Positions 1 to 64,000 of a DNA stretch of 64,000 nt are shown here, in pieces. This DNA is from Bryoerythrophyllum caledonicum (Eukaryota > Streptophyta > Bryopsida > Pottiales > Pottiaceae), in NCBI GenBank assembly GCA_963971425.1, contig OZ020521.1:25808012-25872011 (forward strand). Reading direction: 5' to 3'. Made by a program: the position numbers and the translations under genes. The notes under the pieces are model-generated. The model saw only the letters and a list, made by a program, of their open reading frames with translations, did not search any database and had not been told where the DNA came from. Each line of letters starts with the position of its first letter. Within the stretch, counting starts at the first letter, position 1.

Positions 1-1330
1 TATAGTTTTTAACATTGGAAATTTAATTTTTTTGTCGGAGAAATAGTCAAGGTAATATAGCATCATTTATACATAAAAATTGAACGACCCTGAACGCCTT
101 CACAGAAACTACAAATTCAATTGGTCCACTATTGAAATTCCTTGCAGTCTCCGGTTCGAATCCTAGAACGATAAAGGTCCGCAATGGCAAGATGAGTTTG
201 AATTGTAGTTTTGTAGATTTTCATAGTCACCCATGTTTGAAATGGACCCATTTTTTAAAGCAAGTGTATTACAAAATTATCAATGTTTCAATAAAAAAAT
301 TTCAACAATTTCCACGTGGCATTCACATGGCAAATAATTGGTGTAATGTAGCATATTTCTTACATATAACTTAAAAACTAGCCCCTTCATATATACTAAA
401 CCCTTAATCCTAAACCTAAGGGTGCTCTTTTCCATCTCCGATTTCGAATCTAGTTTTACTTTTTCAAACATATCTTCAATCCAAATACAATTTAACATTA
501 ACCCTTAAACGTCCTTGGGGGGTCAAAACGCTGAAATACAGTAAAAAATCCCTCAAAATTAAATTCCATGTAGAGCTCAATGGGAGAAAAATATTCAAAA
601 AGTAACCGTAAGATCCTCTTCAAACATAGCCATATATTAAGTGAGCCAATTCTTGTGTACTTTGGACATGATTTGGGCTTCTATCCACTCCAAAAAGTGC
701 TACGTTTGGGGGCTCAAATTAGTCGGGCAGACCCTAGCAGTTGTTGTTGAGACCCCAATAGCTATTGTTGGGGGCCCCAGCCACTGTTGTTGGGGCCCCT
801 TTAGCTGTTGTTGGGGTCCCAATTAGTGCGGATGGGGCATAGTATGGACATTGGAATTCAATATGCAACCCGGTTTAGAAGAACTGATTCAAATTTCAAT
901 TGTTGGATGTTTTTCATTTGTAAAATCATAACGTTCAAATTTGAGTCGAAACTTTCTTTTCCCTTTGCCCAAGAGGCAATGTCTAGATGGTGCGAAGGAG
1001 GACTTGATCATTGTTGCCCCTAAATTTTTTCTCATACTTTTTTCTATGTAGGAGACTAAGTTAACTATGAAATTCTGTGAGTACATTACTTACTAAGTCT
1101 TAATTGAAATCCCATGGTCAGAACTAAAAATAGAAGTTTTTTTTCCTTCTTTGTTCATTTCACTATAATCCAATACTTTTGAAGTGTTTTTGGTGGAAAA
1201 TTGTCACAGTACTTCGACATTAACACCTTCCATTACTTTTAACAAAGGAAAAAAGAAAAGAGAAAAATGGTAGAAAGAAGGAAAAAAAAGAAAAAAAAAA
1301 AGAAAAAAAAAAGAAAAAAATACCAGGAGG
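1..1330. other. AT-rich region with no gene I can support
   Basis: Only short unconvincing reading frames occur on both strands. There is an isolated match to an RNA polymerase III B-box (GGTTCGAATCC near 153), but no A-box or cloverleaf around it. From about 1265 the sequence becomes a purine tract and then turns GC-rich just before the assembly gap. It could be the upstream flank of element A or older repeat debris. Confidence 0.5.
738..828. repeat. Short GC-rich tandem repeat
   Basis: Three to four imperfect units of about 25-27 bases, each holding GTTGTTGGGGCCCC or a close variant (GTTGTTGAGACCCC, GTTGTTGGGGTCCC). Each unit has a palindromic GGGGCCCC-like centre. It lies in otherwise AT-rich DNA and has no coding interpretation. 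Confidence 0.6.
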
Positions 1331-1386
1331 CTGGCGGACGCGAGCCCGGCGGTCGGTCGTATGGCGGACGGCCTGCCGGCGCGGTC

Positions 1387-1586
1387 NNNNNNNNNNNNNN
1401 NNNNNNNNNNNNNNNNNNNNNNNNNNNNNNNNNNNNNNNNNNNNNNNNNNNNNNNNNNNNNNNNNNNNNNNNNNNNNNNNNNNNNNNNNNNNNNNNNNNN
1501 NNNNNNNNNNNNNNNNNNNNNNNNNNNNNNNNNNNNNNNNNNNNNNNNNNNNNNNNNNNNNNNNNNNNNNNNNNNNNNNNNNNNNN
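1387..1586. other. Assembly gap (200 N)
   Basis: Exactly 200 undetermined bases, a conventional placeholder length. Both edges are GC-rich and share the word CGGACGGCC, so the missing sequence is probably a GC-rich tandem array upstream of the element A gene. The true length is unknown. Confidence 0.95.
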
Positions 1587-1800
1587 CGGACGGCCACTTC
1601 TTTTTTCCTCACTTCCTCTCTTCTCATGCCGAGTCGGATGTTCTGCAGTTACACTTTTCTGTACTTGCTGCTCTTACTAGGTGAGGAGACGGGGGTCCTT
1701 TTATTGTGACTGGATAAACCGTTTCAGAATTTCCCAAACCATTCATTCACGAATTAATACCGGAGTGTCCGCGCTTGTTTTTTTAAAAGCAAGCGTTATC

Positions 1801-4800
1801 ATGGTGACGGAGAAGGGGATCGTGGTGGAAGATGTGAGTGAAATTGGAACGGGAGAGTCGAAGAAACAGTTCAAACAGAAAGGTGCTACTCATGATCTAC
1901 GGTGGGAGATTTTGGACAATGAAGACATTCAGGCGGAGGAAGGTTGGGAGGTTGAAATGAAGGATTACTGGGTATCCAAGACATGCAAGAAATAGGTGAA
2001 GATGTACCACATCGATAAACTTTGGCGAAGAGATTGCCACATAAGTCATACGACTTACTTTGCTTGCAAGCCGTGGATGTGCAAAGATGATCACTTCATT
2101 TATCGTGCGGAGGAGGTTTGGCGGGCTTTGTTTGGAAATCGCCCAAGAAGCAAAGGGTTTTTCAATTACAGCCTTCTATCAATGGTATACACCGAGGTCG
2201 TGTTGAAACGAAAGGTGGATTGGAGCACGTTTCCGACTACAAAACAATATCCGCATAGGATTGGGCAAAAATAGAAGCATATTCCTGATTTATTCAATCC
2301 TGAATCGACCTTGACCAAGGCTATTTTGGACGAGTTGAAGAAAAAGCCTCGTCAGATGAGTGTGGTGGATACCATGCTGAATATACAACCATCGGTGGAG
2401 GAGGTTGCTGTTGTGATGGAGTCTGACAAACATTTGGATATTGTGGTCGACAATATATTGTCAACCACAATTCCCAAAGAGAGTTTGGAGACAACGACAG
2501 TAGAAGATCCCGTACAATCAAATATTCCGAATATTGCGATTGTAGGAGGAGAAGACAATGGTAACGCGGAACGAGGGGGGGAGAATATGGATGGAGAAGA
2601 AACCGTTGTTCCAAACGTTCAAACTTTGGAAGGCATGGCACCAAAGACAATGGATGCCGGACCAAACACTTCAACGCGGGAAACATTGGAACCAAATTCC
2701 AATGACCCGATCATTGACAAGGGTACTTTGATTTTCAAGATTGAAGAAATGCTTCGAACAATGCCAAACAAGGATAAGTTAAAAGGCTTGCTTGACTTGA
2801 GTGTTAAGTGAGCTGAAGCGTGCGCTCAAGTAACAGAATTTGGTTATCTAGTCGATGTACAAAGTGATTTGAACGAATGGGAACAAGTACATGGAATCGT
2901 GACAGTGGCACGTAATTTGGTGGACGGGGCCGAAATTCTTGCAGCAATGGCTCTTCATCTTCTAGATATGGCTCATACGTTTTCAACTATTACTCCGAGT
3001 GTGCTACGAGCCGCTGATGGCTTCGATACGTTGGCTTCCTCTATAACGCCAATGTTAAAAGACATAATCGCGCTAACTCAGAAAGTGATGGATATGGAGG
3101 AGGAGGCCTATAAAAATGAAACCCTCACTAGACACCTTAAATCGGAATTGGAAGATAACAAGGGGGAGTTGGAGGCCAGTAGGAGACTCGTTACAAGGAT
3201 GTTGGAGAAGATGAATGCCCATGTTCGTGAGGTGGATGTGATAGTCATTGAGGATAGCGCCGAAACTTCTGACGACCTTTCTCTTTCCAAGTTTGGAGGG
3301 AACGATGCAGAGGATGCCACACCGGTCAAATCTAACAGACCGGCTGAGCCATCTTCTGTTCAATTGGCACTACCAGCTGGGAGTAGCCAAGTACGGCCAG
3401 CAGCGCCTGGAAAAGGGAAGGCGATAGTGGAAGGTAAGGGGGAGATGGAATCGATGTCACAAAAGTTGGAGGTGGCAAATAAATAGAGAGACAAGGCACG
3501 AGCGGAACTAGAGACACTGCGGAGGACATTGAGTTCAGTGGACGACACACCATGGAGCGAGAACACAATGCCTTGGTTGGGTTGGGTTCATCGCCTTTAG
3601 AACAGGGAAACCATGGTCTTGAAAGCATAACATGATCTCAAGAAATTTGCCGCTGAATCACAAAAATCATGTGAACTCGTGGATACCTCATTGGAGAGAT
3701 TGAAAAAATTCGTTGGACAACGTGGACATGAGTCCACAAATGTTACTATTTGGGGTGATGTACCGGAGATGATGGATCGCACAAACTATCATTGGAAAGG
3801 AAAGAGCCATGGTATTGACTGGGCTTTAGTAGTGGAGGAAGGATGGGTGCCCTACAATACCTTCTCATCACATTTTGTAGAATTGGAGCGAAGAGTAATC
3901 CATATCTACGACCTTGTCCCGGCATTTCTCAATGACAAATGTAGCTTGTGCCAAGATCATTTCGGTCCGGAGGGAGCGTATACATTGGGCCAATGTGGCC
4001 ATAACTTTCATATTACTTGCATTTCCACAGGTTCTATGATACAATCGGCGTGTCCTATGTGTCGCTCTCCAATTAGCACAAGATTCTACGAAGTGATGGG
4101 GATAAAAGATGTTATGCCACCGGGCCACGAGTTCAACCGATGGAATCTCCCCTTGGATCAACTTCCGAAAAAATCCTTGAACTATTGTGAGTGGGAAAAA
4201 CCACTTATGTGGAATAGTGAGCTTTCTTGTCACCAACTATACGAGGAATATGGGATGGAAATTAATCCATTATTTTGGATGACACAAGACTATGAGGTGG
4301 AGATACGGGCGCGAGAGATTGAAGATGGCGAGCAACAAGAGTTGTTTTGCCGCAACTTTGGGGGGTATTGGAACACTGAGCACAAGCATTTTTTTCGATT
4401 TCTTCCAAGGAAAGCTGAGAAGGGAGAAAATGGTGTATGGCATGAGGTAAACAATGGCATTGAGTTGAGAGATGAGTACAAGAAGTACAATCGTACTTTG
4501 GTGGGAAGAGACTTAGTCCTTGCAAAGCTGGAAGAGGCCGCAAAGCTACGGAGTTCAACAGAAGAGGATTCTTTTATAGACGTAGACTGTTCTTATTGGG
4601 ATGTGGTGCAAGCATCTGATCGGAGGATTGGGGACACCATTGGCTATTGGCGGAACGTGCTACAGAAACCTGAAGAGGAATTATTGGTGTCATTCCCAGA
4701 GAATGACGCTTTTGTGAACAACGTGGTGGAACGAATAAAGAAGGCCATGGAAATCTTTGTGGCGAAGAAGGTGGATCCTGGCCGAAAGCGGAAGAGGGAT

Positions 4801-4971
4801 GATAGCAATGACATCGACGATAGTTGGTGGTTGGAGATGCATAGGGAAATTGCAGCCGTGGATCGAGAATACGAAGAAGGGGGGAGGATTGCTAGGCCAA
4901 GCCAGAGACCGCGGACTCGTAGTAGCAATCGAACGGATCATATCGATGAGCCTTCTTCTTCAAGGCAATAG
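1801..4971 (+). pseudogene. Element A: coiled-coil/RING-H2 protein gene, broken by stops
   Basis: One reading frame runs from the ATG at 1801 to a TAG at 4969. Six in-frame stops interrupt it: TAG 1993, TAG 2272, TGA 2809, TAG 3484, TAG 3598 and TAA 3628. The segments are collinear and stay in frame, so this reads as one ancestral gene of about 1,050 codons. The N-terminal part (YHIDKLW to KVDWSTF) is unknown. The middle is acidic and predicted coiled coil. A RING-H2 finger follows (CSLC, 14 residues, CGH, HITC, then CPMC; about 3942-4062), suggesting an E3 ubiquitin ligase. The last segment has a basic KRKR stretch near 4788. The element G gene at 59946-62127 is a clear paralogue with the same domain order. 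That two broken copies lie in repeat DNA suggests a transposon-borne gene, but I see no transposase beside it. Confidence 0.7.
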
Positions 4972-5226
4972 AATGTGGTAGATGAATGTAAAGCTTAACA
5001 TAGTTGTTGTTTAACGAATGGTGTGGCAAGAAGTCCGAAATATGCCGTATGTTGTAGTTCGTAGAGACGATATCCCTCTGGAATGCACCCAATCGTCACT
5101 AAGTGCTGTCCAAAGTAACCGCTCCGGTTTCGTTCCCGCAGAGACCTAATGTTATTTTCCAAATACTTCCACTTTCTTAACTTACTACAACAATCGTTTA
5201 TAGGTTAGCTATCTCCTTAGTTTTAG
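4972..5226. other. 3' flank of element A gene, nothing recognised
   Basis: About 250 bases between the RING gene stop and the onset of the TCCGGA-rich tract. No reading frame, repeat or structured RNA is evident. Confidence 0.5.
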
Positions 5227-6355
5227 TAGGGTAGATCCGGATTCGTCCGGAATCCGGATTATGTACAATGATTTCCGGAAAGTATTTTCCGGAAGTCGGG
5301 AGGGTAGTTTGATTTGTCTCTGTTCCTCCTCAGAGGGGCTCCTGGAGTTTTTAAACGAGTGGCCGGAGTCCACTAATCTTGTTTTGTGTAAGTGGCTGGA
5401 TTTTCCACTGCCTTGTGATTTAAAGTGGCTAGACTTCCACTGTCCGGAACTTATAGTGACCGAACACCACTCTCCTATTCTACTAACCAGATGAATTGAT
5501 TGTTGCTGCTAGACTTAGACTCTCACGACATCCGGAAGGCCTTCCAGATGCGGTCACACAGAGATAAGTCCGGACTACAACGACATCCCGGTGAGTGAAT
5601 TGTGAGCCTCCGGGGACAATGGTGCTATCTCGTCAGAGTATTCCGTCTAGACCTACGCATCGGGCTTTTTCCTATCTTGGGGGAAAACTCCGATTTTAAT
5701 CGGAATTCAGGTTGACACGGATTACTCCGTCTCTTGGGGACTACCAGGAATACCTCTGCAGTTCGTCCCCTCCCGTCCTGGCTAGTTCCGGACCCTAGAG
5801 TCTACCAGACACACCTCCGCAATAGCCCTCCAGCTCTCTCAGGCGATCTCCCGACACGGATCTTGACCGGTATTCCTCTATCCGAACTAACCTTCACCAC
5901 ACCTTGAAAGGGTTTTCACACAACTTTGCTCACAAGAATGGATCCGCTACCCACAGAGTCAATACTACACACTAGAAGTACTAGAGAGCCAATCCGATAC
6001 AGGTAGTGCAATATATTACCAAGTGAGAAAGACAAGATAAAAGCGTTTTGCCAAAAACCCTTACTACTAAGTACTAACTAAGTTCTGTCTAAACTTAGCT
6101 TTTCTCCTAGCCGTCTATGGGAAGTCCACTAGATCTTATCTAAAAGATCCGAGATATCCGGATTAGTTCCAAATCGGATCTCAGATCCACAAATCACGAA
6201 ACGGTTCCGTCTCCGAAATTCCTATTCAAACTTATCAAAACGGAAAGTCGTCTCCATCAGCAGCCGGGTGCACTTGGGGCCCCATCGTTAATCGCTCCTA
6301 ATCCGGAGTCTAAGTCGAAGAAAAATAAGCAAAGGAGATCTAAAACCTAACTAAC

Positions 6356-6652
6356 CTAAGTCGGAGCACCTAGGCCCCGGTTTCTCCCACTCCGGCGGGA
6401 GGGGGAGATCTCTAGTGGAACACGCGACTTGCCCTTCGCCTTCTTCGACGTTGCAGGTGAAAGGTCGGACTTCCGGGTGGATGGTCCGGCTGTTGGAGGG
6501 ACAACGACCACCGGAGTACTGGAGTCCGGCGGTGGAGGAGGCTGTTCTGGTAATCCTTCCGGGACCGAGGGTGCTAGTGTTTCCGTCGCGGAAGTTGACC
6601 TGGTCTCTTGGACCATGTCTCTGTAGCTTCCGGACGAAGGGTGAAAGTCCAC
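6356..6652 (-). CDS. Hypothetical proline/serine-rich protein or first exon
   Basis: A 98-codon frame whose product is low-complexity, with a PPPPPDSS run, a VVVVPP run and a basic end (KKAKGK, RRSGRNR). It resembles the disordered, nuclear-localisation-like segments of transposon-encoded proteins. The stop lies next to a possible GTTAG donor, so it may be an exon. I do not recognise a family. It sits inside the TCCGGA-rich tract and may belong to the same element. Confidence 0.3.
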   Translation of the reverse strand: MDFHPSSGSYRDMVQETRSTSATETLAPSVPEGLPEQPPPPPDSSTPVVVVPPTAGPSTRKSDLSPATSKKAKGKSRVPLEISPSRRSGRNRGLGAPT

Positions 6653-7216
6653 TAAGGTGGTATATTTATAGTGTCACAAATGGTTTTGGAAAGAGTCACG
6701 AACCTTCTTTTGCTACATAGTGCAAATGTGGGATTGATCTTGGAAAACTATTGATGGAATGTCATAATTGCCTTGATTTAAAGTCTGGGAACCCCAAAAA
6801 TGTTGAGTTCCGACTTACGGTCTGGCCAATGTAGGTATATCTTTCATTAGTATATACCTGTTACAAGTATATGACATTTACCAAATATACTTATTTTGAG
6901 AGTTCTAGGAAGTTAAATACTTCAAAAGTCTTGGAACACATTCACGCCATAATGTGTTCATATAAAATAATTAAAAATTCTAGATCGAAAACTTACTTTC
7001 ACTTTTATTGCTAAAAAACAAGATATTTCTTCAAGGCTCCTACAATAGGACTCAATGTTGATTTTTTCTTTGATTTCTTATCCAATCAGATACATCATGC
7101 ATAGATCCATCTTCAAACATATTATTTTCTAAAGAAAAAGCTTTTTTTCCCACTAAATTGGGCAAAATCAAGTTTTTTTGTCCAAAAGTATATACTTTTG
7201 GGTGTATTTTTTTTTG

Positions 7217-7395
7217 CCCAAAAGTGAGTAACCCTAGCTGACTTCCACCCCGGACTCCTCGGTCCAGACGCCAACCTCCGGGACACAGACTTGGAGGGTA
7301 CCGGAAGATTGCCTTCCGCCGGAGGGTTTCCGGATGGGCTCTCATCAAACCCTTGTACTTCTCGTCCGGCGCCCCGACAAGTTCCCGGACGTAGA
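7217..7395 (-). pseudogene. Fragment of an unknown coding exon cut by LTR1
   Basis: About 57 codons (IYVRELVGAPDEKYKGLM near the upstream end, then a PGGWRLDRGVRGG stretch) with GC-rich third positions, unlike the AT-rich DNA on its downstream side. Coding character ends at 7395, where LTR1 starts, so the upstream part has been separated by the insertion. A GTCC just after the last plausible codons could be a donor. Family unknown. Confidence 0.3.
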
Positions 7396-9247
7396 TGTGA
7401 GCCAAATTAACCGCCCCTTAATGGGGTGGCTTATCTTGAACACAAGACCCTAAATGTGGGATACTGCCCCTTGTGCAACATCCTTCAACCATTCATACAA
7501 ACATGGTGATCCCCAAGTGTGGTCACTTAAGAGGGTTCGTTAATGATTAATAATGTGATGGCTGAATTTAGCCTTCAATTGAACGCAACCTTGTAACAAG
7601 CCTAAGTTCCACCTCGCAGCTCCGTTTTCCACGTTTTAAAGCTTAGATAGGTTCAGTTCAACCTTGTGAACTTGATTATAACCTCAACAACCAACTCCAG
7701 GCCTAAATGTGACCCTGACAGCAGCGACCAGCAGACAAGCTCTTCTTTTTGTATCAAAATTTATTTCTTCGTTTTCTTCGTGATTATGACTCCGTTTTCG
7801 AAGTTTGTTTTTTTGTATTCTTATTAGTTTTTCTTGCTTAACACGATGGCAGCCTTCAATTAATCATTCGACTCAATCAAGAACTCACAGCCAACGACCA
7901 GCAGTGCACACTTAACATATATGTTTATTCAAAATCATGCACCACACATTCACGTGTACATCACATGCATTCACACAAGTAATCCATTCGCACATTATAG
8001 CATGCATGAGCCTCCAACTACGTTCACTTACTCTTGTAGATTAAACCAATTATTTGGTTGAGTGGGTAGCAAACCCTAATCCTAGTGAAAAATTGGCAGC
8101 GCTACCGCGTGATTTTCTTGTGACTAGAAAATTAGGGTTCCCTTCATGCACAAAAAATTGATTACTGGTCCAAGAGAAGGGAGAAGCTCCTTGATTCCGT
8201 TCGATTCACCCTCCATCCTTGACCTTGTGCCCTCGGGGTCCAGCTTGTCTTCGTTCAGCTCGTGCTCTTGCGGTCCTGCTCGTCTTCTTGTGATCTTCTT
8301 CGTCCTGGCTCAACTCGTGCTCTTGCGATCCTGCTCGTCTTCTTGTGATCTTCTTTGTCCTGGCTCAGCTCGTACTCTTGCGATCCTGCTCGTCTTCTTG
8401 TGATCTTCTTCGTCTTGGTTCAGCTCGTGCTCTTGCGGTCCTGCTCGTCTTTTTGTGATCTTCTTCGTCTTGGCTCAACTCGTGCTCTTGCAATCCTGCT
8501 CGTCTCTTGTGATCTTCATCGTCTTGGTTCAGCTCGTGCTCTTGCGGTCCTGCTCGTCTTCTTGTGATCTTCTTCGTCCTGGTTCAGCTCGTGCTCTTGC
8601 GGTCCTGTTTGTCTTCTTGTGATCTTCGTCGTCTTGGTTCGGCTTGTGCTCTTGCGGTCTTGCTCGTCTTCTTGTGATCTTCATCGTCTTGGTTCAGCTC
8701 GTGCTCTTGCGGTCTTGCTCGTCTTCTTGTGATCTTCTTCGTCTTGGTTCAGCTCGTGCTCTTGCGGTCCTGCTCGTCTTTTTGTGATCTTCTTCGTCCT
8801 GGTTCAGCTCGTGCTCTTGCGGTCTTGCTCGTCTTCTTGTGATCTTCATCGTCTTGGTTCAGCTCGTGCTCTTGCGGTCTTGCTCGTCTTCTTGTGATCT
8901 TCTTCGTCCTGGTTCAGCTCGTGCTCTAGCGGTCCTGCTCGTCTTCTTGTATTCTTCTTCGTCCTGCTGTTGTGGCAGCTTCGGGCTCTCTCTCAAAAAA
9001 AATTCAGTCTCGCCTCTCTGCTCTCTCTCTGCCCACATTCCTTGCACACTACCCGAATGAGCCTCTCCAGGGGGTAACCCCCCCAAGCCCTTGCTCTCCT
9101 TGCGTTCCCAAGGATGTTCCCCGCCGCCTTTTCCACCTTCCATTAATGACTGTCCTCTTAAAACAACTATAACCTATAACACTTATCTCCGTGCCACCCT
9201 TGCATTAACAAAAGTGGGTGTCCCACTAACCAAGGCATATCTAAATA
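7396..9247 (+). mobile_element. LTR1 copy 1, truncated by insertion of element E
   Basis: It begins TGTGAGCCAAATTAACC, like the other LTR1 copies at 40250, 43659 and 62128, and follows their order: GGCTTATCTTGAACACAAG block, ACCAGCAG blocks, GCAGCGCTACCGCG block, internal minisatellite, then CACCCTTGCATT and GTGGGTGTCCCAC. Similarity stops after ATATCTAAAT at 9247, where the element E terminus begins. The missing 3' part should lie beyond E, outside this window. The flank GTAGA (7391-7395) is the candidate target duplication, but its partner is not visible. Confidence 0.8.
8229..8960 (+). repeat. 55-bp minisatellite inside LTR1 copy 1
   Basis: About 13-14 units of 55 bases, each starting TTCAGCTCGTGCTCTTGCGG and continuing with CTCGTCTTCTTGTGATCTTC. 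Some units differ by one to three bases. Long frames across it come from the absence of stops in the repeat and are not genes. Confidence 0.85.
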
Positions 9248-9262
9248 ACACCATATTCATTA
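9248..9262 (+). repeat. Left terminal inverted repeat of element E
   Basis: ACACCATATTCATTA is identical to the first 15 bases of element D's left end and differs at one base from D's right end. It lies exactly where LTR1 homology stops, and about 370 bases beyond the stop of E's last gene. In D the corresponding distance is about 450 bases, which supports this as a true element end. Confidence 0.7.
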
Positions 9263-9560
9263 TATTGGGAGATTTCCAGGGATTTAGGAGGTACACGCTC
9301 TTGAGTAATCCAAATGTCTTATCGTAGTGATGAAGCAAAACATGATTAGAATAGAAGTACAACATCATTTTTGTAAGATAATATGAAGATGTATGGGCAA
9401 ACAGTATCCAAATTGGAGAATCAAATGAAATAATATCTTTAATTGCACACTATATTTATAATATGATAGAAGTAATCCATATACAAAACATGCATCATCC
9501 TTTCCATGCAAAGAAAGGCTTCTACTACGACCAAAAACATACTCATTAATTCCTAGTCAA

Positions 9561-9593
9561 TGCACATTCTAGTATAGCCAAGCTGAATGTGCA
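9561..9593. repeat. Element E palindrome, degenerate copy
   Basis: A right arm AGCTGAATGTGCA faces a weaker left arm TGCACATTC, with a corrupted centre. It is the E-specific palindrome, 24 bases beyond the stop of E's last gene. Confidence 0.6.
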
Positions 9594-9836
9594 CTTATAC
9601 CACTCAGATCATAAATCTACTTGTTCTTTTCCACGTCACCAGAATTAGATTTCCTCAGCTCATCTCTACCCCTCTGAAGTTCATCTTTGCGGCTATAACC
9701 AGTATATGGCATTTGACTAGCGCATATATGTTCTTGCAGCCATTGGCGTTGCATTCGTTGATTCCAAGTAACAATAGGCATAGCAAGCGAGTGGCGACGG
9801 CGAGAGTGACACTTCGAGTTTTGGTTTAAACCATGC

Positions 9837-12370
9837 TGTGAGTGGCCAAAATGGCCCCTCACTCTTTTTCTTCAGTTTTTCCCGAGTTTTTGATAGAATT
9901 AACCAAATTTTAGTTAAATTGGTGGACAACCCACCTATTAGAGTCAAATTCCTAGATTAATAGGCCTAGTGCCATGAGGTGACACTAAATTTCCTATTCT
10001 TCCTCCTTCCTACTAATATGCTTGAAAGTGTAGTGGAAGTGGAATGGAAACGATGAGAAAGATAAAAAATGGAAAGAAAGGTCCTTGGAAAATGACTAAA
10101 ATTTGAGAAATGGGTCAAAAAATATGGAAAAAATTAGAAGAGTGCCTCCTAGCAGGTAGAAGTAGTGGTAAAATTTCTAGAATTTTCCGAGTTGAATTGC
10201 TATTTTATTCTAGGGGTTGACTAGTTGATCAATGGGTTGACCAATTGATCAATGGGTTGACCACTCGGGAAAAATACTTAAGGGACTCCGAAAATGCTAA
10301 GAAAATAAAGGTAGACTAATTAGGGTTTTGGGAGTCCAGCTGTGTGGTTAGTTTTTGAAGTTATAAGTAGATTGCAAATCATCAGTAGAAAGTATTAGAT
10401 CTAGTGTAATAGTCTTTAAAAGATCAAAAGAAAAAGAAAAAAAAAGAAGAAGAAAAGAAAAGAAGGTGGTTGGATGTACTTCCCCATGCACATGCAACAT
10501 GACAATTCTTGCCACCATGGATTTAATTTTAGGGAGGCTTGTCAGGAGCAAAGCGGCGAGTTAATGCTCGTGATAAACTAAAAACATGCAAAAACGGCTG
10601 TAAGTAGCCAATCCTGCACTTCTGTGAGAGGTCATGGGCTGCCTCATTAAAAGTAAGCTAGTCTTGTCGGGGAAGAAAAAAAAAAGACAGAAGAAAGAAA
10701 AAAAAGAAAAAAAAAGAAACCAGCCAGGCGGCATCCCTAGCGAAGAGAGCTGGAGCTCTCTGTTTTTCGGGGGCTTGTTGTTTTTTTTGTGCGCGCGATC
10801 AGCGTGAGCGAGGGGGCTCCTGTGAGTGTGCGAGCGAGTTGAGGATTCGGAGGCTAGGGCGTTGCGGAGAGTGCGCACCTGTGTACGCGAGGGTGCGAGC
10901 TGGAGGATCCAGGCGGGGAGAGTGCGCGTGCGTCCTGGGCGCGCGTGAGCTGGAAGTGAGGCGCGGTTGTGGAGAGAGGGCTGCATTTTTTTTTCTTGTG
11001 TGCGCCTGTGTGTGCGAGGCTCCTACGAGCAAGGGAGCTGGGGTTTTTTTTTTCGTTTTTTTTCTTACTGGTTCCGGCGGGTGCTGCGGAGAGTGCGCGA
11101 GAAGGAGCTTGTTCGCTTCCTTGTGTGCGCACCTGAGTGCGCGGAGCGAGAGCTCGCCCGAGCTGGAGAATCCGGCGTGGGGGGTACTGCGCCAGAGTGC
11201 GCGAGGTGTGAGTGTGCCGCGAGCTGGGAAGACTCGAGGAGGAGGATCGATCTGGAAGGTGCCGGCGATTGGAGCGCGGATGAGTGCCGGCGTTTGTAAA
11301 CGCCTCACCACAGGTGGTGTGTTTGAAGTGTGAGTCTGGAGTGAATTGCTGGAGGTCGTCATCCGGCTTGTCGTGGAGCTGTGTGCGAGGACTGTGGAGC
11401 TGGAGGTGTCTATGCGGGAAGATCAAGAGCTTGCGCGCGGTGCTATCAGCAGTGACGGCCTCGGTGAAGCAAGGGTTCACGGCACGTGCGCTGCGCGGCT
11501 ACTTGAATCAGGGAGTGACCCTTCCTTGGAACCCTGATCTCTCCCTCGTGTCTTGGTGTACTGATCAAGGTGGTAATAACGGGCTGCGTGTAGACATGCG
11601 ATGTTAGGTATTTAAATCCCGGTGGCCGAATCTCATGCGGAAGCGCTGGTAATTTTTTGCCAGAATTAGGTATTTGACCACCAAGTTCCACCAGAATTGA
11701 ACCGGTCCACAACCCATTGATTCTATGTTGTATGCATAAGTTCGTCTTCGGGATCAGAATGACGTGTTGAATTCGTTGGTGCATGAAATTGCTTGTGATG
11801 GTGGGTTCTATGTCCTCGGCCTGCTGATTTTGGTTTCAAGTGGACTATTCAAGTTGGAATTGAGCTGCTGATCATTTTGAGAGGATATTTTTTTGGATTC
11901 GGAGTCCCGAATCAAAAGATACAGGCTGCCGAAGTTGCTGCTCCAAAACAGGATCTGGATCAGGCCTGATCAGCCGACCTAAACTCGAAAAAAATAAATA
12001 AAACAACCAAAAATTAATTAAAAAATATATATATATATATAAAAGAAATAAATAAAATATTAATAGTAATAATCATAATAAATAATAACCATAATAATTA
12101 GGTAACAAATAATTAAATAATTACTTATACCTAATTAATTCATCCAGAGTTAGGTGTTTAAATTCCAAGAAAAGGTTAATCGAGTCCACTTAACTGGGTG
12201 AAAATAACAGTACTATTATAATTTTGAATATTTAAATAGATATGCCAAGATCCAAATCCAGTAAAATTAGAATTTACAGTTAAGCATAAGGAATGGTTTA
12301 AGTGTTGTAACAATAGGACCTTGTAGGTTTAAAAATTGATTCTCTTAGGGGGTCTATTTTTGGGCTTACA
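9837..12370 (+). mobile_element. Solo LTR, family LTR2, in element E's last exon
   Basis: 2,534 bases from TGTGAGTGG to GGGCTTACA, flanked by the 5-bp direct repeats CATGC at 9832-9836 and 12371-12375. TG...CA ends and a 5-bp duplication are hallmarks of LTR retroelements. There is no gag-pol, primer site or second LTR, so this is a recombined solo LTR. Features shared with the inverted copy at 34693-37457 include an A-rich tract, a GC-rich block rich in GAGCTC/GTGCGCG words (10780-11480), a TA-rich stretch (12000-12130) and the end GGTCTATTTTTGGG. Removing it restores the exon's frame. Confidence 0.92.
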
Positions 12371-12435
12371 CATGCTTTGGGGAAGCACTTTGACGCTCTA
12401 TAGTCCGTTGAAGCACCTAGCAAAAGAGACCACAA

Positions 12436-12463
12436 AAATCAGCTAAAACCAAGCTGAATATAT
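12436..12463. repeat. Element E palindrome, degenerate copy in an intron
   Basis: AATCAGCT faces AGCTGAATAT across seven bases. It sits within about 40 bases of the acceptor site used by the last exon of E gene 3. Confidence 0.5.
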
Positions 12464-12820
12464 AGCCACACATGTCAAAAAAACACAAAACACCATGACG
12501 TGGAATCCATTCAAATAATTATGTCCAATTTAGGTGTTCATGAAACTTGCAAAATCAAAACAGTGATGATTAAGAGGAGAAGATACAACACATACTAAAC
12601 AATAACAAAAAATAAGACCAACCTCATTATTAGAATGCGTTTTCCCACTTAGAGATTGAAGCTTGTTCTCATCATTTCCGACCGTTGCAACAGGCCGACA
12701 CGTAGTAGGAATTGTGGGCATTTTCTCTGATGGCACCGTCGTAGGTGGTTGAATTACACTAGCAAGTGTTTGAAGTGTGTGATCCTATGACGTAGGGACA
12801 AGTGAGTTAAAATGCAACTT

Positions 12821-12855
12821 GTGCATATTTAGCTCTATTCGAGCTGAATGTGCAC
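12821..12855. repeat. Element E palindrome in an intron
   Basis: GTGCATATTTAGCTC opposite GAGCTGAATGTGCAC, with a short centre; about two mismatches between arms. It lies in the intron just upstream of the exon at 12784-12623. Confidence 0.8.
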
Positions 12856-13404
12856 ATTGCCAAAAAAGACCTAGGACAAATACATAGAAGAGAGGGGGGG
12901 AATACCATGCTACGCGGGAGAAGAGACAATGATTCCTCACGTCCGCGAACAAGCACTTGGTCACCTTTCCCACAAATCCCATCAACACCGGGGGACCTCA
13001 AAATTTGACAATGTTGAAGAATAGAACGGGAGGCAACCTTTCGAATGCAAAATTTAGGTGGGGGGCTATTGACTTCATCTTCTTCAACAGGAGCCATCCA
13101 AGAGTCCATCGAATAATCAGCTGCTCCGCGGGAGTATAAATCATTATGTTTACGTGGAATTCGATATCCACAATCTTCTGACTTCAAAACAAAATCCATG
13201 GTGGCAATACAACAATTTACATGAGAAAATGATTAACGGCTCTTTTTCAAACATGGAAGCAAAGAGAAAACAAAAACTTACCAATCCATCAATAACAAAC
13301 AAAAAATTACAAACAAATATCAAAGAACTGACAACTGCCACTTGACTTACAAGATATGTATAGTATAACACATCAACACATTTATGATTGATAGGAGAGA
13401 ACTT

Positions 13405-14103
13405 CTAATTTGCGAGCCCATCAGATATCATAATCGCGTGCGTTAATTCCATGTACTCTAAGCTATATGGATCCGAGCAAATTGTCGGACGACCAAAGGG
13501 ATTCCCACGCCGAAAAGATTGCAGCCCTAACTCTGCACTACTGTGGAGCTTTTGGAGCCATGGAAGCAAGACATTTAGGAGGAAATTATCGTTCCATCCA
13601 TCTTCTTTGTAGGACCAGGTATCCGCAAGAAGAACATTTTCCGGATCATTAAGGACGTGCTTTTACAGACTGTCATCTATGATGATGGTATTCTCCTTCG
13701 TAAAGGGGACACCCTTTTCAGTAAATAAGACTTTCGACAACGTCTTCAGAAATACCTCCTTATCTGAGTTCTTAACCTTCAGATATTGAGGTACATTATG
13801 GATCACAACAGTTACGACTCTCCTATAATGCTCTTGCCCAAATATGACTTTCGGTGAGGCCGCTTTTGGGAAGAGGTAATTGACGATACTACTAGTGGTG
13901 TTCAATTTCATCGAACTCCTGACCGATATCGATGCAAACTTGGAAACAACGTCCAAAAATGCCTTGCAGCCTGGACGAACATACACTAGCTTTGGGCCGA
14001 CCTTAGCTGGAACTTTTACCGAGTGTGGTAGAGAACATGCATTGAAGGCTTGCGTAGCAGACCTCAAGCGGAATTCCTTGCTCACACACAATATACCGTT
14101 CAA
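13405..14103 (-). pseudogene. Element E gene 2: HAD/NIF-type phosphatase-like protein
   Basis: The frame runs from LNGILC (14103) through VGPKLVYVRPGCKAFLD, SVRSSMK and NTIIIDDS to a TAA at 13663, then continues in frame (KHVLNDPENVLLADTW, NPFGRP) to TAG at 13405. In the FCP1/SCP (NIF) family the nucleophile motif is DxDGTL, followed by a VxPG..FL segment, W[ST]S and IDDSP. All but the first are visible. The sequence encoding the nucleophile Asp is disrupted upstream of 14103 by a frameshift and by a 113-bp insertion with 14-bp direct repeats. The D counterpart is 33149-34115. It is probably an inactive remnant. Confidence 0.65.
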
Positions 14104-14105
14104 GT

Positions 14106-14232
14106 ATTATACGAAGAAGTATATGTTCTTGTATTGTTATATAACATGTTATATAACAATACTTCGTTCAGATGGGAAAGAGTGGAGGTACATATTATAT
14201 AACAATAGAGCACATAATATTATACGAAGAAG
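14106..14232. repeat. Direct repeats flanking a small AT-rich insertion
   Basis: ATTATACGAAGAAG occurs at 14106-14119 and again at 14219-14232. The intervening DNA is AT-rich and holds a palindrome around TGTTATATAACATG. This could be a miniature insertion with a target duplication or a local tandem duplication. It lies between the intron acceptor (TTTTGCAG) and the first HAD motif of E gene 2. Confidence 0.6.
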
Positions 14233-14477
14233 GAAGCACTGCAAAAGACAGCACAATCTTTTTGGCCATGAAGTGGTGAGATTAAAGTTATACCTGTGAA
14301 TTGATGGCCAAAGTAGCATCAATGGGCTTTGCACCAACCATAGGAGGATGCTGAGAAGAGCCAACATCATCTTTTATGAAATCGACTTCGAGGCTTAGAG
14401 CATATGAAATTCAGCAAATTTGATTATAGGTTATGAACAAACATGCCCCAAAAATGCAACGATACTAAACAAGATCA

Positions 14478-14506
14478 ACATTCAGCTCGACTCTAACTGA
14501 TTGTGC
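14478..14506. repeat. Element E palindrome, half-degenerate
   Basis: The left arm ATTCAGCTCGA is intact and the right arm (CTAACTGATTGTGC) is eroded. It lies in element E DNA upstream of the HAD-like gene. Confidence 0.6.
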
Positions 14507-14607
14507 AAGTGTATGAGTACTCAACAATTGGATGCACAAGGGAGAGGACAACTTGAATTTCAACATGATGTACACAGAGGGAGAACAACATGATATACAC
14601 AAAGTAA

Positions 14608-14640
14608 TGCATATTCAGCTCGAGTCGAGCTGAATATGCA
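14608..14640. repeat. Element E palindrome, perfect copy
   Basis: Two 16-base arms (TGCATATTCAGCTCGA and its exact complement) with a single-base centre G. It is the best-preserved copy of E's private motif, about 125 bases outside the left end of the inserted element D. Confidence 0.92.
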
Positions 14641-14763
14641 ATAGAAGTAACAATGACTTTAGGAGAAGGACTGAACGTAACAAAACAGAGAGAGATATAC
14701 TACTATTTATCTGCAGTACATTTAATTCAACTTAAGTGTAGTCTATAAAGAAAAAATAAATGA

Positions 14764-14788
14764 ACACCATATTCATTAAAATGAGACA
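14764..14788 (+). repeat. Left terminal inverted repeat of element D
   Basis: ACACCATATTCATTA followed by AAATGAGACA. It pairs with 38443-38467 in inverted orientation with two mismatches. TTGAGACT/AGTCTCAA words follow within 120 bases, like the subterminal repeats of several DNA transposon superfamilies. Confidence 0.75.
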
Positions 14789-15647
14789 TTTTGGAGTCTC
14801 AATTTATCATGGTGTCTTTTTTTAGTCAATTTATAATTTCATTAATTTGAGACTATGTATTAAATTGAGACTCAATCTCCATTGAAAATGCTAAATAATC
14901 TAGTTGTATCATGGATTGTTGAATTCATCTTGTATGAAATTGAATATCATATTCAATTGTATGTGTAAAGGTAATAGATTATAAAAAATGTACCAAGATA
15001 TGGAGGATATTACCTAAGAAAAACTAATACATCCAAAAAAAAACATTGCAAAAATAAAATTACTGTGGAAAATAGAAGCAGCAATAAATGTGATAACCCC
15101 TCTAAGTAGGGTTTAAAATTGGACTAAAATACACATATTCACTCATTTAAATTCCACCTAGAATGCATACCTTTTCATTTGAAAAAGAATTAATTACCAA
15201 TTTCAAGAGATTCTACTATTTCCAAACAACAAGGTTGTTGAAATACCTAGCGTTGAAAAGTTTAGCATGTATTGTAGCAATCCATTCAATAATTGCTATC
15301 AATAGAAAGTATCGATGCATCAAGGATAAATGTACAATTTATGACACTCACAATGTGAACCGCCATTATACATCAATGATGAAACAAAATTCCCACCTCT
15401 GTTGTATAATATTGAAAGCAACACAATACATCACTACATGTAACTACAAATACTAATCTAATTCTATCTACAAATATGCTATGCGCACATTCAAAGAGTA
15501 CAATTCCATTCTACAAATACAAATTCACTACATACTTAATAGAATATCCAGCACGAAAGAACAAAAAATCAAAAAAGAACATGCACCCTCCTATTTTATA
15601 TTGGTAAAATAACTATAGTCCCCAAAAACCACAAATTCCGATGGAAT
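14789..15647. other. Element D left subterminal region, no gene
   Basis: AT-rich DNA between the terminal repeat and the stop of the transposase gene. It holds several GAGACT/AGTCTC words near 14794, 14855 and 14870. The 97-codon frame at 15163-15456 has AT-driven composition and no recognisable domain, so I do not call it. Confidence 0.5.
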
Positions 15648-18467
15648 CTATAATTCAGCTAAAGATGCCTTGATTATGTCCACTTGTGATTTTGGAATTC
15701 TTAACCTAGAGGAGCTTGTGTTTCCACGCAACCTAGGCTTCCAAGCCGTTAAAATACAATCTGTATACACCGAGATTGGTTCAGATTCAGTCTCTTCAAC
15801 CCAATTATTCCCATGATTAGAATCCCACCCTTGGTACGTTTCTAAGTCCACATGACGTTGGGATGCAGGTTTGAAGTATTGCACTTTAATCTCATGAGAA
15901 TGTTCACGATCCGGATGTGGATTAGTCAACGCTAAGGCAACCCAAAATGGGCGCAAATCCCCATCAGCAGAACGCACCGCAAGTATATAGCCCTTGTACA
16001 CATCTCTACCAACCCGAAACGATGGAGGAGGACAATGACGACGTTGTCCTATGAATGGAGGGTCCTCTGCATACTCCTTCCGCAACGACCCATCAATCTC
16101 ATATTCATCCACCATAGATGGAGCATATCTAGATAGAGGCCAGAATCCCTCTCGTAGAAGAGACGATTCTTCCAAAGGCCCTTCGAGGGCATCCTTAACA
16201 CCTCTCCAATAATACATAATATGCTCGTTCTTCCTCCTATATTCACCCGAGAGATCCTCGTTAGCCATCGATTCCCAAAGACTTAGAAACCCAGAGATAC
16301 CCTTCAAAACCTCATCATAATTCTCATGACGTCGCGGAATGAGAGGAAGCGGCTGACCACGAGGCAAAATTGGCATACCATCTGCCGTCACTTTCCACAG
16401 CTGAATTCCTCCCTCCTCCTCGGGCAACCAATCCCTATCTGTACAAAGAATTTTGTACTGCATCTTTGGCAATCCATCTGAGCCCTTGTAGAACTTGAAT
16501 TGTTGGCCCTTTGTGTGACATGTAAGGGCCTCTTTGCCAATGCACAAATATCCTTCTAAAAAGCCCTTGAAATCGGGCACCTCTTCAATGAGGTGTGGAA
16601 TAACTGGCATTTTCTCAGCATCCATGAATGATTTCATCAAGAGTGGAATCGTTGGATAGCTATTTGACTTTAGTTTGGAACTCCATCTCCCAAACATTGC
16701 ATCAATATCCTCGTGAGTATGACCAACAAGTAAGAAGTTGACATACACTTCACGGAAAATATCCATATGAACGAGGAGGAAAAAGAAAGCAAACACAAAC
16801 CTATTTTTATTGTCCCCTGTGGCATTATCCAACTGCATCTGGAGAATTGGTGGTAACTGTTTCGCAGGAACAGGCTCAATTGGTGAAGCAGCAAGGGATC
16901 CAAGACACACGTTAGCATCCGCAAGCACAGCCTGAGAGAGAGGAGAAGCTCTTCCTCCGGTAAATAATTCACGAGAAGAATACGCTGGTGGACTCTCTAA
17001 GTCCCGAAGTAACTTCGCAATCGATCCAACAGTGTGGTTCGAGTCGGTGGGGAAGATATCAAGACTATAATGGGCATAACGAACATCTCCATGTCCATGC
17101 GCAATCATTCCAGTTACGGCCACAGGCAATTTCATGAAGGACTCCGTCGCTTTATTCTTGTGAGAAAAATGAGGAGATGCGGTTTTGCTATGATCCATTT
17201 TATCATGGATGATGCACACAACCTCATTCGGTTTTTCTTCCGAGTTCTTCCGGTTCCCATAATTTAAAATTCGATGAGTCTGTTGAGAGGCCTGGTGTAA
17301 ATGCAGCTTGACTTCCCACATTTTGTATGTGGAAGACCCCCTTGTACAAGCCTTCTTTAGTTGCTTAACTTGGTCGCTTCTTCCGCAGCAAGCAAAGTTG
17401 TCACGAGGCTTCTTGGTAGAGTATTGTACAAATTCGGAGCTCCGAATTTGACTCAGACCAGACAAAGATATTGGTTTGAGGCCAAATCTTGAATTCACCT
17501 CATTCACTTTGGGCAACACTCCACTCCATTGAAAAGAGGCAGGCAGGTGTTTCGAGACCACCTTCTCCCCAGTGCCAAGTGTAGTAGTTTTATTAGGACT
17601 GTGATCAGCAGCATCATCAAGTATATCATGCAGAGTAGCAATTGCCTGTAGAGTATGAGTCCGGGGTTTCTTTGTACCAGTATTGCCGTGTGCCCCCGCC
17701 CGCATCCCATCCTTTGCCTCTCGTTTGTACCGGTAGAATGTGGCTTGGCTAACCCCCATGATAGTACACCATGCATTTTGACATACATCAATTCCATCAA
17801 GCGTCACCACATTGTTGCCATTGGAATCCATGTGGATCTGCCTGTGTACATCAAGCCAGACATGTTTCTGAAAGAAAACACCTCCAATGTCATGGTAAAC
17901 TTGGGAGCAAAGCACAGAAATTGAACACCGTGGAAATTGTTGAGTTCAATTTCTTGGACAACAGACGGTGCTCGCAACAGAGTTGATCGATTGTGAAGTA
18001 AGAAGTACTTCCTTCTTTCGTGGGGAAGGACCCTCTACTCTCAGACAAGTGGTTTCGTACTGTCGAACGCCTACCCTAGGACCGCGACGAAATACTTTTA
18101 GAGCTGCATTGTAAATGCTAGTTTGCTCTTGGTCGTACAAACTGACGTTGCAAAGAAAGACCTGTCGAGTTGGCCACGCTCGAAGGGCAAACATCCAATT
18201 CAATGGAATTTCAGTCTCGTCTAAGCATTCAGCAATTAGAATCGCAACATGATCATCTCCAAGTGGCCGACCACCAGTTTCAGGAACAAATCCAGAATCA
18301 ACACTCTGGCAAAGTCCAATTCCAACATCAGCCCCAGATGTGTTTCTAAGAATCACGCGCTTTGAGAACCACGACGCGCGAGGAATTCCATCACATGCAG
18401 CAACACCTGGAGGCAAGGTAGGTGGAACTCGGACAACTCCATCGTATGAGCGATCTTCCATCTTCAA
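15648..18467 (-). pseudogene. Element D: DDE-type transposase with one in-frame TGA
   Basis: A single frame from the ATG at 18467 to TAG at 15648, about 940 codons, interrupted only by TGA at 17946-17948; flanking codons stay in frame. The N-terminal third is unknown, with a putative helix-turn-helix near MGVSQATFYRYKREA. The core has an acidic catalytic pattern: HDKMDHSK, then QLDNATGDNKN, then LLVGHTHEDIDAMFGRW. This order matches an RNase-H-fold DDE/D family that I recall being annotated as DUF7869 in plants and other eukaryotes; the exact family name is from memory. It is the only transposase in element D, so the likely mobiliser of D and E. With one stop it is nearly intact. TGA could be a true nonsense mutation or lie in an intron I cannot see. 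Confidence 0.75.
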
Positions 18468-18568
18468 GATATGACAATGAAATAGACAGAGGGTAAGTCA
18501 TTCAGTCATATCATCATAATTGTAAAGGACACCATCAATGAGAGGAGAATGAAACAGAGAAGATACGC

Positions 18569-19389
18569 TTATCTTCGACACGAGGATAACTGAAGATAAA
18601 AAAACTATAATACTGAATTAGGAGATCATTCATGGAATCCACAGTGAGGTTTGACAACTCACTCGTGATTTGAACCAGAAGAAACACACCACATTTACAC
18701 CTACCTCCAAACAAAGAGAAACATTCAGAGATTAATCAATCAAATTCAGAACTAGAAAAAAATTTCCTTAAATATATATTTGCCAGGAACCAATCGAGAT
18801 ATGATTTCAAAACATTAACTCCATAAAGCCTCAGTGAGATATCCTCGAACCGAGGATAGTACTCCAAAACATTTCACGAAGATTTGAAAGCATAAATGAC
18901 ATTCGCAATTTTCCAAAAACCAACAATCTGATATTTGACAATTAATATCCATCATACGCCTTAGATGACATCAATCTGAAAATCAGTTATCCTCGATTCG
19001 AGGATAACTATCATAAAATATGACATGGAAATATTGAGTACCTTACCTCGGATATCCTCGACTCGGGGATAAGACCCTGGGTGGATAAACAACCAATAAT
19101 GGGCAAAGACTGAAAACACATCAAACCCTGATCCAACCAATGATCACATGCAATATACTCATTATATTATCATTGAAATTCAACAAGATTTCTTACATTA
19201 TCTTCGACTCGAGGATAAATGCAATTTCTAAAACATTTTCGCCGGATTCGTACAATACTTAATCTAATTTTGAAATCACTATGATTCATTTGTTTTATCC
19301 TCGAGTCGAGGATAAGTCATTCTTGGTTATATATATTTATTCATCTCATCTGAATATATCAGTGAAGGTTATCCTCGACACGAGGATAA
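18569..19389. promoter_or_regulatory. Seven D palindromes upstream of the transposase
   Basis: Copies at 18569-18589, 18840-18858, 18987-19007, 19053-19071, 19198-19218, 19295-19315 and 19369-19389. The conserved arms are CCTCG and CGAGG separated by three variable bases (ACA, AAC, ATT, ACT, AGT), flanked by TTAT and ATAA. Variable centre with conserved arms is the pattern expected of a dimeric protein-binding site. They lie 100-920 bases upstream of the transposase ATG. A regulatory role is inference. Confidence 0.7.
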
Positions 19390-20130
19390 CACTGCTACAG
19401 TGATTCCGTCATATGCGGAGTGTCACAGATAGAGATTAAGTTTGAGTGCGAACAAGGTCCGCTGCAATGCTCAATGGTCAACAACACTTAATAACGTGCG
19501 ATGGGGAAGTCCATCTTTACGCTTGCACATAAAGCAGAGGAAAAAACATTGAAATGACCGGTGCGACACAGGCAAAAAGAAAATGAAAATGACTTCAACC
19601 AACGTGCAAGAAATTCAACAACATAAGAAATACAGCCACACTTACACTCCTTCCCCAAAAACCTATCCAAGACATACGTGTGCCCAAAAAAGACCTAGAA
19701 CAATATAAACCTTAGTTCAGTATCTTACTGCAGAGGCAAGAGCTGAAACACAGAAGTGGAAGCAGAGGCGAGGCACAGAGAGGAAAGAGTTCGAAATGAG
19801 AAATTCCAGGGGGAAGTATGAATATCGACATGAACTCCGGTGCCCAAAAAACGGAGGTGGGCGGGAAAGACTTTTTCCAACGGCAACATTTTTGGGCGGG
19901 AAAATAATGTACTTTTCTCTCAACTTTTTAGGTGACCTTTTCAGGTTTCCGAGTCACTTCAATTTAGGAATGCGACAAACCCGAATAAAACACAACGAGA
20001 TTCGTTTTGACAAAATTGGATTTTCTAATGAATGAAAAACTGAAAGTTATATTTGGTTTATATGTAAAAAAGTAATAAAAACTAAAAAAATCTGCTAAAA
20101 AGTCTTCAAATAAATTGATTAAAGAAAAAA

Positions 20131-20430
20131 ATAACGTTTAAATATTGAGCAAATAGTAAATTTGTAAACTAGTTCAAATGATAAGAATCAAATATATTAA
20201 AATATTATCATATTCAATATATTGAGAGAGTATTAGAATTTTGAGAGTTTTGCCTGACAATTACAGCAGTCTTTTGAGCTAATTCATGTAAATTTTTTCT
20301 AAATATAGACTATCCTTGATTCGAGGATAGCTATTCCAATTAGAATTAGAATTTTAACTAAAAACTAGCAGTTGGTGCTTGCTTTGCAATGCATTCGTTC
20401 AACCATTTTAATGTAGTTTTCATATCACAA
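20131..20430. repeat. D spacer repeat unit, copy 1
   Basis: Shares a long stretch with 25336-25660, including TAACGTTTA, GTTCAAATGATAAGAATC, TTGAGAGAGTATTAG, a D palindrome at 20311-20329, and GCTTGCTTTGCAA...CATT. Part of it (GCTTTGCATTGCATTCGT and on) is duplicated again at 20573-20632. It is an internal duplication carrying one motif copy. Confidence 0.75.
20311..20329. repeat. D palindrome, single copy in repeat unit 1
   Basis: TATCCTTGATTCGAGGATA, one mismatch between arms. The copies at 25522 and 26216 share the same mismatch, so the three were copied together with the surrounding unit. Confidence 0.8.
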
Positions 20431-20662
20431 AATAATAAAAACAATGGTAACAACAATCTACTTAAAATATAAATATGTTATGAACGTAAAATTTGTAATC
20501 AAGAGTTACAAATATATTTGGATAAGCACAAATTGCAACACAGAAATGCAAATTTCACACACCCAAAAACTCAAGCTAGTGCTTTGCATTGCATTCGTCC
20601 AACCATTTTAATGAAGTTTTTATATTACAAACTACATTTAAAAAATTGTAACATGATTCATG

Positions 20663-20732
20663 GCGCGGTTGGCTGCGCAATTAACTGCGCGGTTGGCTGC
20701 GCAATTAACTGCGCGGTTGACTGCACCGTTCG
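20663..20732. repeat. 24-bp GC-rich tandem repeat
   Basis: GCGCGGTTGGCTGCGCAATTAACT-type units, just under three copies, ending in a degenerate GCGCGGTTGACTGCACCG. Rich in TGCGCA palindromes within AT-rich spacer. Confidence 0.75.
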
Positions 20733-22815
20733 TATAGTTCATTGTACGATTGACTGCGTGGTTCACCGTGCGGATTATGATTTTAGTAGTATGATAAGCG
20801 TAGTAAAATCTGAATCGATTTAAAGAAAATATCTATTAGAATATTAAAAGTTTTAATCTACATCATTTGGTTTAGTATTGTTTTCAAATAAGAATCAAAG
20901 AAAATTTAATTTGGTTCAGGGTAATAGTATTATATTTTCATTAAAGCATTATATGTTTCATTAATAAAAAATCAGACTTTTCTCAAATTTTGATCACTTT
21001 TAAGTAAGATGATAAATGTTTTTTGTCACATACAAGTAAAAGAAGAACTCCGGTTTAAAGGGCCGGCGTGAATAAAGTGATTGTTTGTTCCACCACTAAG
21101 TACATGTCCACCGAGTTTATGTCAACATTTTTGTTCACAAACTTTATAAATTACGAAATAAGGAAAACTCTATACAATATTCATTATTCTTAAACAAAAA
21201 TCAATGTTGAATAGAACTTAAATTATTGTTTAAATGTTGGCTGAAACTGTTCTGGACTGTACCCCAAGCCTCTACAATATATCTTCACAAGAATGGTATA
21301 AAAGAACACCAACGAATTGGATATCAAATTATCAATTAATGACAAAATTAAACGTTAGACAAATGAAAAATTTATAGAAGCATAATATCACATGCATATT
21401 TTTGAAACAAAAATATTTATTTCAACTCACTGAACTTACATTGTACTCTTTTCTATACCAAGATAGAGTTTAACTTTGAAATGATATGAGTATTACTAAA
21501 TATCATATTGTTATAGACTTGAATAAAAAAAACAACCAATTGTTGTTGAATCATTCCATGCTTTTCAAAATATATATCTCATACTACTTATATAAAAACT
21601 TTACTGAAATGATTTTATAAAATATTAGATGAAATTAAACTTTGTAGCTTGTTTTAGCTCTTGTAGGAAATATATACTTAATCCCTAAAGAAAATAATCT
21701 CCTTCGAGGGAATTTCTTGAGTTCGGGCAATTACCTATGATATAAAATATCTATTTTCTGTGTTTTAAATCTTTACACTAGATTTTCCTTGGTCAAAGCT
21801 TTATATAGGTGTTTTTATTATGTTTCTTGGTTTGTGGTTCGAAAGTTAGTACCACTTAAAATTAAAAATATAGACTCTGCGCAGCTCCGTTTTGTTCATA
21901 GAAGTTTCTATTGACATTTAGATTTTTCTGACATAGTAAGAATATTTCCTTGTTTGCAGATGTACAAATACAAAATTTGTTTTTGATTATCAAAATATTT
22001 TTTACCCAAGTCAAACAGTTTCATACATTATTTACCAAGGAACACAAAAGCATCTTCTTTTCCTCATAAACCATATAGATCCTCATAGTTTCCCATTTTT
22101 ATTTAATCTACAACGATATGTGAAGTTAACCTTGTTAGTGACTGTCTGGAACAATATTGTAAATCATATTTAGTTCAAAAAAACTACAATACGTGAATAT
22201 ATGACCTTTTCTGATTTCCAAATCTTTGCAGAATGTTTTTGAATATGCTACACTCCTTTTTTACCTTTAAGTATTGGTGTACGAGGAACTAGAATCATGC
22301 CAAACATAATGGTAATGCATTAAGAATCTCAAAAATAGTGCAAGTGTTTGACACTAAGTTAAGTGAACGTTTGCTCATCCACTCAACGCTGGAAAGAAAT
22401 TTAACCATTTTCCTTCTTCAAACGCTAAAATCTTTCAATCCGTCCGGTCAATGTCAATGAAGTTTTGTAAATTGATTATTTGGTAAGTATTTTTTAAGAT
22501 CCTACGGTAAAATTTAGAAATACAAGTATTTGTTTCTTTTCTTACTTATTGCACTCGAATCAACAGTTTAGAAGCAATTTTGGTGTGAAGTTGATCAGGA
22601 ACTTAGATAGGGGTTAGATAGTATTGAAGTATTTTATACACCTTAAGTGGTTCATCAAAGGTTGATTAGGCAATAGATAGTTGACATTAAAACTTACTTT
22701 GAGTAAGTCAAAGTTCAGCAAAGTATACGTGTTGAATGCTAAATTAATCTCAAAGAATGCAAGCACTACAAAAACTCGTCAAATTTGCGTTCAATAACAG
22801 TTTTGAAGTGTCTAT

Positions 22816-23090
22816 ATGAAAAATTATCTCCGGAAACGCTTTAAGAAACAGTGGTGTTGTAACGAGGTTCTCGCTTCATGGGTTGACAAGAGACCGAAAT
22901 GGAAGTTGTTCTCTTGTTATTGTGCTAGGAGTAGCGATACTTTAGGACTCACACGTAACCATTTTTCTAACGACAAACTTGGCCCGGGTTTTGGCCCAAC
23001 CTCGCCGGCCCTGGCGGGGGCTTGCCGTGTTTTTCATTCCTTGCAGTAAAGACGTCCTTTGCTTGTGTAAAAAAAAAAACAAAAAAACAA
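22816..23090 (+). other. GC-richer island ending in an A-rich tail, possibly a retroposon
   Basis: A block of about 240 bases with higher GC (CCCGGGTTTTGGCCC, CGCCGGCCCTGGCGGGGG) followed by an A-rich tail near 23070 (AAAAAAAAAAC repeats). This layout resembles a SINE or processed retroposon. I find no convincing A-box/B-box pair and no clear target duplication. The 77-codon frame across it has no recognisable domain. Confidence 0.25.
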
Positions 23091-25335
23091 AACATGCCAT
23101 TATATCCAAATTATTAAACTAAATTTATAATTCTTTAACTTTCCATTCATTTGAATTTTAATAAAATCAATGTTCATCTTAAAGAGTCCTAAAATAGCAA
23201 AAATTAAGTAATGTAAACCTCTTCTAATGTATGTAACGCAAACAAACTTAACATGGATAAAAAAGATTTGACTTAATTAAATATTCAGAAATTTAAAGTT
23301 TGTTACTTTTTCAATAATTGTATATTTATAAATAATTGAAAGAAAATAAGCATAACATATGATTATGGTTGTTCAATCTATCAGTAATAAAATAGCTCTA
23401 GCCTTATGAATATCAGCTATCACACTTAAACGTGTTATATAAGAAATTTACAAAAGTAATCTTCGACTAAAACCTTCATCTTGAGGATTCAAGGAAAACC
23501 TATATTTAGTTTAACTTATACAATTCATTTAGTTCATTTAATTCATGTGTGATATGTGTATTCATTAAATTTACTTATCTATTGATAATCACAGTCTAAA
23601 GAAAATTCATATTAACAGTTGAAGTATTCAAAATAAATTGGTAAGAGAGATGTTTATTTTGTATGAAATAAATTATATAATCATTTATGAGATAGGATTT
23701 AAGAAAAAATTGTATTTCGAAGATTTATATTAGGAATTCAAATTTTGAATAACAATATCAAATTTAACTGGATCATAATGATCTCAATTCTCATGATTTC
23801 TCCAAAATATTTTCGTATTAATAGTCATTTTATTGTCTAAAATAACAAGGAAATTGAATATTACTACTTTTGATGGAATAATGTATCTTCATTTGGCAAT
23901 TATTTCCTTTGGGGAGAGGTATTTATAATTAAAAAGTATTGTGTAGTATAAAAAGTTGAAGATCACTTATCTTACTCCAGACTACTTTATAACATTCATT
24001 CGGGAAATGGTCTTTTCGTTTAGCGTATTTAAGTAACTAATGGTCACAATGTGTAGGTGTTAAAGTAGATGATTTTATTATTATCATAAAAGATTCTCTG
24101 AAACAATAACCCAAAGCTATAATTCTATAAATTCATCTAAAACACGTTCTTGATTTACCGTTATTACATTCCTCAAATATCAAGTATTCCTTTAAATTTG
24201 ATTTGATCTTTTAGGCTTAGTTGTTAAGGGTGATCACTCCTTAATTATCATTCATCAAAAAAAATTCAAATAGGTGGCCGAATAAAATTCATTCTTCCTC
24301 TATAAATTCAAGCAGTAATCAATCTAATACTTACTTTATTTCATATAATTCTATTCACTAGATTTATTGTAGATTAGATGGGCCCTTCTACTCTACTCAA
24401 TCTAATAGAGTTACGGTCACTAATTATAATAACTTTTCCCTCACTATGATCTCTTTTCTAGATCCATTGTTCAACTTTCTATAAGGGCAGTTCCAATCAA
24501 GGCCACTCATCAAAACATTTTATTTTATGCCAACCTTGTCGTATTTATTATTATTAAATTACTGTACACACAGTTTTTAATATATTAATTCTCTCAATCC
24601 AATAACAGTAACTCCAAATTCACAGCTCGATTGGACAAGTTTCAATTGTTCCTGTTATCTCTAGTGCCATCTTACGATACCCAATCAGTTGCACTCAACA
24701 GTATGTCAAATTGACCAAACCTTCAGATCATGTATGAAGGATCATTGTATGCATAAATTCCAGACCATAATCCAAACCGTGTCAAATTGACTTCAATTAC
24801 TGTAACCAACATCATCATTCTCAACCACCTTCTTATCCCGAGTAAACATCAATTAGACAAAATCACTGTTTAAGACGCTCGGCCAGACACCAACTCCAAT
24901 ACAGAACACTGTCAAATTGATTTAGTAATACTTGTTTTTATTTATGAACAACAGTCCTCAATTCAACTTGAACATATTCCATGGCTTTCTACAGTATCGT
25001 TGCTACATGAAAATTTCCTATAACTCAGGCATCTATTCGACAATCACTCTAAAAATATTCTGAATTCTATTGTAGTGTTGTGTTTTCTTTCCTTTTCCAA
25101 CTTCACTTCAGGATTCACAGTCTAATAGCGTACTCCTTGCAATTTGAATCAAAGAGATGCTATCTTGAAAACATCTTTCAGGATCAGAAGCTAAAGGGCA
25201 GGATTGGCTCCAATTGACTCTACTTTAGGATCTTTAAAGCTTTTCAGTTCACATTTATAAGATATTTCTTAAACAGTTCAATACTCAATCCTATTTAGTT
25301 TGTTCGATTGAAAATACCTACAAAATGAAAATTTT

Positions 25336-25660
25336 AACGTTTACATATTGTAACAAATAGTATATTTCTAAATTAGTTCAAATGATAAGAATCAAATATG
25401 ATAAATTATAATCAAATTCATTATATTGAGAGAGTATTAGAATTCTGAGACTTTTTGCCAATAATTACCGTACCTATTTTGAGCTAAATTCATGCATGTT
25501 GTTTACTTTCTAATTATAGAGTATCCTTGATTCGAGGATAGCTGTTCCAATTATAATTAGAATTTTATCTAAAAAGTACCAGTTGGAGCTTGCTTTGCAA
25601 CGCATTTGTTCAACCATTTTACTGTAGTTAATATCACAACAAATAAAAAATACTTTTCTC
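25336..25660. repeat. D spacer repeat unit, copy 2
   Basis: Second copy of the unit at 20131-20430, with a D palindrome at 25522-25540. Divergence is visible by eye but the blocks remain collinear. Confidence 0.75.
25522..25540. repeat. D palindrome, single copy in repeat unit 2
   Basis: TATCCTTGATTCGAGGATA, identical to the copies at 20311 and 26216. Confidence 0.8.
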
Positions 25661-25883
25661 AACAATCTACATAAAATATACACATATCTTGGATACCTTT
25701 GCATAAATTGAAATAATCTATGTCTATAAAGAATACAGGATGAAGAACACGTTGAATAGATGAACGCGTAGATGGATGAACGCGTCGAGCTTGGATGAAA
25801 AAGTGATGCGTCGAGGAAAAATGCTTAAAGATAAAAGTTAACAGCTAAAAGCTAGAAGCTAAAAGTTATGATTTTGGATAAAA

Positions 25884-25971
25884 GGACAGGGCGGGAATGG
25901 GGACGGGGACGGGGACGGGAACGGGGACAGAGACGGGGGACGGGGGACAAGGGGACAAGGACCGGGGGGAC
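25884..25971 (+). repeat. G-rich hexamer array (GGGGAC)
   Basis: Repeats of GGGGAC and GGGGGAC on the plus strand, with many runs of three or more G, giving G-quadruplex potential. There is no sign of coding. Confidence 0.75.
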
Positions 25972-26094
25972 GATGGATTGGAGGGAAAGGGCTAGAGGAC
26001 AGAGGGGTGGGGACTGAACACAAAAAAAGTTGTGTTCGGTGGACACGGGTAACAATCTAGTGTAATTGAGTTGAATTGAAAAAATATAATTAGG

Positions 26095-26250
26095 TTTTTG
26101 ATTTTTTGCAATTTAACATGTTGAGAGAGTATTGGAATTATGAGACTTTTTGCCGATAATTTCATCTGCTATTTTGAGAAAATTCATGCATTTTGTTTAC
26201 TTTCTAATTATAGACTATCCTTGATTCGAGGATAGCTATACCAATTATAA
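26095..26250. repeat. D spacer repeat unit, partial copy 3
   Basis: Shares TTGAGAGAGTATT, GAGACTTTTTGCC, TTTGTTTACTTTCTAATTATAGA and a D palindrome (26216-26234) with copy 2. It ends sooner. Confidence 0.7.
26216..26234. repeat. D palindrome, single copy in repeat unit 3
   Basis: TATCCTTGATTCGAGGATA, identical to the other two spacer-unit copies. Confidence 0.8.
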
Positions 26251-26859
26251 ATGAAATTATCATAACTAGTAACAAATGATAACTAGTTACAAACTTACAA
26301 TTTACATCATAAAATTGACACAGGGAAGAAATAAAATATAAGCAGTGAATCAAATATATTATAGATCCACTCCAAGAGTCCTAATTTGATTGACAATGTA
26401 TGTAATAGTTGTTTACAAAGTTACGATATGAAAGTTATAAGAATAACAATTTACAATACAATCGAAATGAAAAATATCATGATTTACTTCGATTACAATA
26501 ATTTAATAACTCTAAATATAATTATATGAAGTAAAAATTTAAGAACTATCCAAATAAACCAATATAGAAAACATTTTCATCATGCAAGAGTATGCCAAAG
26601 TTGGTAGTTTTAAAATCATTCTTGCAACAATGAAATCGGCGGATGAAAACGTCACAAATTCAATTAAATGAACAAAAATTCATTCACCGAAGAACGTTGT
26701 GAAGGAATGCGTAATTTCAATGAAATTTCTATAATGAAAGTGATTGGACATTCAACCGTTGCGTCGCTTTTAAATTAGGTTTCTATCCAAAGGTGGCGAA
26801 GAAGTGGAAAAGCCACCAATCCCGTCACTTTTTCAAAGATGAACGAGGGCATGACACGT

Positions 26860-26895
26860 CCTCTCTCTCTCTCTCTCACTCTCTCTCTCTCTCTC

Positions 26896-26949
<54 letters not shown>
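26860..26949 (+). repeat. (CT)n microsatellite
   Basis: About 90 bases of CT dinucleotide with a few CA interruptions. Similar CT tracts are common in 5' leader regions of plant genes, and this one lies about 1.3 kb upstream of D's first gene. The frame across it is an artefact. Confidence 0.9.
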
Positions 26950-26952
<3 letters not shown>

Positions 26953-26984
26953 GGTCACTAGGGTTTCGGTGTACTCTCATTTTC

Positions 26985-27360
26985 TGTGTGTGCTTTTGGA
27001 AGTGAGTGCGCGTTTGTGTGCGCGTTTGTGTGCGCGTGTGAGGGCGTGATTGTTTGTGTTGTATGTGCGTTTTATGTGCATTGTATGTGTCTCTCTCTTT
27101 CTCTAAGTCACAGCTCGCTAGGGTTTGTATAATCTCATTTTTTGTGTGCGTGTGAGAAGTGAGTGCGCATGTTAGTGCGTTGTGTGAGTGCGAGAGTGTG
27201 TGCGCTTGTGTGTGTGCGTATGTATGTGAGTGTTTATGTAGTTTAAGGTGTGTGGGTGAGTTTTAGGTGTGTGGAGGTGAGTTTTAGGTGTGTGAAGGTG
27301 CGTTTTAGGTGTGAAGGTGAGTGTGTGTGTGAGCCGTACGTGTGTATATGTGCACGTGAG
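26985..27360 (+). repeat. GT/GTGCG-rich low-complexity tract, locally duplicated
   Basis: Repeated words GTGTGCGCG, GTGAGTGCGC and GGTGTGTGAAGGTGCG. CACAG[GC]TC...CTAGGGTTT occurs both at 26950 and at 27108, each followed by TCTCATTTT and GTGTGCGTG-like DNA, so the leader seems to be tandemly duplicated. Confidence 0.65.
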
Positions 27361-27795
27361 ATCGTGATTGCTTGCGCTTAGGGTTTGAAGGCTTCTGAAA
27401 TTAGATTAATTCCAGCGAGGGTTTTGATAGTGTTTGGCAAGGTGTTCAAGCTGTGTAGGTGTCGGTGGTTTCGATTTTCCTTGCGAGGGTTTCGGTTGTC
27501 GTGCGAGAGTTTTCTCAGGTCGTGGTCGTGAACCAGACCCTAATTTTACGGATCTTCCCTAACCCATTGTGCACTACGAATTTGTATACCACAGCTCCTT
27601 GTTGGATTTCTTCCCAAACACTCCAAGTAAGTTTATGATACCTTTTTCAATTTTGCGTTGATTGATTTTGTAAGAATATCATTGTGCGTGCAAAAGATTT
27701 GTAAGTGTATGTTTTCATAATCTCTGTGTGTATGTGTGCATGTCTGCTTGCGTTTCTGTGTAATATGAACTGTTGCATCCAGTCTCCGGATCATT

Positions 27796-28165
27796 TTATC
27801 CTCGAGTCGAGGATAACCTCCTTGCCTTGGTTCAATAACTGTGTATTTGTAAAATAGCAACCATAACAAAATAGCGTTCTATCTTTGATCCGAGGATAAA
27901 GTCCATAGTGTAGATCACTTGTCACGTAAGAGTAATGAGATTCACTAACAAACGTCTTGGTCCTTACCAAAAGTAAGAAATTTTCCGATATTAAAATAGT
28001 ATTCTCGAGCCGAGGATAGATTCAACAGACTAAACAACGATAGTCACTTAGACAAAATTATCGCATATCAGTAAAGAAGTTAATCAAAGGTTCTAGATAT
28101 AAATGCTAATCCGGCCAAAGAAAACGCTACATACTACTAGGTAACCTATCCTCGAGCCGAGAATA
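27796..28165. promoter_or_regulatory. Four D palindromes upstream of the ParB/methylase-like gene
   Basis: Copies at 27796-27816 (perfect, centre G), 27880-27899, 28000-28018 and 28147-28165. They lie in the leader intron or promoter just before the acceptor TTTCAG at 28205-28210. This mirrors the cluster upstream of the transposase on the other side of the spacer. Confidence 0.7.
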
Positions 28166-28979
28166 AGCGATTTCTGTGCTACTAACGTGAGTTTAAATTT
28201 GATATTTCAGATGGTGACAACCGAAATGGATTGGGGATGACAACTACGACTACTCATCCACTGAGTATTTCATCGAGCGATTCGAAAATCCAGTAGCCCC
28301 GTCCCCCTTCAAAGAAGAAGTCGTAGAAAACTATGGAAGTCTTTGGCAATTCAAGGATGTCGTCAAGAGCTGGTCACTTGCGAAAGCTCGAAAGTGTATC
28401 CAAATCATGCTCAAAGTAAACGACGACGTTCCGTTTGTACTCCTCAACCGAAACGAAAGAGTTTCATTCATCGAGCAACAGCAAATAGGGTTCATCGTAC
28501 TTGGAATCCAGGCTGTGAATGCAGATGGAGATGATCTTCCACACTGCCACTCCATTGTAGTGAAAGTGGGAACTTCTTACGGCCAATTTGATTTCCAAGA
28601 ACTGCTTGAATGCGTGGTGAGGAATGGCCAGGGGTCCCTTAAAGCAGCGTTGGAGAAGTACCTTCCCTGGGAAAACAATGACGCGGTGAAGGTCAATAGG
28701 CGGTTGGTTCGAGTTCACCAGCTATTGTCTGCATTTGAAGCTCGACAAGCTCCAGTTGAAGGCACTCAACGACGCCGACCACGAGCAAGTACTGCAGATG
28801 TGGCGAATCCATCTGGTTCATCCATTCCAAGAACATCAAGCCGTCCTCCTCCGAGGCGACCAACAACTACGGCGGCAACGGTTGGCGAACCTTCAACGAA
28901 AAGAAGGAAAGCAACTGCCGGTGGAAGCTCGGCCTCCACTGTAACGCGTGCAGTCACTCCAAGTAAGGCGAGGAGCGAT

Positions 28980-29591
28980 CCCCAAGTTGACTTCCAGAAG
29001 ATCACGGAGTCACAGTGGCTTTTCTCGGAGGAGTGCAAGGGGTGCTTTCCTTTCGAATCATCCACACACAGTGTGTGGATCGAACAATGTGTTGTTGCAA
29101 AAGCTCAATATGTAATTCGTGGCATGGAAGAGGGCATAGTGCTTAGCACGATGGACTTTCTCGTTCAGCTTTGCGAACTCGATCAGCGCCAGAAGATTTG
29201 TGTATGTCCAGTCAATGACGACAGTGAGCCGCTAAAGACGAAGCCAACCTCCTGGGAAGATATCAGAAAGGGAAAGTTCATGCTCATTAATGGACAGCAC
29301 AGTGTGGAGGCATCCAAGCGACTGCAAGAGAATGACGACTGCGGACAAAGTCGGAAGAACGGCCTTCGGAATTGGGGTGCTTATGTTGTATGGTCTAGAG
29401 ATCCTCTGATGCTTCAGAGAATTTCCAAGTTTTACAATGACACAAATTACCTGGACCATGCACAACCAACATGGGGTAACCAGATCTCAAGTTGCAGGAG
29501 AATCTGGCTAAACTCCGGACGTCCAAGTTATCAACAAGGCGAGGCCGCATCACGAAATAATGGTGCCGTGTTTGACCAAGAAAAGTACTCG
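28980..29591 (+). other. ParB-like domain of element D gene 1
   Basis: Helical and strand pattern followed by LINGQHSVEA. ParB/Srx-fold proteins and DGQHR-type proteins have a similar G[EQ]xR/GQHR..A box that binds a nucleotide. The downstream stretch with a conserved asparagine (SKFYNDTNYLDHAQPTW) resembles the segment after box II in ParB-methylase fusions. Element E keeps the box as IINDQHSVAASLAM (56143-56706). The assignment is by eye and needs a profile search. Confidence 0.45.
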
Positions 29592-29611
29592 GTAAGCTCT
29601 CCCTATGAAGT

Positions 29612-29733
29612 TTATCCTCGGGTCGAGGATACTGCAATCAACACACTATATTTGCTATCAGTATCATATATGGACCTGTCTAGTATAATCATTGTGTGTA
29701 TCAATCTGTCTTGTATCCTCGGGTCGAGGATAA
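29612..29733. repeat. Two D palindromes in the first mapped intron of D gene 1
   Basis: Copies at 29612-29631 and 29714-29733, both with centre GGT (CCTCG-GGT-CGAGG). The homologous intron of element E holds E's different palindrome instead (43568, 43614 and 56152). Confidence 0.85.
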
Positions 29734-30569
29734 TCAATGCAACTTACTATGATCAGTTACCATCACCGCAATCATCTTTCCAGTTTTTGATTGATAAGGT
29801 TTCGTCTTCTGACTAATGTATGTTCATTGTATTGAATTGCAGCTATTTTCCAAACTAATCGTTACCCGCTTTCAAAACATCGATCCGACTAAGGAAGGAA
29901 AGCAGGTAATCAAGTCATCAGACATCACCAACGAGATCAAGGTGATTACGCTTCCTGATGACATTTTCAAGATGTGGGAAGACTTTCTCGACCGACATAC
30001 CAAAGGCGAGATCATCAACCCCGACACCTTGAGTCCTTACAAGGAGGCAAGAGGGTTTAGAGCTTCACCTATTCATCGGGAGTTCTTCAAGAGATTGGGT
30101 CATCTCTCCGATAAGGACTTGAGGGATCTGTTCTGCTACCTGGTTGACAGTGACCGAGCATATGGATACCCAAAAGTCACGCTCCGTAAAACAAGCGTGG
30201 TTCATGGGTCCTGCTATCACTACGAGGAGTGGGCAGATCGGCGTAAGAGAGAGCGCATCGTCTTGAAGGAATTGGTGGCGATTGACTCGTCATTGCATTT
30301 TTTAATGCCAGACGGGTCCACAAACGACCCAGTGTGGAAAGCGTGGAAGCAAGAACATTGCGTAACGTCCGCCACGTACAATATGCTCCTTGTCCGACCG
30401 GACAAGGAGTTCTTCTCCATGAGGTTGACAAACGCAGGGAAACTCAAGCGCGCGTCCCACTTATTGGAGAAGTTTCCCAATGTTCTTCCGTTTTTTCGGA
30501 AGTTCTTGCATGTGAAGAGCCGCATCGATCCCATCGATGGGCCTTCTAAACTTCGTGACTTCGACGGGG

Positions 30570-31165
30570 AGAAGATGGAGTTCTGTTCATATTTTGACCC
30601 ACCTACTGACGACAAAGTGTGGTCCCTCAGACTTCTTGACCTTCGACAGGTCCCTGGGTGGGCCCTGAAGGACGACTCTTCCGACGAGCCTTACTTTTCA
30701 GCGTTTCTGAAAACCCTGAAGACACAACGAAGCATTCCCAACCTGAACTCCCTTGCAGTCTGGGTGTGGATAACATCTACTGAGCAGCGGGCTAGGCAAG
30801 CAGAGAAGAATGCTGAAAGAAGGATGCCAAAGTACAATACTCTTTCCTCAGCATACATTCCCTCCGCATACGAGCGGCTGAATTTAGGGACATCAAGGTC
30901 TAAGTGTACTGAGGTTTACCTTCTATTCCTCATTAAAGCCGACCTTCCTGAATCAGCCGCCTTGCTTGAGAAAGTGAAGTTGAACTACTGTGCTGTTGAT
31001 ACTCCATTTTACATGGAGAGAAACAAGTATTTGGAGGCCTGCTTCGCGGTCCATGGCTACGAGCTTAGGATGGAGTTCTACATCGACCTTCTCACAGACT
31101 TCAGCAAGCCTATGAGCCGAGTGTTTGGAATATATTCCGGCTCAAAGTTATTGCTCGCCAGTAGG
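30570..31165 (+). other. Methyltransferase-like segment of element D gene 1
   Basis: Beta-class N6/N4 DNA methyltransferases have the catalytic DPP[YW] motif first and the SAM-binding FxGxG motif later. Here SYFDPPTDD precedes GIYSGSKLLLAS by about 180 residues, in that order and spacing. The E copy is closer to the second motif: KPGDLVFSAFGGSKFLIAS, then SLGCACICETSESDQYENKA after the intron, which fits the usual GSGT..AA..LGR.C.G.E...Y pattern. The aromatic after DPP is replaced by T in D and the motif is WDPRG in E, so catalysis is doubtful. Confidence 0.4.
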
Positions 31166-32618
31166 GTACCAAATCACAATCGATTTCTGTGTTTATCCTC
31201 CATCCATTGTTTGTATTGTAGAAATCTATGTCTACTATAATTTCCTGCATTTCAATAATAGTATATCCCATTGTTTTGCAATGTTGATTTTCATCCCATG
31301 TACTGTTATTTCAACGTTGTTTTATTTGTAATGACAAAATTTTGACTACTAAAATTAATTCGTCGTATCCTCTGCAGATGTCTAGAATGTCTTTTTACAG
31401 TCGGGTGGATAAGACCTTTCGAAAGTTATACAAGGAGAATTCTAGGAAGATTCACATGTATGACATCAACGATTTTATCCACAAGGACTGTGCGTATGCT
31501 GGGCCTCTTCCAACTCTGTCCGGTGGGCTTGACACTTCATTAGCTAGGCCTGATGAGAGGCCTACTCGACCAACAGCACAGACGGCCTCGACCTCTCAAG
31601 CAGCGCCTTCTTGTACTCGTGCGCAGGCAAGGGCATCTGTGGGCAATGATTCAACTGTTCAAGGACGTCGAGATCTCAGTGGTTCTCGATTCCGTATTGA
31701 ATCGCGAATCCCTCAAGACTTTTCGTAGGACACCGACCCTTCAGGCTTGCCGCCGTCCGCTCCTCCTAACCCTCTGGATAATGAACATGACAAAGTCTTC
31801 GAGTTCAATCTGTATGGGAGTAATGAAGGTGTGGACCTGTCAACGCTTGGATTTCGTGACGCCGGGCCTTCATCTTTCTATGAATCACCCCGATTAGCGA
31901 CTCATGTTGCTGGAGATGACGAGGAAGGGCTTCAAGGTACTGTGGATCCTTTGGTTTCGCCTGTAGTGCTGGATGAATCTACAGCGAATTTGGAAACTCA
32001 GAATCCTGAGACACCACTTTCATCTAGAGCATCAACGCCGGTTGGCTCCGTTATCATGCTCTCTGATTCTAGTGACGATGAAGACGAGAGATCCATTGTT
32101 CCAGAGGTATGCATCAATGCTGCCGGAGAAGCTCCTGCTCCTGGAGTCGTTGTAAAATATGAACCAGGTGCTGATTATTTCTAGAATATGGCGATCAGAC
32201 GCGCTTTGGAGGAGAAGGTGAATCAGGATATCCTGGAGCACTTGGAGGCATCCAAGCGCAAACAGGCTGAGATGGAGGCTGCCTTCGAGAAGCAAAAGTT
32301 AGAGTTTGCTTTGGACAAGGAGCGGATTGCGGCCACTATCCGTGCTGAGCTTCATCTGCAGATGAAGGCCGACCTGGCACAGATGATGTCCTCAGCCTCT
32401 CTCTCCACAGGTGCTGCTTCATCTAGTCCTTCATAGTCTCTTATGCCAAAGTCCACAGTTCATCCTTGCATCGAAGATAATTCTGGTGTTGCTGTGTCGA
32501 CTCCCTGCCAGATCATTACGATGAACGTGCTAGACTCTGTAGTTCATCAGCATGCTTCCCCGGCTGGTTCTCCTGGTGTTCACGACATTCCGTCTTCGTC
32601 CCAAGGAATGGCTGTGAA

Positions 32619-32638
32619 TTATCCTCGACCCGAGGATA
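32619..32638. repeat. D palindrome within the coding exon of D gene 1
   Basis: TTATCCTCGACCCGAGGATA is in frame as part of VNYPRPEDRM. It is the only copy that falls in the conceptual coding sequence, unless this part of the exon is really an unrecognised intron between the stops at 32434 and 32698. Confidence 0.7.
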
Positions 32639-33148
32639 GAATGCTGGTTAGTCCTCAGCAAAGTCTACCGGAGTGCAATGACACCATAATGCCTTGCTAA
32701 AATATGATTCATCGTGATCATGGTGCCACCTCTGTTCCTGCTTCCTCGCCACATCAATTCCCAGTAACTCTTCGTCAGTCCGAAGAGTGCGATGTTGGAG
32801 CTCGCGTTGTCGATCATCCTGTGGATGCGGATGTTTTATGTGCGGTGGAGGAGGATCGAGTGGATTACGAGCCGTCTCCGGACAGTGTCGACCAGGGCAC
32901 CTCTGAACCTGACAAGGTTGGCTAGTTTTTTCCTCTGTTTTTTTCTTGTCCCAGCAGCAATTGCCGTGTAGTTTTTTAATGTCTACTTCTAGTCTTCAGT
33001 AGGTCTTATATTGGTGTGTTGGCTTGCAGGAATCGGATCCATATGAGTTTTAATGTACATTAGGCGGAGTGTACATATTTGTAATACCACTTTGTTTATA
33101 ATTTATAGAATTGTTTAACAATTCAATTTTCTTCAATTGTTTTCTCAG

Positions 33149-34115
33149 ATGAGAATGGATGATATTGTTCATCGACCTCTTGCATTGAAGCCTCGGATTG
33201 GGAATGATTTACAGAAGTCGCTATGTGGGGGAGAATTGATGCAATCTGTGACGCTTCCTTTGCATATTGCTCAATGTGCATTTCATCAGGTAATTTCCAT
33301 TGACTTTAGTGTGTGTTCGTCCTGTCCCAGGACTGTTTGCGGAGGAGTTTGTCCGTTGTTCCCAACCGGCGGCCACCGAAGTGGCTTAATATTGTTCTGG
33401 ATATTAATGGCATCCTGTGCGAGACAGAGCATGCCCCTGGGTTGTCTAGAGGCTCAGGGAGTCGGGCAGCGTATTCTTGCACCGTCCCTGCGTACATAGG
33501 TCCCAAAGCTGTATATACTCGCCCAGGAGTTCGTGCGTTTCTGGCGGAAATCAGAAACATTACGAACTCTATTGTCGTCTGGAGCTCTATGAAGAAGTCC
33601 ACCGTAGTTGAAATTGCAAAGTATATTTTTTCGGACATGGCTTCTCCAGCTTTGGTTCTTGGTCAGGAGAGCTGTGAGAGAATTGAAATCTCGCCCAATA
33701 AGTTCTTGATGGACCCGAATAATTCGAACAAGATGATCTTCTTGAAAACCCTGTCATCATCTTTGTTTAGGCGCCAAGTTGAGTTGATGATTCAAACAAC
33801 ACCCTTCTCATCGACGATAGCCCGGAGAAGAGCGACTGTAATCATATTGGAAATGCCAGTTTTCTTCGTCCGTGGAGACATGCGGCTTGTGATGACCAGT
33901 TCCTTACTCAGGACCTTGTACCCTGGCTGCAACGTTTGGTTTCCGAATGCCCCGTTGGGCAATTACATGATTTTGTTAATAACAATCGTATTGGAGTTCA
34001 ACCGTTGGCGCGTAGTAGCCCTTTCATGAGATATATTGTAGATGGGATGACGCTCTCAAACAAGAACGTTGGTTTTGTCTATGATATTCCAGACGGTCAT
34101 ACTTCGGATTTATAG
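33149..34115 (+). pseudogene. Element D gene 2: HAD/NIF-type phosphatase-like protein
   Basis: An exon from the acceptor at 33148 (MRMDDIVHRPLALKPR) to 33289, a 41-base GT-AG intron (33290-33330), then WLNIVLDINGILCE, AVYTRPGVRAFLAEI, VVWSSMKKS and, after a one-base frame change near 33790, NTLLIDDSPEK, PWLQRLVSECPVGQ and NNRIGVQPL to TAG at 34113. These are the ordered motifs of the FCP1/SCP-like HAD family. The nucleophile motif reads DxN instead of DxD: the second Asp (general acid) is replaced, as in some DLNGLL-type plant homologues. Such proteins may bind phosphoproteins rather than dephosphorylate them. The frame change makes this copy a probable pseudogene. Counterpart in E: 13405-14103. 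Confidence 0.7.
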
Positions 34116-34390
34116 TTTTAGACTTCTATTTTGTAATATAGTAGATATTTAGTATCGACATTGTAATCACCATTATACATTTTGAATATATATATATTTT
34201 TCAACTACAACATGTTTTTTTGTAACTTATTGCCATTGTCTTGTGTCTTTTGTTTCCTAAGTTTTTTTATTTATCTTTCGGTCGGTTCTAGGATTTATCA
34301 CTGTTTTCAGTATTATTGTTTATCCTCTAGTCAAGCTTATTGTTTTTATTATGGATTCAAGGTAAACTTTTTTCCTTAGGGCTTTCAAAT

Positions 34391-34409
34391 TTATCCTCGG
34401 GTCGAGCAT
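34391..34409. repeat. D palindrome, right arm eroded
   Basis: TTATCCTCGGGTCGAGCAT; the left arm is intact and the right arm has one change. It lies in the spacer or intron just upstream of the acceptor at 34477. Confidence 0.7.
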
Positions 34410-34477
34410 GCGTTGGATTGCTGTGAATGTTGTTATATCGTACTCATCGCTTCTTTTACCTCGTGTGTCTTTTGTAG

Positions 34478-37400
34478 GTTGTGAAGGCTACTATCCCTCC
34501 TCTTTGTAGGAGTGATCCTAGTAAACCGCCCTCCAACTGTGGCTCGTTTTCTGAGTATTTCTGGGTCTCTTCCTGGAGGTTTCTCCCAATCTCACTATTC
34601 AAAGCCGTTTCTTATGTGCACTACAACTGATGCTACCTCTGCTATCATGGACTTTTCTACACAGAAAAGTCGATGATGGTGTTGTTGATAGCTGTAAGCC
34701 CAAAAATAGACCCCCTAAGAGAATCCATTTTTAAACCTACAAGGTCCTATTGTTGCACCACTTAAACCATTCCTTATGCTTAACCACACATTCTACTCTT
34801 ACTGGATTCGGATCCTTGGCATATCTATTTATACATTTAGAATTTAATAATACTATTATCTTAACCCAGTTAAGTGAATTCGATTAACCTTTCCTTGTAA
34901 TCAAATACTCGACTCTGGATGAATCTAAATAGGTCTAAGTAATTATTTAATTATTTGTTACCTAATTATTATGGTTATTAGTTATTATGATTATTATTAT
35001 TATTATTTATTATTTTTATCATTTTATTTTTATTATTTAGTTATTTGTTTTTCTTTTTTCTTTTTGAGTTTAGGTCAGCTGATCAGGCCTGATCCAGACC
35101 CTGGTTGGAGCAGCAACTTCGGCAGCCCTTATCTTTTGATTCGGGACTCCGAATACCAAAAAAATTCCTCTTAAAATGATCACCAGCTCAATTCCAACTT
35201 GGATAAACCACTAAATACCTAATTTGAGATTGATACCGGCCTCCACCAGCAGTCGCAGCGGACAGTCCCTGTGAGTCCCAGGTTTTGTGTTTTTTTTTTT
35301 TTCTCAAACATCTTAACTTCCTAGGGTTAACTCCGAATTGAGCGTTTTCAACTACCAATCTTATTAGTTTTTCGTGCTCTTGACGATGGACTCCTCAGAA
35401 TGTCCAACCAGACCTCGAGGACTGCCACATACAGACGGACAGCGGCGACTCAACAACCACAACAAGTATTCACAACTTCCTCGTGAGTTCACACCTCATT
35501 CAATTGGGAACACCATTCACCAAATTCTCAACGATTCCAGCAAGCACCAACTTACAAGCATCGGCATTCTTGCATCGGCCAGCGAGCAATCATCACCAAG
35601 TTTTGGAACCCTAATGTAAAAAAAATCCTCCAGCGCTTCCGCACAAGTTTAGAGATCCCACAAATTCAATCAACACAAGAAGGAACTGCAACGACCGCAT
35701 GCATGTGGGAATTAGGGAAAGTAGCTTCACCCAGGAAATACTCCCTGGTCCGAGCGCTGCAGCCTCTTCTCGCCTGGATCCTCCAGCTCGAGTCTTCTCA
35801 GCTCGCGGCACCTTCACACCACCGCGCACGCACACGGCTCCACGATCACCAACGCCGACCTTCAACAGCGCCTCCACACCGAAGCTCCCACCGCAGGAGC
35901 ACTCCAGCGCGCTCTCTCAAGACCACAAAAAAAAACGGCCCTCTCTCCCGAGCTCAGAACCAGACCTCGTGATCACAATCACGGACCCTTGCGCGCACAG
36001 GTGCGCCCCTCGCCGAGCAGCCTTCCGGAACAGAGCCCCAGCTCGTGCAAGCTCCCTTCGCACGCCCTCGCGGCGCACACACACTCAACCAAAAACAACC
36101 GACAAAAGAAAAAGAAAAAAAAACGAGAGCTCGAGCTCCGATCTTCGCGCACACACACAAGAAACAGAGAGCCAGCTCTCCTCGTGCGCCGGTGCGCACC
36201 CTCCAGCTCCCCGAAACACGAGACCTCCTCGCGCGCAGCAGGTGCCGACCCCGGCATTTCACAAAAAAAACGGCGAGACTCTCCTCGCGCACAGGAGCGG
36301 TTCAGCTCCCAAGAAAGTGAAGAGCCAGTCCCCGCGCGCTCTCCTCTAGCTCGCGCAGGAGCCTCTTCTCCAAAAAAAAACACAGAGAGGCCAGCTCTCC
36401 CTCGCGCCCAGGGCGCACACACCACCAACAACAAAAAAAAACAAACCCAACCCAAAGAAAAAAAACGAGAGCTCCAGCCCTCCCTCCTGCTCGGAGGAGC
36501 TCCTCCTCGCTCCAAAAAACGGCCCTCCGAAAAACCCGTGAGCTCCAGCTCCCTCGCCAGCGACTCAGCCTGGCTCGTTTCTCTCTTTTTCTCTTTTTTT
36601 TCTTTTTCTTTTGGTCTTTCTCGTTTTTCTTCCCCGACAAGACTGGCTTAGTTTAAATGAGGCAGCCCATGACCTCTCACAGAAGTGCAGGATTGGCTAC
36701 TTACAGCCGTTTTTGCATGTTTTTAGTTTATTACTAGCATTAACTCGCCGCTTTGCTCCTGACAAGCCTCCCTAAAATTAATTCCATGGTGGCAAGAATT
36801 GTCATGTGGCATGTGCATGGGGAAGCACACCCAACCACCTTCTTTTCTTTTCTTCCTTTTTTTTTTTTTTCCTTTTCCTCTTGATCTTTTAAAGACTATT
36901 ACACTAGGTCTACTACTATCTACTGATGATTTGCAATTTACTTATAACTTCAAAAACTAACCACACAGCTAGACTCCCAGCACCCTAATTAGTCTACCTA
37001 AATTTTCCTAGCATTTTTGGAGTTCCTTAAGTATTTTTCCTGAGTGGTCAAACCGTTGATCAACTAGTCAACCCCTAGAATAAAATAGCAATTCAACTCG
37101 GAAAATTCTAGAAATTTTACCACTACTTCTACCTGCTAGGAGACACTCTTCCAATTTTTTCCCATATTTTTTTTTTACCCATTTCTCAATTTTTGGTCAT
37201 TTTCCAAGGACTTCCTTCCCATTTTTTATCATTCTCTTCATTTCCATTCCACTTCCACTACACTTTTAAGTATATTAGTAGGGAGGAGGAAAAAATAGGG
37301 AACTTAGTGTCCCATCATGGCACTAGGCCTATTAATCTAGGACTTTGACTCTAATAGGTGGGTTGACCACCAATTTAGCTAAAATTTGGTTAATACTATC

Positions 37401-38013
37401 AAGAAAACTCGAAAAAAATGAAGAAAAAAGAGTGAGGGCCCACTTTGACCACTCACAATAGCCCTCCTGAGCGGAGGGCTGGAATTCCTTGTATGGCATC
37501 TCCTTCGCTGCTCAAGCGGATGTGTGCTTCTATTGAGCCTCTTGGCGATTGCACTCCTAAACGGAAGCTCTATGTTAATGGTGTAATTGATGTTCACGAA
37601 GTGAGGAGTCTGAGCCTATCTCTTCCAATTTGATTATTCCGCCTTCAATTATTCCTGTCCAGCCTTCTCCTACCCCTGCTAAGCGTAGTCGACGTCCAAG
37701 TTCAAGATCTGATGGTATTGTTGGAGTTAGTAGTCCTCCCTCACGTTCAACGGGATTGCATACTGAATCTTTGGGTTTAAAGCCTAGATCTTTGAGATCC
37801 GCATCTTCACAGTTTCGTCGGAATTCACAGTGCTTGAGTGGAGGTGGTGGTTCTGGGGCTGATAGTGGTTGGTGCCATCAATCACGTCCTTCACCTCTGC
37901 GAAAATCCATGAATTATTCGGAAGTGGATGATTACTATAAACCCTATTCTCGGAGGAAAGAAATTATGATTGGATATGCGAAAGTAAAAGCGCAGGAGGC
38001 CTTGCTTCTCTAG
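34478..38013 (+). pseudogene. Element D gene 3: basic C-terminal protein, split by LTR2
   Basis: Coding sequence runs from the acceptor at 34477 to the LTR2 insertion at 34692 and resumes at 37463. The frame VDDGVVDSPPERRAGIPCM reads straight through once the LTR and one ATAGC copy are removed. It continues to about 37600 (KRKLYVNGVIDVHE), shifts one base, then runs SNLIIPPSIIPVQPSPTP, KRSRRPSSRSD and on to TAG at 38011. The end (YYKPYSRRKEIMIGYAKVKAQEA) aligns with element E gene 3. The part before the LTR is poorly conserved and may hold further breaks. It is rich in Ser, Arg and Pro; no catalytic motif. Function unknown. Confidence 0.5.
34693..37457 (-). mobile_element. Solo LTR, family LTR2, inverted, in element D gene 3
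   Basis: 2,765 bases from TGTAAGCCC to CCACTCACA on the plus strand, the reverse complement of the LTR2 layout at 9837-12370. Flanked by the direct repeats ATAGC at 34688-34692 and 37458-37462. No internal retroelement genes remain. The GC-rich block (35700-36560) with GAGCTC words corresponds to 10780-11480 of the other copy. Long frames there are compositional artefacts. Confidence 0.92.
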
Positions 38014-38442
38014 ACACAAGGAGGTGGTTCAACCATCCCTTGTAGTGAGGGAGGAGCTTCTAAGTAGGAACAATTTATATGCTTTAGGAGTCCTTCCTTG
38101 ATTTGTTGTAGAGACGATAGTATAGATCCTAGACTACTACAAATAGAAATTTGCTTGTGATTACCTATGTTGGTGAATGATGTCATGAAAATAAAGTTTT
38201 AGTGTTATTATTCTCCATTGTGCTCACTCCTCTTTGACTATGGATGGATATATATTCTCTATGATGATCTATTAATAGTATGTCTTGTGAAATGCAATGT
38301 TGGAGTGTCGCAATGATCATGTTGTTTATTGTTGGATTTGGGATGTTTCTTGTATGATGCATGATGTCTGCCTTCGTTTGCAACAACTTTTCACGATATT
38401 TGTATCCGAAGTAATAGGCTTTTAGTCTCAAATCTCACGATT
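38014..38442. other. Element D right subterminal region, no gene
   Basis: AT-rich DNA between the last stop and the terminal repeat, the same distance scale as in element E. It contains AGTCTCAAATCTC near 38424, like the GAGACT words near the left end. Probably 3' untranslated region and terminator of gene 3. Confidence 0.5.
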
Positions 38443-38467
38443 TGTCTCATTCTAATGAATATGGGGT
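38443..38467 (-). repeat. Right terminal inverted repeat of element D
   Basis: Read on the minus strand it is ACCCCATATTCATTA followed by GAATGAGACA, matching 14764-14788 except at two positions. Element E sequence (introns and then the third exon of E gene 1) resumes after it. Confidence 0.75.
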
Positions 38468-39810
38468 TAATGGATCAAAACGAAAACAACATACAACGAA
38501 GCGAAGTGATTAAGGAGATTCAAAATGGAAACAACATCGAATTTACTCAACCAAGGTTTAAAAGGACAATAAACATCCAAGATTCTTTACAAACTTAAGT
38601 TAATGTACGAAAATAATTGGGGAAACATAATTAACAACAACAAGAATACTCGATATACTAGTTCTCATCGAGAATTCCACCTGAACAGTGTCCCGGAGAT
38701 GCTTGAGTCTTGCTCGGTGTGTTGACTTCATTAGCAACTTCTGTCTCTTCCACCGAGATCACATTGATTAGCTGAACATTGGGATCGGCGGCAACCATGC
38801 GCTCGGCTCCAACATAGGCTATCGCTTGTGGCGGTGAAAGAGGAGAAGACGTCTTCGGATCCGATGTCAGCAAAGACTGTTGGACATATACCTCTTCGAA
38901 CGAGGGGACCGTCTCTATAATAGTAGGGCCTCGAGACGATGGTCTTGCAGCCGCCTCAGGAGTTGCACCTAAAATATGCTCTATCGGCTTGGACTGCGGT
39001 GGCAATATCTGTTCGAACCTTGCAAACATAGAAGCGATCATCGCTTGGGTGTTCCGCTCCATGTCGGCTCTCTACGCTGCAAGGAGCTCATCTTGGCGCT
39101 CTTCCTGCCGTCTTGACAACTCTTGGTTGAGCCTCTGTTGCTCCTCGACCTTCTTTAAGAGCATCTCGACTTTCAATGCCATATCGGCTTGTGCAGTGGG
39201 AGGGGACGTCGATAGCGCGAGCGAGTTAACCATCACAAGAGCTCGTTGGCGCTTGTTCGGGGGCGTTGGCGTAGAAGCCATATCTTCAACGTCATCGTCA
39301 GTATTTCCATCTAAGGAATCAGCCCTACTCTGCGACTGATTGTTGGATGGACGAGCACCACCTGCAATCACACTGGACCGACAAAGAGCAAGATCCTCAT
39401 AATCATTTGGACAAAATGCACCAATATCTGCGCCTTCATTAACGCGAGCAGAAGCGGGGTCTAATGGTTCAGCTACCGCAACATCTGAGCTCGTAACATC
39501 CACAGTAGGTTGCTCATCATCATCTTCCTCATTATCATCGTCGTCATCAACTTGTCTCTTTCCCTTACCCTTACCAGGAGGGGGCTTAAACGGATACTTT
39601 GTCTCGTCAACTGGATAACCGTCGGCAACGAAATCCGCTTTGCATAGAGATAAAGCCAACTTGGCCTTGTTTTCGTACTGATCACTCTCAGAAGTCTCAC
39701 AAATGCAGGCACACCCTAGAGATTCGATCTGCAAGGCACACCAGAGACAGTGACAATCAATCAAACTATCTCAAGCGACATATAATTGCATTCCATGAAA
39801 CTACACTACT

Positions 39811-39903
39811 TGCATATTCAGCTCGACTCGAGCTGAATATGCAACTCAGAACTAATGATCGAGAAGCACTTGCATATTCAGCTCGAGTCAAGTTGAATAT
39901 GCA
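39811..39903. repeat. Two E palindromes in the second intron of E gene 1
   Basis: Copies at 39811-39843 (perfect arms, centre C) and 39871-39903 (two mismatches in the right arm). Both are inside the intron between the glycine-rich methylase motif and the next exon. Confidence 0.9.
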
Positions 39904-40249
39904 AACATGAGAGCTCGGCAGAAATTCTTACCATAGATGCAATAAGAAACTTTGAGCCTCCAAAGGCAGAGAAGACTAAGTCCCCGGGTTTGCACCATTC
40001 TTTGAGTACTTGAAAGTAGAACTCCATCGTGAACTCAGTAGTGTTTGCACAATACTCCAATTTGTTGTACTTGCGGACCTTGGTGTTTGCAAGATGAAGC
40101 GGATAGACATACTCCTTTGTAACTAAGTTAGAGCGAGCTAACTGCTTTCGGACTAGCCAAAGAAGTTCCACAGAATCTTTCGACAACTTGTTGCGTATCG
40201 ACAGATCATCGAGCCGCTCATACTTACCAGGAATGTATGCGGAACTATA

Positions 40250-42468
40250 TGTGAGCCAAATAAACCGCCCCCTAATGGGCTGGCTTATCTTGAACACAAG
40301 ATCCTACATATGGGATGCAGCCCCTTGTGCAAACATACTTTAAGCATTCATACAAGCATGATGACCCAAGGCGTGGTCACTTAAGAGGGTTCGTTAATAA
40401 TTAGTGATGTGATGGCTGAATTGAGCCTTAGGTTGAATCCAACCTTTAGACAAGCGTAAATTCCGCCTCAAAGCTTTGTTTCCAATGTTTTAAAGCTCCA
40501 TTCGGTTCAATTTTGCCTTGTGAACTTGATTAGCACCTTAACCACCAATTCCAGGCCCAAGTGCGACCCTAACAGCAGCAACCAGCAGACAGGCTCCTCT
40601 TTTTATGTTAAAAGTTTAATTCTTCATTATCTTCGTGATTATGACTCCGTTTTTTACGTTTGTTTTTTGGATTCTTACTAGTTTTTCTTGCTTAACACGA
40701 TGGCAGCCTTCAATTGATCATTTGACTCGACCCTGGACCTCCCAGCCAGCGACCAGCAGTGCACCTTCAACATATGACTTTATTCAAGATCATGCACCAC
40801 ATTCCTATGCATGTATCACATTCATTCACACAAGAATCCACCCCAGCCTTACTAAGAGTGAGCCTCCAGCTGTGTTCACTTACTAATGGCGCTCTAATCG
40901 GTTATTTAGTTGAATATATAGCAAACCCTAATTCTACCGAAAAATTGGCAGCGCTTCCGCGTGGTTTTTGTATTTACAAAATTAGGGTTCAAGTGATACA
41001 CATGGAATTGAAGAGGTTCGAGGGAGAAAAGAAAAGGGGCTCCCTGAGTTAATTCGGTTCACCCTCCATCCTTAGCCTTCGACTTGCTTTGTCAGCTCGT
41101 GATCTTGGTCCTCTTGTTCAGCTCGTGATCTTGGTCCTCTTGTTCAGCTCGTGATCTTGCTCCTCTTGTTCAGCTCGTGATCCTGCTCCTCTTGTTCAGC
41201 TCGTGATCTTGCTCCTCTTGTTGGTGCTCTTCACTCCGCAGCCTGTATCTTCGTCGTCACAGCTCCGATCCCCGTGTTCTTGAGCTTGTTGGAAAGCCAA
41301 CGATCTAATCTATCTACTCCTAAAATCTTAGCTCGATTGGAGAAGAACTCCGCTACTGACGAGGGAAAACCTGAGGCCGTATGAGATCCGCCACCGATCC
41401 TCCAACTGGTCGTCCTCACTCCGCCGCCCGTATCTTCGTTGTCACAGCTCCGATCCGCGTGTTCTTGAGCTTGTTGGAAAGCCAACTTTCTAATCTATCT
41501 ACTCTCCTATTTTCGCAACGATTGAATTACATTCCAGCCCACAGGAGGGGGAAATCTGAACCCTACCTCTCTCTCTCCTTCCACACACCTCTCTCACTCC
41601 TAGCTCCTACCACACACCTCTCTCACTCCTACCTCCCACACTTCGAATGAGCGCCCTCCAAGGGGGTAACCCCAAGGCCCTTGCTCCTTTCTTTGTTCCC
41701 AAGGTCGTTCCCTTTGTCGTTCACAGCCGCCATTTTCGGTGGGCACATTAATGGTCACACTAAACAACTAGTAACTAAAAAGCAATAATTCACTAGCCAC
41801 CCTTGCATTTAACACAAGTGGGTGTCCCACTAACCAAGGAATATCTAAATCTAAACTTTGACTCCATGCCACATGTGTGTGCATGATCTCAATAAGTGAG
41901 CTATTAGCTAATTTTCAAAGGTGCAAAAATCTAATTTAACCTACCTAAATTGAATTCCCTTTGCTTGGGGTAATTCCTAATTTACTTAGTGATTGATGAG
42001 GATTCTTTTCCACTTCTTTTGGACCCTTTTGACTATTTTTTTAAGGGCTTTTAACGCCCCATTCTTCTTTCTTTTCTCCTCACCATCCTCCTTCTTCTCC
42101 CATTTTTTTGGTTTCGTGATTTCTTCATCGTGACTGAATATGGTCTACAACTCGATAGGAGGTAAATTCTTCTCCACCACTACTCATTTTAATTCTTTTC
42201 TAATTTTCTTTTGTCTTTTTTCCCTTCTCTCTTTGCTTTTCTTTTCTGGTTTATTCCCCCTTTTTTTTTTCTTCCTTTTTGGCTAACTACATAAATTCCG
42301 CGATTGCCCATAAATGGCTCCTCTTTTAGTGAGGGGAAAGGCCACTTGGCCATTTTAATCAAAAAACCACGAGCTAGTCCATGGGATAACCCATTTTCAC
42401 CACTCATTAGCCTTAATGGACCCGACGTGAGGTCCATTCATCACCGTGAGCCATTTTTGCGGCTCACA
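40250..42468 (+). mobile_element. Solo LTR, family LTR1, in element E gene 1
   Basis: 2,219 bases from TGTGAGCCAAATAAACC to GCGGCTCACA, flanked by CTATA at 40245-40249 and 42469-42473. TG...CA ends and a 5-bp duplication mark it as a retrotransposon LTR; no internal genes remain. It carries a 26-bp minisatellite near 41091-41225 and a locally duplicated segment (CAGCTCCGATCC...CGTGTTCTTGAGCTTG at about 41261 and 41443). It interrupts codons of the element E methylase-like exon, whose frame is restored when one CTATA and the LTR are removed. Confidence 0.93.
41091..41225 (+). repeat. 26-bp minisatellite inside LTR1 copy 2
   Basis: Five units of TTCAGCTCGTGATCTT plus GGTCCTCTTG or GCTCCTCTTG. 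It occupies the same place in the LTR as the 55-bp array at 8229 and the 46-bp array at 44495, but with a different period. Confidence 0.85.
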
Positions 42469-43567
42469 CTATATGTCACATATTCGTCTACAAATGTGGA
42501 CTTCTCGGTTATGGAGAAGACTTACCTCTCCTTTGTCTTGGTCCGACAAATCCATAGCCAGACATCTGGGTCTATCAGTCCAGGGTTGCCTCCAGTCCGC
42601 AATGCCTCCATGAAGTCCTTGAAGAATGGGTTAGCCACCATTGATGATGGCTTCAAATCTCGCGCGGGAGCTGATCTGAAATCGATCAATCCAAGCCGAG
42701 GCTTTTCGCCGCGGGGATCCCATGTGTTTTTGGGCCACACACCCAACGTATCATTGATGATGTTGTACTTCCGGATGTATGCAGACCCGAACGTTTCTTC
42801 AAAGTGTTGGCGCTTGTCTAAGAACAACTTAAACCAAGCTCTTGCGTACGACGATAGCTCCTCCGCAGACTTGTTCTTGCTCCGAAGGTGTCGCACCTCT
42901 GTGAAGAATGCCTCACCGGGTTGATCGACAAGCACCCTCATGGTTGTGGATGAGACGTGATATTCACGCTTAAAACACTTCCAGTTTCCAGGAACAAAAT
43001 TTTTGTTTGCATCAAAAAATGCAAGACTAGGCTTTAGTTCCTGCAACTCCCTACGGACGACGTTCTTCTTCTTGCGCCGCTCGATCCATTCCAAAGCCGT
43101 GTAGTTACTATCCAATATGCTGGTTGGTGTCTTGATGACCACCTTCGGGTACTGCAGTCGCCGTTTTGGTCCGCTGCGGTTCAAAACGTGTTCAACAACT
43201 TCACATGATCAGCATCACTGAGTCCATTGACCCACTTGAAGAACTCTCGATTCAGACCACCATCCTTCGTTGGCGTCGACTTCATGTTGTCTATGAATTT
43301 GTACAGGGGGTTGGTGTCAACGTCAATCAAGTCGCCTTGAGCACTTGCGGCCATGACATCTCGCCAGAGATTGAAAGTAGAATCAGGCGACATGATTATC
43401 ATGACCTCATTTAAGAGAGCCAGTTGAGGAACCAAACTAGATTTGCTAGCATAGTGCTAGTTGTTTGCAACGTCAATGCATGCAAACCGACGTTGAATGG
43501 CCTCAAGGAACTCCTGCAGGTGGCAAACTATAGTCTTAGTAAAACTGAACAATTGTTGACATGGGTG

Positions 43568-43645
43568 TGCAAATTCAGCTTAACTCGAGCTGAATATGCA
43601 TTCGCAAAGGTTCGTATATTCAGCTTCAGTCGAGCTGAATATGCA
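43568..43645. repeat. Two E palindromes in the first intron of E gene 1, left part
   Basis: Copies at 43568-43600 and 43614-43645; right arms CGAGCTGAATATGCA are intact, left arms have two to three changes. A third copy (56152) belongs to the same intron but has been moved 12.5 kb away by LTR1 plus element F. Confidence 0.85.
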
Positions 43646-44494
43646 TTCGCAAGGGTTTTGTGAGCCAAATAAACCGCCCCTAAAGGGTGGCTTATCTTGA
43701 ACACAAGATCCTAATACGAGGGCCTAGTTCCTTGTGTAACCAATCCTCAGCCCATTCATACACAACTTATACAAGCATGGTGACACATCTCATGTTCACT
43801 TAGGTCCCTTGTGGTTGATTAGTGAGGTGGTGACTTAATCCAGCCTTTTGATTGAATCCACCTTTGAACAAGTGTAACTTTTGTTCTAGGGCTCCGAATG
43901 CAACGTTTCCAACTCTTATGGGTTCAATTCAGCATTCCGAACTTGATTAGACCCTTAATGATCAGTTTCAGGCTTAGGTGTGACCCTGGAACCAGTTGGC
44001 AGCAGACAGGCGTCCCTATTTTCTACAAACTTATAATCCTAATTATCTCCTTGACTCTAACTCCGATTCTTATGTTTGTTTTTTTGATTCTTATTAGTTT
44101 TTTGTGCTCAACATGAGGGCAGCATTCAATCAACCATGCGACTCAATCATGAACTCATAACCAACGACCAGCAGTGCACACTCAACATATAAGTTTATTC
44201 AAGATCGTGCACCACATTCCTACGCATATACCACATCCATTCACACAAGAATCCACTCCAACCTTACTAAGAATGAGCCTCCAGCTGCGTTCACTTACTA
44301 ATGGCGTTTTAATCGATTGTTTAGTTGAATATATAGCAAACCCTAATTCTACCAAAAAATTGGCAGCGCTTTCGCGTGGTTTTTGTATTTAGAAAATTAG
44401 GTTTCACGTCATACACAAGGAATTTTAAGAGGTCCGAGGGAGAAGAGGGGCTCCTTGATTTAATTCGGTTCACCCTCCATTCTTAGCCTTCGAA

Positions 44495-45150
44495 TTGCTC
44501 ACTCCAGCTCTCGTGACCTTGCTCCAGCTCGTGTGATCTTCTTCCTCTTGTTCGTCGTGCTTGCTCACTCCAGCTTGTGTGATCTTCTTCCTCTTGTTCG
44601 TTGTGTGATCTTGCTCCAACTCGCGTGATCTTCTTCCTCTTGTTCGTCGTGTGATCTTGCTCCAGCTCGTATGATCTTCTTCCTCAAGTTTGTCGTGCTT
44701 GCTCACTCCAGCTTGTGTGATCTTCTTCCTCATGTTCGTCGTGTGATCTTGCTCCAGCTCGTGTGATCTTCTTCCTCCTGTTCGTCGTGCTTGCTCACTC
44801 CAGCTCGTGTGATCTTCTTCCTCATGTTCGTCGTGCTTGCTCACTCCAGCTCGTGTGATCTTCTTCCTCCTGTTCGTCGTGCTTGCTCACTCCAGCTCGT
44901 GTGATCTTCTTCCTCGTGTTCGTCGTGCTTGCTCACTCCAGCTCGTGTGATCTTCTTCCTCCTGTTCGTCATGCTTGCTCACTCCAGCTCGTGTGATCTT
45001 CTTTCTCCTGTTCGTCGTGCTTGCTCTCTCTAGCTCGTGTGATCTTCTTCCTCTGGTTCGTCGTATGATCTTGCTCCAGCTCGTGTGATCTTCTTCCTCT
45101 TGTTCGACCTGTGATCTTGCTCCAGCTCATGTGCTCTTCTTCCTCCTATG
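44495..45150 (+). repeat. 46-bp minisatellite inside LTR1 copy 3
   Basis: Units built from CACTCCAGCTCGTGTGATCT, TCTTCCTCCTGTTCGTCGTG and CTTGCT, about 13 copies, some shortened. Frames through it on the minus strand are artefacts. Confidence 0.85.
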
Positions 45151-45433
45151 ATCTAACCTAATCTCGTTCACTAGTTCGGGGCCGGGGCTTCCGGCTCTCT
45201 TCCCACACAAATTCAGTCTCTCCCTTGTTCTCTCTCTTCCTACTCCTTGCACACTAACCGAATGAGGCTTCTATAGGGGGTAACCCCCCAACCTTTGCTC
45301 TCCTTGAGTTCCCAAAGAAGTTCCCTGCCGCTTTTGGCCTTCTTCCATAAATGGCTTCCTTCTTACACAACCTACTAATCCTATGACTACAAATTCCGTG
45401 CCACCCTTGCATTTAACAAGAGTGGGTGTCCCA

Positions 45434-46080
45434 GCCCGGTCACTACAGTCAATCCGGGTTCGCGGTGTCACGGCCCGATTTTAGCCCTGACACCGCAAAG
45501 ACTGGCCCTTCTCCCCAAGCGCCTTTTCGCCTCCTTCCCACGATAACTGCCACTCTCGCCCTCAATTATTTCGCGCTGCCCGTCTCTCTTTTCGGCACTT
45601 CTCGCCGAAAAGCCCCTTCGCCCCCGCCTTCTCCGGATCACCGAAGTCACCTTCTCGCCCCCGCCTTCTTCGGATCACCGAAGTCTCCTTATCGGCCCGA
45701 CACGTGTACTCTAGAATGACCCGCCCTTCTCGGCAGCCCCAAACTGCCATCCACACCGTTTCGTACGGCGCCGTCTTTGGCACGATCATTGTGCCGTGTA
45801 GAATCCTTTCGGAAGGGGAGTGATTGTCTGCGCCTGAATTGAGTTCCTCGATCACAATCTTCCCATACAGGACAGGTTGAATGGAGATTCTAGCGAGACG
45901 GCGCCACCAACCGTTGCCGATAACGGGGCAGTAGGGAGGAATTGGAGGCGTCAAGGGAGAAAGAAAGAAGCTGGCGTGCAAGAGAAGGGGCTGGAGGACC
46001 TTGATGCCGCGATTAGGGTTTGGCCCGCATGCTGACTACCTGAAGACACACGGTCACAAGGTTCTTCGGATGCGCGATTC
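45434..46080 (+). repeat. Left long terminal inverted repeat of element F
   Basis: Begins GCCCGGTCACTACAGTCAAT and matches the right end in inverted orientation for about 620-650 bases, with roughly 10 percent difference by eye. Within its first 80 bases GCGGTGTCA and TGACACCGC form an internal inverted repeat. A short tandem duplication (CGCCCCCGCCTTCT, CGGATCACCGAAGTC) near 45610-45690 makes it slightly longer than its partner. Its inner part is an inverted copy of the first codons of the transposase gene. Confidence 0.9.
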
Positions 46081-46648
46081 GAAGAGTAACACAATCCAAG
46101 CTTATCGCTGATATTCCCTCAGATTGTAGGTCCAGGCTAATCGGTTTAGGCGGCGTAGGCAATAATCATCATCGCCATCACCATCACCATCAACGTGAAA
46201 CCCTAATCCAGGCATGGCAAAGTTTTGTGTGGCGCCACCATTTCCAGCACTTTCGAACAGTTTTTTTTGCCCTCTAGCGACATATCCAGGATCTTCAAGC
46301 TCTGCGTCAACGATCGCTGCTTCAAAACTCCAGGATTTTCAAGCCTCTACGTCAACGATCGCCGACTGAACTTTTAGGTAAGTTCCCTGCCTTTCTTGCT
46401 TTTTATTTAATTCCATTTCGGTAAGTTCTCTGTCATTCTTACTTTCCATTTCTTTTTGGTGATGCATACGGGCGGTCCTTCTTCCATTCCGTTTCAAATG
46501 TGGGGCTTTGGAAAGTAAGCTGTGTGAAGGTGTAGAAAATTTTGCAAAGCGTCCAGGTTTAGGGTTTAAGAGTTTTCGGGTTCCCGATAATCGTTTCTTG
46601 CGATAAGGTTTCATGTTCGGCAATGTCCTTCCTCGCAGGACCGTAGAA
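46081..46648. other. Leader of element F gene 1
   Basis: GC-moderate DNA between the terminal repeat and the first codon of gene 1, with a CATCAC microsatellite near 46170, duplicated GGCGCC..CCAGGATTTTCAAGC.. segments (46280-46370), and a likely acceptor CTCGCAG at 46632-46638. It probably contains promoter and 5' exon/intron. No other gene seen. Confidence 0.5.
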
Positions 46649-49600
46649 ATGCCGAAGCGGCCGGTGTGTTTCTGCAAGCCACTGTTTGATGAGATCCCGG
46701 TGGAGAACAGGAAAGGGATTCCGCCCACCTACAACAAGGAAACGGGGAGGATGGAGCAGCTATTCGCCATTGAGAACGACCACATTTGGCGCGATAGCTG
46801 GGAGGTGATGGAGGCGAGGGACCTTATCCTGGAGCTGCATGGACCGGACTCGCCCATCGTACCGCCTGGACAAACCGGCCCCTAGTAGATACTGTGCATT
46901 CATTGCAACACGACGCACCAGAAGCACAGGTTCAACCTCCACCGGAACCATGCATTGTACGAAGGGAAGGGGAAGGAGGGCGTGAAGATGCCGTCGTATC
47001 CCAATTTGGGCGTCAAGGATGTGGCAAACTTTGTGGCACGACTTCGGGATTGCCAGTCGGCTGAAGATGCAATTCAGGTATTCGGCACCATAGAGCCGAT
47101 AGCCACGAAGAGGAGGCCTCGGAAGTGTGCCGATAATGGGGGGGAACCGAACAGTCGACGTCGAATTAAGCGCGGGAAGAAGCTGTCAGAGGACGGCCCT
47201 CCGCACAAGCGTACCGCGGCGGCTTCTCGGAAAAGACCTCCGCCCCCGAAAGCTATGTCGAGTGACGATACTTCTTCCTCGGCAGAGTCGGGAGGAGATC
47301 ACAGCACAGATCATGAGGCCGATAACGCACGGACTCTGACTGTGCACGGCGAGAAGGACGGTCTTCCGTCCGGGGATGATGCCTCTAGGAATTCCGATGC
47401 CGAGAACCCGATGTCAAAAGTCCGGAAGTCCGCACTCGCGCCGGCGCCCAAGAGGGATTCCTCCATCGTCCTCCGGAAGGCGGAGCTTGCGAAGCACAAT
47501 GTACCGAAGAAGGTGGCACAAGCTGAAGAGGCCACGAAGAAGGCGAGATTTGAAGAGTCCTCGAAGAAGGCATTCCGGCCCCCAGCAACGGCGAAAAGGC
47601 TTACAGGAATGTCTGTGGAAGAGACCGCGATGGCGAGAAGGCATCGATCCCTACCGGTGCAACAGCGGTTCAGAGAGACGAGTAATGCCGAGAGACCCTC
47701 CTACTCTGACGAAGGAACGCCGATAACCTCGCACGAATCCCCCCAATCCTCGGCCCAGAAGGAACAGCGACCGCCGCTGACATAAGCCAGTATACTTCGG
47801 TTAGGCTCTAATGATGGTGCGAATCCCGATAAGCGCCTCATTCTCCCGGCGAAAGGTAGCAGGGAGCAAGCTTTGGAGTCGGAGAGGCCCGAGATGATAC
47901 GGCAGGTGCAGGAGGACGCAACGCGCCTTTTCCCGTTGAAATTGGTGCCCACCCCCGAGAGGAAGGTACCGATAACGCCGCTATATCTACTCCTCAAGCA
48001 TGGTCTGCTCGACAGTATCACGATGGGGAGTTTACATTCCGAAGATGAGCTGTTGAAGTACGTCTTGTCCTTGGTGGAGTCTGGAGGCAGCCAGGAGAGG
48101 TTCCACCAAGCTCTCGGTGCCTGCATTTCCGAAGGGGTCGGCTTCGACGATAACCCTGTTTCGCTTCAACAGTTGTCAAGCCTTTGCAATCTGGCAAAGA
48201 ATCCGGATTACAATACAACGAAAGAGGTCTGGACAGAGGCATCGAGAGGAACGTGGGCATACATGACGCATATGTTGGAGTGCGTCAAGTTAGAAGCGGC
48301 TTTGCAGGCCAAAAACGACAAACAAAAGCGGTGCAGGGAGAAGTTAGTCACGATGGAGATGAGTAGATTTGATGCCGAAAGGGCGGTGGAGACAGAGGCT
48401 ATTCGATGGGACTTCAACAATCTCTTCGGGTATTGCGCGATGAACAAGATTCTTCGACCATTGCTGCCCCCACTGCCATGGACGCACAACATTGACGAGG
48501 CTCGAGATGTCGTGCACCATCTAATTTCTATCAGAATCGACATTGCCCCGTCTCCGGCTCCAGCTAAGCTGTTGAAGTGCTACTTCGTTTGCAACGGGTT
48601 CTCGCGGGTGTAAGTTTTTCCTTCTCGCCACAAACTTGTCCCTTATCGTGTCTTCTCGCCCCTTATCGTGTCTTCTCGCCCCTTATCGTCTCTCATAGTC
48701 CCTTATCGTCTCTTATCGTCCCTTATCGTCCCTTATCGTCTCTTATCGTCTCTTATCGTCCCTTACCGGTTTACTTGACTCCGTTGTTTTTCAGGGGCCG
48801 GAATATGTGCAATCCTAGCGTAATCCCCGGGCCTGCCAGCATTGAATTGTACTTGGACACTCCAGTGGAAAATTGGGATGGGCCGTCTCAAATGTACGAA
48901 GTCCTGAGTCTCTTCCTCTTCGGAAGGGACGCATCCAATATGCACCTCCCGTTCTCGGCGGCGTTCTCGCGGCTCCGCGATAATAAGAACGGCGGGCGAG
49001 ATTCTGTGTTGCGCTTCATCGTAATGGTCCATGCTCGCACTGTCGTGGACACGCCAAGGAGTCATCCAGAGGATTTCGTTCGACAGTGGTGTGTTGCCGA
49101 TAAGGGTACCTACGAACACTGGGATACCCTGGACGAGAACTGCTTGGCAAGGGAGGATCTGGACTTCATGTATGCCGGCTACGTTCCACGTAAGATTTAT
49201 CCGATAACCCCGTCATTCATCTAACTGTTTTCTTCCTCATTCTTGGTATCTCCGTTATTTTCCTGTGACTAACGATAAGGCTTTTGCAGGCACTGTAGAT
49301 CCTACCGGGGCACGCGAAAGGGATCTTGCAGAGGCAGATTGCAAGAACGCCGTGTCGCGTCTGATAAAAAGAGAGTGGGATCGGCGAGAAGGGCATCCAG
49401 TGACTTCACATGACGAAATTCGGCGGGAGACGTCTACCCGAACAAGGGACCTCGAGGGTGCAGCCACCCTCCTTCACATGGACGAAGGAAGCTCGAATGA
49501 ATTCCGCGTCCAGAATCGGTTCCCGGGGAGTAACGAAGACGAAGGATTCCCCGACAAGTGTATGGACGAAGTTACGGAGGAAGCACAAGAGGGGCCTAGC

Positions 49601-49768
49601 GACGAAATACGTCAGGGAGGTGTTCCCGATAGCGTCCAAGAAGAGCCCGCTTCTACAACAGTCAGGGTTGTCTACATAGACGGACAGGGGCCCAAAGACA
49701 ACGGACGGACGGACAGTAGGACGGACGGACATGACGGACAGCACTTTTTGGCGGACAGTTGCGTGTAA
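46649..49768 (+). pseudogene. Element F gene 1: unknown protein with a C/H cluster and coiled coil
   Basis: From ATG 46649 (MPKRPVCFCKP) in one frame to 48609, interrupted by tandem TAG codons at 46883 and 46886 and by TAA at 47783. Introns 48610-48793 and 49190-49289 lead to exons 48794-49189 and 49290-49768 (TAA). After the double stop there is a Cys/His cluster (LCIHCNTTHQKHRFNLHRNH), then a long basic and acidic disordered segment, then a folded-looking part (VPITPLYLLLKHGLLDS, then SYHTHMLECVKLE-type helices) and a polar tail with GGACGGAC repeats. I do not recognise a family. Position as a non-transposase gene in a MULE makes it a candidate accessory or anti-silencing factor, as VANC is in VANDALs, but I see no sequence similarity. 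Confidence 0.55.
48632..48775. repeat. CTTATCG array filling an intron of element F gene 1
   Basis: At least ten copies of CTTATCG in about 130 bases, in units such as CCTTATCGTC and TCTTATCGTC. It occupies most of the 184-base intron 48610-48793. The same word occurs near donors and acceptors of other F introns. Confidence 0.9.
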
Positions 49769-49854
49769 AAAAAAATACGAACCCTAATCAAATTTTCAAC
49801 TTACCCCCTGGTAAAACACGTGTGCACGACACGTCAGACGGCTTTCCACGTCAC

Positions 49855-49967
49855 ATCAAGGGCGGGCGCGTGCCTTCGGACCGCGCGCGCAGCATTTGGG
49901 GCCGGCGCGTACCAATCTGGACCGGGCGCGTTCATGAAGGGCCGGGCGCGTTCCAATTAGGGCCGAG
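49855..49967 (+). repeat. GC-rich tandem repeat at the gap edge in element F
   Basis: Three to four units of about 30 bases with GGGCCGGGCGCGTTCC or GGCCGGCGCGTACCAATC, followed directly by the assembly gap. The repeat probably continues into the gap. Confidence 0.7.
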
Positions 49968-50167
49968 NNNNNNNNNNNNNNNNNNNNNNNNNNNNNNNNN
50001 NNNNNNNNNNNNNNNNNNNNNNNNNNNNNNNNNNNNNNNNNNNNNNNNNNNNNNNNNNNNNNNNNNNNNNNNNNNNNNNNNNNNNNNNNNNNNNNNNNNN
50101 NNNNNNNNNNNNNNNNNNNNNNNNNNNNNNNNNNNNNNNNNNNNNNNNNNNNNNNNNNNNNNNNNNN
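49968..50167. other. Assembly gap (200 N)
   Basis: Exactly 200 undetermined bases between two plus-strand genes of element F. The left edge is a GC-rich array; the right edge starts in a Pro-rich coding or pseudo-coding segment. Real length unknown. Confidence 0.95.
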
Positions 50168-51744
50168 GCTACCCCGCCAGAGCCCCAGAACCATGCCAGT
50201 CCGCCAGAACCCGTTGAGCCTGCTTCAGTGCCAGATCTTGATAGCCCTGTTTTGGTATCTGGGCCGATAAGCCTGCTCCTTCGCCAGAGCTCGATATGCC
50301 TGCTCCTCCGCCAGGACCCGTTCAGGCTCCTCCTCCGCAAGAGCCCGATAACCCTTCTCCAAAGGAGATGGACCCCGAGGAGATCAGACTGGCATTGCGC
50401 TTTATCAAGGAAGCACAGGAATCTGGGATGTCTAGTATTTGGGTTTATCCTGGACTCGAAGAGCGTGTTATGAACAGAAGGGAAGGATAGAAGGCGGCGT
50501 ATACGTGCATGTCGAAGGAGAACCGCGGAGTATGTACGTCAAACTGTGTGTCCTGGGAGAAAGAGCCCTCGCTCTGCTACGAAGCCGAGGAGCATGACGC
50601 ATCCATGATAGAGAAGAACCTCGACATTATTGTAGAGGTCCTAATGCGGCGGTGAGTGTCGTCGTCTATGTTATCGTGTTCTCTGACACCTATTGTTTAT
50701 CATCACCTGTTGTCTAACGTCTGCTTTCTTCTGAATTGCAGGCCTCGTTTTATTCACCCGAAGGACCTGACTGGAGGTATGAGGTTTTTCGGTCCAGACC
50801 TTCGATAAGCCGTGGATGTCTCGCTCGCACTACAGGACTGGCATTGCGTGCTAAAGGACAAGCGGGAAATGGAAGGCACATTTCTGGATTTCATCCTTAG
50901 GCATGTCGTCTACCGTGCGAAGGAGCATGTTCGAATCCAGTATCATCGCACGCACAACTGGTTATCGGCGACTTTGTAGTGCTATCTCGCGGATGAAGCG
51001 AAGGGTTGAGATGACATCGTGAGCTTTCTCAGCCGCTCGTTCCGTAGCACCACCAAGACGCCGAATACCCTTATCGTCCCTTACCACGATAAGGGTCACT
51101 GGAGCGTATTCGTCGTGGAGCAAAGGCGAACGTATCACCTGGACCCAGCGAAAGGCATGCACAAGGGTCGGGAAGTGAACAACTTCATCTTCCTTGTGCA
51201 CATGGGATGGGCAACCGCGAGGGGCGTGAGGATCGGATCTCGGAGTTGGACTGAATGGCCGATAAGGTTGCCTTTGCCTAGTCAGAAAGAAAGCTAGGAG
51301 TGTGGTTTCATGGCAGGCTTGGGCTTCTGGCAGTACCTGATCGCACGTGGTGGGCGCAAAGAGGCGGAGGAGAAGACCGTGACGGAGACCAAATATCTAA
51401 ACTGGGACGGGAAGAAGTCGTACCGATGGTTCATGCAAGTGCTGTATACGGAGATTGTCGCACCGCTTCCGTTCCACGATGCCGTTAATCTATGTGGTCA
51501 GGATACGGTGGAGTTCGAAAGCGGAAGTCCGGACGTAGTTTTCGTGGAAGCCGGTACAGAGACGGCGAAGAAGAAGGAAGTCCCAGTTCTTTGTATTTCG
51601 GAGATAGTGGGGGATTGTGATCTTCAGGGCTTCAACGCGCTGACAAACCCACCAGTGACTCGAGGAAGGCGGAAGAAGTCAACCGCGCCGAAAAGCCCGA
51701 AAAAAACGAGAAAACCGAAGGGCACCACCAAGACGAAGAAGTAG
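50168..51744 (+). pseudogene. Element F gene 2: ULP1-like C48 cysteine protease
   Basis: Pro/Arg-rich start at the gap edge, then EPDNPSPKEMDPEEIRLAL, an intron at 50652-50741, and the protease core. Catalytic residues are visible in the family order: His in KGHWSVFVV (51097), Asp in YHLDPAKG (51142), Gln in PSQKES and Cys in ECGFM (51301). A basic tail (RGRRKKS, KTRKPKG) ends at TAG 51742. In-frame stops: TAG 50488, TAA 50806, TAG 50977, TGA 51007 and TAG 51295, the last two codons before the catalytic Cys. The family cleaves SUMO or related modifiers; in MULEs its role is unknown. The copy cannot make an active enzyme unless stops are bypassed. The 5' end is lost in the gap. Confidence 0.8.
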
Positions 51745-52121
51745 GCAATAAGGGGGGGTGTTGTACATAGTCGATAGACTCCAGGAATTTGTACAGATTA
51801 ATAGGATGCCGATGTTGTACATTTCATTCATTGTAAATGACAATTTTTTCGATAGTGTACATAAACGGATTTTGGGACCCCCTTGCAGAGGCTTGTAAGC
51901 GGAACTTAAAATCCAGTCTTTGCCGATTATATTGAATGTTGAGTTTTAAGTTTCAAACTAAAGAAATATCACTTCAGTGGAAATTTCAGCCGATGCATGG
52001 AACTTAATCTAAGAGCATCTTATCGGCAGTATTCTACCGATAAGATTACTAATGGTTATCGGTGCACGTTTGTAGCTGAAATCCTCTGCCCTTTATACTC
52101 ATCCACATCGGTGCCGATAAC
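51745..52121. other. Spacer between convergent genes of element F
   Basis: The ULP1 gene (plus) and transposase (minus) converge here. It holds several CTTATCGG/CCGATAA words (51923, 52020, 52035, 52054, 52112), including TTATCGGCAGTATTCTACCGATAA as a loose inverted pair. Probably both 3' ends. Confidence 0.6.
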
Positions 52122-55100
52122 CTAAGTCGTTTCTTGAGTTAGTCTTTCGCTAGGTGGAAGGGACCTCACCCGAAAACCTCTGGAATCCAGGAAGTCATGC
52201 AACCTTCGGAGCCTCATTCCAAGACCGTCTTCATTTGTGGGGAGCGATGCAGCTATATCCTGGAGTGGATGAAGCATTCCGGCTTCGATTTCAGCCTCCA
52301 ACCTTGAGAGGGTGGCGTTCGTGTTGCGCAAAGCTGCATCCAAGTGTCTTGCTAGCAACGGTTGGCGATAAGCCTTCTCGAGTAGCTTCAGGACAAACTG
52401 ATGCATACCATCAAAGTCGCATACCCATGTCTCCCCTAATTCTCGAAGGTTGGAAGTCACTGGGGTTACATCTCCGGCTTCGGTATCGGAGGGAACATCA
52501 TTATCGCGGAAGCCCTCGGTATTCGGGTGTCGACCATTGTCTTGGCGGAGAAGATTCGTTATTCCTCCTTGGATTGTGCCGCGAAGGAAGCCCAGATATC
52601 TAGCAATTTTGCCCTCCGCCAAGTCAGGTCTTGTCATTTTCAGGACCTTAACCTGGTGCTTACAGATGTTATCTTTCTGGGAATGAACACATTGGCAGAC
52701 GGCCCATTCGGTGCATGGATTGTATACCGCATACATAATGTGTCTCCTATTCGAGGATTTCACGTATGCAGGACCTCCCGACCACTCGGGCAAGGTGACC
52801 ACATTATCGGGAATTGTGTTTGCTTGGTTGATTGCATTGACCATGATCTGCCGCTGCCTCCTGTTCTTTATAAAACCGTTTAGCTTACAGTAGTGACTGT
52901 AATCATACTTCTCGATGACATTTCCAGTGAGCTCATAAATAAGCCAGTCCATCCTTCGGCCGATAAGCTTCCTTTTGGATTGCCGGAGCACTGCTTTCAT
53001 GTTAGAATGGTATGATTCGATCGCTGCAGTGGTGTCCTGGCCAGCATGGGGGATTTTCTGGTCTCCCACAACCCACATTTTGATTTTCGGGAGCCATTCC
53101 TTGTCGAAGTACTTCCAGTATGCATCAGCGTCTGGCAAGAGAGCCTTAGCTTCGCCGTAACCGTGCCGCACCCACTCTACCAAATTCCACACCTTATCGC
53201 CGGAAGCTCTCGCCGAAGGGTCTTGGAAGTCACTAGGTATCTCTGATACGTACATAAGTGAGCCCACAATTTGCAAAGCTCCGGCCCTCATCTCCATGTC
53301 TTTCAACTTAGCACATGCATTCTTCTGCCACGCTCGACCCACATGCCAGAGACATAGAAATAGATGCGAGTGCGGCCAAACCTCCCTGCGATAACCCGAC
53401 ACACCGATAAGTACAACTCGCTGAAGCCCGTCACCCGATAACGTAAGAATGCTAAATTGCTTACCGAAGAGAGTTGATCTCATTATCGGCGTCGTCAAGT
53501 ACAAAGGCAGTGGGTCTCCAGTCCGGCCTTATCTGCACCAACTTCTGGTTCAGAGCGCGCATCCAAGGGACGAGATCTGCTTATTTGGATTTCGCAGTGA
53601 TCACGAAAGCCACTGGAACACCGTTTCTCCACTCGTCGAATACCATCATCGTGAAGAGTGGATACTGGACACGCAAGCAAGAAATTAATCGATAGAATAG
53701 TGAGTGCTCCTAATTTTTATACGGACCCTACATGGAGCACGGTAAAGGTATGTGTACCTTTTTGTTGTTCGTTGCGAATGTCCCGTCTATAGCAATAATG
53801 TTATCGTGACTGTATTTCAGCATCATGTGCCTCTGAAATGGGGTTTGAATCCCAATTACGAAGGGTACGTCATCGGCATTCAGCACTCCGTCGACCTTGC
53901 TGCCCGGGTCTTGGTAGTAAAAAACCGTACCTCGGTTTTCTCGGACCCACATTCTCACACTCTCAGCGTCGTTGTTGTGTTTCTTGTATAGTTCTTGCGC
54001 ACGGACTCCGCATATGTTGCGGATGTCCTCCATGCTAAGGAAACAATCCCGAGAAGGCGTAAGAGTGCCCTCATCCCGTGCCTTCAGTACCAGCTTCAAG
54101 TGCTTCTGTATTATAGCTGCCATCGGAACTTGCTCTTCAAATTGCCTACGAACCCAAAGCCTTACTTCCTCCGATATGTACTTCCGAAAGCGGAGCTTTC
54201 CCCTCTGCACATTGTCCTTATCGTAGACGATGAGGCCCTGTGTGTCGACATGTTCCGAGCAAAAGTACCCTATCTCGGCGATATATGGTAGAAAATAGTA
54301 CCTCTTTACGTAGAATCGACATTGGCAGCCCACTTTCATAGAGCCCCCCTCCTTCGCATCAGTGGCACGAGGGCCTTTCTGGCCAGCGCCGGACGTAAGT
54401 TGTTTCCCTTTGTGATTGTATTTCGATGGCGTTGGTGTCATTTCGGGCGTGATAGCTTGGATCTTGTCCCTGTTGTCTTCGGGACCGTATTGACAACGCC
54501 ATCTGCTTATCGGCGTTGACCATCAGGGATACGTGCGGTACTGAAGAGATGTAATGGCACTGCCGATAAGCAGATCTACCGTGTATATTGAATGTGATAT
54601 CAGAGGTCGTGATTCACTTACCGCTGGTACTCGATGTGGCAGTTCCACCGATAGTGCGCCTTCTCGCCGACGTTTGTGGGGTCGTTCTTGTCGCGGACAA
54701 AGGTAGTCTCTACATCCTTTCGGCCAGACTGCTCACCCTCCACGAAATCCGAGACCCTATCCCAGGGAATGTAGGCGATAAGCTTGGACTGCTTCCTCTT
54801 CGATGATTGCGGATCGTCTACGAACCTCGTATCATTCTCGGCCTCCATGTTCCACCTAAGATATTTCCACGTCAAAATCCCTGTAGGAGGGTTCTATAAT
54901 GAATCGCGCATCCGAAGAACCTTGTGACCGTGTTTCTTCAGGTAGTCTGCATGCTGGCCTTCCCGGAACGCGGCATCAAGGTCCTCCACCCCCTTCTCAC
55001 GCACGCCAGCCGGTTTCTTTCTCCCTTGACGCCTCCATTTCCTCCCTGCTGCCCCGTTATCGGCAACGGTTGGTGCCGCCGTCTCGCCAGAATTCCCATT

Positions 55101-55142
55101 CGGCCTGTCTTGGATGGGGAGATTGAGATCGAGGAACTCCAT
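52122..55142 (-). pseudogene. Element F transposase, MuDR type with SWIM finger
   Basis: Four exons: 55142-54622, 54502-53758, 53664-53465 and 53385-52122, joined by GT-AG introns that keep frame. The N-terminus begins MEFLDLNLPIQDRP inside the terminal repeat. A FAR1-like Cys/His zinc region follows (RWNCHIEY, RCQYGPED, VGCQCRFYVKRY). Catalytic acids fit the MULE DDE triad: AIDGTFATNN, then FVLDDADNEI with LFLCLWHVGRAW after it, then TTAAIESYHSNMK. A SWIM finger (AVCQCVHSQKDNICKHQVKV) and a C-terminal tail complete it. In-frame stops: TAG 54894 and TAA 53581. The acceptors at 53386 and 54503 lie within the F motif (TTATCGCAG, GATAAGCAG). Expected role: cut-and-paste mobilisation; this copy is inactive. 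Confidence 0.85.
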
Positions 55143-55516
55143 TCACGCGGAGACAAGCACTCCCCTTCCGGCAAGGTGCTACACGGCACAATAGATCGTG
55201 CGAAAGATGGCGCAGTACGAAACGATGTGGATGACACTTCGCGCCGGCATCCGCCAAGAAGGGCGGGTCATTCTGGAGTACACGTGGCGGGGGCGAGAAG
55301 GTGATTTCGGTGATCCGGAGAAGGCGGGGGTGAAGGGGCTTTTCGGCGAGAAGTGGCGAAAAGAGAGACGGGCAGCGCGAAATAATTGAGGGTGAGAGTG
55401 GCAGTTATCGTGGGAAGGAGGCGAAAAGGCGCTTGGGAAGAAGGGCCGGTCTTCGCGGTGTCAGGGCTAAAACCGGGCCCTGACACCGCGAACCCGGATT
55501 GACTGTAGAGACCGGG
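54901..55516 (-). repeat. Right long terminal inverted repeat of element F
   Basis: Reads CCCGGTCTCTACAGTCAATC from the outside and matches 45434-46080 inverted. It contains the transposase promoter and first codons, so the opposite end carries a non-functional mirror of them. Confidence 0.9.
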
Positions 55517-56142
55517 GGTGTCCCACTAACCAAGGAATATCTAAATCTAAACATTAACTCCATGCCACATGGGTGTGCATGATCTCAATAAGTGAGCTAT
55601 TAGCTAATTTCCAAGGAGGCTAAATCTAATTTAATCTACCTAAATTGAATCCTCTTTGCTTGGGGTAATTCCTAATTTTACTTAGCGAGTGATGAGGGGG
55701 TTGTCCAAGCCTTTTGGACCTTTCCCTCTATTTTTTTAAGGGCTTTTAAGCCTCTTCTTTTCTTTTCTTCCCTTCACCATCATTTCTCTTCTTCTTCCAT
55801 TTTTTTGGTTTCGTGATTTCTTCATTGTGACCAATTGCGATCCACGACTTGGTAGGAGGTAAATTCTTCTCCATCACTATTAATTTTAATTTTTTTCTAT
55901 TGTTTTTTGTCTTTTCTGTCTTTTCTTCATTTTTTCTTTTCTATTTATTTTTTGGCTAACTACCTAAATTCCGCGATTGCCAATAAGTGGTTCCTAGTTA
56001 AGGAATTAGCGCATGGAAGGCTATTTAGCTATTTTGATCAAAAGACCACGAGTAAACCAATGGGATAACCCATTTTCACCACTTATTAGCCTTAATGGAC
56101 CCGATGTGAGGTCCATTCATCACCGTGAGCCATTTTTGCGGC

Positions 56143-57133
56143 TCACAGGTTTGCAAATTCAGCTCGAGTCGAGCTGAATATGCAATCGCAATCAGGGTTG
56201 CTAACCTTATATGCCTTGTCGTTGGCTCTTGGAGCTCCACGTCCACCCGTCGTATTCTTCTTCTGTGGTGGTGTTGGGCGACCTAGATTGGTCCATGTCG
56301 ACTGTGTAGATAAGATGTTGGTCGACCACGTTGGCTTGAAGACGGACAAGTGATTGACTCGGTTGTAGAATGCCGAGATCTTACGCAGCTTCTCTTTGTC
56401 ATCGGACCATACGACAAAGCACTTCCATACGCGAAAGTGTCTCACTGTGGTCTCGTCAATAGATTCATCCGCCATCATCGCTAAGCTTGCCGCCACGCTA
56501 TGTTGGTCATTTATAATGAAGAATTTTCCGTTTCGAATGTCTTCCCAATCTCCATTAGGCTTCTCGTTTGTTATCGGCATCACGCAACGCGTCTGCCTCA
56601 TGGAATTATCAGGCATGTGTATGAGGTAATTCATTACCACATCCATGCCCTTCTTCTCAAAGGCTCGAATTGTCCTGTCCTCAGGTGCTGGTGATAACTG
56701 CCGCACGTCCAGCTCCTACTTCATGTCAGGGTTGTAGAGGAAGCAGTCCTGGCAATCTGTCCAGAACTTTTCGTACACTTCGGATGCATTCCCGTAGTCA
56801 ATGGCTTCTCCAGGACGCAACTCATAGGACAGATTGGTGATCGCAGAGACGATGTTGGCCTCAACGTCTGGCTTACCAACTTCTTGGTTTTTTTGCACTA
56901 GATTATAGTGCTCTTCGAGTTGAAGCCTCCGGAGCAAGTGATCGACGCTGCCCCTTTGGTGGCGTTGGATTTGTAGACAACGACTTCCTCGGATTAACCT
57001 TGTCAGTTTGAGCCATTGTAGTCCTCTGGCCAGTGTTACCGCCTTCAGGGTTGTCATACTGGCTGAACGTCCAGTATGCCCGTTCGTTCGATTCGCCTGT
57101 CCGATAGAGCTCTCGCTCGTTCGGGTAAGTCAA
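56143..57133 (-). pseudogene. Element E gene 1, first exon: ParB-like part, 5' end lost
   Basis: Starts within the gene (TYPNERELYRTGE at 57133), shifts one frame near 56920, then SEVYEKFWTDCQDCFLYNPD, TAG at 56716, and DVRQLSPAPEDRTIRAFEKK to the ParB-like box IINDQHSVAASLAM and CFVVWSDDKEKLRKISAFYN. It aligns to 28740-29591 of element D throughout, including the donor at 56206. The region equivalent to D 28211-28740 is missing, so E is truncated here. The intron that follows holds E palindromes and the LTR1/F insertion. Confidence 0.6.
56152..56184. repeat. E palindrome beside the LTR1 insertion
   Basis: Arms TGCAAATTCAGCTCGA and TCGAGCTGAATATGCA with centre G, one mismatch. It overlaps the right GGTTT target duplication by one base, so LTR1 integrated at the edge of the motif. 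Confidence 0.9.
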
Positions 57134-57152
57134 CTGAGGGTTGACTTACCCG
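57122..57152. repeat. Perfect hairpin at the element E / element G junction
   Basis: CGGGTAAGTCAAC and its exact complement GTTGACTTACCCG, separated by five bases. The left arm belongs to the truncated E gene; similarity to element D ends here. It may be a breakpoint-associated inversion, a terminal repeat of G, or chance. Confidence 0.7.
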
Positions 57153-57258
57153 CTAGATAAAAAACAGGCGACGTGGCAGCCATGTTGGCACCACATAACT
57201 GCCACGTAGGAGAGGGTCATGTTTGAGTAGGATTGGGGACTAATGGCAAGGAGGAAGT

Positions 57259-57342
57259 GGGGCGGAGACGTCCCCGCCCCATACGGGCAGGACGGAGACG
57301 TCTCTGCCTCTACTAGTGCAGGGGCGGGGACGTCTCCGCCCC
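57259..57342. repeat. Element G palindromes, left cluster
   Basis: Three copies of a 22-bp palindrome, arm GGGGCGGAGAC or GGGGCGGGGAC, centred on GACGTC, at 57259-57280, 57291-57310 and 57321-57342. The same sequence forms the array at 59521-59780. Confidence 0.9.
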
Positions 57343-57755
57343 TTCATGAGTTAGTTAATAGGGTTTAACTATTGACACTATGTTGGTAAACTAAAATTTA
57401 TGTTTACTGTAGTATACACTAAATGTGAACCCATACACCAATTGCAAATGAGGCACTTAGTGTAGAAACATAACCGGACACTAAATGCCATTTACTACAC
57501 TATGTATCAATTTTTGTAGAAATAATAAATTTATTTCTTACACTTGTGCACATTTAGTGTATCAATAGTGTATCAATTGTTATTTGTGCTTGAACAAATG
57601 CAAATCTCGGATTTAGAATTTAAGATTTGGACGTATTCAATTTTGATTAAAATATAACATATGGCAATTGCCAATTACACATATTCTTCTACGAAGATGC
57701 CGTATTGCCTATTTAACCACCACATGCGAAACTAATGCAGCTAATTAACAAAAAA
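57343..57755. other. AT-rich spacer with ACACTAAATG words
   Basis: No gene. TACACTAAATG, ACACTTAGTG-type and CATTTAGTGTA words occur about five times on both strands (57410-57560), resembling subterminal repeats of a DNA transposon. It follows the 3' end of the kinase-like gene. Confidence 0.5.
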
Positions 57756-59283
57756 CTATTGTCGGTAACAACATAGAGGCATAGTCCAGTTGTGGGGGGG
57801 TTTCATTAATGTGTCTAAAACATCTGGTACAGAAGACTGTTCTTCGAGCAGTTGTTTTTGCAACGCTGTAAGTTTTAGCTTCAAGTTTACATATTGCTCC
57901 GAATTTTTGCTGGTGAAATACGAAGTGTCCCAATCTTCTTTCCAAATTTTTTCACAAATCCAACCCACCGCAAATGCATTTGTTACCTTGGAGTAGAGGT
58001 GTGACCGTTGCATGACTTCAAGCAAGTTGGTGGAGTCCTGCGGCCCAAAATTATAGAACAGTTCTGGTGCCACAAACCGTCGCCGCTCTCTCTCTAGTTG
58101 AAGCTCCTCCTTGAATTGATAACCATACCTTGATGGCTCATTCTTCACAACCCGACTAGAAAGCCCCCAATCGCAAATTCCGATGTACACCGCATCGGGT
58201 TTCCACTCATCAAAGTGGAGCAAAACATTCGATGGAGAGATGTCATTGTGTATATAATTTGCATCGTGTCATTTTTCCACAATGACAAGCAATGATAGCG
58301 CGAGATTCACTCGATTTTGGCGGTAAGTTTTTACCCACCGAGGCTCTTGGATTGACAACCCGGTATTCGGATGCATCTCAATCCGTTCAAATGGCAATGC
58401 TTCGTCCACTTTCGAATCAAACTTGGACCAAAAAGAAGCCAGAGATCCCCCATTCTACCAGAGCGTGTACCCTTCCATAGTTTTCGGGTGGATGTACGCA
58501 AGTCTAATGATCCTTGGATGCACTACCGGACACCCTCCAGCCTGGTTGATGATGTTTCGGCGCTTCTCCCTATCGTTGGTGTTGGTCGGAGTCTTTCCGG
58601 CAAAGCAAATCCAACTTGGAATGTTTTCCAATTTGGTTATCATCACCTTCCGTACAGCCCCATAGCCACCCACCGCACTCTGCCCTGGCATTGGAATCAC
58701 TTTAGCGCAACTTTCAAGCCACTTGAAAGTTCCACCAAAGCAGTGAGCCAAAATTTGCTCCTCAATAGTCGCCCTGGATCATCCTCATCTTCGCCACTAG
58801 AGCGCGCTCCTCCAGGTTCCAGGTGCTCTCATCCTCCTTCTTCTCCGTGACGTAACACCAGCTTGCAACGATATTGGTGGTCAGTGCGGTCACATGTGTG
58901 TCCAACCACTCCGAATGCAACCAATAATCTGAGAAATTATTAAATTTCTCAGATTTATCAAGGTTTGACATTAATTCGTGTCGCATGTCAACTGTCAACT
59001 TGTAGTATCCTTCTTCGTTGTGGTTCAGATAGCTCCTCGTCAACGCCCCTGTCGACCGACGCTTGTAAAACTCGACGGCAATCCCTCTACATTCAACCAT
59101 GTATTCGTGCGAGGGCATGTCCGGATTTGGTGACTTCTTCCACCTCTTCCCGCTCGATGACGACAGATTCAATGATCCCGAAGTCAACTCCGTGTTGGTG
59201 GATGGAAGAACCGTCTCATCAACATCATCCAAGTCCATAAATACTAGGCGCTTCTCCATCGACCTACTTCCTTCTCCCGCCAT
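57756..59283 (-). pseudogene. Element G: protein-kinase-like gene with stops and a frameshift
   Basis: Minus strand from ATG 59283 (MAGEGSRSMEKRLVFMDLDD). The N-terminal 170 residues are unknown. After one frame change near 58775 comes a glycine-rich loop (SAVGGYGAVRKVMI), then, through TAG 58455 and TGA 58269 in frame, YIHNDISPSNVLL (catalytic loop, HND instead of HRD, with Asp and Asn kept), GICDWGLSSRV (DWG instead of DFG) and RRFVAPELF (APE). These are the ordered signatures of eukaryotic protein kinases. The gene ends in TAG at 57756. It diverges from the RING gene of the same element across the G palindrome array. Atypical HND/DWG suggest a diverged family. Whether it is a captured host kinase is inference. 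Confidence 0.7.
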
Positions 59284-59520
59284 ATGTGATTGTCAACTCC
59301 CTACCGTGGTCGAAATTCCAAGTTGATGGTTTTAAAAAAAACCACAAAGAGTCTAGGTACAATAAATGAACCAAGCCCGATCACCCACCAAACTCACCTT
59401 CAGGCCGCAAAGCGAATCGACACGTGAGGCCTAGGGAGTGGACTTGGCAGAGAATAAGGACAAAATCTCCCCTATTTTTATGGTGTAGGGTTCTTCTTGC
59501 GAAGACGTCCGCGTCCTACC
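59284..59520. other. Start of the divergent promoter region of element G
   Basis: Short AT-moderate stretch between the kinase-like start codon and the palindrome array; no features beyond ordinary sequence. Confidence 0.45.
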
Positions 59521-59780
59521 TGGGCAGGGCGGGGACGTCTCCACCCTCGCCCGGTAAGGGGCGGAAACATCCCCGCCCCTGCCCCGGTAGGGGCGGGGAC
59601 GTCTCCGCCCGTGCCCAGAAGGGGGCGGAGACGTCTCCGCCCCCGCCCTGTTTGGGGCGGGGACGTCTCCGCCCCTGCCTATATAGGGCGGGGACGTCTC
59701 CGCCCCTGCCCGAGGTGAGGCGGAGACGTCCCCGCCCCATACAGGCAGGGAAGGAGACGTCCCCGCCCTGCCCGGGGACC
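59521..59780. promoter_or_regulatory. Element G palindrome array between divergent genes
   Basis: About seven to eight copies of GGGGCGG[AG]GACGTCTCCGCCCC-type sequence, spaced roughly 35-40 bases, with CCTGCCC or CCCGCCC between them. It lies between the start of the minus-strand kinase-like gene and the start of the plus-strand RING gene, the likely shared promoter. Frames through it are low-complexity artefacts. The array size and spacing suit cooperative binding by a dimeric protein; that is inference. Confidence 0.8.
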
Positions 59781-59945
59781 CTAGACCAGTGCTTCGTCTA
59801 TCGGCTATATAATATCGTGCACACCTCTAATTGTCCCCGCCTCACATACTCCCTCTTCATCCACCTCTTAATTGAGTTGGTTGTGGGCGTCGTGTGAGGA
59901 CTTCATCCATTCGCATCACATACATTATTCAGATTTTCCCCACGC

Positions 59946-62127
59946 ATGGCCATGCCGGTAAAAATGAATAAAGAAGAACGAGACAAGAGTCGACTACGAT
60001 CGGGAAACAAGCAGCGGAAGATGTTGCATGTGCTTCGGAATCCTGTTAAATTGGCTTTTAAAGGTTGGGAAGAAGTTCCGGAGCCATGGAGTTTCGAGGA
60101 TTGCGCAAACTTCATCGAGTGGTGCCATATCGACAAGGCTTTCCTGGAGGAGCGACACAATTATCACCGACGCTTTCACAAGGAAAATTTATGGAAGTGC
60201 ACCGACGAGGCGTTCAAAAATCGGTGCATTGAAGTATACCACGTCTTGTACGACATCCCTTATATCAAACACAACGAAGTAAATCTCTTCCTTGCGCGAG
60301 GTGTCCATGCGGAAGTAAAGTTGACCAAGAGGGTGGATTGGTCCACCTTGAAAGCCATGGGAGATAGCATAAGAGTTCCTTCTCCGGCGAATGGATTGAT
60401 TCCAATGGGGACACAGAGGTATCCAGAAGGCAGATTGGGCAAATCGATGGCAAAGACTGAACCGGTCGACACGTACGAGATCGATCCCTCAAACATGGAT
60501 ACAGACTCTGATGGATCCTTCAATCACAAGGAGCCAAAGGACACAAGCGCACACCAAACGAAGGAGGGCGGAACAAACGGTTAACGTAGTCGTTAACAAT
60601 ACCGTTAATGAAGTTGGGGCTGAGGTACAATCCCCCGCGGTTGTTGATCGAACGTTAGAAGCCTCTACTGGTGCTATTTTTTCCAACACTATCCAAACCT
60701 TGCTGAACCAATTGGAAGGAAAGACAACAGAACTATTGTCATTGCGCAATGAGGTTCGTAAGTTGAGAGTTGAAGTCAATGATAAAAACATTGTTATTGA
60801 CCAGCAACGACGTGATATGGAGGAGCTCCGACTTGCCCTTCAAACTAGTACAATGACCACAGAAGATCGGAATCCACGACAGGAGGAAGAAGTGCTTAAA
60901 CACGTGTCAACCCGAGACGATTCATTGTCGTTTGATGAGGCCCCTACCAACGTAGACAAAGCTATGGTCAACAAAGAAGAGGGTGCGGGGGGTGACGGCG
61001 GCAAAGAGCTTGCTAAAGCGCTTGAAGAGAATTCAAAACTACAAAGTCGCTTGGATGTGTTGGTAGAACATTACTATCAATGGAAGTTGGCATGCGTCTT
61101 CACGGTCAATCGGTCCCGACAATTGCTGCGGAATTCCAAAAAATCGACAACAATTATACCGAAAACAACTAGGAGAGGGTGTTTGGTTTGACATCGTGGG
61201 CCCTCGTAGATGATCTTTTCAAGATGGATGAAATGGCGATGGTGAAAACCGCTGGTGGGCAAACAACCATCGATTGGTCCCGTTACAAATGGGATTTCAA
61301 AAAGGAGGTTTCATCTACCCTCGATCATAGGGGCAAACCCATGTTATTGTGGCCACAACCTTCGAGCTTCGTATCCGACGGTACGACTTGCTCAATTTGT
61401 CAAAACCCATTTGGTCTAGAAGGTGGGATGCATCTAGGCACTTGTGAGCACTTGTACCATCCATTTTGCTTGATTAGCTTGATGGTTGTACGCCGGTGGT
61501 GCTCATTGTGCAACGCCCATTTTCACGAGCGATTGTACGAACTTTTTGGATTTGTTCCATACATGCCCCCGCATTGGGAGTTCAATGTGACGGAAGCTCA
61601 TGATCAATCACATATGTGGAGAAAAGATTTGGTGTGGAGTTGGAAACTGAAGATGCACTCGTTGGATAAGATGCACCTCTCAAACGAGTGGGATTGGGAA
61701 AGGGACCCGAAGCAGATTGTCCAGGTGTGCAAGAATTTGATCCCGTTAAAGGACAAATACGGTCAAGGAAAACGAAATTCCTTCTACCAATGCTTTAATG
61801 GCCATTGGGACGAGAATGGAGAGCAATTTTGTTTCAGACCTCATCCACAGCAATGGTTGTGGGCCGTTGACGGAGTTCGCATCACAGACGACAACAGAGA
61901 TTGCATTTCTCACGACGTTGACCAACCGGACCCGCAAGAACTAAGACAATTATCGGAATCAGAGTGGAAAGAAATTTTCCAAAATGAGGGAATCGACTTC
62001 TTGCTCGATGTGCACAGTCCAGGGACACGGCAAGCGCTCGACGAGCTCATGCAATCCCAAATCCTAAGGGCCGTGTTGGATGAAGATGGACTAGCGAGGA
62101 GAACACGATCGGCGTCTCGTAGACTTG
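59946..62127 (+). pseudogene. Element G: coiled-coil/RING-H2 protein gene, cut by LTR1
   Basis: ATG 59946 (MAMPVKMNKEERDKSR) then CHIDKAFLEERHNYH and VKLTKRVDWSTL, homologous to element A near 2000-2250. The frame changes near 60560 and again near 61075. The middle is coiled coil (NQLEGKTTELLSLRNEVRK). TAG at 61170 precedes the RING-H2 finger (CSICQNPFG, CEHLYHPFC, CSLC; 61390-61512) and a conserved C-terminal domain (FNGHWDENGEQFCF, compare FGGYWNTEHKHFF in A). LTR1 enters at 62128 shortly after RRTRSASRRL; the rest may lie beyond the window. The frame changes could be unrecognised introns. Probably an E3-ligase-like protein carried by the element. Confidence 0.7.
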
Positions 62128-64000
62128 TGTGAGCCAAATAAACCGCCCCTAAAGGGTGGCTTATCTTGAACACAAGATCCTAATACGGGGCCTAGTTACT
62201 TGTGTAACCAATCCTCAGCCCATTCATACACAACTTATACAAGCATGGTAACACATCTCATGTTCACTTAGGTTCCTTTTGGTTGATTAGTGAGGTGGTG
62301 ACTTAATCCAGCCTTCCAATTGAACTCACCTTTGAACAAGTGTAACTTTTGCTCTAGGGCTTCGAATGCAACGTTTCCAACTCTTATGGGTTCAATTCTG
62401 CATTCCAAACTTGATTAATTCCTTAATGATCAGTTTCAGGCTTGCAGTGCACCTTCAACATACATGTTTACTCAAAAATTGTAACCAACCATTCACATGC
62501 ACGCCACATATACTTCACATGATTAACCCCACCTTAACACTAAGCTACGCATGAGCATCCAGTTGCGTTCTCTTATTCTTGTAAATCAATCACTTGGTTG
62601 AGTTGAGTTGATTGTAACCCTAATTCTAGTGAAATTTTGACAACGCTTCCGCGTGACATGAGTGACTAGAAAAAAATTAGGGTTCCCTTAAGCACAAGGA
62701 ATTGACTACTAGCCGGGGGAAAGGAGAGGCTCCCTGGTTTGATTCAATTCACCCTCGTTCCTTTAGTTGTATGATCCAGCTTCAGCTCGTCCTCTTCGTG
62801 GTTCGACTAAGCTCCTACTCTTCGTGTTGTTGCTCTTCGTAATCTCGTCCTCTTCGTGGTTCGGCTCAGCTCCTACTCTTCGTGTTGCTGCTCTTCGTGA
62901 TCTCGTCCTCTTCGTGGTTCAGCTCAGCTCCTGCTCTTCGTAATGCTGCTCTTCGTGATCTCGTCCTCTTCGTATTGCTGCTCATCGTGATTTCATCCTC
63001 TACGTGTTGCTGCTCTTCGTGATCTCGTCCTCTTTGTGTTGCTGCTCTTCGTGATCTCATCCTCTTCGTGGTTCAGCTCAGCTCCTGCTCTTTGTGTTGC
63101 TGCCTTTCGTGATCTCGTCCTTTTCGTGGTTTAGCTCAGCTCCTGCTCTTCGTGTTGTTGCTCTTCGTGATCTTGTCCTCTTCGTGATCTCGTCCTCTTC
63201 GTGGTTCAGCTTAGCTCCTGCTCTTCGTGTTGCTGCTCTTCGTGATCTCGTCTTCTTTGTGTTGCTGCTCTTCGTGATCTCATCCTCTTCGTGGTTCAGC
63301 TTAGCTCCTACTCTTCGTGTTGCTGCTCTTCGTGATCTCGTCCTTTTCGTGTTGTTGCTCTTCGTGATCTCATCCTCTTCGTGGTTCAGCTTAGCTCCTG
63401 CTCTTAATGCTGCTGCTCTTCGTGATCTTGTCCTCTTCGTGGTTCAGCTCAGCTCCTGCTCTTCATGTTGCTGCTCTTCGTGATCTCGTCCTCTTCGTGG
63501 TTCAGCTCATCTCCTACTCTTCGTATTGTTGCTCTTCGTGATCTCGTCCTCTTCGTGTTGCTCCTCTTCGTGATCTCGTCCTCTTCGTGGTTCAGCTCAG
63601 CTCCTCCTCTTCGTATTGCTGCTCTTCGGGATCTGATCCTCTTCGTGGTTCAGCTCGGCTCCTGTTCTTTGTGTTGCTGCTCTTCGGGATCTCGTCCTCT
63701 TCGTGGTTCAACTCAGCTCCTGCTCTTCGTGTTGTTGCCCTTCCTGATCTCGTCCTCTTCGTGTTGCTGCTCTTCGGGATCTCGTCCTCTCCGTGGTTCA
63801 ACTCAGCTCGTGCTCTTTGTGTTGCTGCTCTTCGTGATCTCGTCCTCTTCGTGTTGCTGCTCTTCGTGATCTCGTCCTCTTCGTGGTTCAGCTCAGCTCC
63901 TGCTCTTCGTATTGCTGCTCTTCGTGATCTCGTCCTCTTCGTGTTGCTGCTCTTCGTGATCTTGTCCTCTTCGTGGTTCAGCTCAGCTCCTCCTCTTCGT
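62128..64000 (+). mobile_element. LTR1 copy 4, running off the window
   Basis: Begins TGTGAGCCAAATAAACCGCC inside the element G RING gene. The first 280 bases are nearly identical to LTR1 copy 3 at 43659, then parts are shortened (one ACCAGCAG block is missing). The flank ACTTG (62123-62127) is the expected target duplication; the partner would be beyond 64000. Confidence 0.88.
62770..64000 (+). repeat. Complex minisatellite inside LTR1 copy 4
   Basis: Higher-order array of TCTTCGTGATCTCGTCC, TCTTCGTGGTTCAGCTCAGC, TCCTGCTC and TTCGTGTTGCTGC modules in variable order, still continuing at the window end. It corresponds in position to the 55-, 26- and 46-bp arrays of the other LTR1 copies but has its own unit. 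Frames through it are artefacts. Confidence 0.88.

Follow-up and report, generated by a model that had tools for sequence, protein, structure and literature searches.

The window, the whole stretch of 64,000 nt that was analysed, is a nest of transposons within a moss genome of 437 Mb. Element D is inserted inside element E, which is also split by several LTR-like insertions. The right ends of E and of G were not found in the window. The elements and insertions are located as follows:

5227–7395: TCCGGA-rich tract with 13 copies, following the RING gene of element A
9247–14762, − strand: left part of E, with the terminus AACACCATATTCATTA at 9247 and the LTR-like insertion 9837–12370 inside
9837–12370, + strand: solo-LTR-like insertion in E, TSD CATGC
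14763–38468, + strand: element D, lying within E and about 23.7 kb long when its 2.8 kb LTR-like insertion is counted; termini AACACCATATTCATTA.. and AACCCCATATTCATTA.., putative 4-bp TSD AATG
34693–37457, − strand: solo-LTR-like insertion in D, TSD ATAGC, of the same family as the 9837–12370 insertion in inverse orientation
38473–57125, − strand: right part of E, with LTR-like insertions at 40250–42468 and 43659–56147 (F nested in the latter)
40250–42468, + strand: solo-LTR-like insertion in E, TSD CTATA
43659–56147, + strand: solo-LTR-like insertion in E, TSD GGTTT, containing F
45433–55515: element F, MULE-like, with TIRs of about 650 bp, the 9-bp TSD GGGTGTCCC and 26 CCGATAA words
48638–48765, + strand: tandem array of CCCTTATCGT-type units in F
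57126–62127: element G, with a kinase-like ORF on the − strand and a RING ORF on the + strand; left end probable, placed by eye

D and E are homologous, with genes and one terminus in common, and A and G are homologous elements too, at odds with the first-pass annotation, which had described the elements as unrelated-looking. The DUF7869 domain of one D gene presumably has a transposase-like role; we found no paper on this domain in the open-access literature searched. The big gene has no known domains, and Pfam, NCBIfam, PHROGs and PDB searches recognised no DNA-binding or chromatin domain in its protein. In the window copy of D, the ATG of the leader gives no in-frame start for this gene. 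The genes of D and E are:

13666–14106: NIF ORF of E, in its left part
15651–17942, − strand: D gene with a DUF7869 domain, with related proteins in Ceratodon and Physcomitrium
28218–29591, + strand: exon 1 of the D big gene, no known domains, motif INGQHSVEAS
29592–29842, + strand: D intron 1 (inferred), in which a palindrome begins 20 bases past the donor
29843–31176, + strand: exon 2 of the D big gene
33310–34026, + strand: NIF-phosphatase-like ORF of D
about 56194–56817, 42525–43519 and 39902–40249, − strand: exon pieces of the E big gene, frame broken in places

D carries a palindrome modelled as TTATCCTCGANTCGAGGATAA, with matches at ≤4 mismatches counted as sites. Scanning of the window gave 19 sites, every one within 18569–34411; the palindrome reported earlier, with 18 copies, is real. 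At ≤6 mismatches there were 26 matches versus 2.45 in shuffles (maximum 5), three of the 26 being E palindromes and four weak. The sites stay away from the ends of D, by about 1.3 kb on the right (with the LTR-like insertion discounted) and 3.8 kb on the left:

18569–18589: 2 mismatches, upstream of the DUF7869 gene
18839–18859: 3 mismatches
18987–19007: 0 mismatches
19052–19072: 2 mismatches
19198–19218: 1 mismatch
19295–19315: 0 mismatches
19369–19389: 1 mismatch
20310–20330: 3 mismatches, inside a repeat common to 25324–25680 and 26110–26258
25521–25541: 3 mismatches
26215–26235: 3 mismatches
27796–27816: leader site 1, 0 mismatches, aligns with a site of contig L001
27879–27899: leader site 2, 4 mismatches, aligns with an L001 site
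27999–28019: leader site 3, 4 mismatches, aligns with an L001 site
28146–28166: leader site 4, 3 mismatches, aligns with an L001 site
29612–29632: intron 1 at +20, 2 mismatches, aligns with an L001 site
29713–29733: intron 1, 2 mismatches, L001 counterpart absent
32460–32480: 4 mismatches, possibly coding
32619–32639: 2 mismatches, possibly coding
34391–34411: 4 mismatches, downstream of the NIF ORF

For E, a 33-mer model gave eight sites at ≤7 mismatches, all in E sequence. Relaxed to ≤11 mismatches, the scan gave 11 matches, of which one, at 565, falls outside E; shuffles gave 0.15. The E palindrome had been put at 10 copies; it is likewise real, but we count eight sites plus one degenerate. 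Because D and the LTR-like insertions interrupt E, these scattered positions belong to one element:

9561–9593: degenerate, 9 mismatches, 314 bp from the E end
12822–12854: 3 mismatches
14475–14507: 7 mismatches
14608–14640: 0 mismatches
39811–39843: 0 mismatches, past the exon-2 homologue, a site location also found in D copies
39871–39903: 2 mismatches, past the exon-2 homologue like the 39811 site
43568–43600: intron 1, 3 mismatches
43613–43645: intron 1, 4 mismatches
56152–56184: intron 1, 1 mismatch, centre 37 bases past the inferred donor

H, a third subfamily related to D and E, carries a palindrome of its own. The palindromes of D, E and H are 21–33 bp long and are built on one core, CTCG-N3-CGAG (consensus CTCGANTCGAG), flanked by arms that differ by subfamily. 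Since the base beside the D centre varies (A 50%, G 40%), only CTCG-N3-CGAG is common to all three, and the exact form CTCGANTCGAG is rare in D, with 4 sites over the 31 loci sampled. In the copies examined, palindromes with changed arms occupy homologous positions: in D, E and H the centre lies 30–38 bases past the inferred donor of the homologous intron, as seen in 9 of the 10 loci displayed, while locus L067 has no exact-core site.

Genome-wide, the exact palindromes of D, E and H occur 385, 231 and 1573 times, with 0 occurrences of each reversed control, and an exact hybrid of a D left and an E right arm occurs 0 times. The D motif (≤4 mismatches) was present in 30/30 sampled D copies and the E motif (≤6) in 0/30, and E copies had the E motif in 30/30 and the D motif in 0/30; these copies were the best-scored ones (scoring covered 95 of 1510 D and 150 of 1367 E candidates), and since many are near-identical they are not independent. 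Assigned to the closest type, 147/147 sites at D loci were D, those at E loci were 252 E and 6 ties, and those at H loci 37 H, 6 ties and 2 D. On contig C1 we compared the first 50 listed sites per palindrome type with listed exons. With 23 E exons at ≥73% and 7 H exons listed, 39/50 E sites lay within 20 kb of an E exon (random 1.1, maximum 5) and 0/50 near an H exon. For the H sites, with 4 H exons and 2 E exons listed, 20/50 had an H exon no more than 10 kb away (random 0.28) and 0/50 were near an E exon. None of the 50 D sites was near a listed E exon, and 2/50 were near one of the 3 D exons listed, which is not above random (maximum 4). Mutually exclusive, the palindromes follow the copies of their own family, as had been proposed, and neither an even spread in host DNA nor copies without the motif appeared among the D, E and H copies and sites examined. 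Self-recognition as a pattern is well supported.

The sites are conserved despite diverged flanks. Among nine introns (36 pairs) the palindrome was 92.5% identical and the ungapped flanks 40.5%, motif identity exceeding flank identity in 33/36 pairs; picking the site on its match raises the former value, and ungapped alignment understates the latter. The intron-1 site was kept in 7/7 D-like copies at 71–81% identity, picked by us from 95 listed. Contig L001, from another record, holds 5 D sites versus 0 in 1000 shuffles, each aligning with a site of D, although identity over the aligned non-coding DNA, with the motifs counted in, is only 55–58% (shuffled mean 44–46%). Of the 7 outside proteins that extend far enough, 5 show the D palindrome as a read-through peptide, L001 among them, and the other 2 show none; three palindrome-bearing outside proteins show 51–59% protein identity.

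E sites are regularly spaced and variable in number, recurring at 45, 127, 52, 75 and 50 bp with 1 to 11 per locus. Judged by site spacing and number, with the units unaligned, the E leader clusters are tandem-repeat expansions; most D sites are not arranged in this way. With zone borders set by us, 0/131 D sites fell in exon 2 or the covered exon-1 stretch (27/30 D loci oriented) and 0/162 E sites in the exon-1 zone (26/30 E loci oriented), while 54/131 D sites were downstream of intron 2 in a possibly coding region. For D and E this agrees with the earlier view that the palindromes are rarely in codons and, as in a VANC-like layout, sit in introns and upstream DNA.

The other elements gave a mixed picture. 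In F, the TIRs (about 650 bp at 84.5%) and GGGTGTCCC on both sides, a MULE-type 9-bp TSD, were accompanied by sub-threshold matches, one to a ZSWIM1-3 RNaseH-like (SWIM-type) domain (E 0.036) and one Ulp1-like. The palindrome CTTATCG/CGATAAG ascribed to F had 0 matches with gaps of 0–6. The enriched word is the non-palindromic CCGATAA (26 versus 3.9 expected, tandem array left out), and 16/26 of its sites are inside long ORF frames that we selected and that span 61% of F, so that rarity in codons does not hold there. For G, the 11 palindromes at ≤5 mismatches (0.05 in shuffles) match the earlier estimate of about 11, and G passes the co-localisation check; the G-type palindrome occurs 1110 times exactly genome-wide, its reversed control 0 times. 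The G sites form two groups:

57259–57342: three palindromes, about 130–220 bp from 57126, where the left end of G probably lies
59526–59769: cluster of eight palindromes spaced about 32 bp apart and located between the divergent G genes

The statement that copies are not concentrated at the termini stands for the internal D sites but is doubtful for G. The case for the TCCGGA tract is weak, and its comparability with the elements is not supported: TCCGGA, only 6 bp long, reaches 6.0 per kb (13 copies) in 5227–7395 versus 0.29 per kb elsewhere, and none of the tract's ten most enriched 7-/8-mers under an order-3 model holds it.

Several known systems resemble this arrangement. ParB-parS partition uses palindromic sites, and ParB has a GxH-type motif that the INGQHS of the big protein may resemble; however, no ParB match, including its N-terminal domain, was found for the big protein in Pfam, NCBIfam, PHROGs or PDB. 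In CACTA/Spm, the element-encoded TnpA probably binds short motifs that recur in the element and affects methylation, and this action of an element protein through repeated motifs would be the likeness. TnpA motifs are subterminal, whereas D sites and most E sites are internal, and the D/E termini AACACC.. with a putative 4-bp TSD differ as well; D, with the terminus AACACCATATTC.. and putative TSD AATG, was rejected as a CACTA/Spm element, which has CACTA termini and a 3-bp TSD. The G palindromes are possibly subterminal motifs of this kind.

For the targets of VANC, the anti-silencing proteins of VANDAL MULEs in Arabidopsis, which remove methylation over whole copies, tandem repeats and a layout in introns and upstream DNA are reported (PMC5735166); the repeats gain and lose units, and related elements differ in motif (PMC5735166, PMC10398659). 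D and E, in the copies sampled, are alike in having family-specific motifs in non-coding DNA that differ between related families, in their placement in accessory-gene introns and upstream of the putative transposase gene, and in tandem-repeat expansion of motif regions, here the E leader clusters. VANC motifs are given there as 8–9 bp, and the string "palindrom" is absent from the available texts (PMC5735166, PMC10398659), whereas the D/E dyads span 21–33 bp with one common core. VANDALs are MULEs and VANCs carry DUF1985 and DUF287. Among the D/E proteins covered by the scan, which may have missed genes, one from D has DUF7869 and none matched a MULE transposase; neither DUF1985 nor DUF287 had a Pfam match at E≤5 in the D/E big-gene exons and 10 outside relatives, and on these proteins D and E were rejected as VANDAL/VANC members. 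In the available text of PMC12730594, fungal transposons carrying TET/JBP dioxygenases likewise bear a gene thought to aid escape from methylation-based silencing; it is an enzyme cargo with no family-specific site code described there, and the proteins we scanned gave no TET/JBP match.

The location of sites in leaders, promoters and just inside intron 1, and dyads with a loosely constrained centre that suit a dimeric regulator, would also fit autoregulation operators for an element-encoded repressor or activator, with no anti-silencing. We consider this rather unlikely, as some sites (20310, 25521, 26215) are kilobases away from the start of a gene and the tandem expansion in E leaders exceeds the needs of a simple operator. 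Sites for the transposase, or for copy pairing in transposition, could be family-specific too, and the G sites at 57259–57342 and the degenerate E site lie near element ends; the distances of the D sites from both ends, and the fact that the conserved D sites are those in introns and leaders, make this improbable.

We see a similarly small chance that the palindromes act in RNA by forming hairpins, such as close to the 5′ splice site, the centre being at +30 to +38 in all three subfamilies. Their place after the inferred donor is fixed, and changes in both arms exceed expectation in E (28 versus 15) and H (30 versus 14) and are often complementary (21/28 and 16/30), but in D they fall below it (27 versus 48), the excess in E and H may be inherited because copies are related, and sites also occur in upstream DNA, which may not be transcribed. 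A host factor reading the CTCG-N3-CGAG common to three subfamilies leaves the subfamily-conserved arms and the absence of exact hybrids unexplained, and inert repeats copied with the element would not remain far more alike than their flanks; we give either very little credence.

On balance we lean towards the view that the palindromes are subfamily-specific sites of an element-encoded dimeric protein with VANC-like anti-silencing activity. D, E and H would be subfamilies of one moss DNA-transposon superfamily with a common big gene, D and E being further linked by the NIF-phosphatase-like gene and the terminus. Each subfamily would keep a palindrome set in leader and introns, and D also upstream of its DUF7869 gene. 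As the arms changed, the specificity of the protein would have shifted with them, restricting it to copies of its own subfamily; once bound, it would hold the non-coding control regions of these copies open, in the way that VANC acts on VANDAL. We infer protein binding, the identity of the binding protein and an effect on silencing, and the role may be anti-silencing or copy sensing. More tentatively, and with some doubt, the palindromes might form a self-recognition code, with a common core for all subfamilies and swappable arms as subfamily mark, read by an undescribed protein family that arose independently of VANC, possibly through ParB-like loading at palindromes and spreading.

To our knowledge, sequence-specific self-recognition of transposons is understood in detail only for VANDALs, and we found no paper on such a system as the present one in the open-access literature searched. 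It appears to be a second self-recognition system, in other elements and in a plant lineage distant from that of the VANDALs. Because its long dyad sites join one core to arms that vary, at matching places in homologous introns, co-evolution of protein and site would be directly testable here.

The window, 64 kb of a 437 Mb genome, is a nest of transposons. The elements and genes concerned are as follows, the exons and introns of the big gene being inferred from the sequence:

14763..38468, + strand: element D, inserted in E
9247..14762 and 38473..57125, - strand: element E, in two pieces
45433..55515: element F
57126..62127: element G
1.9-4.9 kb: element A
15651-17942: DUF7869 protein
28218..29591, + strand: exon 1 of the big gene of D
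29592..29842, + strand: intron 1 of this gene
29843..31176, + strand: exon 2 of this gene
33310-34026 (in D) and 13666-14106 (in E): NIF (CTD-phosphatase-like) genes
57759-58268, 61173-62129 and 3631-4968: RING-finger proteins in G and A, and a protein-kinase-like ORF in G

The elements had been described in the first-pass annotation as unrelated-looking, and this view does not hold for D and E or for A and G. D and E have the terminus AACACCATATTCATTA, the large gene (pieces 28-36% identical, E-values down to 2e-31) and the NIF-phosphatase-like gene (about 39% identity, E about 2e-19) in common, and A and G are related through their RING proteins. The NIF genes are, to our knowledge, an unusual cargo for DNA transposons. 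The named plant relatives of the DUF7869 protein are from two mosses, Ceratodon purpureus and Physcomitrium patens, so the host is probably a moss or close to one. D is inserted in E, AATG being its putative target duplication of 4 bp, and the gene order suggests that the two stretches of E, 9.2-14.8 kb and 38.5-57.1 kb, are one element. Four insertions of the TG..CA type, each with its own 5-bp duplication (CATGC, ATAGC, CTATA, GGTTT), break up D and E, and F lies in one of them, flanked by the 9-bp duplication GGGTGTCCC. A reading of the large inverted repeats at 9837-12370 and 34693-37457 as TIRs of one 27 kb element was dropped, because each of the two looks like a TG..CA insertion of its own, and their 5-bp duplications differ. 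Likewise, the E motifs do not lie in three unrelated places, which fit a single element split by insertions. Related CT-rich minisatellite arrays with differing unit lengths occur within copies of one LTR-like family (8247-8963, 41092-41222, 44522-45145, 62784-64000), and 200 N each are found at 1387-1586 and 49968-50167.

In the window, the D and E palindromes greatly exceed chance expectation and, at ≤4 mismatches, are confined to their own element. The D palindrome is TTATC-CTCGA-N-TCGAG-GATAA and the E palindrome TGCATATTCAG-CTCGA-N-TCGAG-CTGAATATGCA; the common core was missed in the first-pass annotation. The firm part of this core is CTCG-N3-CGAG. Next to the centre, the sampled D copies have A in 50% and G in 40%. 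Exact CTCGANTCGAG is rare among them (4 sites in 31 loci), while all 385 exact genomic D sites include it. E also holds a perfect 32-bp palindrome, GTATTGTTATATAACATGTTATATAACAATAC (14131-14162), which is unrelated to the E motif. The other proposed motifs fared differently. That of G is real and mostly a tandem cluster. For F, the palindrome with a bias to non-coding DNA was rejected, as the enriched word CCGATAA (computed without the F tandem array) is directional and lacks this bias. The enrichment of TCCGGA in its tract was confirmed, but the word is too short to be given equal weight with the D and E motifs. Inspection by eye showed four dyads resembling AGTGG..CCACT, their spacers 7-9 bp long, in a 130-bp part of this tract (5351-5480); these may be what element A really has as its motif.

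Genome-wide, 385 exact D 21-mers, 231 exact E 33-mers and 1110 G-type palindromes (two degenerate positions) were counted, with 0 for each reversed control. A further subfamily, H, 50-52% identical to E, carries the palindrome CTTTAGCTCGANTCGAGCTAAAG (1573 exact, control 0). D sites were present in 30/30 D copies (L006-L035) and E sites in 30/30 E copies (L036-L065), and each motif in 0/30 copies of the other element; these were the best-scored copies, many of them near-identical. In these copies, the expected confinement to, and presence in, further copies of the same element is borne out. Two copies with 58% identity to E (L072, L073) have degenerate E-like sites. When every site at ≤4 mismatches was given to the nearest of the three types, D loci had 147/147 D sites, E loci 252 E sites and 6 ties, and the six H loci (L066-L071) 37 H sites, 6 ties and 2 D sites; the six H copies, like two copies of another group, M, and seven D-like copies, were hand-picked from longer lists, the samples of H and M being small. 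An exact D/E hybrid palindrome was found 0 times in the genome.

On one contig of the same genome (C1), we compared the first 50 sites listed with the exons listed. E sites were near E exons in 39/50 cases (random 1.08; eight listed exons at 53-63% to E left out), H sites near H exons in 20/50 (random 0.28) and G sites near G exons in 22/50 (random 0.30), with a G site at 6/6 G exons listed. Among the exons listed, 0/50 E sites were near H exons, and 0/50 D sites and 0/50 H sites near E exons. For D sites, 2/50 were near the only three D exons listed, which is not above random. These figures are lower bounds, since scoring covered only the best 95 of 1510 candidates for D, 150 of 1367 for E and 125 of 1751 for G (in its case, the RING ORF).

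The sites are conserved in position. A 4235 bp contig filed as an uncultured cyanobacterium MAG (L001:1-4235; CADCWO010000074.1, AVDCRST_MAG81) carries a spliced D-type gene close to that of the window, with the same intron, and is evidently eukaryotic, moss-like contamination of a bacterial genome record. Its leader holds four D palindromes and its intron 1 a fifth, all at ≤2 mismatches (0 in 1000 shuffles) and each aligning to a D site; the second intron-1 site of the window copy has no counterpart there. With the motifs counted in, identity over the aligned non-coding DNA is 55-58%, against a mean of 44-46% (maximum 50-56%) after shuffling. The intron-1 site was kept in 7/7 D-like copies (71-81% identity), 19-20 bases after the donor. 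Over nine introns (36 pairs) the motif was 92.5% identical, a value inflated by picking the site on its match, versus 40.5% for the flanks, a value lowered by allowing no gaps; the motif exceeded the flank in 33 pairs. In one and the same intron, the palindrome centre lies about 30 (D), 37 (E) and 38 (H) bases past the inferred donor, as counted by hand in nine of ten loci, L067 having no exact-core site.

Intron 2 holds 26 palindrome sites over 27 oriented D loci (orientation failed for 3/30 D and 4/30 E loci). In the window copy this palindrome (31180-31215) lacks its right half, which is kept in L010, and the E gap matching D intron 2 holds two sites (39811, 39871). E loci have 1-11 sites at recurring spacings of 45, 127, 52, 75 and 50 bp. 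Twelve (P0123-P0134) of 19 listed outside proteins related to exon 1 were read, P0135-P0141 being left out. Seven of them extend sufficiently beyond the splice site. Five of these, among them P0124, which is the L001 gene, show the D palindrome as a peptide (YPR.ED or ILDSRI), and it was not found in the other two, P0127 and P0134. P0125, P0126 and P0128 stop early, P0131 diverges first and P0132 ends first.

As a candidate binder of these sites the big protein comes first, since many of the conserved ones lie in its gene. It had no convincing match in Pfam, NCBIfam, PHROGs or PDB; the best weak matches were PHROG 36950 (unknown function; with P0133, E 0.0019), a PDB chain (E 0.058) and Pfam entries no better than 0.03, and exon 2 of D had no useful match in viral contigs. 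A ParB-like and methyltransferase-like appearance, which we had presumed, found no support in the libraries searched. The QHS segment of the protein was present in 61/76 loci; the 15 without it include both M loci and one D-like locus. In a tree of 27 hand-chosen rows (without P0124, the same gene as L001), the H copies form a clade (100/100), as do the E copies (88/80), and the D type is scattered on the other side among unreadable rows; long branches call for caution with this tree. In the big gene of the window D copy, the ATG of the leader (28211-28240) gives exon 1 no in-frame start, and there are stops in the exon-3 region, so this copy may be defective.

In homologous introns the palindromes keep their position while their arms differ, which argues for co-evolution of the sites with a predicted reader and against inert repeats. 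Alternatively, the palindromes could work by RNA pairing. An arm-compensation test gave a mixed picture here: the arm changes in E and H favour pairing, with a count inflated by related copies, and those in D go against it. The dyad centre is loosely constrained, mostly C or G, and the information is spread over both arms; these features fit a set of dyad sites read by a predicted dimer.

In two papers on VANDAL elements, the targets of the anti-silencing protein VANC are placed in introns of VANB21 and VANC21, upstream of VANA21 and in tandem repeats (PMC5735166; PMC10398659), and the layout of the sites here, in introns and upstream DNA and, for E, at repeated spacings, corresponds to what is described there. 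VANDALs have a MULE transposase and DUF1985/DUF287, whereas none of these was found in the D and E proteins scanned, among which one of D has DUF7869 in place of a MULE transposase. Judged by these domains, the D/E system would work like VANDAL/VANC but is not a member of it. Nothing on palindromic family motifs of this kind was found in the open-access literature searched. Owing to the VANC-like layout and the dimer-type sites we adopt, with moderate confidence, the view that the D, E and H palindromes serve a VANC-like, subfamily-specific anti-silencing, in which a protein encoded by the element would counter silencing of the copies of its own subfamily, as VANC does.
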